From: Phytophthora colocasiae
Taxonomy: Eukaryota > Oomycota > Peronosporomycetes > Peronosporales > Peronosporaceae
Length of the DNA: 64,000 nt
NCBI GenBank assembly: GCA_018806915.1
Contig: JAGKQI010000049.1
Span: forward strand, 248,001 to 312,000
Direction: 5' to 3'
Shown here in pieces: positions 1 to 64,000 of the stretch (its first letter is position 1; each line of letters begins with the position of its first letter). The notes beneath the pieces were generated by a model. That model was not told the DNA's origin and did no database searches. It saw only the letters and a program-made list of their open reading frames with translations. The position numbers and the translations under genes are program-made.

Positions 1-2363
1 GAGAAGTAAACACGAGGTATAAAAGTTATCGGTATTTACCACCCTTCTTGATCCTTTCAGCGAGTTGGTGACTTCAAGAACGTGAGTCCTAATGTCTGAA
101 GACTTAGCCGTCAGTGCTGCTAGGTCATCGATCTCGCCATCGGAAACAACGTTGCTTAGACGAGCGCGTAGTTCGCTAGCGCAGTGGAGTTTAAAGTTCA
201 GAACTATCCACGACGTAGAACAACAGCAAGCGTATAGTTTGAAGTGGTACTTCCCGGTCGGTTTGCTTGGGTTAAAGACGATCATGTGCCTCGCGTATTT
301 CGATCTGCACGCAATACTCGCTTCATCAACAGCAACATTTCTGCCTGGAATAACGTGGCGACTACACCGATTCTTCAGCATTGCGATTAGAGGGCGGATT
401 TTGGCGGCGGGGTCTCGTTTTAATTCGGCTGCTGTTATATCTCCACGAAACGCCAAATTGCTGCGAATATGCAGGTATCTCTTCCATGTCATCACCGTTC
501 CCAGACTCGTCGACGAACTTCCAGGAAATATATTGTCATCTTGACAAGGGAGAGATCCGAAATTACTGGTTCGCTAGCAAACCAGTAATTTCGGATCTCT
601 CCCTTGTCTACAAGCGTCATATACCACTGAATACCAAGGAATTTCATCACCTCTTCGAGTGTTATAGGCGCCGCTGGTGGGTTGGCGCTTTTGAAGCATA
701 GTCATTTGAAAAATGACAACTTGCTTCCACAGTGATAAAGGTAAAAGCAAAAAAGCTTGAGCTTGCGGTTTGACCGAAAAGTGTTTTGCTCGCGTCGCAG
801 AGCTTGGTCGTTGTAGATCCATCGGCGTGTGAAAATAGACCCGGTGCCTTACCAAGTGTAGCTGTCTGCGAAAATGTCATCCCTGAAATCGCCTCTACCT
901 CTGCAGGACACAGATCGATATGCAGCTCGTTCTTGCTCCGAAACACAGACCATTCGCGGTAGTCACCTTCCTCCACCTCATCGAATGCATCTGTCAACGT
1001 TGGAATATTTGTATACGTCGGGACCATAGTGCAAAGCGCACTCCAAGATTCACCAAACTCGAAATTCTTCTTCTTGATATCCACATAGTTTTATCCCACG
1101 ATAAACATCACTTTCTTCGATGTTGTGAACATGAACTTTGCCTTGAAAAACGGTGCTTGTCCATCGGATCTGAAACAAAGCCGTTGGTAGGGCGACACCC
1201 CCTACATTTGACTTGTTGAGCACCGAGTACTTAGCAACAATCCCAATCAGAAAACTTGCGCCAACATCTCGATAATGCTGAGGATTCATCCAGCTCTCCT
1301 CCGCAGGTGTGAAAGCCACGTTTGCGCCAACAAACTTTTGCGCTGCTACTTGTGTCCGATACAACAATTCCTTTCGATATGTTACTGCAGTTGTTTCTTT
1401 CTTTTGGGGGGCCTTTCCTCCGCGTTTTGGCTTCAATGATCTTGCCCGTGGTTTTGTTCCGCTGGAGCGAGATGTTGTATTTAGCGTTGAATTTTGTTTT
1501 GCTGCCGTCACGTTTGAGAGTGTTTTCCTGGTGGTTTGGGAACTGCTAGCTGTTTTCGGCTTCGCGTGAGGTGTGGCGGGCTTGGATGCGAGCGTCCTTG
1601 GGGACGTTTCGATACTTAGCGTTGAAGCAGAAGGTATACTTAAAGCAGCAATGCGAGGCGAATATTCATCCGCTTGCGCTGACTTCATTTCGTAGCATTT
1701 CTTGCTGCAATAGGAAGCATCTCCAAAATCTAGCATTGGCTGTCCATCTGAGTCCAGCAATCCGAGAGTCTTGCAAATGTCATGGGAACAAAAGTGATGT
1801 AAAAATGATCCACAAGCCGTACATGATCGTTGGTTTGAACAGGCGGATGCGCACACCGCGCATAGAGAGCTGAGAATGGCGCTCTCAGTATTCTGTTGTG
1901 GATCAGCATTTGCGTCGGGAACTGATGCTGGGTGGTTTTCACCCATCCTCGATCCTCTGTCACTTTGAATAACAATGTCTCGATGACTGACAGCTTTTGG
2001 AGGACAAACCGTACGCTCATCTTCCACACGCGTTGTTTGAGAAGACATCGGAGCACTACGCTCTCTTCGGTAACCAGCCGGAGGGGTGACGCAAGCAAGG
2101 CCTAAACTTCCACCATCAATACCTTGAACGTCTACAACTCGCTCAGAGGCTGTTCTCACAATATCCAATCCGTCATCTCCATAGAAATCGTTAAAATGCT
2201 CCACAACAGCGTTTTCACCTAACAAATAGTCTTCTCCCTGTTTCCCATTTGGATTGCCTCCTGGATGGACGTAGCGATAGTGTATATCCAAACTGCGCCT
2301 AGAGGGTGGTTTAGATGTCCAACCAGCACGCCGTAACGTTTTCCAGGCTTCCTTGAAACTCAC
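1..2363 (-). pseudogene. piggyBac-like transposase gene, frameshifted and cut by the window edge
   Basis: Read on the minus strand, three pieces line up in order. 2363-1050 is 437 codons open: an N-terminal segment of the kind seen next to oomycete piggyBac transposases (residues ~1-55), a Cys-rich zinc-finger-like stretch (C-x2-C...C-x2-C, HHFC) near residue 165, then a basic Ser/Thr/Lys-rich linker. The frame shifts near 1060-1084 and continues to about 662 (motif FDEVEEGDYREW, FRSKNELHIDLCP). It shifts again into LEEVMKFLGIQWYMTLVDKG (about 690-610). After the palindrome at 543-608 an open frame runs to base 1 with the DDE-type landmarks VAVDEAS (first Asp) and NTDNFYTS (second Asp). The third catalytic residue lies outside the window. 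piggyBac enzymes cut and paste DNA at TTAA. At least two frameshifts and an in-frame TAG in the palindrome loop make this inactive as written. Confidence 0.75.
543..608. repeat. Perfect 29-bp inverted repeat with 8-bp spacer
   Basis: Arms 543-571 and 580-608 are exact reverse complements; the spacer is CGCTAGCA (572-579). The palindrome lies inside the piggyBac-like transposase reading frame just after the DKGEIRNYW stretch, so that stretch is encoded on both strands. A local inverted duplication or a fold-back assembly artefact could both give this. Confidence 0.9.
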
Positions 2364-3177
2364 AGACGTAGATGTTGCTATATGTGATCACATTAGTCAG
2401 CTATTACGGCGGTCAGATTCAGGAATGAATACGTTACCGCTGGGCAAGGCTACTGCACTGTTGTCTTGATGATTAAGCGTTCTACGCGGGCGCTTGATGA
2501 CTCTTTCCGTCATTTTGCTGTATCCTGGAACTCCTTCGATCCTGATCGCCGTCGTGCTCCGCTCTGCGACTTCGAAGTGAACCCACTGACTATTACACTA
2601 GATAGGTTGTGGACCAAATATGGTATTTTTGTATGTGTCATTACGTTGCGTAGTGCACCGTTTTGTGGACCAAATATCGTATTTTTGTATGTCCATCTTA
2701 CCAAAGCCGGTGGGTAGGCGTGTTGTATGGCATTCAAACCGTCGGTTATTGATCATGGCATGTTATTTGTCGGCAATTCGCCACGCGCTTGCTGGCTCTG
2801 GAGGTTGCCAGCGTAGTGTCAAAGCAACTTCGTGGAATCAGGACGGTAAACACACGAGGGCTTGGTCGCTCGTATTTCGTTTCGTTTGAGATGCAGGGAA
2901 TAATTTAGAAAGAGCCAGGGTGAGAAACCAACAAACGAGTAGGTTGCGATAAAGTAGTTGCAATATTCAAAAGGATATATCCCTCTAGCTCCAATCTTTT
3001 GGATGAACTGGTCACTGAAACATTCCAGCATCGCTACAACCGCATTTGTGGCAGATGCACAGTAGTAGGGAGATAAGGTGTATCAGAGTTGGAGAGAGCT
3101 TACTAGAGAGCTCGATAAACACCATTGACTGTTCATCGGACGTTCATCATCCTACAACACAGTGATCGCACTTTCCC
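2364..3177. other. Intergenic stretch without a supported gene
   Basis: Only short overlapping open frames occur on both strands, none with recognisable motifs. The one structured feature is the 30-bp direct repeat at 2607-2692. Confidence 0.5.
2607..2692. repeat. 30-bp direct repeat, two copies
   Basis: TTGTGGACCAAATATSGTAT and the following ten bases occur at 2607-2636 and again at 2663-2692 with one mismatch (period 56 bp). No element boundary was found around them. Confidence 0.75.
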
Positions 3178-3372
3178 TCATTGAATAGACTTGAGGTCCC
3201 AATATTCGTACCCAAGCTCCACCGACTGCTCGTAAAGCTCGTCTTCGACACCTCCACCGCCTAATACCACACTAATCCAATAGCCGCTGGGTTTCAACCG
3301 TTTGAACGCAGCAATGTACTCGATCACATTTGGCGCTACGACAATAAGCAGGTCACGACACTGCCCCAACAT
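3178..3372 (-). CDS. Hypothetical protein, possible 3' exon
   Basis: A 64-codon frame (CRDLLIVVAPNVIEYIAAF ... ELGYEYWDLKSIQ) with protein-like hydrophobic patterning. Just upstream on the minus strand there is a plausible intron: donor GTAATG near 3453 and acceptor CTTACAG near 3374, so this may be the last exon of a longer gene. The VVAP...ELGYEYWDL pattern vaguely recalls the end of small P-loop proteins such as the p34/AAGAB-Irc6 group, but the P-loop itself was not found upstream. Function not assigned. Confidence 0.25.
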   Translation of the reverse strand: MLGQCRDLLIVVAPNVIEYIAAFKRLKPSGYWISVVLGGGGVEDELYEQSVELGYEYWDLKSIQ

Positions 3373-4329
3373 TCTGTAAGATCAAACGATTAAGTGTGAG
3401 TATACAAGAAACGTAAGCAGCCTCAAGGACAGGAACACACCTTTATCATTACCGCAGGCCATCAGGAACTCTCCAGCACACGATGCAGCTCCTTGATCCT
3501 AGGTGTGACATATCACGCTCCTTCTTGCCCTGCAGCACCACAACAGCAATTTATCATTAAGTGCATACACCAAGACTCTGAGTCGCGTACGAACTGGTGG
3601 AGATTGCTCTTGAGCTTGGAGAAGTGGCGCAGAGAACTCAGCAACAGTGTAACTTCGGGAAGCTACACGATCGGTCTATTATCCAATTGTGCATGAACCA
3701 TACGCTAGAAGACCTTATTGTGGTGGGCAGGATTGACAAAGTGGTGCAAGTTGCGGATGGTGGAGGACTGCGGTAGGGGGCGCTGCATGTCGATGGGCAT
3801 GGACTACAGGTGCTTCTTGCGGCGGTAGATCTCGCGCATCATGTAGAGCTCATATTCCCAGAAGGAGAACAACGTCTCCTGACCAATTGCCTACCACTGT
3901 GTCCATCTGAGGCGTCGCCAGGTTCCTCCACGTCTTCCACGGTACTGCTATTAGTGGGAATGTTGTCGTTGCTAGCGCCAATGTTGCGGTTGAGCGTGGC
4001 TCCTTCGTTATTTTGTCGAATCATAACGCAGCATTCAAAAGCATACATGAAGTAGGTTTCAACCTGAAAACCAATTAAATACTTCCTCTGATTGGGAAAG
4101 ATCTCAACAAATGAAAAGAACTGTCTGTAATTTTGTCAAATCAGCTGCTATCGATTCTCTGATTGGACTAGAAAGAAGCTGACGATCTCAGCTTTTCACG
4201 CATACTACAATATCTACACAACTCGTCCTCGTTCCTCCACCATTGACTTCTAAAGACAACCGGTCACACCTCTCATTTTCGTAAAACCTGCCAGGAGGAT
4301 ACCAGCGGCCTGGTGCCCGATACGGCACC
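3373..4329. other. Gene-poor stretch with a possible coding remnant
   Basis: On the minus strand around 3880-3700 a short run reads ETLFSFWEYELYMMREIYRR before a stop, followed by another plausible run (SMPIDMQRPLPQSS) in the same frame. It looks like a decayed coding sequence but matches no family I can name. Nothing else is supported here. Confidence 0.3.
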
Positions 4330-5013
4330 ATGGCGCCTAACCTGACCGACCTAGAGCGCCGGGAAATCATCGACGAGATGCTAGAGCGTAGTATCAACGG
4401 CGTACTACCCCGAGGATTGTGCCCAGAGCTGGCGAGGAGTTGGGGCGTGATAGGGCTACAATGACCAACCTCTGGCGGTCATTCCAAACGGCTAGAGCTG
4501 AATCAGGCGCTAATGATGCCTGGCAAAGTAATACCAAGGCAAAAAGCGGTAGAAAACGACGTGATCGCTCGGAATTGTGTGTCAAGGTTCGGGCTGTTCC
4601 TATTACAGAGCGTCTGGTTGTCCGCCGTGCTGCTGCGAATGCTGGGATCTCGACCTACATGGTGGTAGCTCTGCAAAAGGAAGAGGTCCTGTTACGGCGT
4701 ACAAGCCGCATCAAACCAGCGCTGACAGACGAGAATAAGTGAGTTCGTTCTGTCCAATGTGGACGAGACAACGATGAAGTTTGACCCAATGCTAGACGTC
4801 ATACATGTTGATGAGAAATGGTTCAATGCAGACAAAGACAAGAGGAGCTACCTAGTGTTCAAAGATGAGAAAACTTCACCTCGATTCTTTAACAGCAAGC
4901 GATTCATCCCGAAGACAATGTTCCTGGCCGCATTTGCTAGACCGAGGTTGGTGAAGACTGTCAAAAATTATATTTTAGATGTTGTAATAACCTTTGTTTA
5001 TGTTTACTCGTAG
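4330..5013 (+). pseudogene. Truncated mariner-like transposase
   Basis: Starts at ATG 4330 with MAPNLTDLERREIIDEMLER, a form typical of the helix-turn-helix end of oomycete and plant mariner-like transposases. The frame breaks near 4455 and resumes (TMTNLWRSFQTA, 4460 onward), then breaks again at about 4740. The third piece carries VIHVDEKWF (first catalytic Asp of the DDE/D triad), FNSKRFIPKTMFLAAFARPR, then runs into unrelated AT-rich DNA near 4970, so the second and third catalytic residues are missing. Mariner enzymes move DNA between TA sites in the nucleus; this copy is dead. No convincing terminal inverted repeats were located. Confidence 0.7.
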
Positions 5014-5168
5014 ATTTGATCCACACCGTAGTGCGTTGTTCTTTAGTCCGTCTTCGCCCTAATACCGGTTTAATACGATCAATCTTAATGCAATCACTTT
5101 CTGGAGGGTTTCTATCCTATTGACCCGTCATATTGACTTGTTGAGATCTTTCCTAATCAGAGGAAGTA

Positions 5169-5188
5169 TTGTGGTTCGTTTCCAAAAT
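5169..5188 (+). repeat. Left terminal inverted repeat of the Tc1/IS630-type element
   Basis: TTGTGGTTCGTTTCCAAAAT; the inner ten bases TTTCCAAAAT and the outer TTGT recur inverted at the right end. Confidence 0.65.
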
Positions 5189-5300
5189 TCCCATGGGCGG
5201 TTCAGAATCGACCCTGGGCGAATCGACCCCCCAATCGACCACCTCAGATATTGACTTCGATCTTATGATATTTAAAAGTTTTTCTTGACGAGCATTTGCG

Positions 5301-6656
5301 ATGGTAGAAGGAGTTGGTGGCGCGACAAGCGCTGATAGAGCGGGTTTATCGCCTCTACGAGGACGTTCACAGCGCAATCCACGTCGAGTGCAGCCGTATT
5401 ACGCACGGCCATCTGCAAGAAGGTCGCTGAATGTATCGTCGAGCCAGGAGAACATCCGACCGGCACAGACTCCGAGCCAAGTGGACATCCAGCTAGCCCA
5501 AGATACCCCCGAGTTTTCACTGGCCTCGCCTGGTGAAGGTACTGGGACGGAATCTTCCCATCTAGCGTGCTCGCCAAGCAGCACGTCAACCCCAGATCGA
5601 GTTCCTACTGTGAGGAGATCACCAAGAACCGCTTCTTTGACATCACCTCCGCGTAGTCATGATACACCGTTGCGGCGTCTGGCAGGAAGCCTCGAGAGCG
5701 AGCGCACAGTCAGAAGATCTCCAAGATTGGCTAGTCAAGGTGATAGTACGTCACCTCCCAACAGAAGCGCGCCAGCCACAAGTTCAAATTTGTATCGCCT
5801 TCTTGTGACCCCCATCATAAAGACATCTCTCAGCCAGCGTGACACTTCAGGGGAACTACTAGATGTCTGCGCACTGGAAGGATCGTCCTTCAATGTAATT
5901 CTCAAACAGCTTTGGGACCGATACAGTGAACATGTGCATGGGGTTGCCGTCAAAACTCGTGGCAAGTGGGCTGTGGAGTCAGCTAATATTGAGACGTGGA
6001 GTAAAGTGATTCAGTTTAAGTTTAAGCGCCACGTTATTGACAGTACGAAGCGCGAACGGGCGTGGAACTCATGGCTTCATACCGTTCGTGGAGAAGCTGT
6101 CAAGCTACTGATTTATCAATACGGGGTTTCCATTACGACTCTGCCAACTCTGGTCGAGTTCAAGAAGGTGTGCATTACACCTCAAGTCAGAGATCGGTCA
6201 GGGACAGTCGCAGAGGAATCTCTAGAGGACGTGGTCGAGCGACTTAAGGATAAGTGGGAGTCTACCTTTCAGTGTGCAGCTACGGTATGGAGAATGTGGG
6301 CGAACCACATATTGCGCAATTTAGATCGATCAACCTGGGACTCTGCAATCGAACAGCCACCGCCGGAGCACTTAGTTAGGATGCTGAGAGCATCCGAATC
6401 TCGACTCGAGCAGCAAGTTTCCGACATGTCCCGCTCATCGAATTTGGCTTTGGAATGTGTTGAATCGTCGATATCTGCAACCGACCAACTACTTCAGGAT
6501 TGGGAAGCGTTCGGGGCTCGGCTAAGAGGGAATAAACAAGCGCTGGAAGCACGGAGAGCTGTTATTCTCGGTTTTATTAACAATATCCTCCCACCGCGAG
6601 ATGTGATCGACCCTCTCGACGCCATGGAAAATATGAACGATGTCGATCACGAATAG
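5301..6656 (+). CDS. Accessory protein of the Tc1/IS630-type transposon (unknown function)
   Basis: 451 codons, ATG start, uninterrupted. Residues 1-170 are low-complexity, basic and Ser/Pro-rich with three SPR-type motifs (RRSPRTASL, RRSPRLAS), as in DNA-binding or nuclear tails. Residues ~180-300 form a compact domain rich in Trp (LWDRYSEHVHGVAVKTRGKW, AWNSWLHTVRGEAVKLL). The last 150 residues are charged and helical (ESRLEQQVSDMSRSSNLALE), probably coiled coil. It matches no family I recognise and is not a transposase (no DDE signature). Its place inside the TA-flanked element, with its stop 5 bp from the transposase stop, and partial retention in the deleted copy at 10.8-11.7 kb, argue that it belongs to the transposon. 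It could instead be a captured host gene. Confidence 0.6.
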   Translation: MVEGVGGATSADRAGLSPLRGRSQRNPRRVQPYYARPSARRSLNVSSSQENIRPAQTPSQVDIQLAQDTPEFSLASPGEGTGTESSHLACSPSSTSTPDRVPTVRRSPRTASLTSPPRSHDTPLRRLAGSLESERTVRRSPRLASQGDSTSPPNRSAPATSSNLYRLLVTPIIKTSLSQRDTSGELLDVCALEGSSFNVILKQLWDRYSEHVHGVAVKTRGKWAVESANIETWSKVIQFKFKRHVIDSTKRERAWNSWLHTVRGEAVKLLIYQYGVSITTLPTLVEFKKVCITPQVRDRSGTVAEESLEDVVERLKDKWESTFQCAATVWRMWANHILRNLDRSTWDSAIEQPPPEHLVRMLRASESRLEQQVSDMSRSSNLALECVESSISATDQLLQDWEAFGARLRGNKQALEARRAVILGFINNILPPRDVIDPLDAMENMNDVDHE

Positions 6657-6661
6657 TTGTT

Positions 6662-7742
6662 TTAAAGTTGCCTAACTACATATCCAAAATTGTCGTTGTT
6701 GTTGGAGGTAATCTGACCGTAGTTCTCTTTTGCCAATTGCTTGACGGGATTGAAGTAGCCTTGGGAAGACCAGCCACAATGCTCAAAAGTGCGCTTCATA
6801 TTGAACGATTCAAATCGAGAAAAAGTTTCAACGATGAATGGCGTGAGATCTCGTTTGCTGCTTTCAACATAATGCCTCTGAAATGCCTTCTTCACGTAAC
6901 CAAAAAGATATTCTATTGGATTGAAGAATGGGCAGTATGCTGGAAGGAAAATTGGCACCACACCGACACTACGCAGAAAGTGAACAATATCAGGATGACA
7001 ATGAATCGCAGCGCCATCTAGAATCCACACTGAGTTTTGACCAGGATACAATCGTATATTGCCCTGCTTGGAATAAACAAAACTGCGGCAACACCTCAGA
7101 AACTCTACTCGATCAAAAGTCCCTTCAGTGTTGTAGTAATCGATGATGCCGTTCACGCCAATAAAAGCCAAAATCGAAACACGAGGTTTCCGCTGATAGT
7201 CGCCACGAATGGCAACAGTTTTTCCTCGTAAAGAATAACCGCGCTTTCGGACCATGCCTTTGTTATCAAAAGACACTTCATCAAGAAACACTAGATTTTG
7301 GTGGGACCAATTCACGCGATTCAGTTCCTCCACAAACCGGAAAATATCTTTCTCCTTGATATGAAGTGCGCGCCGTTCTAAAACCTTCCGAGTCAGACCC
7401 ATATCGTGAATAATTCTCCATATTGAAGCGATAGAAATAGCAACATCAAACTCACGAATGAAATCTTGTCGAGCTTCATCGAGATAAGCTAGAGGGCGTA
7501 GCTGGTAATACCGGAACAACCACTTGCGGTGCGTCTTCGTGAATTTCTTGTCTGTATGTGCTTGTGCCCGCTGGAAAGATCCTGTTTTCTTCATACACGC
7601 GAATCCAATTCCCTATAGTCTTAATGTCCTTGTTGTAGACGTGAGCTAAATGTTTCCTGGAAAAACCAAGGCTGTAATACCCATACAAGCAGTGAAATAC
7701 GGTATTAGGGTGCGCGTGCTGTGTTGTTACTGCAATCTCCAT
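6662..7742 (-). pseudogene. DD34E transposase of the Tc1/IS630 type (one frameshift)
   Basis: Start taken at ATG 7742. The first ~55 codons hold a helix-turn-helix (YYSLGFSRKHLAHVYNKDIK, TIGNWIRVYEENRIF). The frame then shifts by one base near 7580-7600 and stays open to 6662. The second frame carries QLRPLAYLDEARQDF (second HTH), NLVFLDEVSFDNKG with the first Asp, SVWILDGAAIHCHPD with the second Asp, and FFNPIEYLFGYVKKAF with the Glu. Asp to Glu spacing is 34 residues, hence DD34E, of the DDE_3 family used by IS630/Tc1 relatives. The enzyme would cut the element out and insert it at TA. All three catalytic residues are present; a single indel, possibly a sequencing error, separates it from an intact frame. 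Confidence 0.75.
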
Positions 7743-7833
7743 CGGTAGAGGGGGCCAAGGATCTTTTGTGGTGTGCGGCAAACTGCGAGGGTCGATTGAA
7801 GGTCGATTGGGCGAAAGGTCGCCAATAGGCCCG

Positions 7834-7851
7834 ATTTTGGAAATTTGACAA
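7834..7851 (-). repeat. Right terminal inverted repeat of the Tc1/IS630-type element
   Basis: On the minus strand it reads TTGTCAAATTTCCAAAAT, matching the left end at TTGT and TTTCCAAAAT; flanked outside by TA. Confidence 0.65.
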
Positions 7852-7970
7852 TAATCGCTAAGTACGATAATAACCTGATGAAACTTAATATATCAAACCT
7901 TACTTCAAGTACGGTTTAACTATTTTCACTTGAATAAACTATGGATTGCTTAATATAGAAATGGCTCTGG

Positions 7971-9759
7971 GTGACGATAGGGTTAATTTTTTTACCTTTT
8001 TTAGGTTCAGTTGTAGAACACAAGTTAGGACAAAGAGAGAATGCTGGAACAGTGGGAGATAGCACGCCACGCGTGTCCGTACCACCTATTCCTCGCCCTC
8101 GTAGAAAACGGGTACCCAATTCTCGATTGAAAGATTATGTTGTCGCTATTAATGTACTCACAACAAGCCCCAATGTGATACCGATCCCTCGGTCTATAAA
8201 AGAAGCAAGGCGTGGGCCACATGCTAAACAGTGGAAGCAGGCAGTGCAGGCTGAGTACAGTGTACTTACAGCTAACCATACCTGGAAAATTGTAACATAA
8301 CCAAAGGGACGGAAAATACTCGGGTGTCACTGGGTGTTTGATGTAAAGTATAATCCTGATGGAACTGTCGAAAGGTTTAAGGCCCGACTAGTAGTGCGTG
8401 GAAACACTCAAATATATGGGATTGATTTTGATAAAACCTTTTCGCCAGTAGCAAGATATGAGTCCCTCAGACTGCTACTTGCTCTGTCGACAATAGAGGA
8501 CATCATGCCCACCAAATGGATGTCTCCACAGCTTTTCTGAACGGAACACTATTTGAAGACATCTATATGCAGCAGCCTCCAGGATTCCGTCATGGAGATG
8601 CGTCTAGGGTATGCAAGTTAATAAAGAGTCTGTATGGACTGAAACAGGCACCTCGGATTTGGTATGCTCTGCTAAACAAGTTCTTGGTGAGCTTAGGGTT
8701 TTACCGGTGCAAAAAGGAGTACTGTTTGTACCGTCAAAAGTGGGAGGTAAATGGAGTGACACATGTATCACTCATTTGCGTTTACGTGGATGATATCACT
8801 ATTGCCACAAGTAGTATGAAGTTGATGCAGCAGATTAAGGAAAAGTTAGCATCTCGATTCACAATAAAAGATCTTGGCGATATCCACTACCTGCTAAAGA
8901 TGGATATTAAGCGGGGCAGAGCCAATAAAATCTTAAGTATGTCACAACACAGTACATATTGGACCTGTTGGAAAAGTTTAACATGATGGGATGCAATACG
9001 GAGCCAACACCTCAAGCAAAAAGTGTAACTTTAGAGAAAGAGACAGATATGAGTCCAGAACAAATAGCGGCTCAACCATTTGACTATAGGGGTCTGGTTG
9101 GATCGTTGATGTATCTTGTACGGGGCACACGTCCTGATATAGCTAATTCAGTTAGAGAACTAAGTAAGTTTCTGTCATGCTATAATAAAACTCACTATAA
9201 GGCAGCCCAGAGAGTACTGAAGTATCTGAAAGGAACGTCGACGTACGGTCTCGTGTTTGATGGGAAGAGTAAAGAAATAACATACGAGCTGTACACAGAC
9301 GCGAGCTTCGCGAATGCTAATGAGAATAGAAAGTCAGTAACTGGATATGTGAGTATAATGGCAGATGCGTGCATTACTTGGAAAAGTTCACGACAAGATA
9401 CAGTGAGTCTGCATACTGCTCAATCACAGTTAATAGCAGCAAGTGAGGGCATAAAGGAGAGTGAATGGCTATGGCATTTACTTGAGGAACTAGGATTTAA
9501 GCAGTCACAACCAATAATGTGCTGGTGTGATAATAAAGGAGCTATTAGTATCATTAAGGATCCCGCTAACCACTCCTCAACAAAGCATATTGATATCAAA
9601 GGATTGTATGCAAGTGAAGTGCATGATAAGGGAAGGATAAGCGTGGCGTATTGTAACACAAATGAAATGGTAGCTGATGCCCTAACCAAGGCCTTACCAC
9701 AGGCTCAGTTTGAGAAACTCAGAGATTTGATGGGAGTTAAGAACTTAAGCACAACCTAA
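7971..9759 (+). pseudogene. Copia pol remnant (reverse transcriptase and RNase H)
   Basis: Four overlapping frames (7971-8300, 8334-8540, 8516-8986, 8959-9759) together make the C-terminal half of a Ty1/Copia polyprotein. Motifs in order: FKARLVVRGNTQ and FDKTFSPVARYESLR of the RT fingers, DVSTAFLNG, LIKSLYGLKQAPR, CVYVDDITIA (RT catalytic YVDD), RGTRPDIA, YTDASFAN (RNase H Asp), CWCDNKGAISI, HIDIKG and VADALTKAL. The usual STxE/AE-x-EY of RNase H reads HTAQSQLIAAS, so one acidic residue is lost. Gag, protease and integrase are missing, and no 5' LTR was seen. It is a 5'-truncated, decayed copy, distinct from the array Copia further on. Confidence 0.9.
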
Positions 9760-10435
9760 GCCTTAAGGGATAAAAGAGTACAAAACCTCACAACGATGTG
9801 TGCACTAAAAGGTGTGTAATATAACCATTGACTTGATCAAACAACTGACATGATGTAGGTCAAGGTGTTAACACGTTAAGGTATGGGTCTCCATGATGTG
9901 GGGATGGGATTGGAATCGCAAGATGTGATTATGATGTGGACCACAAGATGTGAAAGTTGAAGTGAAAAGATCCTTTTAGCAAAGGCCAAGAAGATGGGAA
10001 AGGAACACTGAAAACAAGAAAGGATTTTAATATCTTTATGACTTCAAGTCAATCAGTTAAAGACTAGACTAGGACACACCAAAATAATTTGGTGCTAGCA
10101 CAGCAAGGGGCCCCGTTGACCGCATCTAGGAAGGGAGGGGCAAGCCCCAACCATGGCGTATGTCTCCTTGGACCGCCGCTCCCCAAACTTGGAAATGGAA
10201 TTACCGCAGGACGAGCCTGGGCGTTGTAACTGTGATTGTCCTAGCCCCCGAAGGTTTGAAAGCGGTCAGAGGCGCTTAGTCGAACTGAAGTGAAATTGGA
10301 AGTGAGAAGTGTTTGGCAGCGAAATTGATTGGCATCTAGAGTCACAAAGAAAATTAAGCACCCTAGAACACATAAGGAAATGAATTCGTGGTTAAAATTT
10401 AGCTTTGGCGTTACAAACTAACTCTACGATAGGCA
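9760..10435. other. No gene; likely 3' flank or LTR remnant of the preceding Copia
   Basis: No convincing open frame. It follows directly on the pol stop, so part may be a decayed 3' LTR, but no TG...CA boundary or second LTR copy was found. Confidence 0.35.
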
Positions 10436-10590
10436 TCATATGACAATATGATGCAACGGAAGATAAATTCTGAGATAAGATTGAACGCCTCAAATTTGGA
10501 TTGAAGTAAGTTATCATATGACTGATGCAACGGAAGATAAGCAATGAAAGAGATAAGATGCAGTTGAACCTCTAATTTGGATTGAAGTAA
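10436..10590 (+). repeat. Imperfect tandem duplication, two units of about 75 bp
   Basis: Both units begin TCATATGAC, contain GATGCAACGGAAGATAA and end TTTGGATTGAAGTAA (10436-10509 and 10514-10590), with small internal indels. Confidence 0.8.
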
Positions 10591-10730
10591 CTCTGCGAAA
10601 GGTCGTGACATGAACAGTGACTTTGGACATATGCGAACTGAGGAAGGAAAGGTCGGATAAGACAGGCATACGTAATGGGGACATGTGTGAACTTTTAGTG
10701 GGAATGTTAGGATGTGATACTGGAGCTTTT

Positions 10731-11790
10731 CGGTCGAATTTCCAAAATCGGGCCTATTGACGACCTTTCGCCCAATCGACCTTTCAATCGACCCTCGCAG
10801 TTTGCCGCACACCACAAAAGATCCTTGGTCTCTACTGATGGAGATCCCCATGCACATGTTCACTGTATCTATCCCAAAGCTGTTTGATAACATTCGCGCC
10901 TCGTGCTGTCAATAACGTGGCGCTTAAACTTAAACTGAATCACTTTACTCCACGTCTCAATATTAGCTGACTCCACAGCCCACTTGCCACGAGTTAGTTT
11001 TGACGGCAACCCCATTCACATGTAATCTGTATCTATCCCAAAGCTGTTTGAGAATTACATTGAAGGACGATCCTTCCAGTGCGCAGACATCTAGTAGTTC
11101 CCTGAAGTGTCACGCTGGCTGAGAGGTGTCTTTTATGATGGGGGTCACAAGAAGGTGATACAAATTAGAACTCGTGGGGCGCGCTTCTGTTGGGAGGTGA
11201 CGTACTATCACCTTGACTAGCCAATCTTGGAGATCTTCTGACCGTGCGCTCGCTCTCGAGGCTTCCTGCCGGACGCCGCAACGGTGTATCATGACTACGC
11301 GGAGGTAATGTCAAAGGAGCGGTTCTTGGTGACCTCCTCACTGTAGGAACTCGATCTGGGGTTGACGTGCTGCTTGGCCAGCACGCTAGATGGGAAGATT
11401 CCGTCCCAGTACCTCCATCAAGCGAGGCCAGTGAAAATTCAGGGGGTATCTTGGGCTAGCTGAATGTCCACTTGGCTCGGAGTCTGTGCGGTCGAATGTA
11501 CTCCTGGCTCGACGATACATTCAGCGACCTTCTTGCAGATAGCCGTGCGTAATACGGCTGCACTTGACGTGGATTGCGCTGTGAACGTCCTCGTAAAGGC
11601 GATAAACTCGCTCTATCAGCGCTTGTCGCGCCACCAACTCTTTCTACCATCGCAAATACTCTTCTTGGCGTAAAGAAAAACTTTCAAAAGTCATAAGATC
11701 GAAGTCAATATCTGAGGTGGTCGATTGGGGGGTCGATTCACCCAGGGTCGATTCTGAACCGCCCATGGGAATTTTGGAAACGAACCACAA
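10731..11790 (-). mobile_element. Internally deleted, non-autonomous copy of the Tc1/IS630-type element
   Basis: Read on the minus strand, the right side begins TTGTGGTTCGTTTCCAAAAT like the left end of the element at 5169. It has the same subterminal AATCGACC motifs and then a decayed copy of the accessory gene: 11650-11456 matches its first ~60 residues, and 11292 downwards matches the region around residues 130-200. The low-coordinate end (10733-10830) matches the transposase-side terminus, including the 5' start of that gene. The transposase and the distal part of the accessory gene are deleted. Two partly repeated segments around TATCCCAAAGCTGTTTGA (10867 and 11033) mark the deletion zone. 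TA flanks are not evident here. Confidence 0.75.
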
Positions 11791-12017
11791 ATGCCAATCC
11801 GAAAAGGTTCAGGCACATGCCCTTAATGTCACTTCATGCCACAACTTAAGAGCTACATTTGCTGGGTGATGTAAGGAAAGAGAGGACGCGTGGCATTTTG
11901 ACCCGCAGGCAAGGTCTCCTCACTTCTGAACTGACAGCCAAAAACCAAAGTTAACACTCCCTAACGAACTCTACTTACTGCTCTAGTCAACTATTCTAGC
12001 AAGTAAGCCTTCTTGAC
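11791..12017. other. Intergenic, nothing recognised
   Basis: No open frame with protein-like features and no repeat seen. Confidence 0.4.
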
Positions 12018-12716
12018 CTCAATCAGGTACGGTTCGGTAGTACGGTAATCGGTGTGCGCGTTTTCACGTGGTTAACTGTGTATCTACACTCAAAAATGGA
12101 CCGTATCCACCCCAGAAGTGGACGGTCCACTGTTTGGGCTCCTACAGGTCCTCGTGCGTTCGCATCCGTTGGAATGGATGGCTCCCCCTGCATGGGCGAC
12201 ATGGCGGCTTTGGTTGCGGCACGTCCCCTGCTTCTTCCTCTTCGCTAGTCTGGTGGTCTTGGTTAGCTCTTCGTCAGGCCACTAACCCCTCCTCCGAGCA
12301 GCTGCGTGGTCCGGGGCCACGTCAGTTCCGGCCAGTACGCCTGTTGTCTGCGTTCTCGTAATCTGCTGCGCCTTGTGCCGACCCCCTTGATATTCTTTCC
12401 TTGGCGAAGAGTCTTCCGCGTCGTTCCCCCCTCGGACGCCCGCGCCTCGCCGTCGAAGCGTCTCCCGGCGCGATGCCGTAGTCATCTGGCCCCTGGGAGT
12501 CGTCGGTTGAGCACTGAGCTCCCGTGGTTTGTCCGCGCCCGTGGCCGAGCTGTGCCCTGCCAGGTTCTCAGCCCGGAGACCGTTGGCCTCTACGTCCTTG
12601 TCCAAATTAGAGCAGGGGGCGCCGGCGTCTTCCGCCTTAGCGCCCCCGAGAACATCGCCGCTGCGCCGTTCCCCGGGAGGGCGTCACCCCAGCCCGACCA
12701 GGAGCTCAATCAGGTA
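12018..12716. repeat. GC-rich block bounded by a 12-bp direct repeat
   Basis: CTCAATCAGGTA occurs at 12018-12029 and 12705-12716. The 675 bp between them turn distinctly GC-rich from about 12120, unlike the flanks, and open frames there overlap on both strands without family features. This could be an inserted non-coding element with a target-site duplication, but no terminal inverted repeats, poly-A tail or internal promoter boxes were found. Confidence 0.4.
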
Positions 12717-12732
12717 GTAAACCAAAAATGCA

Positions 12733-13158
12733 TCATGGCAGTAAACGGAGTATACATATAATGTATATTCCGTTACAGGAATGCACTTCACGATGGACGA
12801 CGACACATTGGGCAACACACACCGCACCGTTGTAAGACACTAAGTAGGCGTGGCAATTAGATAGATGTTGCAATGTCTCCAGCTTTGGGGTCAACATCGA
12901 CATCTCCGCTTCCTGAGCACGGGATTCAGGAAGGGAGTATTGCTGCACGACGATCGGGGCATGAGCGGATGCGAGTTTTACAGAAAGGTTGCCGGTGAGG
13001 ACCAAAGCTATGGTTTCCTCCAGTACATGGTCGGCTCGCAGGCGGATTTTGAAAAATGAGTAATTTGAGTTCCGCATGGCGTAAGATACCCACCATTCTG
13101 GTTCGTGAGGCTTTCTTGAAACGGTTCTTACGGCACTGTCTCCATTGCACTTGGACAT
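12733..13158 (-). CDS. Hypothetical protein
   Basis: 141 codons from an ATG, upstream of and divergent from MOB1. The stretch WWVSYAMRNSNYSFFKIRLR followed by ADHVLEETIALVLTG looks protein-like, and SLPESRAQEAEM suggests an amphipathic helix. I do not recognise a family. Competing frames cover the same bases, so this may be a chance frame. Confidence 0.25.
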   Translation of the reverse strand: MSKCNGDSAVRTVSRKPHEPEWWVSYAMRNSNYSFFKIRLRADHVLEETIALVLTGNLSVKLASAHAPIVVQQYSLPESRAQEAEMSMLTPKLETLQHLSNCHAYLVSYNGAVCVAQCVVVHREVHSCNGIYIICILRLLP

Positions 13159-13342
13159 TCTGCCTGGTTAAACTTTACATCGAATGACTTTAAAGTTTTG
13201 CTACTGGTAGTACATGCTCTCCTTGCTTCTCTTCATCTACCAGTTCCCATAGCGGTTTTTGAGCTATTTGTGGTTCAAGACCGATAAAGCAACCTTCAAG
13301 TAGAATTGTTCTTTTGTCAGCTTGAAGACAAGCGCATTCACC

Positions 13343-14107
13343 ATGAACAACTTGTTTAACCGCAACAAAACCTTCCGGCCGCAAAAGAGCCACAGCCACG
13401 GCACCAAGCGCTATGACCTGCACAAACAAGCACAGGCGACATTGGGCAAGTACGTTTTTATAGTACCATCATTCTTCTTGAAGTTGGAGGTTGACTTTTG
13501 CAAAAAATAATAGTGGGGACATGAGGAATGCAGTTGCTCTACCTAAAGGAGAAGACCTGAATGAATGGCTCGCAGTCCATAGTACGTGTCCTTATCATCA
13601 ATGCTTTAAAACACAAAACTTTTACTATTTTCTGGGGAATAAACAGCGGTGGACTTCTTTAACGAGATCAGTATCGTCTACGGGACGATCCTCGAGTTCT
13701 GCACGAGCGAGTCTTGCCCAGAGATGCGAGCTGGACCAAAGTTTGAGTATTTGTGGAAGGACAACAAGGAGTACAAGACTCCAGCCAAACTCGCAGCTCC
13801 AGAGTACATCGACATGCTCATGACGTGGGTGGAAGAGCTACTTGGTGACGAAACGCTCTTCCCTACACGTGAAGGTGTTCCGTACTGTCGTGGCTTCCAG
13901 TCTGTAGTTAAGAACATCTTCCGTCGCCTCTTCCGAGTCTACGCGCACGTGTACTACTCACACTTCGACAAGATCGTGAGCATTGGCGCTGAAGCGCACC
14001 TCAATTCGTGCTTCAAGCACTTCATGGCATTCGTGACGCATTTCGACCTGGTTGACAAACGCGAGCAGGAGCCACTGGATGAACTGATCAAGAAACTCCT
14101 CAACTAA
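13343..14107 (+). CDS. MOB1: MOB1-type kinase activator, three exons
   Basis: Exons 13343-13449, 13514-13581 and 13647-14107 join to 211 codons plus stop. Introns are 64 and 65 bp, both GTACGT...AG, and each splice restores the family sequence (ATLGN|GDMRNAV, LAVHT|VDFFNE). The product is collinear with Mob1/Mob1A over its length (human about 216 residues): N-terminal NKTFRP, LPKGEDLNEWLAV, and the zinc site C77/C82 (EFCTSESCP) with H159/H164 (YAHVYYSHF), then AHLNSCFKHF. Mob1 proteins bind and activate NDR/LATS kinases in Hippo and mitotic-exit type signalling, acting in cytoplasm and at spindle poles. The gene appears intact. It is convergent with the FAIM/WW gene 133 bp downstream. Confidence 0.95.
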
Positions 14108-14240
14108 AGGCAGATTTGACCTTATTAGGTCTTTATAACCTTTGCCACTGACATGAATGCAACTCCGACTTTTTCCTTAACATAAATAACGCACTGCTTC
14201 ATGCAGCTTGAAACTCATCAGCCTAGACCTTGTGGTTCCT

Positions 14241-15608
14241 CTAAAGCAGCAAATCCATGGGCGGTTTCTCGTTCTTCTGTTCCTTGTGGACGAAGCCTAC
14301 ATGGGTGGCTGGATTGAATGGGTCAAACCCTTCGTATCCACTGTTTTTACGTGGCTGCGGCACTGCAACGTCGGAGAAGTCCATGAGGTTGGTCTCCTGT
14401 TCTTCCTGAGCTTCTGGGACCTCCTGCACAGGTTGAAGCGGCTGTTTCATCGACACAAGTTGAGGCGCTTGTTCGTGCTCGCTTTCAGGTTCTTCCTGGA
14501 TGGTTTCCTTGACTGATGCTGTGTGCATTCCATGAACCAAATCGTCCAAACCCTGAGAACCAGGCGAAACCTGTTCATACTCCTGCATCGGGCGGCTCAC
14601 ACTCGAATCCTCCCGGTTAACAACCGGTTTCTCCCACTGGGTGTTACCAGTCTGTTCGTGGCGATAGTACACAGCACTACGTGAGCGCGAGTAGACCGGG
14701 TACCACCCCGATTCCAGCACAAAGTTTGTCTGGCTAATGTCCGCCCATGCACTTCCGTCAATGAAAAAGTCGTACGTCTTCTCTTCATCCACCAGCGTCA
14801 CCACCAGGTCCAACTCATGTTGATCCTCCAGATCGTACTCGAACTCCCACATTTCCCCTTGAATATCGTCGAAGCTGACTCTTTTCAGTTCCCGACAGTC
14901 GAGAACCACCACAAATTCTCCTTTCTCCAAGTCCCTGAGCTCCAACTTGTGGACACTTCCATTCACACCAAAGGCGAATGTCCACGTCAGTAACGTTCCA
15001 GGTGGACGTTCATCTCCATCACTTAACAGTTCACCACGAGTATCCTCCACTCGACGTACGTACATATCACTGCTCCAAACGGACGCTGTATGGTGACGAT
15101 GGGCCACCGGCAGGAATCTCTCTGCCAATTGGTCCCACTGGACCCCTTCGGCCAATAGATCGTACACTGTTTCCAGTCTTCCTTGGTCCACAACAGATGT
15201 CTTTACGTCTCTAATAACCACTCTGAAAGGGGTTAAAGACTCTTTCCCAACATGGAAATCGTAGTGCCAATTGGTCGCATATTGGTCCGAACTGTAAAGT
15301 CGACGACCGTCCAGTTTAAGCCGCTTCTTGGCCGAGATGCGGCTATGTTCCAGCATCACAGTGTGAACTTGTTCTGATCCTGCAAGAACGAAGCGCCACG
15401 TCACACGCTTCTTGGACATGGGGACTCGAGCGCCAATGTTCTCCACTTCGCTGGATACTCGTAGAACGGAACTACTGGCACTACCGCCACTAGCAGACGA
15501 TGTGGTAGAATCCATACTACCTCGAGCACGTCGTGGCTTGGCTGCGTAGAGCGCAGGGTCGCTACCGCTGCTGTTGCGCGTGGGGAACGTCGGAGAAGAG
15601 AGCGTCAT
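14241..15608 (-). CDS. Protein with two FAIM-like domains and a WW domain
   Basis: 455 codons, ATG at 15608, uninterrupted. Residues 1-60 are Ser-rich and disordered. Residues ~68-135 (KKRVTWRFVLAGSEQVHTVM ... FRVVIRDV) and ~205-285 (LLTWTFAFGVNGSVHKLELR ... KTYDFFIDGSAW) each follow the beta-rich FAIM1 pattern (W-x-F, VHxxxLEH, LDGR, FHVGKE, FIDG). Residues ~299-329 form a WW domain (W302, YYRHEQTGNTQWEKP with W325 and P328). The tail is acidic and Pro/Gln-rich with an NLMDFSD motif like clathrin-adaptor ligands. FAIM1 in animals modulates apoptosis and protein aggregation; the WW domain should bind proline-rich ligands. The role in an oomycete is unknown. Confidence 0.85.
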   Translation of the reverse strand: MTLSSPTFPTRNSSGSDPALYAAKPRRARGSMDSTTSSASGGSASSSVLRVSSEVENIGARVPMSKKRVTWRFVLAGSEQVHTVMLEHSRISAKKRLKLDGRRLYSSDQYATNWHYDFHVGKESLTPFRVVIRDVKTSVVDQGRLETVYDLLAEGVQWDQLAERFLPVAHRHHTASVWSSDMYVRRVEDTRGELLSDGDERPPGTLLTWTFAFGVNGSVHKLELRDLEKGEFVVVLDCRELKRVSFDDIQGEMWEFEYDLEDQHELDLVVTLVDEEKTYDFFIDGSAWADISQTNFVLESGWYPVYSRSRSAVYYRHEQTGNTQWEKPVVNREDSSVSRPMQEYEQVSPGSQGLDDLVHGMHTASVKETIQEEPESEHEQAPQLVSMKQPLQPVQEVPEAQEEQETNLMDFSDVAVPQPRKNSGYEGFDPFNPATHVGFVHKEQKNEKPPMDLLL

Positions 15609-15823
15609 TGTTGTCCAGTACAGTCAAAGAAGCACAATGGAATCTGGAAGCAGAGTCTGATTCCTCCCACAGTATTTTGACGAATGATTGATTTATAAGA
15701 TTGTTTTTGACGAATGAAATTGAAGAGTGTAGGGGAGATCTGGAATGGCTGCATAAAATTTTCAAATGGCTACATTTTTAAAAGATGACGGTCAAGTTGC
15801 AGTGGACTGTTCCAAATTGTTAT
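15609..15823. other. Intergenic between FAIM/WW and hydrolase genes
   Basis: 215 bp, moderately AT-rich near 15750-15790. It would hold the promoter of the FAIM/WW gene and the terminator of the next gene; no specific motif assigned. Confidence 0.4.
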
Positions 15824-16864
15824 CTAAGGATGAACTTGGACATTGGAAGATTCTTCACTCAGATCTTCGCCTTTTACGACGTTATTCATCCATTCAGTGA
15901 GTTCATCAGCCAGGAAAGTCGCTTTGGTCTTTTGCACATTGTGGCCACCTTTTTCAAAGGCCAGTCGAGGTCCTGGATGGCACGCAGCACTCACATCCAG
16001 GAAGATTTTCTCCTCGATAAGTGCATCATCCTTCGCCCAAGCCAGAAAACTTGGCAATGACCGGTTCTTCTCCAAGTGTTTAGCGAATAACGGGAAGTCT
16101 GCAGTAGCGCAACGGACAATTCCCGCTGTGAAGTAGTCGGGTAGTTTACTGTCCGGGAACTTGAATGACTTGATGTAGAGCTGTCGGACGAGCCACTTGG
16201 ACACATTTTCAACCACCGGCACGCCAGATCGCAGCATCTGCCACAGGAAATCGTTCACACGGGGACTCAACGCTTGGTGGGGGCGGTGTCCTGCCCCAGC
16301 GAGGAGTACCAGACCTTTAATCCGGAGTTTCTGCTCGTCCGCGTTGATTCCAGTGAAATGCACCGCTGCATGGCCGCCGAAGGAATGTCCAAGCACGAAT
16401 ACATTGTCCACGTCTTTCAGTACACTCTGCATGGCCTTGTACATGAGTTGGACGGATGGGAAGGCACTGATGTGCTCGTAGTAGTTGTTCATGTCTAGAA
16501 TCGTAGAGCCTGCGAACCCAGGCAAATTGACACCAACCACACGCACTCCACGGTCTTTCAGCAACGGAATGAGGTGGCGGAAGTCTCTATACGTCCCTGG
16601 AGCTCCATGAATCAGCACTAAAGTCGGTGTCGCAGCGCTCAGATCCTCTGGTTTGACGTCAATGTACTCGATTTTGCACTTGTCATCCACGTCCACAAAC
16701 AGAGATTCCGGTAGAGGTGGTGGAGAAGGTCGACGGGGTTTAACAGCAGTGGAGAACGACTTGGTCACCTGATGCGTGGTCAAGAAACAAGAGGAAGGTC
16801 TTCCGACTAGTCCTACAGCCCCACGCTGCCTCGCAACACTTGCAACAACTCGAACGGCCTTCAT
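15824..16864 (-). CDS. Alpha/beta-hydrolase paralogue 1, possibly mitochondrial
   Basis: 346 codons from ATG 16864 (the longer frame to 16942 has no ATG). Residues 1-45 are basic, Ser/Ala-rich and lack acidic residues (MKAVRVVASVARQRG), fitting a mitochondrial presequence, followed by a proline-rich hinge. The core has HGAPG (86-90, oxyanion loop), GHSFGGH with nucleophile S161, the acidic residue in WAKDDALIEE (D279 or D280) and the catalytic His in GGHNVQKT (H308). It resembles epoxide-hydrolase/lipase-like serine hydrolases; substrate unknown. It is the divergently oriented member of a four-gene paralogue cluster and shares a 107-bp upstream region with paralogue 2. Confidence 0.85.
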   Translation of the reverse strand: MKAVRVVASVARQRGAVGLVGRPSSCFLTTHQVTKSFSTAVKPRRPSPPPLPESLFVDVDDKCKIEYIDVKPEDLSAATPTLVLIHGAPGTYRDFRHLIPLLKDRGVRVVGVNLPGFAGSTILDMNNYYEHISAFPSVQLMYKAMQSVLKDVDNVFVLGHSFGGHAAVHFTGINADEQKLRIKGLVLLAGAGHRPHQALSPRVNDFLWQMLRSGVPVVENVSKWLVRQLYIKSFKFPDSKLPDYFTAGIVRCATADFPLFAKHLEKNRSLPSFLAWAKDDALIEEKIFLDVSAACHPGPRLAFEKGGHNVQKTKATFLADELTEWMNNVVKGEDLSEESSNVQVHP

Positions 16865-16971
16865 CTTGTGATGTCTAATTCCTGAGTGATTGGACGGACG
16901 AGCGGCATGTCTCCTTCTAAGCCGCAAGGTTACATAATCCAAAAGTGTTGAGTCGACAAACAGTCGGCCAA
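16865..16971. promoter_or_regulatory. Short shared 5' region of two divergent hydrolase genes
   Basis: Only 107 bp separate the ATG of paralogue 1 (minus, 16864) from that of paralogue 2 (plus, 16972). Both transcription starts must lie here or inside the genes, so a bidirectional promoter is likely. No TATA box is apparent. Confidence 0.4.
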
Positions 16972-17655
16972 ATGCTGCAGCGTTTCCGGCTGCTGTCCTT
17001 CACCAGCGCTCGCAAGCGCTGGAATTTCCTTCCTCGAGTGGAAGTGGCCCCACCACGAGAAGTTCGTAATGCTCCGCCACCTCTTCCGTCTCCAAAGTAT
17101 CTGGATGTTCAAGGACGTTGTACAATTGAGTACATTGACATTCCGCCGCGACGAGATCACGAATCTTCGGTGACTATCGCTCTGGTACATGGTGCACCTG
17201 GTAGCTACAACGACTTCCGTCATTTGATTCCGGTTCTACAGCGTCTTCATTTGCACATGAGGATTATTGGGGTTAACCTGCCAGGTTACGCTGGTTCTAC
17301 TGTGGCTAAAGAACACTATCTGGAGAGTATCAGCGCTCTATCATCTGCTGAATTGGCACTAGAAGCAGTGACGTCGCTCTGTAAAGCAAATGACAACGTT
17401 TTCTTGGTCGGACACTCATTTGGAGCTCATACAGTTATCAACATGGCTGCAAATAACAAACACAACGCTGGGCTTAACGTTCGAGGGATGGCTCTGTTAG
17501 CTCCTGCTGGCTGTCGGCCGCATAAGGTGCTGCGACCTCGTGAGAGTGCAGTGGTGGTGAACTTGTTACGTAAAGATAACCCTTTCATCTCGGCAATTAC
17601 CCCACACTTTATCAAGGCTGTTTACACCAAGTTATTGAAATTCCCGAGCAACAAG
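16972..17655 (+). pseudogene. Alpha/beta-hydrolase paralogue 2, 5' part of a split gene
   Basis: Starts at ATG 16972 with a basic presequence (MLQRFRLLSFTSARKRW), then the proline hinge, HGAPGSYNDFRHLIP, VNLPGYAGST, and GHSFGAHTVINMAA with the nucleophile Ser. Similarity to paralogues 3 and 4 stops at TKLLKFPSN (about 17655), where the frame runs into unrelated residues until a stop at 17736. The missing 3' part, with the acidic residue and catalytic His, lies 3.4 kb away at 21069-21386. As it stands the product would lack half of the catalytic triad. Confidence 0.85.
17638..17648 (+). repeat. Left copy of an 11-bp near-repeat bounding the inserted 3.4 kb
   Basis: AAATTCCCGAG here, AAATTTCCGAG at 21049-21059; one mismatch. 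Placed at the break of the hydrolase gene, it may be the target-site duplication of the outermost insertion. Confidence 0.5.
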
Positions 17656-17842
17656 GTCGTCCCGAGGACGAAGAAGCTCGGAAATTTCCAAATGAGATTT
17701 AACGAAATAGTTGAATTAGACGAAGAGAACAGATAGCTAGCAAAGGAACTGCACAACACTGCCCGGTCATCCGTGGGAAACAAGCTGTACAAACGTAATT
17801 CCAGACAGGTTTAGTTTCCATCACGTTCGTTTAACATATTAG

Positions 17843-18388
17843 TCGGTAGTGATTGTATTAGGGTATAGCGGCGTTGGCAAGACAACTTTACTGCATCGAA
17901 TGACCAGCTCAACCACTCCAACCAACGGTACCCGCAAGGATTATTTGTCCAGAATCGCGATCGTGGGGATGCATGCAGCACCGGTGAAGGTTCAGTTGTG
18001 GGATACTGCAGGTCAAGAGAAATTCGGCAGATCGGCTACCGAGCTCCTTTTTCTGCCAAGCTGATGCGACACTAGTTGTCTACAACGCCACGGACCGGAT
18101 CAGCTTCATGGGTGTACTACATGTACAATGGGTGTTGCAACTCCAATCTCACCGACTGAAGCTTCTACCTTTTCCCTCGTCCTAAGTTCGACAAGTTGGA
18201 GAAGAAGAAGGACGTGCAGTTGCTAAACCCATAGCAGCTTCTCACTTTTCTCCAAGAGATGGTACCAACATTCAGACTTGTTTTGATACGGTCGCTACTA
18301 CGCTGATTCACGCAAGTTGCAAAGACATCGGACAAGCGAACAACGTGGCGAAAACAATGGATCTGTTCACGCGTTTCTTCGCACAATA
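17843..18388 (+). pseudogene. Rab-type small GTPase pseudogene
   Basis: VIVLGYSGVGKTTLLHRM holds the P-loop (GxxGxGKT/S form), QLWDTAGQEKFG the switch II DTAGQE motif, then after a frameshift ADATLVVYNATDRISFMGV and, after a TAA, EEEGRAVAKPIAASHFSP and DGTNIQTCFDTVA, the region that follows the SAK loop in Rabs. The NKxD guanine-specificity stretch is deleted, and no prenylated Cys tail is seen. It lies wholly in the DNA that splits hydrolase paralogue 2, so it was carried in or copied there. Rabs direct vesicle traffic; this copy is not functional. Confidence 0.8.
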
Positions 18389-18439
18389 ACATTACACTAG
18401 AGATCATATGAATCAGCAGACAAAACCAATTGTATTTGC

Positions 18440-18461
18440 GAGCTACTACCACTTGAAAAGA
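18440..18461 (+). repeat. Left 22-bp target-site duplication of the LINE
   Basis: GAGCTACTACCACTTGAAAA plus GA, identical to 20427-20448. A duplication of this length is typical of target-primed LINE insertion. Confidence 0.8.
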
Positions 18462-20426
18462 CATGTGCAGAAGAAGAAATTAGTTGATTAACAGTTATCG
18501 GACTTCTCGTTTTGCTAACTAAGATTCAAGATATCAAACCTGGAAATGACCATTATCACAGAAAAAATTTCACTCCATGGAACCCAAAGAGATCGCCACA
18601 TCTCTTCTAACGCTGGACACGATAAAAAGCAGTGTTCAACGGTCTCAATTGCTGTGCATGACTCTCGAAGGCATTGCTGGACAGTAGGGTTAATCGTTTT
18701 CAAGAAATATAACCTCGAGCTAAGTATGAGATCTCCAAAAACCTCCGAAGCATCACATAATGTACAACCGGGAGAAGACAGCGTCGCAGCGATACATATT
18801 CTGATAATGCTTGTGAATCAGGGCTTGAGGGCATCCAAGCTCTTTCAGCGGGTGAGGTTCACTGACGTAGTCGGGCAGAGCACATCGATCAAATCATCTC
18901 GCTTTAAGTAAGGAAAGAAACGCGTTCCTTTGCCAGACTCAACGCCAAAAACCGGTGTAAAAGTTCCTCGAGTAGAGGCTCGTATCTCTCCAACCGTTGG
19001 GTGAGGCAGCACTCGATCAAATATCTGGGATATGTGGCGATACAGCGCGAATATGTCCGCCTGAGGCATTGTTGGTTGTAGACCATCATGAATCTCACAA
19101 AAGAATTCAAAAGCCCTCGGCCACATGAAGCCGTCACTTAGAAATCTGCCAGGCATAACTTTTTCATAGCTGAGATCCTCGGCATAGATGTCTGAACTTG
19201 ATATTTCCTTCGCCCAATGGAGTTGGCGGTAGACCTTGCGTGTGTAAAACCTGAAAATGAATTGAAGTATTCCACCATATTCGGGAATATAGAGTTCGTT
19301 GGATAACGTTTGCTCGTGTAAGCTGTAGGGAGATGCGATCCGGCCATTTTACTCGTTTTCAGTCCAGGAGAACTTTCCGCCACCAGAGCGGTAGCAACGC
19401 TTGTGTCTCCATCCTGATGGTTTTGGCGGATTCTGAAGCAAAAAGTCCCCAGTCCATCTTCGCGAGTAACTTACACAACGACGTTGTAATAGTGCAGCAA
19501 TTGGTCGGTACCATACGTCTTCACACTCATCTGTGTGATTACTTAGCACTTGGATAAGCTGCTGGAGAAGCGTCTTCTTGCTGCTGAGTGGCAAGGCCTT
19601 TTCTTGACAATAATTATTCCACCAGGTCCTGAACCCACGCGGTTGTATAGGATGTACCAAGTCACTGCACTGCCACCGATTAAGAAAGCGTATCGGAATA
19701 TTCACCGTCGTCGTAAAATACCAAAGTAAGGATAATCACAGCCTGCACAATGAGACGCCGTCCCATGAGCGTCCGAGCTCTTCCTTTCCATAAGCGAAGC
19801 CGAGTCATTAGTTTTCGTCCAGTTTTGTGTAGGTATGTCCAAGTTTCCAAACGGAATACCAAGGTATTTGACTGATTCCCCCTTCTTGGGCGACCGAAGA
19901 CCGGAGCTGTTTTGTGCTTATTCAGGCTCATGATCACGCTTTTGGCTGGATTGAGCATTGCACCCGAACCATCACAGTAAATATCAACCAGCCTACGCCG
20001 GGTTGTGCAGTACCTTGGTAAATGCTTCGACGTCTTCATTCGTGTAGTTCAAGTAACCAGCGATGCGCAGTCCCAGCAGCTTCCTGCGTAAATCGTTGTC
20101 CACGGATGCTTAGTGCCAGGATAGGAACTCCGATGCCATCATCGCGAGTCGACGGTCCGAATGCATACCAGCTTCTGCACAAAATTCTCTCCAGTTTTTC
20201 CTTCCTGAGTTTCACTGCGTGAAGTATTCGTGAATGGGACTCCCGTATAGTAAAGAGGCACAATAAACACTGGACAGACGTAGTTCAGACACTACGCCAT
20301 ATTGATACGATTTCGGTACTGCTGTCCGTGCGTCAAAACCAGTGATCGACCCACACCGTACACCACGCAATATCAAGGAACTTGCGTGGTGTCGTATCGA
20401 AATATTGATACGTAGCTGACCCAGAG
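18462..20426 (-). mobile_element. 5'-truncated LINE (non-LTR retrotransposon), minus strand
   Basis: Broken minus-strand frames in order from high to low coordinate: 20263-20036 with GIGVPILALSIRGQRFTQEA (RT palm region; the YADD box is degraded), 20039-19680 with the post-catalytic DGSGAMLNPAKSVIMSLN and LRLWKGRARTLMGRRLIVQA, 19705-19349, 19156-18845, and 18703-18515 with ESCTAIETVEHCFLSCPALE, the zinc-binding tail of LINE reverse transcriptases. Stops and frameshifts throughout show decay. The endonuclease and ORF1 are absent. It is bracketed by a perfect 22-bp direct repeat. No clear poly-T marks the 3' end. Confidence 0.8.
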
Positions 20427-20448
20427 AGCTACTACCACTTGAAAAGAA
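20427..20448 (+). repeat. Right 22-bp target-site duplication of the LINE
   Basis: Exact second copy of 18440-18461; the sequences beyond differ. Confidence 0.8.
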
Positions 20449-20519
20449 ATGAATAAGGAAAACAATTTGCTGCACTTCCACGATTCCTCGACTGGTACAC
20501 ACGAATACCACGTCGATCC

Positions 20520-20780
20520 TCTTGTCTGCTCATAGCTCAAATCAACTCTCAAAAGCGAACCTGCAGTCGGTTCTCCCGATCTTGGGGCCGATCACAGGCA
20601 CGTAGCTGAGCACCGCCACAGTGATGCCCTTAAGTTCCGTACGTGGACGATGACGCGTGAACCACTTGCGACTTGGTGTAGTCAGCGGCACCAGCAATTG
20701 TGACCTTCAAGACGGTAAAGTCCTTAGTCTTCCAGGCGACATCCACAGTTCTTCTTCAGAGCGAACTGCATCCTAAACGG
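20520..20780 (-). pseudogene. Unidentified coding remnant
   Basis: Minus-strand frames read [20 protein letters not shown] then, after a one-base shift, [20 protein letters not shown]. The alternating hydrophobic pattern looks like former coding sequence, but no family is recognised. It lies in the DNA that splits hydrolase paralogue 2. Confidence 0.35.
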
Positions 20781-21048
20781 CTACATTAGCGCAACATCAC
20801 AAACAAAAACACGTTTTATATTGTTATGATTGGTCGAATAAATTTCTACTTTGTTTTTAAATTACCATTTGATGTTGCTGGTAGACGACAGGAGCAACAT
20901 CCATCCGAATTTATAAAATTATATAAAACATAACGTATAGCAGTTATGTCAGACAGCCCACCAGACCAAAAAGCCAAAACGAATTTCACAGGGATAAGAA
21001 AATAGAGGAATAGCAGGCGACTGGGATCTACCCCTTAGCTCGGAAATA
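20781..21048. other. AT-rich DNA without a gene
   Basis: Markedly AT-rich between about 20800 and 20940; no open frame or repeat seen. Right part of the insertion in hydrolase paralogue 2. Confidence 0.4.
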
Positions 21049-21068
21049 AAATTTCCGAGAATTCACCA

Positions 21069-21386
21069 CCAGGACACTATATTGCAGGGCTTGTGCGAGC
21101 AGGGACTACTGATTTTAATGAGATTCGCGATCAAGTGAAGATCTTGCGGACTGCAAAGCTGCCGTCACTAGTTGCGTGGTCACAAAATGATGAATTCATG
21201 GAGGAAGAAATCCCCGTGGAACTAGCTCAATTGTGTCATTTTGGTCCACGTTTGGCGTTTGCAGGTGGCGGTCACAACGTTCAAAAGACTCGAGCAGAGC
21301 AAGTTGCAGATGTCATGAGTAAATGGATACAGGAAGTGCTGAGTGAAGAAGAAGTAGCGATACAGCCAACTCAATACCTGCCATAG
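21069..21386 (+). pseudogene. Alpha/beta-hydrolase paralogue 2, 3' part of a split gene
   Basis: An open frame without its own start carries PPGHYIAGLVRAGTTDFNEI, VAWSQNDEFMEEE (acidic triad residue), FGPRLAFAGGGHNVQKTRAE (catalytic His) and ends QYLP, as paralogue 4 does. It continues exactly where the piece at 16972-17655 stops. An 11-bp near-repeat, AAATTYCCGAG, marks both sides of the break (17638-17648, 21049-21059). Confidence 0.85.
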
Positions 21387-21508
21387 TTCCCTTTTTATTC
21401 TTAGGTTTTCACGAATAGGAGTGCCAAGACGAAGTTCCAAAGTGTTTCTCCCTAACGTAATGGATCTTATGAATCTACCTCAGTTAGAATTCTGCAGTCT
21501 CAAGTGCC

Positions 21509-22522
21509 ATGCCAGCCACCGGGTACTTGGGTATCTTGCCTTGCTTTAGGTCGCCAAGAGTTGCTCATGAAGCTCGACCTCCTCCTCCTCCACTTCCAGC
21601 TCCAAAGTATCTTGAAATCGAGAATATTTGTAAAATCGAGTATGTCGACGTCGAGCCAACAGAGCCAAAAGGTCCTGTATCAGCCGCAGTTGTGTGTGTT
21701 CATGGTGCTCCTGGGAGTTTCCAAGACTATCGCTACCTCATTCCGATGCTAGCAGAGTACCAGCCTGGTCTTCGTTTTATTGGCGTCAATCTTCCTGGTT
21801 ACTTGGGCTCAGAAGTCAAGAAACCCCACTTCCTTAACACCGTATCAGCTCTACGAACCGCTGAGGTGGTGCTACAAGTTGTTCAACAACTATGCGGCAC
21901 AATTGACGCTAACGGGGGAGATGTTTTCTTTATTGGACACTCGTTTGGTGCTCATACAGTTATCAACATGGCAGCGATGAACGAAACAAAACGAAAAGCT
22001 GGTGATCCCAGCACGATCCGACTTCGAGGAATTGCAGTACTGGCACCAGCAGGATGCGTCCCCCAGCGTATGGTGAAGGAAATTCCTATAAAGATGTTGG
22101 TTGTGCTGCTCCGATCTCGCAATACTGTGGTTGTCAGCTTAGCAACACGCTTCGTTAAGTATTTGTACACGGAATTACTAGGATTTCCTAGGAGAACTCC
22201 CGCAACTTCATGCGTATCAGCGGTGATACGAGCTGGCACAACGAAGTTCCCGTTGATTCGAACGCAAGTAAATCTCTTGAAGGAAGCCAACATGCCGGTG
22301 TTTGTCGCGTGGGCTTTAAACGATGAACTTGTGGAGCCTGCTATTCCAGAAGAACTCGGAAAACTTTCACATGTGGGGCCACGTCTCGAATTCGCTGGTG
22401 GAGGACATAATATCCAGAAAACTCGTGTTGAACAGGTTACAGAGGCTTTGAGCTCATGGGTTTCAGCCATTTTGAGCGGATGTAACACTGTCGAGCTCGG
22501 AATGACCCAACATTTCGTATAA
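21509..22522 (+). CDS. Alpha/beta-hydrolase paralogue 3
   Basis: 337 codons, ATG start, intact. A short N-terminus with a polyproline hinge (RPPPPPLPAP) precedes the conserved KIEYVDVEP strand. Catalytic landmarks: HGAPGSFQDYRYLIP (65-79), GHSFGAHTVINMAA with S145, FVAWALNDELVEP (acidic residue) and LEFAGGGHNIQKTRVE (His). Compared with paralogues 1, 2 and 4 its first 25 residues are less clearly a mitochondrial presequence. Tandem with paralogue 4 (207 bp gap). A serine hydrolase of unknown substrate, by family. Confidence 0.85.
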   Translation: MPATGYLGILPCFRSPRVAHEARPPPPPLPAPKYLEIENICKIEYVDVEPTEPKGPVSAAVVCVHGAPGSFQDYRYLIPMLAEYQPGLRFIGVNLPGYLGSEVKKPHFLNTVSALRTAEVVLQVVQQLCGTIDANGGDVFFIGHSFGAHTVINMAAMNETKRKAGDPSTIRLRGIAVLAPAGCVPQRMVKEIPIKMLVVLLRSRNTVVVSLATRFVKYLYTELLGFPRRTPATSCVSAVIRAGTTKFPLIRTQVNLLKEANMPVFVAWALNDELVEPAIPEELGKLSHVGPRLEFAGGGHNIQKTRVEQVTEALSSWVSAILSGCNTVELGMTQHFV

Positions 22523-22728
22523 CCTAGATTGGTTTGTTAGAATTCCAACTGCTTAAATGGTGCACACAGTTGGCGTGAGGTGATGACGACATTTCACAGC
22601 AGTATTGTATTCTTACTGCAAACAGCGCTTGCGTGAGTGAGTCGTCGGAATCTTGTCGAGAATGACGGGACGATTCCCAACTGCTGACAGAGCTCTTTTC
22701 ATTTGAGCATTTTCACTGAACAGGGGGA

Positions 22729-23778
22729 ATGAAGATGCTACGAGCTGTAACGTGGGCAACAATCCTCCAGGCGAAACAGTACAAAAAGACAGGGTCAGCC
22801 TTCAACCGCCAAGCTTACTCAATCAGCACTTTCCTTCCAAGCCAAAAGAAACTCGTCCCTCGAGGAAGTCGTCCTCCTCCACCACCGCTACCACAACCCA
22901 ACTACTTCGAGATTGAAAACCACTGCAAGATCGAATACGTCGACATCCAACCTGACCAAAACACGGATGAACCCGTGACTATCATGTTGCTCCATGGTGC
23001 ACCTGGTTCCTACCAGGACTTCCGCTACTTGATTCCATTGGTACGGCGTCCAGGTGTGCGAATTCTTGGTATCAACCTGCCTGGTTATGAGGGATCCACT
23101 GTATCCAAGGCACGCTATCTGGAAAGCATTAGTGCGCTTCCAACAGCAACGCTGGTGTTCAACGCGCTCAAAAGCTTTACAAGCCCCAACGAAAACGTTT
23201 TTCTGGTCGGTCACTCGTTCGGAGCGCAAACAGCTATCAACATGGCAGCTTTGAATGTTGCTGAATCGGTAACGAACATTCGTGGGATGGCTTTGTTAGC
23301 TCCTGTAGGCTGCAGTCCCCATCATGTGATGAGTCCTCGAGCTAATGCCATGGTAATCAAGATGCTTGGCTCAGGAAACCCCTTCCTCATTTCGCTTGCG
23401 TCTCATGCAGTCAAAGCCATTTACACCAAACTACTGCGTTTTCCCGCCGATTGGTCAGCTGATCCATTCGTTGCTGCGGTCGTGAGGGCTGGAACCACCG
23501 ATTTTGACCTAGCACGTGAACAAGTTGGCTTACTCCAGCGTACTAAGATGCCAACACTTGTCGCTTGGTCGAAGAGTGATGAGTACATCCAGGAAGAAAT
23601 TCCAACAGAACTGGGGAAACTCTGTTACTCAGGTCCACGTCTTGCGTTTACCGGAGGTGGCCACAACATCCAGAAAACTCGAGTTGATCCTATTGCCTCT
23701 GCAATCAACGAGTGGATTTGTAATGTGTTGGATAACACAGCACTGTCCGAGAAGCACAACACACAGTATCTGCCTTAG
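22729..23778 (+). CDS. Alpha/beta-hydrolase paralogue 4
   Basis: 349 codons, ATG start, intact. Residues 1-45 (MKMLRAVTWATILQAKQYKK ...) are basic and free of acidic residues, fitting a mitochondrial presequence. HGAPGSYQDFRYLIP, GHSFGAQTAINMAA with nucleophile S163, VAWSKSDEYIQEE and LAFTGGGHNIQKTRVD complete the triad. It is the best preserved match to the split paralogue 2, sharing the QYLP end. A GAGCATTTTCACTGAA stretch shortly before the ATG weakly resembles the oomycete initiator element. Confidence 0.85.
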   Translation: MKMLRAVTWATILQAKQYKKTGSAFNRQAYSISTFLPSQKKLVPRGSRPPPPPLPQPNYFEIENHCKIEYVDIQPDQNTDEPVTIMLLHGAPGSYQDFRYLIPLVRRPGVRILGINLPGYEGSTVSKARYLESISALPTATLVFNALKSFTSPNENVFLVGHSFGAQTAINMAALNVAESVTNIRGMALLAPVGCSPHHVMSPRANAMVIKMLGSGNPFLISLASHAVKAIYTKLLRFPADWSADPFVAAVVRAGTTDFDLAREQVGLLQRTKMPTLVAWSKSDEYIQEEIPTELGKLCYSGPRLAFTGGGHNIQKTRVDPIASAINEWICNVLDNTALSEKHNTQYLP

Positions 23779-23934
23779 TGATCGAAGCTTTCCGAAAACA
23801 CAGCTCAGTAACCCATAACGAGAAAGAGAAACAAGAAAACAAGGACTTAGCACAATATCTTGCAGAGTCGGTCGTCGAATCATCCCAATGTTTTCAATTA
23901 ATCAAATGTAAGGTGTAGCACAACTCAATGGCAC

Positions 23935-25330
23935 CTAACGACGAGAGTTCTGACATCGTTCTCGAGTGGTTTCAATCAGCCGGTCAAGGCCGGGGACATC
24001 GATTCGATTCGCAAACGCGTATGATGACAACTGAAGTGCGGCTGCAAGAGCCTCGGCATCATTCATAGGGTTATCTTCGACTTGATCATCTCCTTTCTCT
24101 TCACCGTCAGCTAACTTCTGCGGTTGGTTTACACGATTAGCCCTACGTGATCGAGGAGCTGGCGTTAATTCCTCCGAGAACGGCATCCACTCAGGTACGC
24201 CTTCCTCCGCATGAATAAACTGCAATCCGGTCAACGGTTCACCCAACTCCAGCAGAGAGATAGCTCTGTCCAGTCTAGATGTATTCAGGGGCATTTTCGG
24301 CACATTTTGTTGCTGCAACTCAGCTACCAATTCCCCAGAGACCATTCCTGTATGTGCCCAGCAGTTCCGAATCGTATACGGCGTTATAAACTGCCATGAA
24401 CGCACAATGTGTTGCACTGCGGTCAGTAGTCCCATTTTCGCCCCAGCCTCTTGACTTGCAAGTCGTTGGTCGAGCATCCACTGTACCCCCAACGTTTTGA
24501 CGTTTGACTTGAATTGCTGAATGATTCCTGCTTGCATTGGCTGGAAACTTGGTGGTGAATTAGGAGGTAGAAATCGAACTCTCACATTGCTCAACTCGAT
24601 ATCTGTCGATTCTGCTCCGTGACATGGTGCGTTGTCCACTAACAACAGTACTTGTCGATCTTCCATCAATGAGTTGAACGCTTCTAGCCAATCTGAAAAG
24701 ATATTCCCCGACATCAAAGATTGGTCGTGAGAATACAGTCGAACGTAGACCATTATGCACCACTACAGGCTCGAGTTTTTCGCTACCATCCATATTGCAG
24801 CAGAGAGCTACGGTCACCAATTTTAGTCTTTTGGTCTCTTCATTTTGAAGTTGTCGTGGTGTCAACTGATAAAATAGTCCCGCCTCATCCAGATTGAAGA
24901 CGTCACGAGGCTCATAGTCATCAATACATTTCCTCAGATCTTTGAGAGCAGCGAAAGCGTGGCGCTGTTTAAAGCGGAAGACCCACGATTTGGTCACGGA
25001 TTGATGCCCTTGGAGCAATTCGTTGGCTTTTGCACACAAGACCAAATCATTTAACTGGGTCAAATCTGGTGACTGGAGCACAAATTGATACAATTCGCGC
25101 TCCATTTGGGGGAATCGCCCCTCTTGGTTGCGCTTGGCGTCCGGATTAAGACTACCGGTAGTGTTGGCTGGAGCACGGATGATGGAGCCCACAGTAGAGC
25201 GACCTAAGAGTACTGAAAAGCGCGTCTGCGCCCAGCGAATGACATCCTCATGCGTCAGACCAGGGCGCGAGCGGTAGTACAGACGTAGCTCCGTCTTCTG
25301 CGCCACGGACAGGTGCGTTCGGCGAGGCAT
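23935..25330 (-). pseudogene. pogo/Tigger-type transposase, frameshifted and missing a catalytic Asp
   Basis: From ATG 25330: an N-terminal CENP-B-like helix-turn-helix (LSVAQKTELRLYYRSRPGLT), a Tc5-type DNA-binding region (residues ~70-130, SWVFRFKQRH), then the DDE_1 domain: FNLDEAGLFYQLTP (first Asp, D148). A frameshift near 24750 leads into the frame from 24753 to 23935 with LLLVDNAPCHGAE (second Asp). The third site, normally an Asp in the QPxD(A/Q)G motif, reads FQPMQAGIIQQFK, so Asp is replaced by Gln. The C-terminal ~100 residues are acidic and variable. pogo enzymes are cut-and-paste transposases; this one should be inactive even without the frameshift. Confidence 0.8.
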
Positions 25331-26017
25331 CGGAAATGGACATCAGTGATTGGGTCAAATAACTATTTAACCCATACCATATTTAGATTTCCTACTCGAA
25401 ATAGTTTGAGGATAGGCTGAGATCCCGTTATTTACTGAGAGGAATGTAGTATTTCTAAGCCACCGGTAAGTAAGTAGCAGTTAAGCCAAAAAGTGTATTC
25501 AGTGAGAGAAGAGAGCACTGCTGCACGATGGCATCTTCCTTTTACGTGTATGATTCCCAATATAGGAAGCTGGGAGTCCATTTTAGAGTACTTCGTGTCT
25601 TGCAGTCTACCACTTACACAACAAATTAAAATTAATACGGTACATTTAACGCAGCGTGCAACGACCCCGTTGACGGCTGCTTTTGAGGAGGCATTAACAT
25701 ACAATATCCTTGAAGCCGTATGGACGTCTACAAGTGCAAAGACAAACATGTCCAGCCCGGAACTACCACGGCGCGGCGCACTATACACGTACCAATACCT
25801 GTACGGATTCCGCGAGCGTCGTCGCCGTTTAGCGTACCAAGCTTGCAATGCATAACTGCATTGGGAGTGATAGCGTCAGCGAGCAGCGACTATCGTAAAT
25901 GTAGCAATTTCTGTCTGTCCTGTCCAGGGACCGCTGAGTCACTCCACTCCGCTGGTCGCAAAGTTTGCGACGCAAACATCAAGCTTTTCGCTTGCTTACC
26001 AGTGACCTGAAGACACA
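25331..26017. other. Stretch between pogo element and LTR element, no supported gene
   Basis: Overlapping open frames on both strands at 25432-25855 (for example MIPNIGSWESILEYFVSCSL on plus from 25550) show no family features. No terminal repeats of the pogo element were recognised here. Confidence 0.4.
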
Positions 26018-26517
26018 TGTCCCGTACCCGGGAATTCTACGTGTGAACCAGCTTCGGGTGTGCTTCTTGTCCGTCGACATTGTCGACTTCGAGTTCACCA
26101 CGGTGCTGGGAGTTGTGAGTTGTCTGTACACTGAAGTAGCTGGTGGGCCTAGTGTACTGTCCGATGTCTACTCTGTCCGGAGGTACTCCCTCTTGGACGA
26201 CGGACATAGAACGTGAACTACTTCCAAGTACCTCTTGCGTGCTCTTCGCGCTGAGGACGGAGGTCGCCTCTCGGTCTCTAAGTCATCCAAGTTGGAGGTG
26301 TGTCACCCCTACAAGTGCTGGTCAAGACCTCGCGTGAATCTAGTCAGTCTCGAATTTACCTGCTGAACAACAAGCCTGAACAAGAACTTTTGCATTTTAC
26401 ACTCTCGTCTACTCTTCTACTACTAGTCTAGTCTTCGTGCACCCCGTCCGGGTCCGTACTCTTCAACAGCCCGCGGGTACCCGATCCTTAGTGACCCACC
26501 GAAAGGGGGTCGCGACA
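26018..26517 (+). repeat. 5' LTR of the Gag-only element
   Basis: Begins TGTCCCGTACCCGGGAATTC and ends GGTCGCGACA. Confidence 0.9.
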
Positions 26518-26892
26518 AGTGGTGGAGAAGCAGGGTACTCGTCCGCCGGAGTAGGAGTCGCACGGTGCTCACTGACGAAGACTACACATACGGATAAGTG
26601 CATCCGGAGAACGAGCTGCTTTCACTTGCGAGAAGTGGGGGGTCGCGTCGCTGCTAGTTCGACAGGGGTCAACTAGGGAGGTGCTCGGCGACTACACTTG
26701 AGGTCGGGACCAACTCCGATTCGGAAAGCGTCTACTTGTGTGTGGAAGTGGTCCGAAGTGAACTACCTGTGAAGATCTACTCAAGTAGACGAGTTACTTT
26801 GCAGTACCAACCAGTTGTGTGTGTTCGGTAACAAGAAGTTGATTACCTGGGCGGGAGTGTTAGAAGAAATAGTCCTGACAGAAGAAACCAAG

Positions 26893-28926
26893 ATGCAACT
26901 CACAACTAGTGATGAGAGTGTTACGCGCGAGAGTGACTCAGGGAGTTCAACAAGTGAGGGGTCCAATTTGAGTGGACTGACCATGCTATCTTACGGAGTG
27001 CTACCGCAAGTCATCTCATCTCAACCGTCGGATTCTCATCAATACCAGTTCGAGTACTCCCAAGCACTCCAAACCCTACCACAGTACTACTTGAAGAACC
27101 AGTTTCGAAGTGATCAGTCGCCTTTCCCGAGAGCCATTCCATCCTACCAGAACTGTACAGTCTACTCTGCCTCTAGTGCACCCGTGTTTGACTTCGGAAA
27201 CAGACAAGTTCGTCCAGTTCATCAAGTTGAGTTCGAGTTGCAACAAGTAACCAGTTACGAACTAGTCCAAGTTCTTGAAGACTACTCAGTTCACTCTGGT
27301 CTTGGAGTACTTGGAGTTGATGACTTCCCACCGAGTTACCTGTCACAGTCCCTGTACCAAGTGTTTCCGAGTGAAGGTGTGATGCAGTTACCAGTCTTGA
27401 GTCGAACGTGTTTCCTGTGTGAAGTCGCTGGCCACGCTGCCGTCGACTGCCCAACGAGAGTTGTTCTCAACGACCGAGTGGCTAAGTCGAAGTTTGGAGC
27501 TACGGTGAATCTAGGGAGAAATGAACAGAAGTGCACCAGTGAGCAAGTGACAGTGACTGTGATCCCCACTGACGAGAGAGTCCCCGTCGAGAAGAGCGTT
27601 TTGGATGAGTTCCAGGAGAGCGTGAGTGTTTCCGAGAATCCTGGACAAATCCTGAAGGAGTGTCCTGTGTTTGTGCCGAGTGAGCGAGTTCATGTACCTG
27701 ATGCACCTGGAGAAGAACTACCCGAAGTGACTGGTGTCCGAGCTACTCCTGATGGAACCCGTAAGAGTAACTCAGCTGAAGTGACCTGTGATATACCCGA
27801 AGCCGGTAGAGCTGACGAAGTAGTCCTGACGAGTAACCTCAACCAAAAAAGTGGGAGGTCGAACAGTACTGAAGTCGCTACTGGAGCGTCTACTTATGGC
27901 GAACTGGACTACCTACTCGAAGAAGTAGCTGATGAGCAACTAGGTGAAGATGAAGTGAACGACAAGGAAGTCACTCATCTACTGTTTCAAAGTGGAGGTG
28001 TCTGTGGAAGTACCTCGAGGAGTTCACTACCTGACGTGTATCTTGGCGGAGTCGAAGTGACTGGAGCTGCTCTTGTGAAAGGTGGACTGGTGGAAACTGG
28101 AGTGAGTGAGACTGAAGTAGATGGACGACTTACGAAGAGAGAACTGACAATAACTGGAGTGAACATGACTGGAACTGAAGAGCGAAAACTGTGTGAAGAA
28201 GTAAGTGCGTGCTGGATGAACACTTACGCGAGTGGTCTGATGATGGAGCCAGGAACGAGGTCCGAGACAGTATCAAACGGCGTTAAACACCTCATTCGTA
28301 GAACTCAACGGAAATTATGTGACAAGACCCGTGCTGCGAAAACAACAACAACTACTACTACTACTACCGAACCTGCATATCGAGACCTTAGGACGACGGA
28401 CCGTCCTAGCAGAGGATGGGAGCGCGATGACCAACGGGTCGTCGTGCCTCAAAAGTGGAGTGACTACGAGTATGAGAGTGTGACTGCCAAGTTTGAAGAG
28501 TCGAGCGAAGACGAAGTGACTGTGTCGGACAAAGAAGTAATCGCCCCAGACGCTCTTGGAGAAGAGCAACGAGAAGTAACAAGTGAATCATCTACTTCTG
28601 ACGGAAGTGGAGTAGACTCGAAAATTATTGAGGACTCGGTGTCCTCTGACCGACCCGAAGAAATACCATATAAAGACAGAGTTGAATGGACTACCACCGA
28701 CGGGACTGGTGGGGAGTCAACAGCTACATCGAATACTTACGGAGCGTTCCCGGACGCAACCCAGACAGACGCACATGACGGACGGAGTGAGCCGACTACT
28801 ACCAGAGGGACTGAGATGATTGTGACTAGTTGGGAAGTGGACACAACTGGAGTGGACAGAGTGCAGACTAGAGTATTCGATCCAGGAGGACTAGTCATCC
28901 TGGTTGCAGCTGTGACTGCGAAGTAG
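26893..28926 (+). CDS. Gag-like zinc-knuckle protein
   Basis: 677 codons from ATG 26893; the frame is open from 26815 without an earlier ATG. Residues 1-170 are Ser/Gln/Tyr-rich. A retroviral-type zinc knuckle follows: C173-x2-C176-x4-H181-x4-C186 (CFLCEVAGHAAVDC). The remaining ~490 residues are acidic, low-complexity and Glu/Thr/Val-rich with recurring EVT and GVxxT units and a poly-Thr run near residue 500. Such a knuckle binds RNA in Gag nucleocapsids. A capsid fold cannot be seen by eye. Being the only gene between the two LTRs, it is probably the particle protein of the element. Confidence 0.7.
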   Translation: MQLTTSDESVTRESDSGSSTSEGSNLSGLTMLSYGVLPQVISSQPSDSHQYQFEYSQALQTLPQYYLKNQFRSDQSPFPRAIPSYQNCTVYSASSAPVFDFGNRQVRPVHQVEFELQQVTSYELVQVLEDYSVHSGLGVLGVDDFPPSYLSQSLYQVFPSEGVMQLPVLSRTCFLCEVAGHAAVDCPTRVVLNDRVAKSKFGATVNLGRNEQKCTSEQVTVTVIPTDERVPVEKSVLDEFQESVSVSENPGQILKECPVFVPSERVHVPDAPGEELPEVTGVRATPDGTRKSNSAEVTCDIPEAGRADEVVLTSNLNQKSGRSNSTEVATGASTYGELDYLLEEVADEQLGEDEVNDKEVTHLLFQSGGVCGSTSRSSLPDVYLGGVEVTGAALVKGGLVETGVSETEVDGRLTKRELTITGVNMTGTEERKLCEEVSACWMNTYASGLMMEPGTRSETVSNGVKHLIRRTQRKLCDKTRAAKTTTTTTTTTEPAYRDLRTTDRPSRGWERDDQRVVVPQKWSDYEYESVTAKFEESSEDEVTVSDKEVIAPDALGEEQREVTSESSTSDGSGVDSKIIEDSVSSDRPEEIPYKDRVEWTTTDGTGGESTATSNTYGAFPDATQTDAHDGRSEPTTTRGTEMIVTSWEVDTTGVDRVQTRVFDPGGLVILVAAVTAK

Positions 28927-29143
28927 ACTGGACTCGACAAGATAGTCGATGACTCATGAAGTGAGCCCACAGTGACTACCAGTAAGGATGAGTGAAATGT
29001 CAAGTGGATGAAGTCGCAGGGTGACGTGTTGATCGATCTCGACTGTTAGTTGGAGTGAGTCAAGTCTTGGTCGGGGAGTCTGCAACTTTATCATGGAGTT
29101 CTCGAAGTGATGGTTTGGTCGTGTTCGGGGAGTATCACATACC

Positions 29144-29319
29144 CGAAGTACCTGCTGCTGATCGACTCAGTCACTGACCGAAGTGGTTGATTTTGATCGA
29201 CTCCGCCACTAACCGAAGTAGCTGCTGCTAATCGACTCCGCCACCGCGCGAAGTAGCTGGTGCTAAGTAGCTGCTGGTGATTGACTTCGCCACTGCGCGA
29301 AGTAGCAGCTGGTGATCGG
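29144..29319 (+). repeat. 35-bp degenerate tandem repeat, about 4.5 units
   Basis: Units begin CGAAGTAGCTGCTGCTRATC and end GACTCCGCCACTNNC; the fourth unit is longer by an internal insertion. Confidence 0.75.
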
Positions 29320-29511
29320 CCCCTCCATCCGCTGACTGAAGGACGTACTGCTGATCAACTCTACCCGCGTTGATGCTGATCTACTTCGAGGTGAACACTG
29401 GCTGAAGTGAAGTACTTGCGGAATGAACTACTTACTTAATTTCGACTCTGACGTGAGCACGGACCAAAGTTGCTGGCGTTCGACTCCACAAGTGACGGAA
29501 GCACTAGTAGC

Positions 29512-29616
29512 CTGGAGTACTAGTTGGCTGAAGTACAAGTTGCCTGGAGTACTAGTTGCCTGAAGTACTAGCTGTCTGGAGTACTTGTTGCCTGGGGTAC
29601 TTGCTGCCTGAACTAC
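29512..29616 (+). repeat. 16-bp degenerate tandem repeat, about 6.5 units
   Basis: Consensus CTGRAGTACTAGTTGC, with alternating GGAG/GAAG variants. Confidence 0.8.
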
Positions 29617-30627
29617 CTACTTTTTGTCGACTCCAGGGTCTGACTGGTCTACTTGGTGTCATGCGTTTTGGACGAGAATACTGACCGAATTACTTGGACC
29701 TCGGATTCGAAGTGAACCATGGCTGGAGTAGATGTGCTACTTGAATTTGAAGTGACCTGTCCGACCTACTCGCGGCAGTCCGAACTCGATGTGGAACCCT
29801 GGCTACTTGCTGCTACCTGCGAAACACCGGCGCTGAGAGTGAAGTCGAACTACTAAGTGGAACTCAAGTTGAAGTGAAATGCTGACTCTGACTCAATCCC
29901 TATGTGTGAGAGGAGCCCACACGGAGAAGGGACTTTGACCCTCATGCGGGACGTGACTAGTGCTGTACTTATTGGCTATGATGAACGAAATACTTCGAAC
30001 ATCTACTTCGTGATGAGTAACGGATCGATGTACTTCTGACATCTACTTCTTGATGAGTGACTGGTTGAGCTACTAGGAAAAGGAGGAGTGACTGATCGAG
30101 CTACTTGGAACATCTACCTGGATAAGTCACCGAGTGTCGTGAGACTGCTTGAAGTGACTTCGAGAAGCGTTACTTCTGGAGGCGGAGGGGCTCTCTTCGA
30201 TGACTCGCTGAGGCTTATGGAAGCCGTGTCCTGACAATACCAGATGGTTCTCTTTGACAAGGATTCTGGGCCACTACTACTACTCTAAGTGACTACCTGT
30301 TTTTCGAGGGAAGTACTCTATCCTGTTCGAGCGACATCGACTACTCCTTCTAATTGCGAGTTCGAAGTTGAAGTGTGAAGTGATCCAGACTGTGGAGACC
30401 TCTTGAATGTGAATTGTTCGGTCCGGCCGTGCGGAATATTCACCCTGCTTTGATCTATCCTGCCCGATACTCTGTTACTTCCTACCTGATCTACTATCTG
30501 TGCGTTTCGAATGCTTCAAGTACCTCAGCGGTATATTTTACTGCGGTGAACTCTACGTCGCCAGTGTCGCCTGACCAACAAGTTTACCGAGTTGAACGAG
30601 GACGTTCAACGTTTTGGTCGGGGAGTA

Positions 30628-31127
30628 TGTCCCGTACCCGGGAATTCTACGTGTGAACCAGCTTCGGGTGTGCTTCTTGTCCGTCGACATTGTCGACTTC
30701 GAGTTCACCACGGTGCTGGGAGTTGTGAGTTGTCTGTACACTGAAGTAGCTGGTGGGCCTAGTGTACTGTCCGATGTCTACTCTGTCCGGAGGTACTCCC
30801 TCTTGGACGACGGACATAGAACGTGAACTACTTCCAAGTACCTCTTGCGTGCTCTTCGCGCTGAGGACGGAGGTCGCCTCTCGGTCTCTAAGTCATCCAA
30901 GTTGGAGGTGTGTCACCCCTACAAGTGCTGGTCAAGACCTCGCGTGAATCTAGTCAGTCTCGAATTTACCTGCTGAACAACAAGCCTGAACAAGAACTTT
31001 TGCATTTTACACTCTCGTCTACTCTTCTACTACTAGTCTAGTCTTCGTGCACCCCGTCCGGGTCCGTACTCTTCAACAGCCCGCGGGTACCCGATCCTTA
31101 GTGACCCACCGAAAGGGGGTCGCGACA
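30628..31127 (+). repeat. 3' LTR of the Gag-only element
   Basis: Second copy of 26018-26517; no difference found on reading through both. Confidence 0.9.
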
Positions 31128-31311
31128 CACACAACACCCATTAGTGAGCCCCATCTTAAGATACGGCAGTACAGTTTGCCATCGCACATGTCCAAACAAC
31201 GCCAGGGATTATAAGGCGTCGCGGCATCGACGTAATACCCGCTCTACGAGTCCAAGTACGGGTCCATAGACGACCAGCGCCTTGGAGATATCAAATTGAC
31301 ATTGTCAATCA

Positions 31312-31329
31312 GCTCACATTGCGTTTTTC
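31312..31329 (+). promoter_or_regulatory. Possible oomycete initiator element upstream of the pectinesterase
   Basis: GCTCACATTGCGTTTTTC resembles the oomycete initiator consensus GCTCATTYYNCAWTTT, and it lies 33 bp before the signal-peptide ATG at 31362, as expected for these compact promoters. Confidence 0.4.
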
Positions 31330-31562
31330 TCCGCAAAGCTCAACAGCCATCTCAACCACCAATGCGCGTCTTCGCTCTTCCTCTCGTGGTGCTTGCCACG
31401 TTCGTCTCAAGCTCGATCGGATACGCATGCACCGGCCCCAACACTCGAACTGAGCCCCCCGTCGGAGCCATCGTCGTCGATGCAACTGGAGCCTACAACG
31501 GAAGCTACCGTAATGTGTCGGAGGCTATCGCAAATGTCCCCAATACGACGGAGCAGCACACT

Positions 31563-32238
31563 GGAAGCCGGAAATCGAGTACACATACCGGTTACCGACA
31601 ATACCGCCAGCGCCGGCCGAAACCCGAGTTCACATCGGTAGAATTCCAAGTACGATGGCAGAATTCGGAGTACAAAAAATTGGCGGGAAAAAAGTACCAG
31701 GGAAACCTGGCAGAATGCCGCTCAGCCATAACGAAGCATTCATTAATTTAACTCATTTATTGTCCGTAATACTGGGGTTTAAGCCCGCGTGCTCCGCACA
31801 CGGAGCGTTAAACCACCAGCCTAAGCCCGCTCCGGCTTCGCCTTCGCTTGATCCGTCGACAGCGCTGGGGTTTAAGCCCGTGTGCTTCGCACACGGAGCA
31901 TTAAACCACCAGCCAGCGTTCTCCACCGCGCTTGTCCTCTCTCTGCTGTCCTTTACTGCCCAGCTACGCGCTCCGCGCGATCCCAGCCACCCCTAGCAGC
32001 TCGCTACGCTCGCGAGTGCAGACCCTAAGCCCGCTCCGGCTTCGCCTTCGCTTGATCCATCGGCAGCGTTGCTAAGCCCGCGTGCTCCGCCGCGCTTGGC
32101 TTGTTCTCGAGTTGTTGTGAGCTAGTAAAACCGCAAAAGTACCGGTACGAACTGACCTCAATTCGTTTAGCAAAACCTCTCAAAGTCGGTTGGTGTACTC
32201 GGGATCCGGCCACTGGTACTCGGAATTAATCCCCTTCC
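31563..32238. mobile_element. Mutator-like MITE inside the pectinesterase
   Basis: CAGCACACT occurs on both sides (31554-31562 and 32239-32247): a 9-bp target duplication as made by Mutator-like transposases. Excision in thought joins the host frame exactly (GAG-CAG-CAC-ACT-GTC). The 676-bp element starts GGAAGCCGG and ends CCCCTTCC, with CGAGTAC recurring inverted a little inside each end. No transposase is encoded. It contains two 50-bp direct repeats that can each fold as hairpins, and a repeated CTCCGGCTTCGCCTTCGCTT segment. Confidence 0.8.
31772..31914 (+). repeat. Duplicated 50-bp hairpin-forming unit in the MITE
   Basis: Units 31772-31821 and 31865-31914 differ at few positions. Each has an outer stem GGTTTAA/TTAAACC and, in the first, an inner stem GCTCCG/CGGAGC. 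Confidence 0.8.
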
Positions 32239-33172
32239 CAGCACACTGTCTTCCTGTTCCCTGGTGTGTACCGTGAACAAGTGCTCATTTCCAAGTTGAA
32301 TGGCCCGCTGGTGCTCCAGGGTTACACGTGCAACGCGACGTCGTACGCTTCCAACGAAGTGACTATCACCCATGCCAAGGCTCAGAGAGATATCCCTCCT
32401 GAAATTACCAGCGGCCGCAACGACTTGACCAGTACTCTTCGTCTCAAGACCAACAACATGAGACTGTACAACCTCAACATTGCCAACACGGCCGGCCAGA
32501 TCAAGAAGGACGGCCAAGCTGTTCCACCATCATTGAAGGCAACAATTACGGTTTCTACGCTTGCAACTTCACTGGATACCAGGACACTGTGTACGCCAAC
32601 AAGGGTCGTGAACTCTTTGCCAAGTCGTACATTGCTGGAGCCGTCGACTTTGTCTTCGGTTCCAAGGCCGAAGCTTGGTTTGAGTCTTGTGATATTGAGA
32701 CAGTGCTATCACTGCTAACGGACGCGTGAACGAGTCCAGCCCGTCCTACTACGTCTTCAACAACGCACGTGTTTTCGGTTCAAGTGGCAATGGATCAGCC
32801 TACTTGGGTCGTCCGTGGCGTCCGTACTCGCGTGTTGTGTGGCAGAATAGCGAGCTGGGAGATGTCATTAACCCGAAAGGATGGCAGTTGTGGAACAACG
32901 ACAACAACACCGCCAATGTGTTTTACAAGGAATTCAACAACCGAGGCCCCGGTGCTGCTACTGACAAGCGTGTGTCTTTTAGCGGACAACTCGACGCCCC
33001 CGTGCCTATCACGGAAATCCTCGGTTTCAACTTCACGAACGAGTGGTTTGTTGACACCACTTACCTTTGGTAGTTTCCCTTTAGACGCCGCTACTACATA
33101 GATGAGTTTTTTTTTCAAACAAAATAAATGGATTCATGCTTTTGTTCTCTTAAAAATTCCAGTGACGTTGGC

Positions 33173-34488
33173 CTAACTCATTGCTCGGACCAATTGGTCT
33201 TCCACCCTATTGTTGTGGTTCGTGATGCCATTTTCCCAAGTCTTCAGTCCGACATCCATACTGGGATATTTCTCTGCGTCCACAACTGAAAGATCCCCAT
33301 GAATCGTGGCTTCTCGGTGTGTTTGCATCACCGTTGAGGGTCCTAATGCTGACAGCTCGCCAGGTTTCAAGACCATCCGTGTCGTTTCAATGAGCGAGAT
33401 AGACATGCCGTCGTAAACTGGTTGGATCAGCGTCCGCGAGGCGAACACCACGCGTCCATTCTTCACATATTTGCGCGTCACACAACGCTGGATGACCCAG
33501 AAATCCATGCCCTCTAAGAAGAAAGAAAAGCTCATACTCCTCATGTGAGTATCTCTGTCAGCAGCAAAAAACTGTAAAATGCAGAACCACATAAGATTTA
33601 TCAAACCAATCTCCATCAGCTCGACGTGTGCTACACTTACCTGGAAAAAATGCACATTGTCTTTCGCCCAGGGATCTATTGGGGTCCAGATTGCATCTGC
33701 TGTCTCCTGCACATTAAATGGCAGTGGGTAATTGTCCAGGAATTCCGCAAACATGCCCCTTCTTCTCCTGCTCTCCATCGTATTATTCTTTCGCCCAGGA
33801 CAAGGCAGCTTTTGCATCCCCATCGTCTCAAAGAAGCCGTCGACATTCTCATACACGTCGTCCAAGCCTGTCATGAGCATGTCGAAAACTGCCTTGTTAT
33901 CTTGCGGAGGTGCCACTCCTCTCGTGTTCAGTCGGTTGTTCCTAAATAAATCCATCGATGACGAGACCAAGTCCTCCCTCAGCTTCCGCTTAATGGCACG
34001 TTGCAGACTTTTGGCCTGCTGCAAATGCTGCGTCACTGCTTCTCGTAACTTGGCATTCTCCTCCTTACTCTTGAGCCTCAACGAGGACTGTCGCTCTGCA
34101 ATTCTCTCCCAAATCATAGACGCCTCAGTCTTGTGTTCACGTTTAGCCACTGCTCTGTGATACTTTGTCCTGTGTGGGGTAGTGTGGAGCGTACCCCTGC
34201 CGCCATTTTGAGCTGTTCCAGTTCAGCCGATAGCAGTTTCGCTACCTCTCGAAGATGCAAAAGCTCCTCTTTACGACGTTGTCGCCATGTTTTCTTCTTT
34301 TCTGCTGGTCTTTCGGGCGAACTACTGGAACTGATAGAGCTGGAGGTATCAGACCAAGTCGATGGCAGCGCGTCAATCTGAGTGGGCGTGGAGAGGGCGG
34401 GAGATGGTGGAGTGTCGGTGACCATCTCGCAGTCGGCCAGGAACGCCAGCACCGACGACTCGTCCAGTAGGAAATCTTCTTCCAGCAT
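33173..34488 (-). CDS. M96 mating-specific-type (START-like) protein, one frameshift
   Basis: ATG at 34488: MLEEDFLLDESSVLAFLADC is the usual start of this oomycete family. It is followed by a Ser-rich stretch and a basic bZIP-like helix (KKTWRQRRKEELLHLREVAK, LLSAELEQLK). Near 34130 the frame shifts by one base and continues MIWERIAERQSSLRLKSKEE (coiled coil), then a START/SRPBCC-like lipid-binding region to the stop at 33173. A 69-bp intron is likely at 33640-33572 (GTAAGT ... TTTTACAG, in phase), removing the hydrophobic VSVAHVELMEIGLINLMWFC segment. Members are expanded in Phytophthora, and the founding gene is induced in mating; the biochemical role is unknown. Confidence 0.75.
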
Positions 34489-34801
34489 TAGTGTCCTGTG
34501 GTAATGCGCAACTTGAATTGTATTTGGTACAGTCGAGACAGTTCTGAACTCTGTGACTTGATCTGGCTCTGTACAGGCATAGGCAATCAAAACCAAAAGT
34601 AATCATAGTTACTGTATCTGGCGAGTAGCGTAGGTAGTGAAGAAGAAGGTGAGAAGAAGAAGTAGTGTGTAGTTACCGTCAAAAGACGAAGAGAGTTAGA
34701 TTATATGCTTAAGGAAGTTGACTAGCTGCTTACCAGTCATTGTGAACTGGTGTTCACTATAAGTATAGTGAAGCAGCATTATAGTGGCTTTAGCGGGCTC
34801 T

Positions 34802-35041
34802 ATGAGAGCCAGTTATCATATGTCAAAGGTAGGTAAACAGTATGTTGAGAGGTTACTTCAACAGCCTCCCTGCCTCATAACATACTATTTCATACAGCCA
34901 GTTATAGCAACTATCAAAGGTCGGAATTTTAAAAATAAAAAATTCCTCAGTCTGGAAACGCCGCCGGAGGAAGCCCAGCGGCTGCTGTCGATACTTTGCC
35001 CGTTAAGGGAAGTTAGACACCGCAAGGACACGCCCCGGTAG
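34802..35041 (+). CDS. Small open frame in the LTR, 79 codons
   Basis: MRASYHMSKVGKQYVERLLQ ... LSLETPPEEAQRLLSILCPL, stop 16 bp before the ATG of the antisense LTR gene. The same frame is found in the LTR copies starting 48754 and, with a shifted end, 41680; a one-base deletion breaks it in the copy at 55850. The copies are near identical, so this is no test of selection. It may be an upstream frame or simply 5' leader. Confidence 0.25.
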   Translation: MRASYHMSKVGKQYVERLLQQPPCLITYYFIQPVIATIKGRNFKNKKFLSLETPPEEAQRLLSILCPLREVRHRKDTPR

Positions 35042-35057
35042 GAATTCTGACAACACT

Positions 35058-36628
35058 ATGCGTACTAAGCCGGCAGGTAGGGCCTTACGCAAGAGGGGGA
35101 AGAGAAATGCGTCTGCAGCCGAGCTTCGAGCTCGCAAGAGGGCGCGTGCCGCTACACGTGCAGCCAGCACACAAGCCATACCAAGGACTGTTAATACAGC
35201 CGCTGCTGCTGCCTTGGAGTCTAGTAAGCCACCTGAGGAACTGCTGGAGGCTAGCCAGCCACCTGAGGAAATCCTGGAGGCCACGAAGCTCGCCACAGAG
35301 GTCGTTCAAAATGTAGCCATGTCTGACCATGACCTAAATCAACCCCAAAACGGCCCCGAGCAGTCTGCAGCCGACATTACAACGAACCAGGAATGGATTT
35401 GTATATATTGTACGGTGACCAACGCCATCAAGTACTCCCTGTGTCCCAATTGCAAGTGCGGTAGACCCGGAGACATCTGGACCGAGATAGTGGACGAATC
35501 GAGTACCGAGGGCGACGCAACTGGCCAAGAGAGTACCGTGGACGACGTAACTAGCCAAACGAGTACCGTGGACGACGTAACTGACCAAGCGAGTACCGTG
35601 GACGACGGAACGAGTACCGTGGACGATGCAACTGGCCAAATAAGTACCGTGACTGACGGAACGAGTACCGTGGGTGGTCAAGTGGGTACCGTGAGTGACG
35701 CAACGAGTACCGTGTGTGACACAGCTGGCCACTTGAGTACTGTGAGTGACAGAAACAGTACCGTAGATGACGGAAATTTTAACATCGTCAACAGAGTGAA
35801 TTCTACTGTGCCCGACCAGCCGTCTACCGTTCCCGAGAAAATGTACTACCCGATTTCTGGGGAGTATTACACGGGTGAGGATGTTATCGTCGGTGATAAG
35901 TACGCCACCACCGTGGAGGCTTGGCAAGTCGCCTTCATTAATGATCGCCGCGAGACACCTATGGGGTAGAGTACCAGGTGCTTTGGGTACACCACGACCG
36001 ATCTTGCAAGAGGCTGTACATGCGCTCATGGGAACCGCGGTCCAAGTTAGAAGAAGATGACTTCGAGACAGAGATGGCACTTGTTGATCGCTGGAAGGCT
36101 TCGTCGGTTCCGCTGTTCGAGACATTCTGGAAGGAAGATGAGGAAGGTTACTGGCTGATTGGAGCAGATGAAGACAATTTGTGCGTTTTCCAAGCGTTGA
36201 AGCGTGCAGCGAAGCTGTTGGGCCGCCCGGACCTCGTCACGGAGCAGGACATCGAGCAGTTTATCGACGACAGGCTCGTTCTCTACAAGCAAGATCTTCG
36301 AGCGGGGCCACGTGGATTAACGTGCGAGACTTCATGATTCGGCTACGAGAGGCAGGTCGAGATATCAACTACAACGCCTTTGTCAAGAACAACTACATGA
36401 AGCCAGGTCGCCGTGGTGCTCGCGTAATGATGGAGGAACCGCTCAAGGATGGAGTCTACATCGTTGCTGCCTACAATCACAGTCACATTGGCCATGCTGC
36501 AGTGCTTTCTGTCCAAGGGAGAAAACGCCTCATCTACGACAAGAAGAACGAAAAGGTAAGCCGATCACGTCCGCAAAGGGTGGATCAACTTCTATGCATT
36601 CATTCGTCCGTTCATTATCTTTAAGTAG
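35058..36628 (+). CDS. LTR-encoded antisense protein, copy A (two or more frameshifts)
   Basis: ATG 35058. Residues 1-45 are very basic (KRGKR, RARKRARAATR), nuclear or RNA-binding in character. Residues 113-132 are an exact RanBP2-type zinc finger, W-x-C-x2-C-x3-N-x6-C-x2-C (WICIYCTVTNAIKYSLCPNC). Residues ~146-260 are repeats of STVDDVT(S/G/D)Q type. About 285-345 is chromo-like (YQVLWVHHDRSCKRLYMRSW, EPRSKLEEDD). The C-terminal ~170 residues carry EDNLCVFQALKRAAKLLG and YNHSHIGHAAVL, a Cys/His pair placed as in OTU or other papain-fold peptidases. Here the frame breaks at single missing G residues near 35965 and 36305 and a missing A near 36555. The gene lies wholly inside the LTR, opposite in sense to gag-pol. 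Function unproven. Confidence 0.65.
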
Positions 36629-36873
36629 ATGATAGGAGTCGGTAGGATTTTCGCGGGTTTGCCTAACCGATAATGGACCTTCCCAGCAAATTTGTCTCTT
36701 GTGCATGGTTTGTTGTATATAAACTCATGTGCCTAGATAATTCGGTACTTGACCAGGGAAACCTCAACGAGGGAAAACCTGAAGCGAGCAAAAGATAAAA
36801 CCCAGTGGGAAAAAAAATCTAAAAGGACGCCGGAGATAGGCACGCTTCATGCAGATGTATCATAAGTGTATTT

Positions 36874-39800
36874 CTATGCTGAGTGGCCGGATTCGGCTAT
36901 CAGGTATTCTACACTGAGCTTGGCCCTTAGTTCTCTGAACTGGTGATTGTCTAAAGCTTTAGTGAAGATGTCAGCTATCATCTCTTTCGTATTGCAGTAG
37001 GTGACGTTGAATTCATGCCTCTCTACCTTTTCTTGTACGAAACAATATCGTACGTGTATATGTTGTTTTGATCGTCCGTGAAGTTCGGGGTTGTAGCAGA
37101 TTTTGATGCAGCTTTGGTTGTCCTCATAAATGATGTTAGCCTGCGTTGTAGCAAAGCCAAGTTCTTTGAGGAGAAGTTTGAGGAAAATCATCTCTTGCAT
37201 GCAGTGACACAGGGCGATATATTCTGCCTCTGTAGTTGAGAGAACCACAGTGTGGTGCTTCCGGGAGAGCCATGAGATTGGACTGCTTGCGAGCATAGTC
37301 ACATATCCACCGACGGAGCGTCTCGTGTCGGGGCAGTTAGCATAGTCAGAGTCACTGTAGGCAAGTAGCTTGTCGGCTAGGTTCTCCGAGGTAACGTCGG
37401 ACGAGCCTCCCAGAAGGAGACCGTATTCTTTCGTTCCTGACAAATACTTTAGCCCACGAATGACTGCTTTCCAGTGTTCCATGCCTGGATTGGCTAGGAA
37501 TTGACTGACCTCACGCATGTAGAATGCCATGTCGGGTCGTGTCCCAACCATTAGATACATGAAACTGCCTACTGGCTTGGCGATACGGAATTGATTTCAT
37601 CGCATCTTTCTCTTGTTCACTGCTAGGCTGGCTGCTTACGGAGAGTTTGACGTTCCGTTCTGCTGGTGTTGCTATAGGGTACGGAATGTAGTCGCTGAAG
37701 CGGTCAATGACCTTCGTAGCGTACTTGTGTTGGTGGATAAACATCGTTCGGTTCTTTCGGTCACGTTGAATAGACCAGCCGAGTAAAGTACTTCACCTCC
37801 CTAAATCTGACATGGAGAATCGTTTTTCAGGGCTGATTTCAGCTCACTGACGAGTGCTGGTGTAGGCGCAATGATCAGTAAGTCGTCAACGTACACTGCA
37901 ATATAACAAGTGACGTTGTCAACAGTGCGTCGAAAGACACATCGATCTTTAGTGAGTTTCAGAAATCCAAGGCTCTCTAGAAAGGCAGACAAGGTTTGGT
38001 ACCAGACACGGGGTGCTTGCTTTAACCCGTATAAGCTCTTAAGAAGTTTGCACACTAGATGCTCCTTGCCCGGGATTTTGAAACCTTCCGGTTGAGCCAT
38101 GTAGATCTCTTCTTCCAAATAGCCATTAAGGAATGCTGTTTTGACATCCATTTGGTGAACTTCAAGGTCGAGAAGAGCTGCAATAGTAAGCAGTAGTCTG
38201 AGTACCTCCATCCTGATGACAGGGGAGAAAATCTCATTGTAGTCGATGCCAAATTCCTGTAGGAACCCTTTGATCACCAGACGCGCCTTAAAGCGGTCAA
38301 TTTCGCCAGTGCCGGTATACTTCACTACGAAGACCCATCGGCTACTCAAGATCTTCCTCCTTTTAGGAGGGTTTACCAACACCCAAGTGTTATTGTCCAT
38401 GAGGGACTTAGCTGCTGAATGCCACTGGTTAGCGTGGGAAGACTTCATTGCTTCCCGATACGTAGTGGGCTCTGACACATACCGAATAGCTAGTAATGTG
38501 TACAGTAAATGCTGACGTTGCTCCTGTTCGTGGATGTCTTCCTCAGAGTTGAGGGTTACGTCACAGGCTTCCTCAGTGTTGAGTCGCGCGTTAGTGGCTT
38601 CCGCAGTGAGGCGGGGTCGCTTAGGAGCTGTAGTGTGCGGAGGATCAGAGTCCGTCTCCGTCCGAAATGAGTAATGAATGGCTGTTCGATCAATAGCCTC
38701 CCTCAAAGAGGGTAGTACCCGTTTGTTGGCTGTACCTGGTACGGTTCCCGTTGCAGTACCTGAAGTGGGTAATGGTGTCGTCACTGGTTCTGATTCAGGC
38801 TCAGTTTCATGCTCTTGTGATGGCAGAACAGCAGGTGCAGGTGACGCAGGTACAGGTACAGGTTCAGCAGGTTGCTGCCTGTTGGTGGGTTGTGTGGGCT
38901 CTGGTGTAGACGTCAGGCCATTGAGAGGGGGAAATTCGTCCTCTTTAAAAACTACATCACGACTATACACAATGGCATGTGTGTTAATGTCCATGAGACG
39001 ATATCCTTTCTTGTGGTCAGGTACGCCGAGATACATGCACAAACGGGCTCTAGCGTCGAGTTTGTCTCGGTATTGCTCCGTGATGTGGACATATCCACTA
39101 CATCCAAAGACTTTGATGTATTGCATCGAGGGGATTCGGTTGTACCAAAGTTCGTACGGGGTTCGACCGTCCGTCTTAGAGCTAGGCGTCATGTTGATGA
39201 GAGTTGTCACGTGACAGACACACTCGACCCACAATCTCTTGGAGAGTTTGCCGTCAAGTAGAAGGGCTCGGACACGCTCCATGATAGTACGCATGCGGCG
39301 TTCAGCAACTCCATTCTGCTGAGGAGTATACGCGTTGGTGAATTGTGCATGAGTCCCATACTTTTAAAGATGATTCGACCCAGCTTCTCGTACTCTTTCG
39401 CATTGTCTGCTTGGAGACGTTGAATCTCGAAATTTTCGTGAGACTTATCGTCTTCAGGACTGAACGTGTACTCAATGACAGAGATATCTTGTCTAAAGAT
39501 GTTCAGGGCTTTCTTCCTGAAGTCTTCGTAGCAGTCGTACAACTCGCTACGGTTCTTAATTGCATAAGTGAACATGAATCGAGAAAAGTCATCGATGAAG
39601 ATCAAGAAGTAACGGCAACCAGTAAGACTAGGCACAGGTAGTGGACCACAGATATCTGAATGGATTTTCGACAAAGGTGATGTGGCACGTTTAACAACTC
39701 TATTAGAGTAAAAGGGGAGCGGTGTGACTTCGCTAACGTGCATGCAACACAGAAGAAATCTGACTTAGAACCTAGAGGTACAGATTCGTCGAGTCCATCT

Positions 39801-41673
39801 ATGGCTTGGCTCCTAGATAGGTCATTCAAGACACGAACGTTAGGATGTCCAAGGCGTTTATGTAAGAGCAGAAAGGAACGTTGCTTACCTGAGGCAATAA
39901 GGGCCGCTGGTGGTGCCGCTGGCTTGGCTTGGAACTGATACAGGTCCGTGTTGTTAGCCATGAGTGCCTTGATCTTGAAGCGCTGGTCGGTTTGCATAGC
40001 ACACTGTTTGCGGTCAAAGCTGAAGCGAAAATCATGCTTCACCGCTGCTGGAATAGACAGCAGGCTGAATTGGAGCTGGGGAGCGTACAAGACACCATGG
40101 AGGATAAGCTTCTGCATGTTGCCCTTGGAGTCAGAGACTTGTAGCTCGACCCGTCCAATGCCTTCAATGGGGATCTTGTTGTTTCCGCCAACCGTGATCG
40201 ATCCACCACTAGTGGTGATGTCAGTAAACCACTGGGATTCATGGGACACATGGCGTGTGCAGCCAGAGTCGATCGTCCAGGTGGGGTCAGGTTCAACCTT
40301 GGCTTGAGCGGTAAGGCTAAACTGAGGATTGACTGTGGTGGCGACAGCAATGAGACCAGTATCACGACGTCCTTGGCGAGACACCTTCCGGTTGCCAGAT
40401 TCATTGTCGTTGTCATCGTCGTCGTCATTGTCTGACTCGAGAGGGCGGTCCTTGTAGCGCTCTTGGCCACGTTGTTTGCCACCGTTCCCGTGTTTCTTGT
40501 TGTTGCCACCGTTGTTGCCCTTGAAGTCTCGGTTGTTATTTCCCTTGTAGCTGCGCCCGTTGTTCGAGTTCCGATACGGATGATCGCGCTTCGAGTTACC
40601 CTTGAAAGCGAAATTAGCAGGGAGTACCGTTCCAGCTTTCACTCGTCCATCACGCAAGTCCTTTTGTAGACCGCGGCACTGACGAATGTTGTGGCGTGGG
40701 CGATCACAGTACGAGCAGATATTGGCATTGTCGCGCTCTGATGCAGAAGGCCCAGTTGCCACAAGAGCTCGCTCACCCTTGGTTGCAGGAGTCTCAGGGT
40801 ACCCTTGGCCAAGGTGTAGCGCTCCTGAGCTTGGAGGTCGCGAACCTTGCCTTCGATACTCTGCTTGAGATCTTCATACGGGATATACTTCCGTTGGCCC
40901 TTCCAAATGCGGAGATCATCCTTCCATGACTTGGGCATCGAATGGAACAGGTAGATAGACTTCTGTCCCTCGGTCATCACCGACTCGGTGGCTTCTGACG
41001 CGGCTTTCATCGCGTTCTCAAGTTTGAGAAAGAATTCAGTCAAGTCGGATCCTTCCTCATACTTGATCTCCATCAAGTAGTGTTGGATGAAGTACGGATC
41101 ACCGTGAAAGGCTGCTCCCTCGTACTTCTGGCAGATGTAGTTGAAAATCTCGTAGGAAGTCTTGAGATTCTTGACCAGCCGCACGTGCATGTTGTCCATC
41201 GTCTTCATCAAGAAGGCTTTGGTCTTGGCTTCTTGGCGACGGCGCTCACGCTGGGTAAGAGGCTGAGGCTTCTCTTTCTTCAGGTGCTTACGTGCTCGAC
41301 GAGCTTCACGCGAGTTGAACGGTCGGACGGCTGGAAGATCCTTGCGCTTGATGGACCCATCTGAGCTGGCTCCCGAGTCATCATCAGAGTCCGAGGGCGG
41401 CTTTAGCTCGTCATCGCTCTCCTCGTAGTCCACAGCGTCAGAGTCGACTTCAGCATCCTTGGTGGCCTTGGCAGGAGGGTCGTCGTCGTCGGACATGTCG
41501 TTAGTGCTGTCTTCACTCTCTTCGTCTGACACACCATCGTAGTCGAGCTGCTTCACGTAGCCGAGCAGGTGCTTGCCATCGAGTGCTGCGCACACGCGAG
41601 CCTTCCACACGTCGAAGTTCTCGGCACCGATGAGTCGTGGGAAGTCGTCGCTTGAGGCTTGTCTTGGGCTCAT
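36874..41673 (-). pseudogene. Copia gag-pol polyprotein, copy A
   Basis: About 1600 codons from ATG 41673 to the stop at 36874. Order: Gag with an acidic insert (residues ~45-105) and helical capsid-like part; zinc knuckle CSYCDRPRHNIRQC (C-x2-C-x4-H-x4-C); a tract of Asn/Gly/Lys; protease WTIDSGCTRH; GAG-pre-integrase LLHKRLGHPN; integrase with FIDDFSRFM, LQADNAKEY and TPQQNGVAERR (DDE); RT with DVKTAFLNGYLEEE, SLYGLKQAP and VYVDDLLI; RNase H with YSDSDYAN, STTEAEYIAL and YEDNQSCIK. One-base breaks occur near 40805, 39715, 39365, 37825 and 37580, mostly in homopolymers. A 12-bp in-frame deletion before LMDNNTW (38405) is unique to this copy. Confidence 0.9.
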
Positions 41674-41677
41674 AACC
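41666..41677 (-). other. Primer-binding site of Copia copy A, half-tRNA type
   Basis: On the minus strand GGTTATGAGCCC lies 2 bp after the LTR end. It is complementary to GGGCUCAUAACC, the anticodon stem-loop of initiator tRNA-Met in many eukaryotes, as in Drosophila copia, which primes from a cleaved tRNA half. The gag ATG sits inside this site. Confidence 0.65.
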
Positions 41678-41679
41678 TC

Positions 41680-43906
41680 TGGCGAGTAGCGTAGGTAGTG
41701 AAGAAGAAGGTGAGAAGAAGAAGTAGTGTGTAGTTACCGTCAAAAGACGAAGAGAGTTAGATTATATGCTTAAGGAAGGTGACTAGCTGCTTACCAGTCA
41801 TTGTGGAACTGGTGTTCACTATAAGTATAGTGAAGCAGCATTATAGTGGCTTTAGCGGGCTCTATGAGAGCCAGTTATCATATGTCAAAGGTAGGTAAAC
41901 AGTATGTTGAGAGGTTACTTCAACAGCCTCCCTGCCTCATAACATACTATTTCATACAGCCAGTTATAGCAACTATCAAAGGTCGGAATTTTAAAAATAA
42001 AAAATTCCTCAGTCTGGAAACGCCGCCGGAGGAAGCCCAGCGGCTGCTGTCGATACTTTGCCCGTTAAGGGAAGTTAGACACCGCAAGGACACGCCCGGT
42101 AGGAATTCTGACAACACTATGCGTACTAAGCCGGCAGGTAGGGCCTTACGCAAGAGGGGGAAGAGAAATGCGTCTGCAGCCGAGCTTCGAGCTCGCAAGA
42201 GGCGCGTGCCGCTACACGTGCAGCCAGCACACAAAGCCCATACCAAGGACTGTTAATACAGCCGCTGCTGCTGCCTTGGAGTCTAGTAAGCCACCTGAGG
42301 AACTGCTGGAGGCTAGCCAGCCACCTGAGGAAATCCTGGAGGCCACGAAGCTCGCCACAGAGGTCGTTCAAAATGTAGCCATGTCTGACCATGACCTAAA
42401 TCAACCCCAAAACGGCCCCGGAGCAGTCTGCAGCCGACATTACAACGAACCAGGAATGGATTTGTATATATTGTACGGTGACCAACGCCATCAAGTACTC
42501 CCTGTGTCCCAATTGCAAGTGCGGTAGACCCGGAGACATCTGGACCGAGATAGTGGACGAATCGAGTACCGAGGGCGACGCAACTGGCCAAGAGAGTACC
42601 GTGGACGACGTAACTGGCCAAACGAGTACCGTGGACGACGTAACTGACCAAGCGAGTACCGTGGACGACGGAACGAGTACCGTGGACGATGCAACTGGCC
42701 AAATAAGTACCGTGACTGACGGAACGAGTACCGTGGGTGGTCAAGTGGGTACCGTGAGTGACGCAACGAGTACCGTGTGTGACACAGCTGGCCACTTGAG
42801 TACTGTGAGTGACAGAAACAGTACCGTAGATGACGGAAATTTTAACATCGTCAACAGAGTGAATTCTACTGTGCCCGACCAGCCGTCTACCGTTCCCGAG
42901 AAAATGTACTACCCGATTTCTGGGGAGTATTACACGGGTGAGGATGTTATCGTCGGTGATAAGTACGCCACCACCGTGGAGGCTTGGCAAGTCGCCTTCA
43001 TTAATGATCGCCGCGAGACACCTATGGGGGTAGAGTACCAGGTGCTTTGGGTACACCACGACCGATCTTGCAAGAGGCTGTACATGCGCTCATGGGAACC
43101 GCGGTCCAAGTTAGAAGAAGATGACTTCGAGACAGAGATGGCACTTGTTGATCGCTGGAAGGCTTCGTCGGTTCCGCTGTTCGAGACATTCTGGAAGGAA
43201 GATGAGGAAGGTTACTGGCTGATTGGAGCAGATGAAGACAATTTGTGCGTTTTCCAAGCGTTGAAGCGTGCAGCGAAGCTGTTGGGCCGCCCGGACCTCG
43301 TCACGGAGCAGGACATCGAGCAGTTTATCGACGACAGGCTCGTTCTCTACAAGCAAGATCTTCGAGCGGGGGCCACGTGGATTAACGTGCGAGACTTCAT
43401 GATTCGGCTACGAGAGGCAGGTCGAGATATCAACTACAACGCCTTTGTCAAGAACAACTACATGAAGCCAGGTCGCCGTGGTGCTCGCGTAATGATGGAG
43501 GAACCGCTCAAGGATGGAGTCTACATCGTTGCTGCCTACAATCACAGTCACATTGGCCATGCTGCAGTGCTTTCTGTCCAAGGAGAAAACGCCTCATCTA
43601 CGACAAGAAGAACGAAAAGGTAAGCCGATCACGTCCGCAAAGGGGTGGATCAACTTCTATGCATTCATTCGTCCGTTCATTATCTTTAAGTAGATGATAG
43701 GAGTCGGTAGGATTTTCGCGGGTTTGCCTAACCGATAATGGACCTTCCCAGCAAATTTGTCTCTTGTGCATGGTTTGTTGTATATAAACTCATGTGCCTA
43801 GATAATTCGGTACTTGACCAGGAAACCTCAACGAGGGAAAACCTTAAGCGAACAAAAAGATAAAACCCAGTGGGAAAAAAATCTAAAAGGACGCCGGAGA
43901 TAGGCA
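41680..43906 (-). repeat. Copia LTR copy B
   Basis: Lies between gag-pol A and gag-pol B, serving as 5' LTR of A and 3' LTR of B. Has the two-unit form of the 30-bp coding repeat, as copy A does. Confidence 0.75.
42119..43693 (+). CDS. LTR-encoded antisense protein, copy B (frameshifted near the start)
   Basis: Same domain order as the copy at 35058. It is broken by single-base losses at 42203 (GGCGCG for GGGCGCG), by an added base in 42417-42421, and near 43583 and 43618. From about 42478 to 43580 the frame is continuous through the zinc-finger end, repeat tract, chromo-like region and the Cys/His domain. The repeat tract lacks the third STVDDVT unit. Confidence 0.6.
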
Positions 43907-43937
43907 CGCTTCATGCAGTTGTATCATCAGTGTATTT

Positions 43938-46900
43938 CTATGCTGAGTGGCCGGATTCGGCTTTCAGGGATTCTACCCTGAGCTTGGCCCTTAGTTCTCT
44001 GAACTGGTGCTTGTCTAAAGCTTTAGTGAAGATGTCAGCTATCATCTCTTTCGTATTGCAGTAGGTGACGTTGAATTCATGCCTCTCTACCTTTTCTTGT
44101 ACGAAACAATATCGTACGTGTATATGTTTTGATCGTCCGTGAAGTTCAGGGGTTGTAGCAGATTTTGATGCAGCTTTGGTTGTCCTCATAAATGATGTTA
44201 GCCTGCGTTGTAGCAAAGCCAAGTTCTTTGAGGAGAAGTTTGAGGAAAATCATCTCTTGCATGCAGTGACACAGGGCGATATATTCTGCCTCTGTAGTTG
44301 AGAGAACCACAGTGTGGTGCTTCCGGGAGAGCCATGAGATTGGACTGCTTGCGAGCATAGTCACATATCCACCGACGGAGCGTCTCGTGTCGGGGCAGTT
44401 AGCATAGTCAGAGTCACTGTAGGCAAGTAGCTTGTCGGCTAGGTTCTCCGAGGTAACGTCGGACGAGCCTCCCAGAAGGAGACCGTATTCTTTCGTTCCT
44501 GACAAATACTTTAGCCCACGAATGACTGCTTTCCAGTGTTCCATGCCTGGATTGGCTAGGAATTGACTGACCTCACGCATGTAGAATGCCATGTCGGGTC
44601 GTGTCCCAACCATTAGATACATGACACTGCCTACTGCTTGGCGATACGGAATTGATTTCATCGCATCTTTCTCTTGTTCACTGCTAGGCTGGCTGCTTAC
44701 GGAGAGTTTGACGTTCCGTTCTGCTGGTGTTGCTATAGGGTACGGAATGTAGTCGCTGAAGCGGTCAATGACCTTCGTAGCGTACTTGTGTTGGTGGATA
44801 AACATCGTTCGGTTCTTTCGGTCACGTTGAATAGACCAGCCGAGTAAGTACTTCACCTCCCCTAAATCTGACATGGAGAATCGTTTTTTCAGGGCTGATT
44901 TCAGCTCACTGACGAGTGCTGGTGTAGGCGCAATGATCAGTAAGTCGTCAACGTACACTGCAATATAACAAGTGACGTTGTCAACAGTGCGTCGAAAGAC
45001 ACATCGATCTTTAGTGAGTTTCAGAAATCCAAGGCTCTCTAGAAAGGCAGACAAGGTTTGGTACCAGACACGGGGTGCTTGCTTTAACCCGTATAAGCTC
45101 TTAAGAAGTTTGCACACTAGATGCTCCTTGCCCGGGATTTTGAAACCTTCCGGTTGAGCCATGTAGATCTCTTCTTCCAAATAGCCATTAAGGAATGCTG
45201 TTTTGACATCCATTTGGTGGACTTCAAGGTCGAGAAGAGCTGCAATAGTAAGCAGTAGTCTGAGTACCTCCATCCTGATGACAGGAGAAAATCTCATTGT
45301 AGTCGATGCCAAATTCCTGTAGGAACCCTTTGATCACCAGACGCGCCTTAAAGCGGTCAATTTCGCCAGTGCCGGTATACTTCACTACGAAGACCCATCG
45401 GCTACTCAAGATCTTCCTCCTTTTAGGAGGGTTTACCAACACCCAAGTGTTATTGTCCATGAGGGACTTGTATTCCGATTTAGCTGCTGAATGCCACTGG
45501 TTAGCGTGGGAAGACTTCATTGCTTCCCGATACGTAGTGGGCTCTGACACATACCGAATAGCTAGTAATGTGTACAGTAAATGCTGACGTTGCTCCTGTT
45601 CGTGGATGTCTTCCTCAGAGTTGAGGGTTACGTCACAGGCTTCCTCAGTGTTGAGTCGCGCGTTAGTGGCTTCCGCAGTGAGGCGGGGTCGCTTAGGAGC
45701 TGTAGTGTGCGGAGGATCAGAGTCCGTCTCCGTCCGAAATGAGTAATGAATGGCTGTTCGATCAATAGCCTCCCTCAAAGAGGGTAGTACCCGTTTGTTG
45801 GCTGTACCTGGTACGGTTCCCGTTGCAGTACCTGAAGTGGGTAATGGTGTCGTCACTGGTTCTGATTCAGGCTCAGTTTCATGCTCTTGTGATGGCAGAA
45901 CAGCAGGTGCAGGTGACGCAGGTACAGGTACAGGTTCAGCAGGTTGCTGCCTGTTGGTGGGTTGTGTGGGCTCTGGTGTAGACGTCAGGCCATTGAGAGG
46001 GGGAAATTCGTCCTCTTTAAAAACTACATCACGACTATACACAATGGCATGTGTGTTAATGTCCATGAGACGATATCCTTTCTTGTGGTCAGGTACGCCG
46101 AGATACATGCACAAACGGGCTCTAGCGTCGAGTTTGTCTCGGTATTGCTCCGTGATGTGGACATATCCACTACATCCAAAGACTTTGATGTATTGCATCG
46201 AGGGGATTCGGTTGTACCAAAGTTCGTACGGGGTTCGACCGTCCGTCTTAGAGCTAGGCGTCATGTTGATGAGAGTTGTCACGTGACAGACACACTCGAC
46301 CCACAATCTCTTGGAGAGTTTGCCGTCAAGTAGAAGGGCTCGGACACGCTCCATGATAGTACGCATGCGGCGTTCAGCAACTCCATTCTGCTGAGGAGTA
46401 TACGCGTTGGTGAATTGTGCATGAGTCCCATACTTTTTAAAGATGATTCGACCCAGCTTCTCGTACTCTTTCGCATTGTCTGCTTGGAGACGTTGAATCT
46501 CGAAATTTTCGTGAGACTTATCGTCTTCAGGACTGAACGTGTACTCAATGACAGAGATATCTTGTCTAAAGATGTTCAGGGCTTTCTTCCTGAAGTCTTC
46601 GTAGCAGTCGTACAACTCGCTACGGTTCTTAATTGCATAAGTGAACATGAATCGAGAAAAGTCATCGATGAAGATCAAGAAGTAACGGCAACCAGTAAGA
46701 CTAGGCACAGGTAGTGGACCACAGATATCTGAATGGATTTTCGACAAAGGTGATGTGGCACGTTTAACAACTCTATTAGAGTAAAGGGGGAGCGGTGTGA
46801 CTTCGCTAACGTGCATGCAACACAGAAGAAATCTGACTTAGAACCTAGAGGTACAGATTCGTCGAGTCCATCTATGGCTTGGCTCCTAGATAGGTCATTC

Positions 46901-48746
46901 AAGACACGAACGTTAGGATGTCCAAGGCGTTTATGTAAGAGCAGAAAGGAACGTTGCTTACCTGAGGCAATAAGGGCCGCTGGTGGTGCCGCTGGCTTGG
47001 CTTGGAACTGATACAGGTCCGTGTTGTTAGCCATGAGTGCCTTGATCTTGAAGCGCTGGTCGGTTTGCATAGCACACTGTTTGCGGTCAAAGCTGAAGCG
47101 AAAATCATGCTTCACCGCTGCTGGAATAGACAGCAGGCTGAATTGGAGCTGGGGAGCGTACAAGACACCATGGAGGATAAGCTTCTGCATGTTGCCCTTG
47201 GAGTCAGAGACTTGTAGCTCGACCCGTCCAATGCCTTCAATGGGGATCTTGTTGTTTCCGCCAACCGTGATCGATCCACCACTAGTGGTGATGTCAGTAA
47301 ACCACTGGGATTCATGGGACACATGGCGTGTGCAGCCAGAGTCGATCGTCCAGGTGGGGTCAGGTTCAACCTTGGCTTGAGCGGTAAGGCTAAACTGAGG
47401 ATTGACTGTGGTGGCGACAGCAATGAGACCGGTATCACGACGTCCTTGGCGAGACACCTTCCGGTTGCCAGATTCATTGTCGTTGTCATCGTCGTCGTCA
47501 TTGTCTGACTCGAGAGGGCGGTCCTTGTAGCGCTCTTGGCCACGTTGTTTGCCACCGTTCCCGTGTTTCTTGTTGTTGCCACCGTTGTTGCCCTTGAAGT
47601 CTCGGTTGTTATTTCCCTTGTAGCTGCGCCCGTTGTTCGAGTTCCGATACGGATGATCGCGCTTCGAGTTACCCTTGAAAGCGAAATTAGCAGGGAGTAC
47701 CGTTCCAGCTTTCACTCGTCCATCACGCAAGTCCTTTTGTAGACCGCGGCACTGACGAATGTTGTGGCGTGGGCGATCACAGTACGAGCAGATATTGGCA
47801 TTGTCGCGCTCTGATGCAGAAGGCCCAGTTGCCACAAGAGCTCGCTCACCCTTGGTTGCAGGAGTCTCAGGGGTACCCTTGGCCAAGGTGTAGCGCTCCT
47901 GAGCTTGGAGGTCGCGAACCTTGCCTTCGATACTCTGCTTGAGATCTTCATACGGGATATACTTCCGTTGGCCCTTCCAAATGCGGAGATCATCCTTCCA
48001 TGACTTGGGCATCGAATGGAACAGGTAGATAGACTTATGTCCTCGGTCATCACCGACTCGGTGGCTTCTGACGCGGCTTTCATCGCGTTCTCAAGTTTGA
48101 GAAAGAATTCAGTCAAGTCGGATCCTTCCTCATACTTGATCTCCATCAAGTAGTGTTGGATGAAGTACGGATCACCGTGAAAGGCTGCTCCCTCGTACTT
48201 CTGGCAGATGTAGTTGAAAATCTCGTAGGAAGTCTTGAGATTCTTGACCAGCCGCACGTGCATGTTGTCCATCGTCTTCATCAAGAAGGCTTTGGTCTTG
48301 GCTTCTTGGCGACGGCGCTCACGCTGGGTAAGAGGCTGAGGCTTCTCTTTCTTCAGGTGCTTACGTGCTCGACGAGCTTCACGCGAGTTGAACGGTCGGA
48401 CGGCTGGAAGATCACTTGCGCTTGATGGACCCATCTGAGCTGGCTCCCGAGTCATCATCAGAGTCCGAGGGCGGCTTTAGCTCGTCATCGCTCTCCTCGT
48501 AGTCCACAGCGTCAGAGTCGACTTCAGCATCCTTGGTGGCCTTGGCAGGAGGGTCGTCGTCGTCGGACATGTCGTTAGTGCTGTCTTCACTCTCTTCGTC
48601 TGACACACCATCGTAGTCGAGCTGCTTCACGTAGCCGAGCAGGTGCTTGCCATCGAGTGCTGCGCACACGCGAGCCTTTCACACGTCGAAGTTCTCGGCA
48701 CCGATGAGTCGTGGGAAGTCGTCGCTTGAGGCTTGTCTTGGGCTCA
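43938..48746 (-). pseudogene. Copia gag-pol polyprotein, copy B
   Basis: Same architecture as copy A. Gag codon ~23 is a nonsense change (TGG to TGA near 48679), a substitution not explained by homopolymer error, and there are indels near 48415 and 48040. 48012-46675 and 46816-45224 are long open frames covering zinc knuckle to protease and integrase to early RT. A 2-bp deletion near 45285 in the RT fingers (EIFS|PVIRMEV) is shared with copy C but not A. 45312-44146 then runs uninterrupted through YVDD and most of RNase H, and an extra base near 44147 precedes the last segment. Confidence 0.9.
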
Positions 48747-48751
48747 TAACC
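48740..48751 (-). other. Primer-binding site of Copia copy B
   Basis: GGTTATGAGCCC on the minus strand, 2 bp from the LTR edge at 48754; identical to the site of copy A. Confidence 0.65.
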
Positions 48752-48753
48752 TC

Positions 48754-51011
48754 TGGCGAGTAGCGTAGGTAGTGAAGAAGAAGGTGAGAAGAAGAAGTAG
48801 TGTGTAGTTACCGTCAAAAGACGAAGAGAGTTAGATTATATGCTTAAGGAAGTTGACTAGCTGCTTACCAGTCATTGTGAACTGGTGTTCACTATAAGTA
48901 TAGTGAAGCAGCATTATAGTGGCTTTAGCGGGCTCTATGAGAGCCAGTTATCATATGTCAAAGGTAGGTAAACAGTATGTTGAGAGGTTACTTCAACAGC
49001 CTCCCTGCCTCATAACATACTATTTCATACAGCCAGTTATAGCAACTATCAAAGGTCGGAATTTTAAAAATAAAAAATTCCTCAGTCTGGAAACGCCGCC
49101 GGAGGAAGCCCAGCGGCTGCTGTCGATACTTTGCCCGTTAAGGGAAGTTAGACACCGCAAGGACACGCCCCGGTAGGGAATTCTGACAACACTATGCGTA
49201 CTAAGCCGGCAGGTAGGGCCTTACGCAAGAGGGGAAGAGAAATGCGTCTGCAGCCGAGCTTCGAGCTCGCAAGAGGGCGCGTGCCGCTACACGTGCAGCC
49301 AGCACACAAGCCATACCAAGGACTGTTAATACAGCCGCTGCTGCTGCCTTGGAGTCTAGTAAGCCACCTGAGGAACTGCTGGAGGCTAGCCAGCCACCTG
49401 AGGAAATCCTGGAGGCCACGAAGCTCGCCACAGAGGTCGTTCAAAATGTAGCCATGTCTGACCATGACCTAAATCAACCCCAAAACGGCCCCGAGCAGTC
49501 TGCAGCCGACATTACAACGAACCAGGAATGGATTTGTATATATTGTACGGTGACCAACGCCATCAAGTACTCCCTGTGTCCCAATTGCAAGTGCGGTAGA
49601 CCCGGAGACATCTGGACCGAGATAGTGGACGAATCGAGTACCGAGGGCGACGCAACTGGCCAAGAGAGTACCGTGGACGACGTAACTGGCCAAACGAGTA
49701 CCGTGGACGACGTAACTAGCCAAACGAGTACCGTGGACGACGTAACTGACCAAGCGAGTACCGTGGACGACGGAACGAGTACCGTGGACGATGCAACTGG
49801 CCAAATAAGTACCGTGACTGACGGAACGAGTACCGTGGGTGGTCAAGTGGGTACCGTGAGTGACGCAACGAGTACCGTGTGTGACACAGCTGGCCACTTG
49901 AGTACTGTGAGTGACAGAAACAGTACCGTAGATGACGGAAATTTTAACATCGTCAACAGAGTGAATTCTACTGTGCCCGACCAGCCGTCTACCGTTCCCG
50001 AGAAAATGTACTACCCGATTTCTGGGGAGTATTACACGGGTGAGGATGTTATCGTCGGTGATAAGTACGCCACCACCGTGGAGGCTTGGCAAGTCGCCTT
50101 CATTAATGATCGCCGCGAGACACCTATGGGGGTAGAGTACCAGGTGCTTTGGGTACACCACGACCGATCTTGCAAGAGGCTGTACATGCGCTCATGGGAA
50201 CCGCGGTCCAAGTTAGAAGAAGATGACTTCGAGACAGAGATGGCACTTGTTGATCGCTGGAAGGCTTCGTCGGTTCCGCTGTTCGAGACATTCTGGAAGG
50301 AAGATGAGGAAGGTTACTGGCTGATTGGAGCAGATGAAGACAATTTGTGCGTTTTCCAAGCGTTGAAGCGTGCAGCGAAGCTGTTGGGCCGCCCGGACCT
50401 CGTCACGGAGCAGGACATCGAGCAGTTTATCGACGACAGGCTCGTTCTCTACAAGCAAGATCTTCGAGCGGGGGCCACGTGGATTAACGTGCGAGACTTC
50501 ATGATTCGGCTACGAGAGGCAGGTCGAGATATCAACTACAACGCCTTTGTCAAGAACAACTACATGAAGCCAGGTCGCCGTGGTGCTCGCGTAATGATGG
50601 AGGAACCGCTCAAGGATGGAGTCTACATCGTTGCTGCCTACAATCACAGTCACATTGGCCATGCTGCAGTGCTTTCTGTCCAAGGGAGAAAACGCCTCAT
50701 CTACGACAAGAAGAACGAAAAAGGTAAGCCGATCACGTCCGCAAAGGGGTGGATCAACTTCTATGCATTCATTCGTCCGTTCATTATCTTTAAGTAGATG
50801 ATAGGAGTCGGTAGGATTTTCGCGGGTTTGCCTAACCGATAATGGACCTTCCCAGCAAATTTGTCTCTTGTGCATGGTTTGTTGTATATAAACTCATGTG
50901 CCTAGATAATTCGGTACTTGACCAGGGAAACCTCAACGAGGGAAAACCTTAAGCGAACAAAAAGATAAAACCCAGTGGGAAAAAAATCTAAAAGGACGCC
51001 GGAGATAGGCA
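48754..51011 (-). repeat. Copia LTR copy C
   Basis: About 30 bp longer than copies A and B because the internal coding repeat has three units. Confidence 0.75.
49194..50797 (+). CDS. LTR-encoded antisense protein, copy C (best preserved)
   Basis: Apart from one missing G near 49232 in the basic N-terminus, the frame is open from about 49240 to the stop at 50797. It gives a continuous RanBP2 zinc finger, three STVDDVT units, the chromo-like segment, and the C-terminal Cys/His domain ending ITSAKGWINFYAFIRPFIIF. That the downstream ~480 codons are open without a stop, antisense to the retroelement transcript, is the main evidence that this is a true gene. The corrected length is about 534 codons. 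Confidence 0.7.
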
Positions 51012-51042
51012 CGCTTCATGCAGTTGTATCATCAGTGTATTT

Positions 51043-54000
51043 CTATGCTGAGTGGCCGGATTCGGCTTTCAGGGATTCTACCCTGAGCTTGGCCCTTAGT
51101 TCTCTGAACTGGTGCTTGTCTAAAGCTTTAGTGAAGATGTCAGCTATCATCTCTTTCGTATTGCAGTAGGTGACGTTGAATTCATGCCTCTCTACCTTTT
51201 CTTGTACGAAACAATATCGTACGTGTATATGTTTTGATCGTCCGTGAAGTTCGGGGTTGTAGCAGATTTTGATGCAGCTTTGGTTGTCCTCATAAATGAT
51301 GTTAGCCTGCGTTGTAGCAAAGCCAAGTTCTTTGAGGAGAAGTTTGAGGAAAATCATCTCTTGCATGCAGTGACACAGGGCGATATATTCTGCCTCTGTA
51401 GTTGAGAGAACCACAGTGTGGTGCTTCCGGGAGAGCCATGAGATTGGACTGCTTGCGAGCATAGTCACATATCCACCGACGGAGCGTCTCGTGTCGGGGC
51501 AGTTAGCATAGTCAGAGTCACTGTAGGCAAGTAGCTTGTCGGCTAGGTTCTCCGAGGTAACGTCGGACGAGCCTCCCAGAAGGAGACCGTATTCTTTCGT
51601 TCCTGACAAATACTTTAGCCCACGAATGACTGCTTTCCAGTGTTCCATGCCTGGATTGGCTAGGAATTGACTGACCTCACGCATGTAGAATGCCATGTCG
51701 GGTCGTGTCCCAACCATTAGATACATGACACTGCCTACTGCTTGGCGATACGGAATTGATTTCATCGCATCTTTCTCTTGTTCACTGCTAGGCTGGCTGC
51801 TTACGGAGAGTTTGACGTTCCGTTCTGCTGGTGTTGCTATAGGGTACGGAATGTAGTCGCTGAAGCGGTCAATGACCTTCGTAGCGTACTTGTGTTGGTG
51901 GATAAACATCGTTCGGTTCTTTCGGTCACGTTGAATAGACCAGCCGAGTAAGTACTTCACCTCCCCTAAATCTGACATGGAGAATCGTTTTTCAGGGCTG
52001 ATTTCAGCTCACTGACGAGTGCTGGTGTAGGCGCAATGATCAGTAAGTCGTCAACGTACACTGCAATATAACAAGTGACGTTGTCAACAGTGCGTCGAAA
52101 GACACATCGATCTTTAGTGAGTTTCAGAAATCCAAGGCTCTCTAGAAAGGCAGACAAGGTTTGGTACCAGACACGGTGCTTGCTTTAACCCGTATAAGCT
52201 CTTAAGAAGTTTGCACACTAGATGCTCCTTGCCCGGGATTTTGAAACCTTCCGGTTGAGCCATGTAGATCTCTTCTTCCAAATAGCCATTAAGGAATGCT
52301 GTTTTGACATCCATTTGGTGGACTTCAAGGTCGAGAAGAGCTGCAATAGTAAGCAGTAGTCTGAGTACCTCCATCCTGATGACAGGAGAAAATCTCATTG
52401 TAGTCGATGCCAAATTCCTGTAGGAACCCTTTGATCACCAGACGCGCCTTAAAGCGGTCAATTTCGCCAGTGCCGGTATACTTCACTACGAAGACCCATC
52501 GGCTACTCAAGATCTTCCTCCTTTTAGGAGGGTTTACCAACACCCAAGTGTTATTGTCCATGAGGACTTGTATTCCGATTTAGCTGCTGAATGCCACTGG
52601 TTAGCGTGGGAAGACTTCATTGCTTCCCGATACGTAGTGGGCTCTGACACATACCGAATAGCTAGTAATGTGTACAGTAAATGCTGACGTTGCTCCTGTT
52701 CGTGGATGTCTTCCTCAGAGTTGAGGGTTACGTCACAGGCTTCCTCAGTGTTGAGTCGCGCGTTAGTGGCTTCCGCAGTGAGGCGGGGTCGCTTAGGAGC
52801 TGTAGTGTGCGGAGGATCAGAGTCCGTCTCCGTCCGAAATGAGTAATGAATGGCTGTTCGATCAATAGCCTCCCTCAAAGAGGGTAGTACCCGTTTGTTG
52901 GCTGTACCTGGTACGGTTCCCGTTGCAGTACCTGAAGTGGGTAATGGTGTCGTCACTGGTTCTGATTCAGGCTCAGTTTCATGCTCTTGTGATGGCAGAA
53001 CAGCAGGTGCAGGTGACGCAGGTACAGGTACAGGTTCAGCAGGTTGCTGCCTGTTGGTGGGTTGTGTGGGCTCTGGTGTAGACGTCAGGCCATTGAGAGG
53101 GGAAATTCGTCCTCTTTAAAAACTACATCACGACTATACACAATGGCATGTGTGTTAATGTCCATGAGACGATATCCTTTCTTGTGGTCAGGTACGCCGA
53201 GATACATGCACAAACGGGCTCTAGCGTCGAGTTTGTCTCGGTATTGCTCCGTGATGTGGACATATCCACTACATCCAAAGACTTTGATGTATTGCATCGA
53301 GGGATTCAGTTGTACCAAAGTTCGTACGGGGTTCGACCGTCCGTCTTAGAGCTAGGCGTCATGTTGATGAGAGTTGTCACGTGACAGACACACTCGACCC
53401 ACAATCTCTTGGAGAGTTTGCCGTCAAGTAGAAGGGCTCGGACACGCTCCATGATAGTACGCATGCGGCGTTCAGCAACTCCATTCTGCTGAGGAGTATA
53501 CGCGTTGGTGAATTGTGCATGAGTCCCATACTTTTTAAAGATGATTCGACCCAGCTTCTCGTACTCTTTCGCATTGTCTGCTTGGAGACGTTGAATCTCG
53601 AAATTTTCGTGAGACTTATCGTCTTCAGGACTGAACGTGTACTCAATGACAGAGATATCTTTCTAAAGATGTTCAGGGCTTTCTTCCTGAAGTCTTCGTA
53701 GCAGTCGTACAACTCGCTACGGTTCTTAATTGCATAAGTGAACATGAATCGAGAAAAGTCATCGATGAAGATCAAGAAGTAACGGCAACCAGTAAGACTA
53801 GGCACAGGTAGTGGACCACAGATATCTGAATGGATTTTCGACAAAGGTGATGTGGCACGTTTAACAACTCTATTAGAGTAAAAGGGGGAGCGGTGTGACT
53901 TCGCTAACGTGCATGCAACACAGAAGAAATCTGACTTAGAACCTAGAGGTACAGATTCGTCGAGTCCATCTATGGCTTGGCTCCTAGATAGGTCATTCAA

Positions 54001-55843
54001 GACACGAACGTTAGGATGTCAAGGCGTTTATGTAAGAGCAGAAAGGAACGTTGCTTACCTGAGGCAATAAGGGCCGCTGGTGGTGCCGCTGGCTTGGCTT
54101 GGAACTGATACAGGTCCGTGTTGTTAGCCATGAGTGCCTTGATCTTGAAGCGCTGGTCGGTTTGCATAGCACACTGTTTGCGGTCAAAGCTGAAGCGAAA
54201 ATCATGCCTTCACCGCTGCTGGAATAGACAGTAGGCTGAATTGGAGCTGGGGAGCGTACAAGACACCATGGAGGATAAGCTTCTGCATGTTGCCCTTGGA
54301 GTCAGAGACTTGTAGCTCGACCCGTCCAATGCCTTCAATGGGGATCTTGTTGTTTCCGCCAACCGTGATCGATCCACCACTAGTGGTGATGTCAGTAAAC
54401 CACTGGGATTCATGGGACACATGGCGTGTGCAGCCAGAGTCGATCGTCCAGGTGGGGTCAGGTTCAACCTTGGCGAGCGGTAAGTCTAAACTGAGGATTG
54501 ACTGTGGTGGCGACAGCAATGAGACCGGTATCACGACGTCCTTGGCGAGACACCTTCCGGTTGCCAGATTCATTGTCGTTGTCATCGTCGTCGTCATTGT
54601 CTGACTCGAGAGGGCGGTCCTTGTAGCGCTCTTGGCCACGTTGTTTGCCACCGTTCCCGTGTTTCTTGTTGTTGCCACCGTTGTTGCCCTTGAAGTCTCG
54701 GTTGTTATTTCCCTTGTAGCTGCGCCCGTTGTTCGAGTTCCGATACGGATGATCGCGCTTCGAGTTACCCTTGAAAGCAGAAATTAGCAGGAGTACCGTT
54801 CCAGCTTTCACTCGTCCATCACGCAAGTCCTTTTGTAGACCGCGGCACTGACGAATGTTGTGGCGTGGGCGATCTGATACGAGCAGATATTGGCATTGTC
54901 GCGCTCTGATGCAGAAGGCCCAGTTGCCACAAGAGCTCGCTCACCCTTGGTTGCAGGAGTCTCAGGGGTACCCTTGGCCAAGGTGTAGCGCTCCTGAGCT
55001 TGGAGGTCGCGAACCTTGCCTTCGATACTCTGCTTGAGATCTTCATACGGGATATACTTCCGTTGGCCCTTCCAAATGCGGAGATCATCCTTCCATGACT
55101 TGGGCATCGAATGGAACAGGTAGATAGACTTCTGTCCCTCGGTCATCACCGACTCGGTGGCTTCTGACGCGGCTTTCATCGCGTTCTCAAGTTTGAGAAA
55201 GAATTCCAGTCAAGTCGGATCCTTCCTCATACTTGATCTCCATCAAGTAGTGTTGGATGAAGTACGGATCACCGTGAAAGGCTGCTCCCTCGTACTTCTG
55301 GCAGATGTAGTTGAAAATCTCGTAGGAAGTCTTGAGATTCTTGACCAGCCGCACGTGCATGTTGTCCATCGTCTTCATCAAGAAGGCTTTGGTCTTGGCT
55401 TCTTGGCGACGGCGCTCACGCTGGGTAAGAGGCTGAGGCTTCTCTTTCTTCAGGTGCTTACGTGCTCGACGAGCTTCACGCGAGTTGAACGGTCGGACAG
55501 CTGGAAGATCCTTGCGCTTGATGGACCCATCTGGGCTGGCTCCCGAGTCATCATCAGAGTCCGAGGGCGGCTTTAGCTCGTCATCGCTCTCCTCGTAGTC
55601 CACAGCGTCAGAGTCGACTTCAGCATCCTTGGTGGCCTTGGCAGGAGGGTCGTCGTCGTCGGACATGTCGTTAGTGCTGTCTTCACTCTCTTCGTCTGAC
55701 ACACCATCGTAGTCGAGCTGCTTCACGTAGCCGAGCAGGTGCTTGCCATCGAGTGCTGCGCACACGCGAGCCTTCCACACGTCGAAGTTCTCGGCACCGA
55801 TGAGTCGTGGGAAGTCGTCGCTTGAGGCTTGTCTTGGGCTCAT
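51043..55843 (-). pseudogene. Copia gag-pol polyprotein, copy C
   Basis: Same architecture as copy A. 54000-53377 reads through the pre-integrase/integrase junction (SHRSPFYSNRVVKRATSPLS) in one frame, where A and B are each broken by loss of a different base, so the join here is probably the true one. Breaks occur near 55205, 54875, 54780, 54470, 54205, 54020, 53660, 53300, 52565, 52395 (the 2-bp deletion shared with copy B), 52180 and 51990. 51978-51043 is a clean frame for the end of RT and all of RNase H. Confidence 0.9.
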
Positions 55844-55847
55844 AACC
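55836..55847 (-). other. Primer-binding site of Copia copy C
   Basis: GGTTATGAGCCC on the minus strand, 2 bp from the LTR edge at 55850. Confidence 0.65.
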
Positions 55848-55849
55848 TC

Positions 55850-58104
55850 TGGCGAGTAGCGTAGGTAGTGAAGAAGAAGGTGAGAAGAAGAAGTAGTGTG
55901 TAGTTACCGTCAAAAGACGAAGAGAGTTAGATTATATGCTTAAGGAAGTTGACTAGCTGCTTACCAGTCATTGTGAACTGGTGTTCACTATAAGTATAGT
56001 GAAGCAGCATTATAGTGGCTTTAGCGGGCTCTATGAGAGCCAGTTATCATATGTCAAAGGTAGGTAAACAGTATGTTGAGAGGTTACTTCAACAGCCTCC
56101 TGCCTCATAACATACTATTTCATACAGCCAGTTATAGCAACTATCAAAGGTCGGAATTTTAAAAATAAAAAATTCCTCAGTCTGGAAACGCCGCCGGAGG
56201 AAGCCCAGCGGCTGCTGTCGATACTTTGCCCGTTAAGGGAAGTTAGACACCGCAAGGACACGCCCCGGTAGGAATTCTGACAACACTATGCGTACTAAGC
56301 CGGCAGGTAGGGCCTTACGCAAGAGGGAAGAGAAATGCGTCTGCAGCCGAGCTTCGAGCTCGCAAGAGGGCGCGTGCCGCTACACGTGCAGCCAGCACAC
56401 AAGCCATACCAAGGACTGTTAATACAGCCGCTGCTGCTGCCTTGGCAGGTCTAGTAAGCCACCTGAGGAACTGCTGGAGGCTAGCCAGCCACCTGAGGAA
56501 ATCCTGGAGGCCACGAAGCTCGCCACAGAGGTCGTTCAAAATGTAGCCATGTCTGACCATGACCTAAATCAACCCCAAAACGGCCCCGAGCAGTCTGCAG
56601 CCGACATTACAACGAACCAGGAATGGATTTGTATATATTGTACGGTGACCAACGCCATCAAGTACTCCTGTGTCCCAATTGCAAGTGCGGTAGACCCGGA
56701 GACATCTGGACCGAGATAGTGGACGAATCAGTACCGAGGGCGACGCAACTGGCCAAGAGAGTACCGTGGACGACGTAACTGGCCAAACGAGTACCGTGGA
56801 CGACGTAACTAGCCAAACGAGTACCGTGGACGACGTAACTGACCAAGCGAGTACCGTGGACGACGGAACGAGTACCGTGAACGATGCAACTGGCCAAATA
56901 AGTACCGTGACTGACGGAACGAGTACCGTGGGTGGTCAAGTGGGTACCGTGGTGACGCAACGAGTACCGTGTGTGACACAGCTGGCCACTTGAGTACTGT
57001 GAGTGACAGAAACAGTACCGTAGATGACGGAAATTTTAACATCGTCAACAGAGTGGAATTCTACTGTGCCCGACCAGCCGTCTACCGTTCCCGAGAAAAT
57101 GTACTACCCGATTTCTGGGAGTATTACACGGGTGAGGATGTTATCGTCGGTGATAAGTACGCCACCACCGTGGAGGCTTGGCAAGTCGCCTTCATTAATG
57201 ATCGCCGCGAGACACCTATGGGGGGTAGAGTACCAGGTGCTTTGGGTACACCACGACCGATCTTGCAAGAGGCTGTACATGCGCTCATGGGAACCGCGGT
57301 CCAAGTTAGAAGAAGATGACTTCGAGACAGAGATGGCACTTGTTGATCGCTGGAAGGCTTCGTCGGTTCCGCTGTTCGAGACATTCTGGAAGGAAGATGA
57401 GGAAGGTTACTGGCTGATTGGAGCAGATGAAGACAATTTGTGCGTTTTCCAAGCGTTGAAGCGTGCAGCGAAGCTGTTGGGCCGCCGGACCTCGTCACGG
57501 AGCAGGACATCGAGCAGTTTATCGACGACAGGCTCGTTCTCTACAAGCAAGATCTTCGAGCGGGGGCCACGTGGATTAACGTGCGAGACTTCATGATTCG
57601 GCTACGAGAGGCAGGTCGAGATATCAACTACAACGCCTTTGTCAAGAACAACTACATGAAGCCAGGTCGCCGTGGTGCTCGCGTAATGATGGAGGAACCG
57701 CTCAAGGATGGAGTCTACATCGTTGCTGCCTACAATCACAGTCACATTGGCCATGCTGCAGTGCTTTCTGTCCAAGGGAGAAAACGCCTCATCTACGACA
57801 AGAAGAACGAAAAAGGTAAGCCGATCACGTCCGCAAAGGGGTGGATCAACTTCTATGCATTCATTCGTCCGTTCATTATCTTTAAGTAGATGATAGGAGT
57901 CGGTAGGATTTTCGCGGGTTTGCCTAACCGATAATGGACCTTCCCAGCAAATTTGTCTCTTGTGCATGGTTTGTTGTATATAAACTCATGTGCCTAGATA
58001 ATTCGGTACTTGACCAGGGAAACCTCAACGAGGGAAAACCTTAAGCGAACAAAAAGATAAAACCCAGTGGGAAAAAAAATCTAAAAGGACGCCGGAGATA
58101 GGCA
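55850..58104 (-). repeat. Copia LTR copy D
   Basis: Three-unit version of the coding repeat, like copy C, but with many more one-base indels than the other copies. Confidence 0.75.
56288..57889 (+). pseudogene. LTR-encoded antisense protein, copy D (many one-base breaks)
   Basis: Same gene as at 49194, interrupted by single-base indels near 56327, 56446, 56668, 56730, 56952, 57055, 57118, 57222 and 57486. The last ~130 codons (57500-57889) are open and identical in character to copy C, including YNHSHIGHAAVL. Confidence 0.65.
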
Positions 58105-58135
58105 CGCTTCATGCAGTTGTATCATCAGTGTATTT

Positions 58136-58828
58136 CTATGCTGAGTGGCCGGATTCGGCTTTCAGGGATTCTACCCTGAGCTTGGCCCTTAGTTCTCTGA
58201 ACTGGTGCTTGTCTAAAGCTTTAGTGAAGATGTCAGCTATCATCTCTTTCGTATTGCAGTAGGTGACGTTGAATTCATGCCTCTCTACCTTTTCTTGTAC
58301 GAAACAATATCGTACGTGTATATGTTTTGATCGTCCGTGAAGTTCGGGGTTGTAGCAGATTTTGATGCAGCTTTGGTTGTCCTCATAAATGATGTTAGCC
58401 TGCGTTGTAGCAAAGCCAAGTTCTTTGAGGAGAAGTTTGAGGAAAATCATCTCTTGCATGCAGTGACACAGGGCGATATATTCTGCCTCTGTAGTTGAGA
58501 GAACCACAGTGTGGTGCTTCCGGGAGAGCCATGAGATTGGACTGCTTGCGAGCATAGTCACATATCCACCGACGGAGCGTCTCGTGTCGGGGCAGTTAGC
58601 ATAGTCAGAGTCACTGTAGGCAAGTAGCTTGTCGGCTAGGTTCTCCGAGGTAACGTCGGACGAGCCTCCCAGAAGGAGACCGTATTCTTTCGTTCCTGAC
58701 AAATACTTTAGCCCACGAATGACTGCTTTCCAGTGTTCCATGCCTGGATTGGCTAGGAATTGACTGACCTCACGCATGTAGAATGCCATGTCGGGTCGTG
58801 TCCCAACCATTAGATACATGACACTGCC
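58136..58828 (-). pseudogene. Copia pol fragment, copy D (end of RT and RNase H)
   Basis: The last ~228 codons of the array polyprotein (MYLMVGTRPDMAFYMREVSQ to ESGHSA), open. At 58828 the sequence switches abruptly to another Copia family in the opposite orientation, so the rest of this unit is missing. Confidence 0.9.
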
Positions 58829-61800
58829 TTGGCCAGAAACTTAATATCATACGGGTTGCTGGAGGCGAAGGGGTATGCGCTGTCGTATCGCGACGGCAGC
58901 CGGGTTCTCGCACACAGAGACGGAGGAGGTCCCATTCTCGATGTGGACCGGAGGAACAACGTGCTTGTTGTTTGGGCTAAGGCCGTGGTGGCTGCTATGC
59001 CTCCCGCAGACGTGGTCATGAAGGCACTTGATGCAGAAGACAAGGAGGAGCTAGCCGTGCAAGAAGGATCGCTCATGCATTTCCACACGAGGCTGGGCCA
59101 TTTAGCATTTGATACCATCGAGCGCATGGCTCGCGAACCCAGGTCGGGAATCAAACTGACTGATAAGACGCGAGAGAGCTGTTTGACGTGTGCTCAAGGT
59201 AAACAGCCGAAGAATCCCCAGAGCAAGAAGGACTCGGGGGCGAACTCACCGATTGACACAATTGGCGGTGTCATTTGCTCTGATCTAAAAGGTCCTGTTA
59301 CGCCCCGAGATCGCTGCGGAAACCGATACATGGTCAACTTCGTCGACCACCGCAGCAACTATTGCCGAGTTTTTCTAGCACGCACGAAAGACGCAGCAGC
59401 TGACAAGTTCAAGCTATTCCTGAATTTTTTCGAGAAACAATTCAACTATCGCATTCACGTTCTTCGTACGGATGGTGGTGGTGAATATCGCGTGCTGGAT
59501 CCGTTTTGCGGTGACGCAGGGTGCGCAGGCAAATCTCGGAGGCCAGAAACCAAGCTAGCAATGGCAAGGCCGAGCGGATGCACCGCACAATTTTGAACAT
59601 GGCGCGGTGTATGTTGTTTGAGTCTGGCCTGCCGCTCAAATTTTGGGGGATGCTGTTCAATACGCTGCCTACGTGCTCAATAGAAGCCCGACGAGCGCAA
59701 ACTTCGAGCGCCAGGCCCCACTAGCGGTTCTCACCGGCCAGACACCATGCCTTGGAGAGATTGTAGCGTTTGGATCACCATGTACTGTGCGCCGCGACCC
59801 ACTGAAGAAAACGTTTGCGCCGCGCGCACAGCCCGGCATCATCGTGGGGAAGTCAGATGAAACCAAAGGGTTCAGCGTTTACCTCCCCAACATGAAGAAA
59901 GTGGTCGTGACTCAGCATATTAGGAATATCACAACGCTTACGGACAGCCAGAACACGCAGTGGCAGCGCGAGATGCTGGAGGCCGACAAGTCGGGTGGCT
60001 CCGTGGACGCAACTGCCGACAGTACTTCAGGCTCGAAGAAAGTGCGGCGCTCACTTAGGCTGAAGCAGAAGCGGAATGCTTCGAATGATGCAGTATCTCG
60101 GGTGACAAGATCTGCTGCCGGAGATACCTCCGAGAAGCACGACCAACCAAGCAGGGCACGATGTCGCGAATACTGTTCGCGAGGCTGACCCGCGAAATTA
60201 CGGCGAGGCCATGAAGAGCAGCATGCGCGAGAAGTGGATCGATGCAATGGAAGCGGAGATCGCAGCCCTGGAAGCTAACGATGTCTGGACGTTTGAGCGT
60301 CGCACGCCGAACGCACATGTTCTCCACGCAAAATGGGTGTTCAAAACAAAAATGACAGCGGATGGCGAAATCGAGCGCTACAAAGCACGCCTCGTCGCCT
60401 GTGGCAATGAGCAATACTTTGGTGTGGACTATACCATTACTTTCGCAGCGGTGATGGAGACTGGGGACCGTCAAGGTTGTGCTAGTTCTCGCACGACGCT
60501 GGAAGGTGCCTGCTAAGCACGGAGATATTCCCAATGCTTACGTCAAGGCAGCCACGGAGGACGAGCTGGAGATTTTCATCGAGATCCCACCCGGTATGAA
60601 GATTCCTGATGACATTTTGGCGACGTTCGGCGTGAACCACAAGAACAAGCTCATGCTGCGACTAGCAAAGTCCCTCTACGGACTCAAGCAAGCCGGTCGT
60701 CTATGGAGTCAATTGCTACACAACCATCTCCTGGCAGCCGGATTTACTCAAGCGATCACGGATATGTGTCTCTACTTCAAGAACGACGGTCCTGACACGG
60801 TTGTCGTCGGAGTGTATGTCGACGACCTCCTTGTGACTGCAACACGTGAGGAGCTGGTGGACAAGTTTTTTGAAGATATGGCGACTCTATCGATAAAGAA
60901 CCTCGGGTATGTGAGTCGTTTTCTTGGGATGCGTGTTCACTACGACGAACATCACGGGTACGAGCTCGACCAAGAAGTAGCCATCGACGAACTGCTGCGC
61001 GAATTCGGCATGGAAGGTGCACACGGAGTGCGGACACCGATTGGAGAAGAATGCAACGACAAACCAGCACTTCAGGAGGAGCTACTGCCCGCTATGGACA
61101 AAACTGGGGGGCCAACACTACGCCGTTTTCAGTCTTTGGTCGGCAGCTTGCTGTGGCTCGCACGTTGTACCAGGCCGGACATCGCTTTCGCTGTCCACAA
61201 AGCAACACGCCAAACTCATCAACCTCGCCTGGCGGACTGGAAGCTCTGTAAGCGCGTGCTCCGTTACCTCAGTGGTACAAAAAGCGTTAAACTGCGGATG
61301 AAAGGCTGCGAACCTAGCACGGCACTGCGACTCGAAGGATTCAGTGATGCAGACTTTGCTGCGGACAAGACCGACCGCAAGAGTGTTACAGGAGGCGTCG
61401 TACTACTGGACGGTATGCCAATTCTTTGGGCGTGCAAGAAGCAAGGTGGCGTCTCACTGTCGACAATGGAAGCGGAATTTACTGCTGCGTCGCACATCTG
61501 CCGCGAATTACTTGGATTTCGTCAGCTACTGCTGGAGATCGGCTTGTCGGCGCAAGAGCCAATGCCGCTGATGGTTGACAATCAGGCAGCGATAAAGCAG
61601 CTACGAAGTGAGTCAACGTCGGCTAGTGCAAAGCACATTGATATTCGTATCAAGTTCGTGTACTCTTACACTCGCCGCGGGATCGTTGAGCCCGTCTACG
61701 TGGAATCGCGGTTTCAGTTAGCTGATTTACTGACGAAGGCATTACCGGCGCCGCGTCTCAGCGAACTTCGCGACTTACTGTTTTTGAGTGATCGCAAGAG

Positions 61801-61837
61801 GTGCACGGATGGCGTTACCGCCGAGGAGGAGTGTTAG
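58829..61837 (+). pseudogene. Copia pol of the second family
   Basis: Frames 58829-59596, ~59521-59724, 59643-60188, 60211-60516 and 60479-61837 in order. Motifs: MHFHTRLGHLAFDTIERMAR and CLTCAQGKQ (pre-integrase HHCC), NFVDHRSNYCRVF with the first integrase Asp, VLRTDGGGEYR with the second, NGKAERMHRTILNMARCM with the Glu, then FKTKMTADGEIERYKARLVA, DIPNAYVKA, SLYGLKQAGRLW, GVYVDDLLV (RT), ARCTRPDIAFAV, FSDADFAADK, LSTMEAEFTAAS and MVDNQAAIKQL (RNase H). The last frame of 452 codons is intact. Breaks lie near 59560, 59650, 60185 and 60470. The stop codon (61835-61837) lies in the first bases of the LTR. Confidence 0.9.
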
Positions 61838-62121
61838 AAACAGCGTTTCGGGTTGATGCTCGAGCCGCAAGTTGCAGTCGAATGATTAGTTTCCATCGGG
61901 GTGCAGGCTTTCCGGAGAGCTGCGAGTTGCAGCAGACGGGAGCAGGTACGAGATCGGAAGCTCTACTGGTGGCGGCTGCATCGCCATCTGCGTTTCTTGT
62001 GCACGTGAGGAGATCGAACTAGTGCTGGGAAGACCAAGGGGCTGCAGGAAGGAAGAGCTAGCGCTAAAACTTTAATCTCAATCACTTCTACTTTCATCTT
62101 CTAGTACACAAGCCTCCAACA
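61832..62121 (+). repeat. 3' LTR of the second Copia family
   Basis: Preceded by the polypurine tract GAGGAGGAG; ends with inverted TGTT/AACA. Only one copy is in the window, so the right edge rests on the terminal motif. Confidence 0.65.
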
Positions 62122-62141
62122 TCGTCTCGACGCCACCGAAC

Positions 62142-64000
62142 ATCCCAGTGGTTTACTGACATCACCACTAGTGGTGGATCGATCACGGTTGGCGGAAACA
62201 ACAAGATCCCCATTGAAGGCATTGGACGGGTCGAGCTACAAGTCTCTGACTCCAAGGGCAACATGCAGAAGCTTATCCTCCATGGTGTCTTGTACGCTCC
62301 CCAGCTCCAATTCAGCCTGCTGTCTATTCCAGCAGCGGTGAAGCATGATTTTCGCTTCAGCTTTGACCGCAAACAGTGTGCTATGCAAACCGACCAGCGC
62401 TTCAAGATCAAGGCACTCATGGCTAACAACACGGACCTGTATCAGTTCCAAGCCAAGCCAGCGGCACCACCAGCGGCCCTTATTGCCTCAGGTAAGCAAC
62501 GTTCCTTTCTGCTCTTACATAAACGCCTTGGACATCCTAACGTTCGTGTCTTGAATGACCTATCTAGGAGCCAAGCCATAGATGGACTCGACGAATCTGT
62601 ACCTCTAGGTTCTAAGTCAGATTTCTTCTGTGTTGCATGCACGTTAGCGAAGTCACACCGCTCCCCTTTTACTCTAATAGAGTTGTTAAACGTGCCACAT
62701 CACCTTTGTCGAAAATCCATTCAGATATCTGTGGTCCACTACCTGTGCCTAGTCTTACTGGTTGCCGTTACTTCTTGATCTTCATCGATGACTTTTCTCG
62801 ATTCATGTTCACTTATGCAATTAAGAACCGTAGCGAGTTGTACGACTGCTACGAAGACTTCAGGAAGAAAGCCCTGAACATCTTTAGACAAGATATCTCT
62901 GTCATTGAGTACACGTTCAGTCCTGAAGACGATAAGTCTCACGAAAATTTCGAGATTCAACGTCTCCAAGCAGACAATGCGAAAGAGTACGAGAAGCTGG
63001 GTCGAATCATCTTTAAAAAGTATGGGACTCATGCACAATTCACCAACGCGTATACTCCTCAGCAGAATGGAGTTGCTGAACGCCGCATGCGTACTATCAT
63101 GGAGCGTGTCCGAGCCCTTCTACTTGACGGCAAACTCTCCAAGAGATTGTGGGTCGAGTGTGTCTGTCACGTGACAACTCTCATCAACATGACGCCTAGC
63201 TCTAAGACGGACGGTCGAACCCCGTACGAACTTTGGTACAACCGAATCCCTCGATGCAATACATCAAAGTCTTTGGATGTAGTGGATATGTCCACATCAC
63301 GGAGCAATACCGAGACAAACTCGACGCTAGAGCCCGTTTGTGCATGTATCTCGGCGTACCTGACCACAAGAAAGGATATCGTCTCATGGACATTAACACA
63401 CATGCCATTGTGTATAGTCGTGATGTAGTTTTTAAAGAGGACGAATTTCCCCCTCTCAATGGCCTGACGTCTACACCAGAGCCCACAACCCACCAACAGG
63501 CAGCAACCTGCTGAGACCTGTACCTGTACCTGCGTCACCTGCACCTGCTGTTCTGCCATCACAAGAGCATGAAACTGAGCCTGAATCAGAACCAGTGACG
63601 ACACCATTACCCACTTCAGGTACTGCAACGGGAACCGTACCAGAGTACAGCCAACAAACGGGTACTACCCTCTTTGAGGAGGCTATTGATCGAACAGCCA
63701 TTCATTACTCATTTCGGACGGAGACGGACTCTGATCCTCCGCACACTACAGCTCCCTAAGCGACCCCGCCTCACTGCGGAAGCCACTAACGCGCGACTCA
63801 ACACTGAGGAAGCCTGTGACGTAACCCTCAACTCTGAGGAAGACATCCACGAACAGGAGCAACGTCAGCATTTACTGTACACATTACTAGCAATTCGGTA
63901 TGTTACAGAGCCCACTACGTATCAGGAAGCAATGAAGTCTTCCCACGCTAACCAGTGGCATTCAGCAGCTAAATCGGAATACAAGTCCTCATGGACAATA
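62142..64000 (+). pseudogene. Fifth copy of the array Copia (gag-pol), plus strand, truncated at both ends
   Basis: Starts abruptly in the protease region (QWFTDITTSGGSITVGGNNK) and runs to the window edge in early RT (AAKSEYKSSWT). It covers pre-integrase (LLHKRLGHPN), integrase (FIDDFSRFM, LQADNAKEY, TPQQNGVAERR) and the variable Pro/Thr-rich linker. It is opposite in orientation to copies A-D. One-base breaks occur near 62670, 63250, 63490, 63640 and 63755, and the linker has small changes not seen in A-C (for example near 63480-63520). The remainder lies outside the window. Confidence 0.9.

What the first reader, a model, noticed from the sequence alone, without database searches (positions are those of the whole stretch)
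34619..58104. Copia LTRs of about 2.2 kb that each encode a protein antisense to gag-pol
Seen: the segment between successive gag-pol units (34619, 41680, 48754, 55850) has the PBS directly at one edge, contains no shorter direct repeat, and carries one ~520-535-codon plus-strand gene while gag-pol is on the minus strand. Known: coding capacity inside an LTR is rare (MMTV sag is the textbook case), and extra antisense genes in plant elements lie between pol and the 3' LTR, not in it. Inference: this Copia lineage duplicates a gene with every LTR, so even solo LTRs would spread it. The protein could act on silencing, chromatin targeting or host defence.
Basis: partly seen in the sequence, partly recalled or inferred. 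Interest (0 to 1): 0.9.

Follow-up and report, generated by a model that had tools for sequence, protein, structure and literature searches.

The report
Antisense chromodomain-protease gene in Copia retrotransposons
A family of jumping genes in a water mould (an oomycete close to Phytophthora) carries, on the strand opposite its own replication genes, an extra gene for a predicted chromatin-binding protease that is swapped between copies like a cassette; the gene is real, but it lies beside the element's short terminal repeats and not inside them.

Summary
Window 34617 to 68314 (past the window end) is a tandem array of Copia units that share 247-bp LTRs and sit between one 5-bp target duplication. 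Single copies elsewhere have the same short LTRs and their own duplications, and a polypurine tract touches the LTR, so the plus-strand gene lies between pol and the 3' LTR. The antisense gene is real: open in two single copies (534 and 527 codons), under purifying selection (dN/dS 0.14 and 0.16 in the two best-informed pairs), with relatives in many Phytophthora species, and opposite pol at 22 of 28 places examined (0 same-strand, 6 without pol). Its C-terminal half is predicted to fold as a chromodomain plus a papain-like cysteine protease with conserved Cys, His and Asp; some members add an NZF-type zinc finger. Elements with about 96-97% identical pol carry versions of this gene only about 55% identical in DNA, with the break at its stop codon: cassette exchange. 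Antisense accessory genes are known in plant and fungal elements; my searches found no report of this make-up. The mechanism, probably countering chromatin silencing, is inferred.

The parts
34612..34616 (.). left target-site duplication of the whole array (CTGTA); its partner is at G000:C50:316315-316319, beyond the window
34617..34863 (-). LTR, 247 bp (3' LTR of unit 1 in gag-pol sense)
34864..34873 (-). polypurine tract GCAGGGAGGC directly before the 3' LTR (exact also at 41926-41935 and 48999-49008)
35058..36628 (+). antisense accessory gene, unit 1 (interrupted by frameshifts)
36861..41673 (-). gag-pol region of unit 1 (interrupted); gag ATG at 41673 lies inside the PBS
41663..41677 (-). 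primer binding site GGTTATGAGCCCAAG next to the 5' LTR of unit 1 (also 48737-48751 and 55833-55847); likeness to internal initiator-tRNA-Met priming is recalled, not tested
41678..41925 (-). LTR shared by units 1 and 2
42119..43693 (+). antisense accessory gene, unit 2 (interrupted; ends worked out from tblastn matches)
43925..48751 (-). gag-pol region of unit 2 (interrupted)
48752..48998 (-). LTR shared by units 2 and 3
49217..50797 (+). antisense accessory gene, unit 3: longest open frame of the four, 526 codons stop to stop, disturbed at its start
51030..55847 (-). gag-pol region of unit 3 (interrupted)
55848..56094 (-). LTR shared by units 3 and 4
56288..57889 (+). antisense accessory gene, unit 4 (interrupted; ends worked out from tblastn matches)
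58123..58829 (-). first part of the internal region of unit 4, cut by a nested Copia and an inversion; the unit ends at an LTR at C50:316070-316314 beyond the window

Best explanation
A Ty1/Copia LTR retrotransposon family of a Phytophthora-like oomycete carries an accessory gene between pol and the 3' LTR, on the opposite strand. SHOWN by sequence: short LTRs, TSDs, PBS and PPT; convergent gene order; purifying selection; the gene and the gag-pol module have separate histories. SHOWN only by prediction: the protein has a basic N-terminus, in some members an NZF/RanBP2-type zinc finger, then a chromodomain and a papain-like cysteine protease domain with conserved Cys, His and Asp. INFERRED mechanism: the gene is transcribed from a promoter of its own beside or in the 3' LTR, and its protein enters the nucleus, where the chromodomain binds methylated histone H3 on silenced element copies and the protease removes ubiquitin or a ubiquitin-like tag from, or cleaves, a chromatin or silencing protein, so that the element escapes silencing. 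Reverse-transcriptase template switching between co-packaged RNAs then swaps LTR-plus-accessory-gene cassettes between elements, keeping several old versions in circulation on one successful gag-pol.
Confidence: 0.35

Rival explanations
1. Integration targeting: the chromodomain tethers the pre-integration complex to heterochromatin in trans, as the integrase chromodomain of chromoviruses does in cis, and the protease matures or releases the complex.
For: [quoted passage not shown] Predicted chromodomain.
Against: The domain is in a separate, oppositely encoded protein and not part of integrase; a Copia pol normally brings its own aspartic protease (recalled). The chromatin state of insertion sites was not tested.
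Confidence: 0.22
2. Competition control: the protein acts against rival elements or co-resident copies (superinfection or copy-number control), for example by cutting Gag of other types, and diversity of cassettes reflects that contest.
For: Several old versions ride on one gag-pol, as expected if a rare version has an advantage; a protease could act on Gag.
Against: Gag-pol is shared almost unchanged between the carriers, so self and rival Gag hardly differ; no pair has dN/dS over 1.
Confidence: 0.13
3. The antisense RNA matters and the protein is incidental: convergent transcription makes double-stranded RNA and small RNAs that restrain the element.
For: Small RNAs in both orientations map to LTR elements in P. 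infestans, and a gene overlapping a Copia LTR with probable convergent transcription gathers small RNAs (PMC3522703, passages seen). The review PMC7264820 names this option for plant elements.
Against: Amino-acid sequence is conserved beyond what an RNA function needs: pN 0.31 against pS 0.71 between C43 and C80.
Confidence: 0.08
4. One reading: the LTR is 2.2 kb and contains the gene.
For: Within the array alone, successive units share the whole stretch.
Against: Short LTRs, TSDs and PPT; young C21 and C43 have identical 245-bp LTR pairs and only one copy of the gene.
Confidence: 0.01
5. A captured host gene, passenger without function in the element.
For: Six places carry the gene without pol in the flank seen, among them near-identical copies C11, C82 and C101 and one of a multi-copy set at 24-27% identity.
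Against: Found on the same side and strand in Copia lineages whose RT differs by about 23% (L048, L050), with purifying selection between copies; passengers decay.
Confidence: 0.1

Closest known systems
Antisense additional ORFs between pol and 3' LTR (aORF-3R) of plant and fungal elements: Grande gene23, RIRE2, Retand, PvRetro13, Boty brtn
   Same: Place, orientation, presence in most copies of a family, nuclear or DNA-related guesses about function (PMC7264820 read in two of three parts; PMC11963269 passages; PMC8365987 passages).
   Different: The named examples are in plants and a fungus (Retand is Ty3/Gypsy; Boty is called BcGypsy1), with TRP28 or SMC-like or no known domain; here it is a Copia element of an oomycete with a predicted chromodomain and papain-like protease, exchanged as a cassette.
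Chromodomain-bearing LTR elements: Chromoviruses, oomycete Chronos, diatom Copia CoDi-I (PMC5348765, passages)
   Same: An LTR element that encodes a chromodomain; CoDi-I is also Copia and also in a stramenopile.
   Different: There the chromodomain goes with integrase (INT-CHD); here it is in a separate antisense gene fused to a protease.
Ginger1 transposons with OTU or Ulp1 protease domains (PMC2836005, abstract and passages)
   Same: A mobile element that has taken up a cysteine protease of ubiquitin/SUMO-processing type.
   Different: DNA transposon with the protease at the C-terminus of the transposase; the protease here was not matched to the OTU or Ulp1 families.
Recombinant Onsen elements in Arabidopsis (PMC5668417, abstract and outline)
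   Same: Members of an LTR retrotransposon family recombine pairwise during bursts.
   Different: There within one family; here the exchanged piece is an accessory gene about 45% different in DNA, with its LTR.

Membership tests
Ty1/Copia LTR retrotransposon | order gag, PR, IN, RT-RH with Copia-type RT (RVT_2) | tested here: met
   Pfam Retrotran_gag_2, Pol_BBD, gag_pre-integrs, rve (below its cut-off), SH3_retrovirus, RVT_2 in that order over four separate open pieces of unit 2
Ty1/Copia LTR retrotransposon | LTRs with TG start, 5-bp TSD, PBS and PPT at the inner edges | tested here: met
   the 3' edge reads CCAGA and not the common CA, as placed by the TSDs
   repeat is 245-247 bp, ORF outside
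Antisense accessory gene between pol and 3' LTR (aORF-3R) | ORF between pol and 3' LTR, opposite strand, in most copies | tested here: met
   22 of 28 places held with flanks, 0 same-strand, 6 none; the full list has 88 matches, so this is a part
Antisense accessory gene between pol and 3' LTR (aORF-3R) | own antisense transcript | not testable with these tools
   no RNA data
Chromodomain | three-stranded sheet plus C-terminal helix; profile match | tested here: met
Chromodomain | aromatic cage of three residues | tested here: inconclusive
   two positions W in 41 of 48 and 46 of 47 rows with a letter, third not aromatic; which columns form the cage is recalled from HP1
Papain-like (clan CA) cysteine protease | Cys at the start of the central helix, then His and Asp/Asn on the sheet | tested here: met
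   in the models Cys at helix start, His at strand start, Asp after the next strand; Cys 48/52, His 51/52, Asp 47/54; fold matches of middling Z
Papain-like (clan CA) cysteine protease | peptidase or deubiquitinase activity | not testable with these tools
   needs protein
OTU, Ulp1 or USP family proper | match to the family profile | tested here: inconclusive
   no Pfam or NCBIfam peptidase family appeared; several folds tie in Z
NZF/RanBP2-type zinc finger | W-x-C-x2-C...N...C-x2-C | tested here: met
   motif in 7 of 13 proteins of 350 aa or more, 7 of all 63 and, by eye, in C43; Pfam only weak, E 0.0067 and 0.087; absent from the C80, C102, C6 and L048 types

The most novel reading that the evidence does not exclude
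A retrotransposon-borne, chromatin-guided deubiquitinase: an antisense gene joining an NZF-type (possibly ubiquitin-binding) finger, a heterochromatin-reading chromodomain and a papain-like protease, which strips a ubiquitin-type mark needed for silencing, and which circulates as interchangeable LTR-plus-gene cassettes among elements in an arms race with host silencing.
Probability: 0.22. Interest if true: 0.82.

Novelty: new variant of a known kind. Interest (0 to 1): 0.6.

Why it matters
Antisense accessory genes of LTR retrotransposons are described in plants and fungi, but the review I read says their function is not known (PMC7264820). This one has two predicted domains that make concrete, cheap predictions: binding to methylated histone tails and cysteine-protease or deubiquitinase activity. 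The mosaic elements offer a natural experiment: nearly the same gag-pol with very different accessory genes and LTRs. If the anti-silencing reading holds, it would be a protease-based way for a retrotransposon to fight chromatin silencing.

Tried and rejected
Rejected: a 2.2-kb LTR. Positive selection as the cause of the divergence of the gene: dN/dS is below 1 in every pair (0.14-0.45 where at least 17 changes stand behind an unsaturated value, 0.77 for C43-C26 on 14 changes); values over 1 come from C11-C82 and C11-C101, with 5 to 9 changes each. One search also used open stretches that start out of frame (C26, C53, C57), which inflates dN there; restricts the range. Chance ORF: excluded by relatives in other species and by dN/dS. 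Pfam and PDB searches with the single protein gave nothing for the C-terminal half. NCBIfam gave only weak unrelated hits for 8 members. A scan of viral contigs found no relative. Rfam found nothing in the window at gathering thresholds. The bacterial promoter scan has no bearing on an oomycete. ARAGORN in a script gave no tRNA in the part of its output that I saw, so the PBS primer stays unassigned. The stretch taken as the LTR of C6 did not align to the window's LTR (score 6.0, shuffles up to 9.5). Literature: nine searches of open-access PMC full text; the listings show titles and starts of abstracts only, and one search listed 12 of 37. None named an antisense gene in an oomycete Copia or a chromodomain-protease in a retroelement. 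Subscription journals and repeat databases were not searched, so it may be described there.

Rows dropped: the trees used 15 of 21 elements (W1, W2, W4, C21, C22a and C30 left out as array duplicates, or for short or internally duplicated pol). In one search the C21 value for pol (54%) is an artefact of a tandem duplication inside its pol. The clades of the AU tests were named after seeing the identity table, so those p-values are somewhat flattering. The pol tree is nearly a star with one starred branch. Homologue searches scored only the 8000 best candidates. One search covers the places held with flanks, not all 88 matches.
Full report
WHERE IT IS. The window is G000:C50:248001-312000 of a 92.5-Mb, 105-contig genome. 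The host is an oomycete close to or in Phytophthora: 62 elicitin matches, and the control search over 14 genomes rang in none, and the nearest proteins of the accessory gene are from Phytophthora. That elicitins mark oomycetes is recalled. The species is not known to me.

ANATOMY. Four units repeat every 7.06-7.10 kb from 34617 at 97.9-99.2% identity. Because the units are head to tail, LTR and internal region cannot be told apart inside the array. Copies elsewhere settle it. C43 (L012:829-8179) and C21 (L011:863-9077) have a 245-bp repeat at both ends and the gene once, between pol and one LTR; C100a (L013) is alike, with one LTR split by another insertion. Flanks give 5-bp target duplications GTCAT, GGAAG and AGCTC, and the outer ends of the window's array share CTGTA (right end at C50:316315, beyond the window). 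They place the LTR edge two bases further out, so the LTR is 247 bp, TGTTGAAG...CCAGA. The polypurine tract GCAGGGAGGC abuts it exactly at three of four units in the window, and the PBS abuts the other side at three junctions. Both LTRs of C21, and both of C43, are identical over 245 bp, so these insertions are young; all five LTRs of the array carry one base that the six LTR sequences from other copies lack, so the array probably grew from one insertion.

THE GENE. Reading from the LTR towards pol on the plus strand, C43 has an open frame of 534 codons and C21 of 527. In the window unit 3 is nearly open and the others are broken. Of the 1-2 bp indels of W1, W2 and W3 against C43, 13 of 15, 7 of 13 and 7 of 14 lie in runs of three or more equal bases; so do 9 of 12 in the single copy C21. 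Assembly errors cannot be excluded for some of them. At 28 places with the gene (the 30 loci, which are 25 places, plus L048, L049 and L050) a Copia RT-RH lies downstream on the opposite strand at 22 and on the same strand at none (C22a has a weaker same-strand match besides); 4 of the 22 are the units of the window. Six have none in the flank held: C100b, where the rest of the internal region follows after a long insertion, and C11, C53b, C82, C101 and C80b. In the own genome 88 and 122 matches were listed for two queries; many are fragments.

SELECTION. Nei-Gojobori estimates from my own script. Protease part: C43-C53 dN/dS 0.14 and C43-C57 0.16 (149 codons each); C53-C57 0.45, C102-C84b 0.16, C6-C84b 0.32; C43-C26 0.77 on only 14 changes; deep pairs pN 0.22-0.31 against pS 0.66-0.78 and, for C43-C22b, 0.51 against 0.74. 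Chromodomain part, C43-C84: dN 0.107, dS 0.222 over 95 codons. C43-C84 over 152 codons of the C-terminal half 0.33. N-terminal half: 0.39 for C43-C84, 0.61 for C102-C6, 0.82 on 22 changes for C43-C33. The gene is under purifying selection, strongest in the protease part and weak at the N-terminus.

CASSETTES. Against C43, pol RT-RH DNA is 96.9% identical in C80, 96.4% in C102, 96.9% in C6 and 95.6% in C84b, while the accessory gene is 55.6, 55.1, 54.8 and 54.8%. Along the C80 element the internal region is 95.6% identical over 4.8 kb (150-bp bins 80-99%) and identity falls from 93% to 67% and then to about 50% at the stop codon of the gene. The C80 LTR is 214 bp as placed by the PPT and by the bases before its PBS; it aligns to the window's LTR only patchily, though above shuffles (15.5 against at most 8.0). 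The last bases of the LTR go with the type of the gene: one form in C43, C18 and C84, one each in C53 and C80, one in C6, C102 and C84b. C84, closer to C43 in the gene (87.8%), is farther in pol (93.0%). AU tests reject the gene's clade on pol data (p 0.021) and pol's clade on gene data (p 0.0033). One template switch near the stop codon, with the LTR coming from the same RNA as the gene, explains this; homogenisation of gag-pol by conversion is an alternative that also separates the two modules. Pairwise recombination is known from Onsen (PMC5668417, abstract and outline).

RELATIVES; 8 proteins, 7 named Phytophthora, 1 unnamed; 55, of which 50 are named Phytophthora, 4 carry the label Phyca11 (P. 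capsici, recalled) and 1 is unnamed; 40, 37 named Phytophthora and 3 Phyca11. Some are labelled RanBP2-type or Chromo domain-containing; most are called hypothetical or uncharacterized. The searches depend on shared 5-residue words, so absence elsewhere is weak evidence.

HOW IT MAY WORK. Best guess, 0.35: a nuclear, chromatin-reading protease that lifts silencing from the element. It fits the domains, the purifying selection, and a gene order that itself would yield double-stranded RNA; P. infestans makes small RNAs from LTR elements and from a gene that overlaps a Copia LTR (PMC3522703, passages). Rivals are integration targeting (0.22), competition control (0.13), captured passenger (0.10), antisense RNA (0.08) and a coding LTR (0.01); the rest is unassigned.

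KNOWN OR NEW. [quoted passage not shown] PMC11963269 and PMC8365987, passages). Chromodomains occur with integrase in Chromoviruses, oomycete Chronos and diatom CoDi-I (PMC5348765, passages). The combination of Copia, oomycete, antisense, chromodomain, papain-like protease and cassette exchange was in none of the listings. I file it as a new variant of a known kind.

Noticed in passing
window 58830-62141 and L009:2825-4621: A different Copia (RT about 31% aa identity to the array's) with 309-bp LTRs is nested in unit 4; its LTRs now lie inverted to each other and the array segment between them is inverted, which one inversion after insertion would explain.
   Followed up: partly
window 41663-41682, 48737-48756, 55833-55852 (minus strand): The gag ATG lies inside the primer binding site, a few bases after the 5' LTR (CCAGA|GGTTATGAGCCCAAG), so the leader outside the LTR is almost nil.
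   Followed up: partly
L029/L047 (C11), L031 (C82), L045 (C101): Near-identical copies of the accessory gene stand without pol in the flank seen; in the C-terminal half they differ by 3 to 9 changes, nearly all nonsynonymous. C11 has kinesin-like and PiggyBac-like ORFs nearby (by eye).
   Followed up: partly
L049 (C80:150181-150795) and about 8 further places: A distant multi-copy set (24-27% identity) keeps a chromodomain-like part and, by eye in L049, the Cys/His/Asp pattern; L049 has no Copia pol in the flank held.
   Followed up: partly
L011:5781-6825 (C21): A roughly 300-bp piece of the RNase H end of pol is repeated in tandem, four times in all, in the C21 copy.
   Followed up: no
window 35497-35718 and the same place in the other units: Tandem STVDD-type repeats in the middle of the accessory protein vary in number between copies (30-bp steps).
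   Followed up: no
window 26017-26517 and 30627-31127: A 501-bp direct repeat, 100% identical, 4.6 kb apart, left of the array.
   Followed up: no
window 5169-6056 and 10893-11790: An inverted repeat of about 900 bp, 94% identical, with a DDE_3 transposase ORF (6662-7594) between the arms.
   Followed up: no
window 15824-16942, 21509-22522, 22729-23778: Three alpha/beta-hydrolase ORFs (DUF1057/Abhydrolase) clustered left of the array.
   Followed up: no
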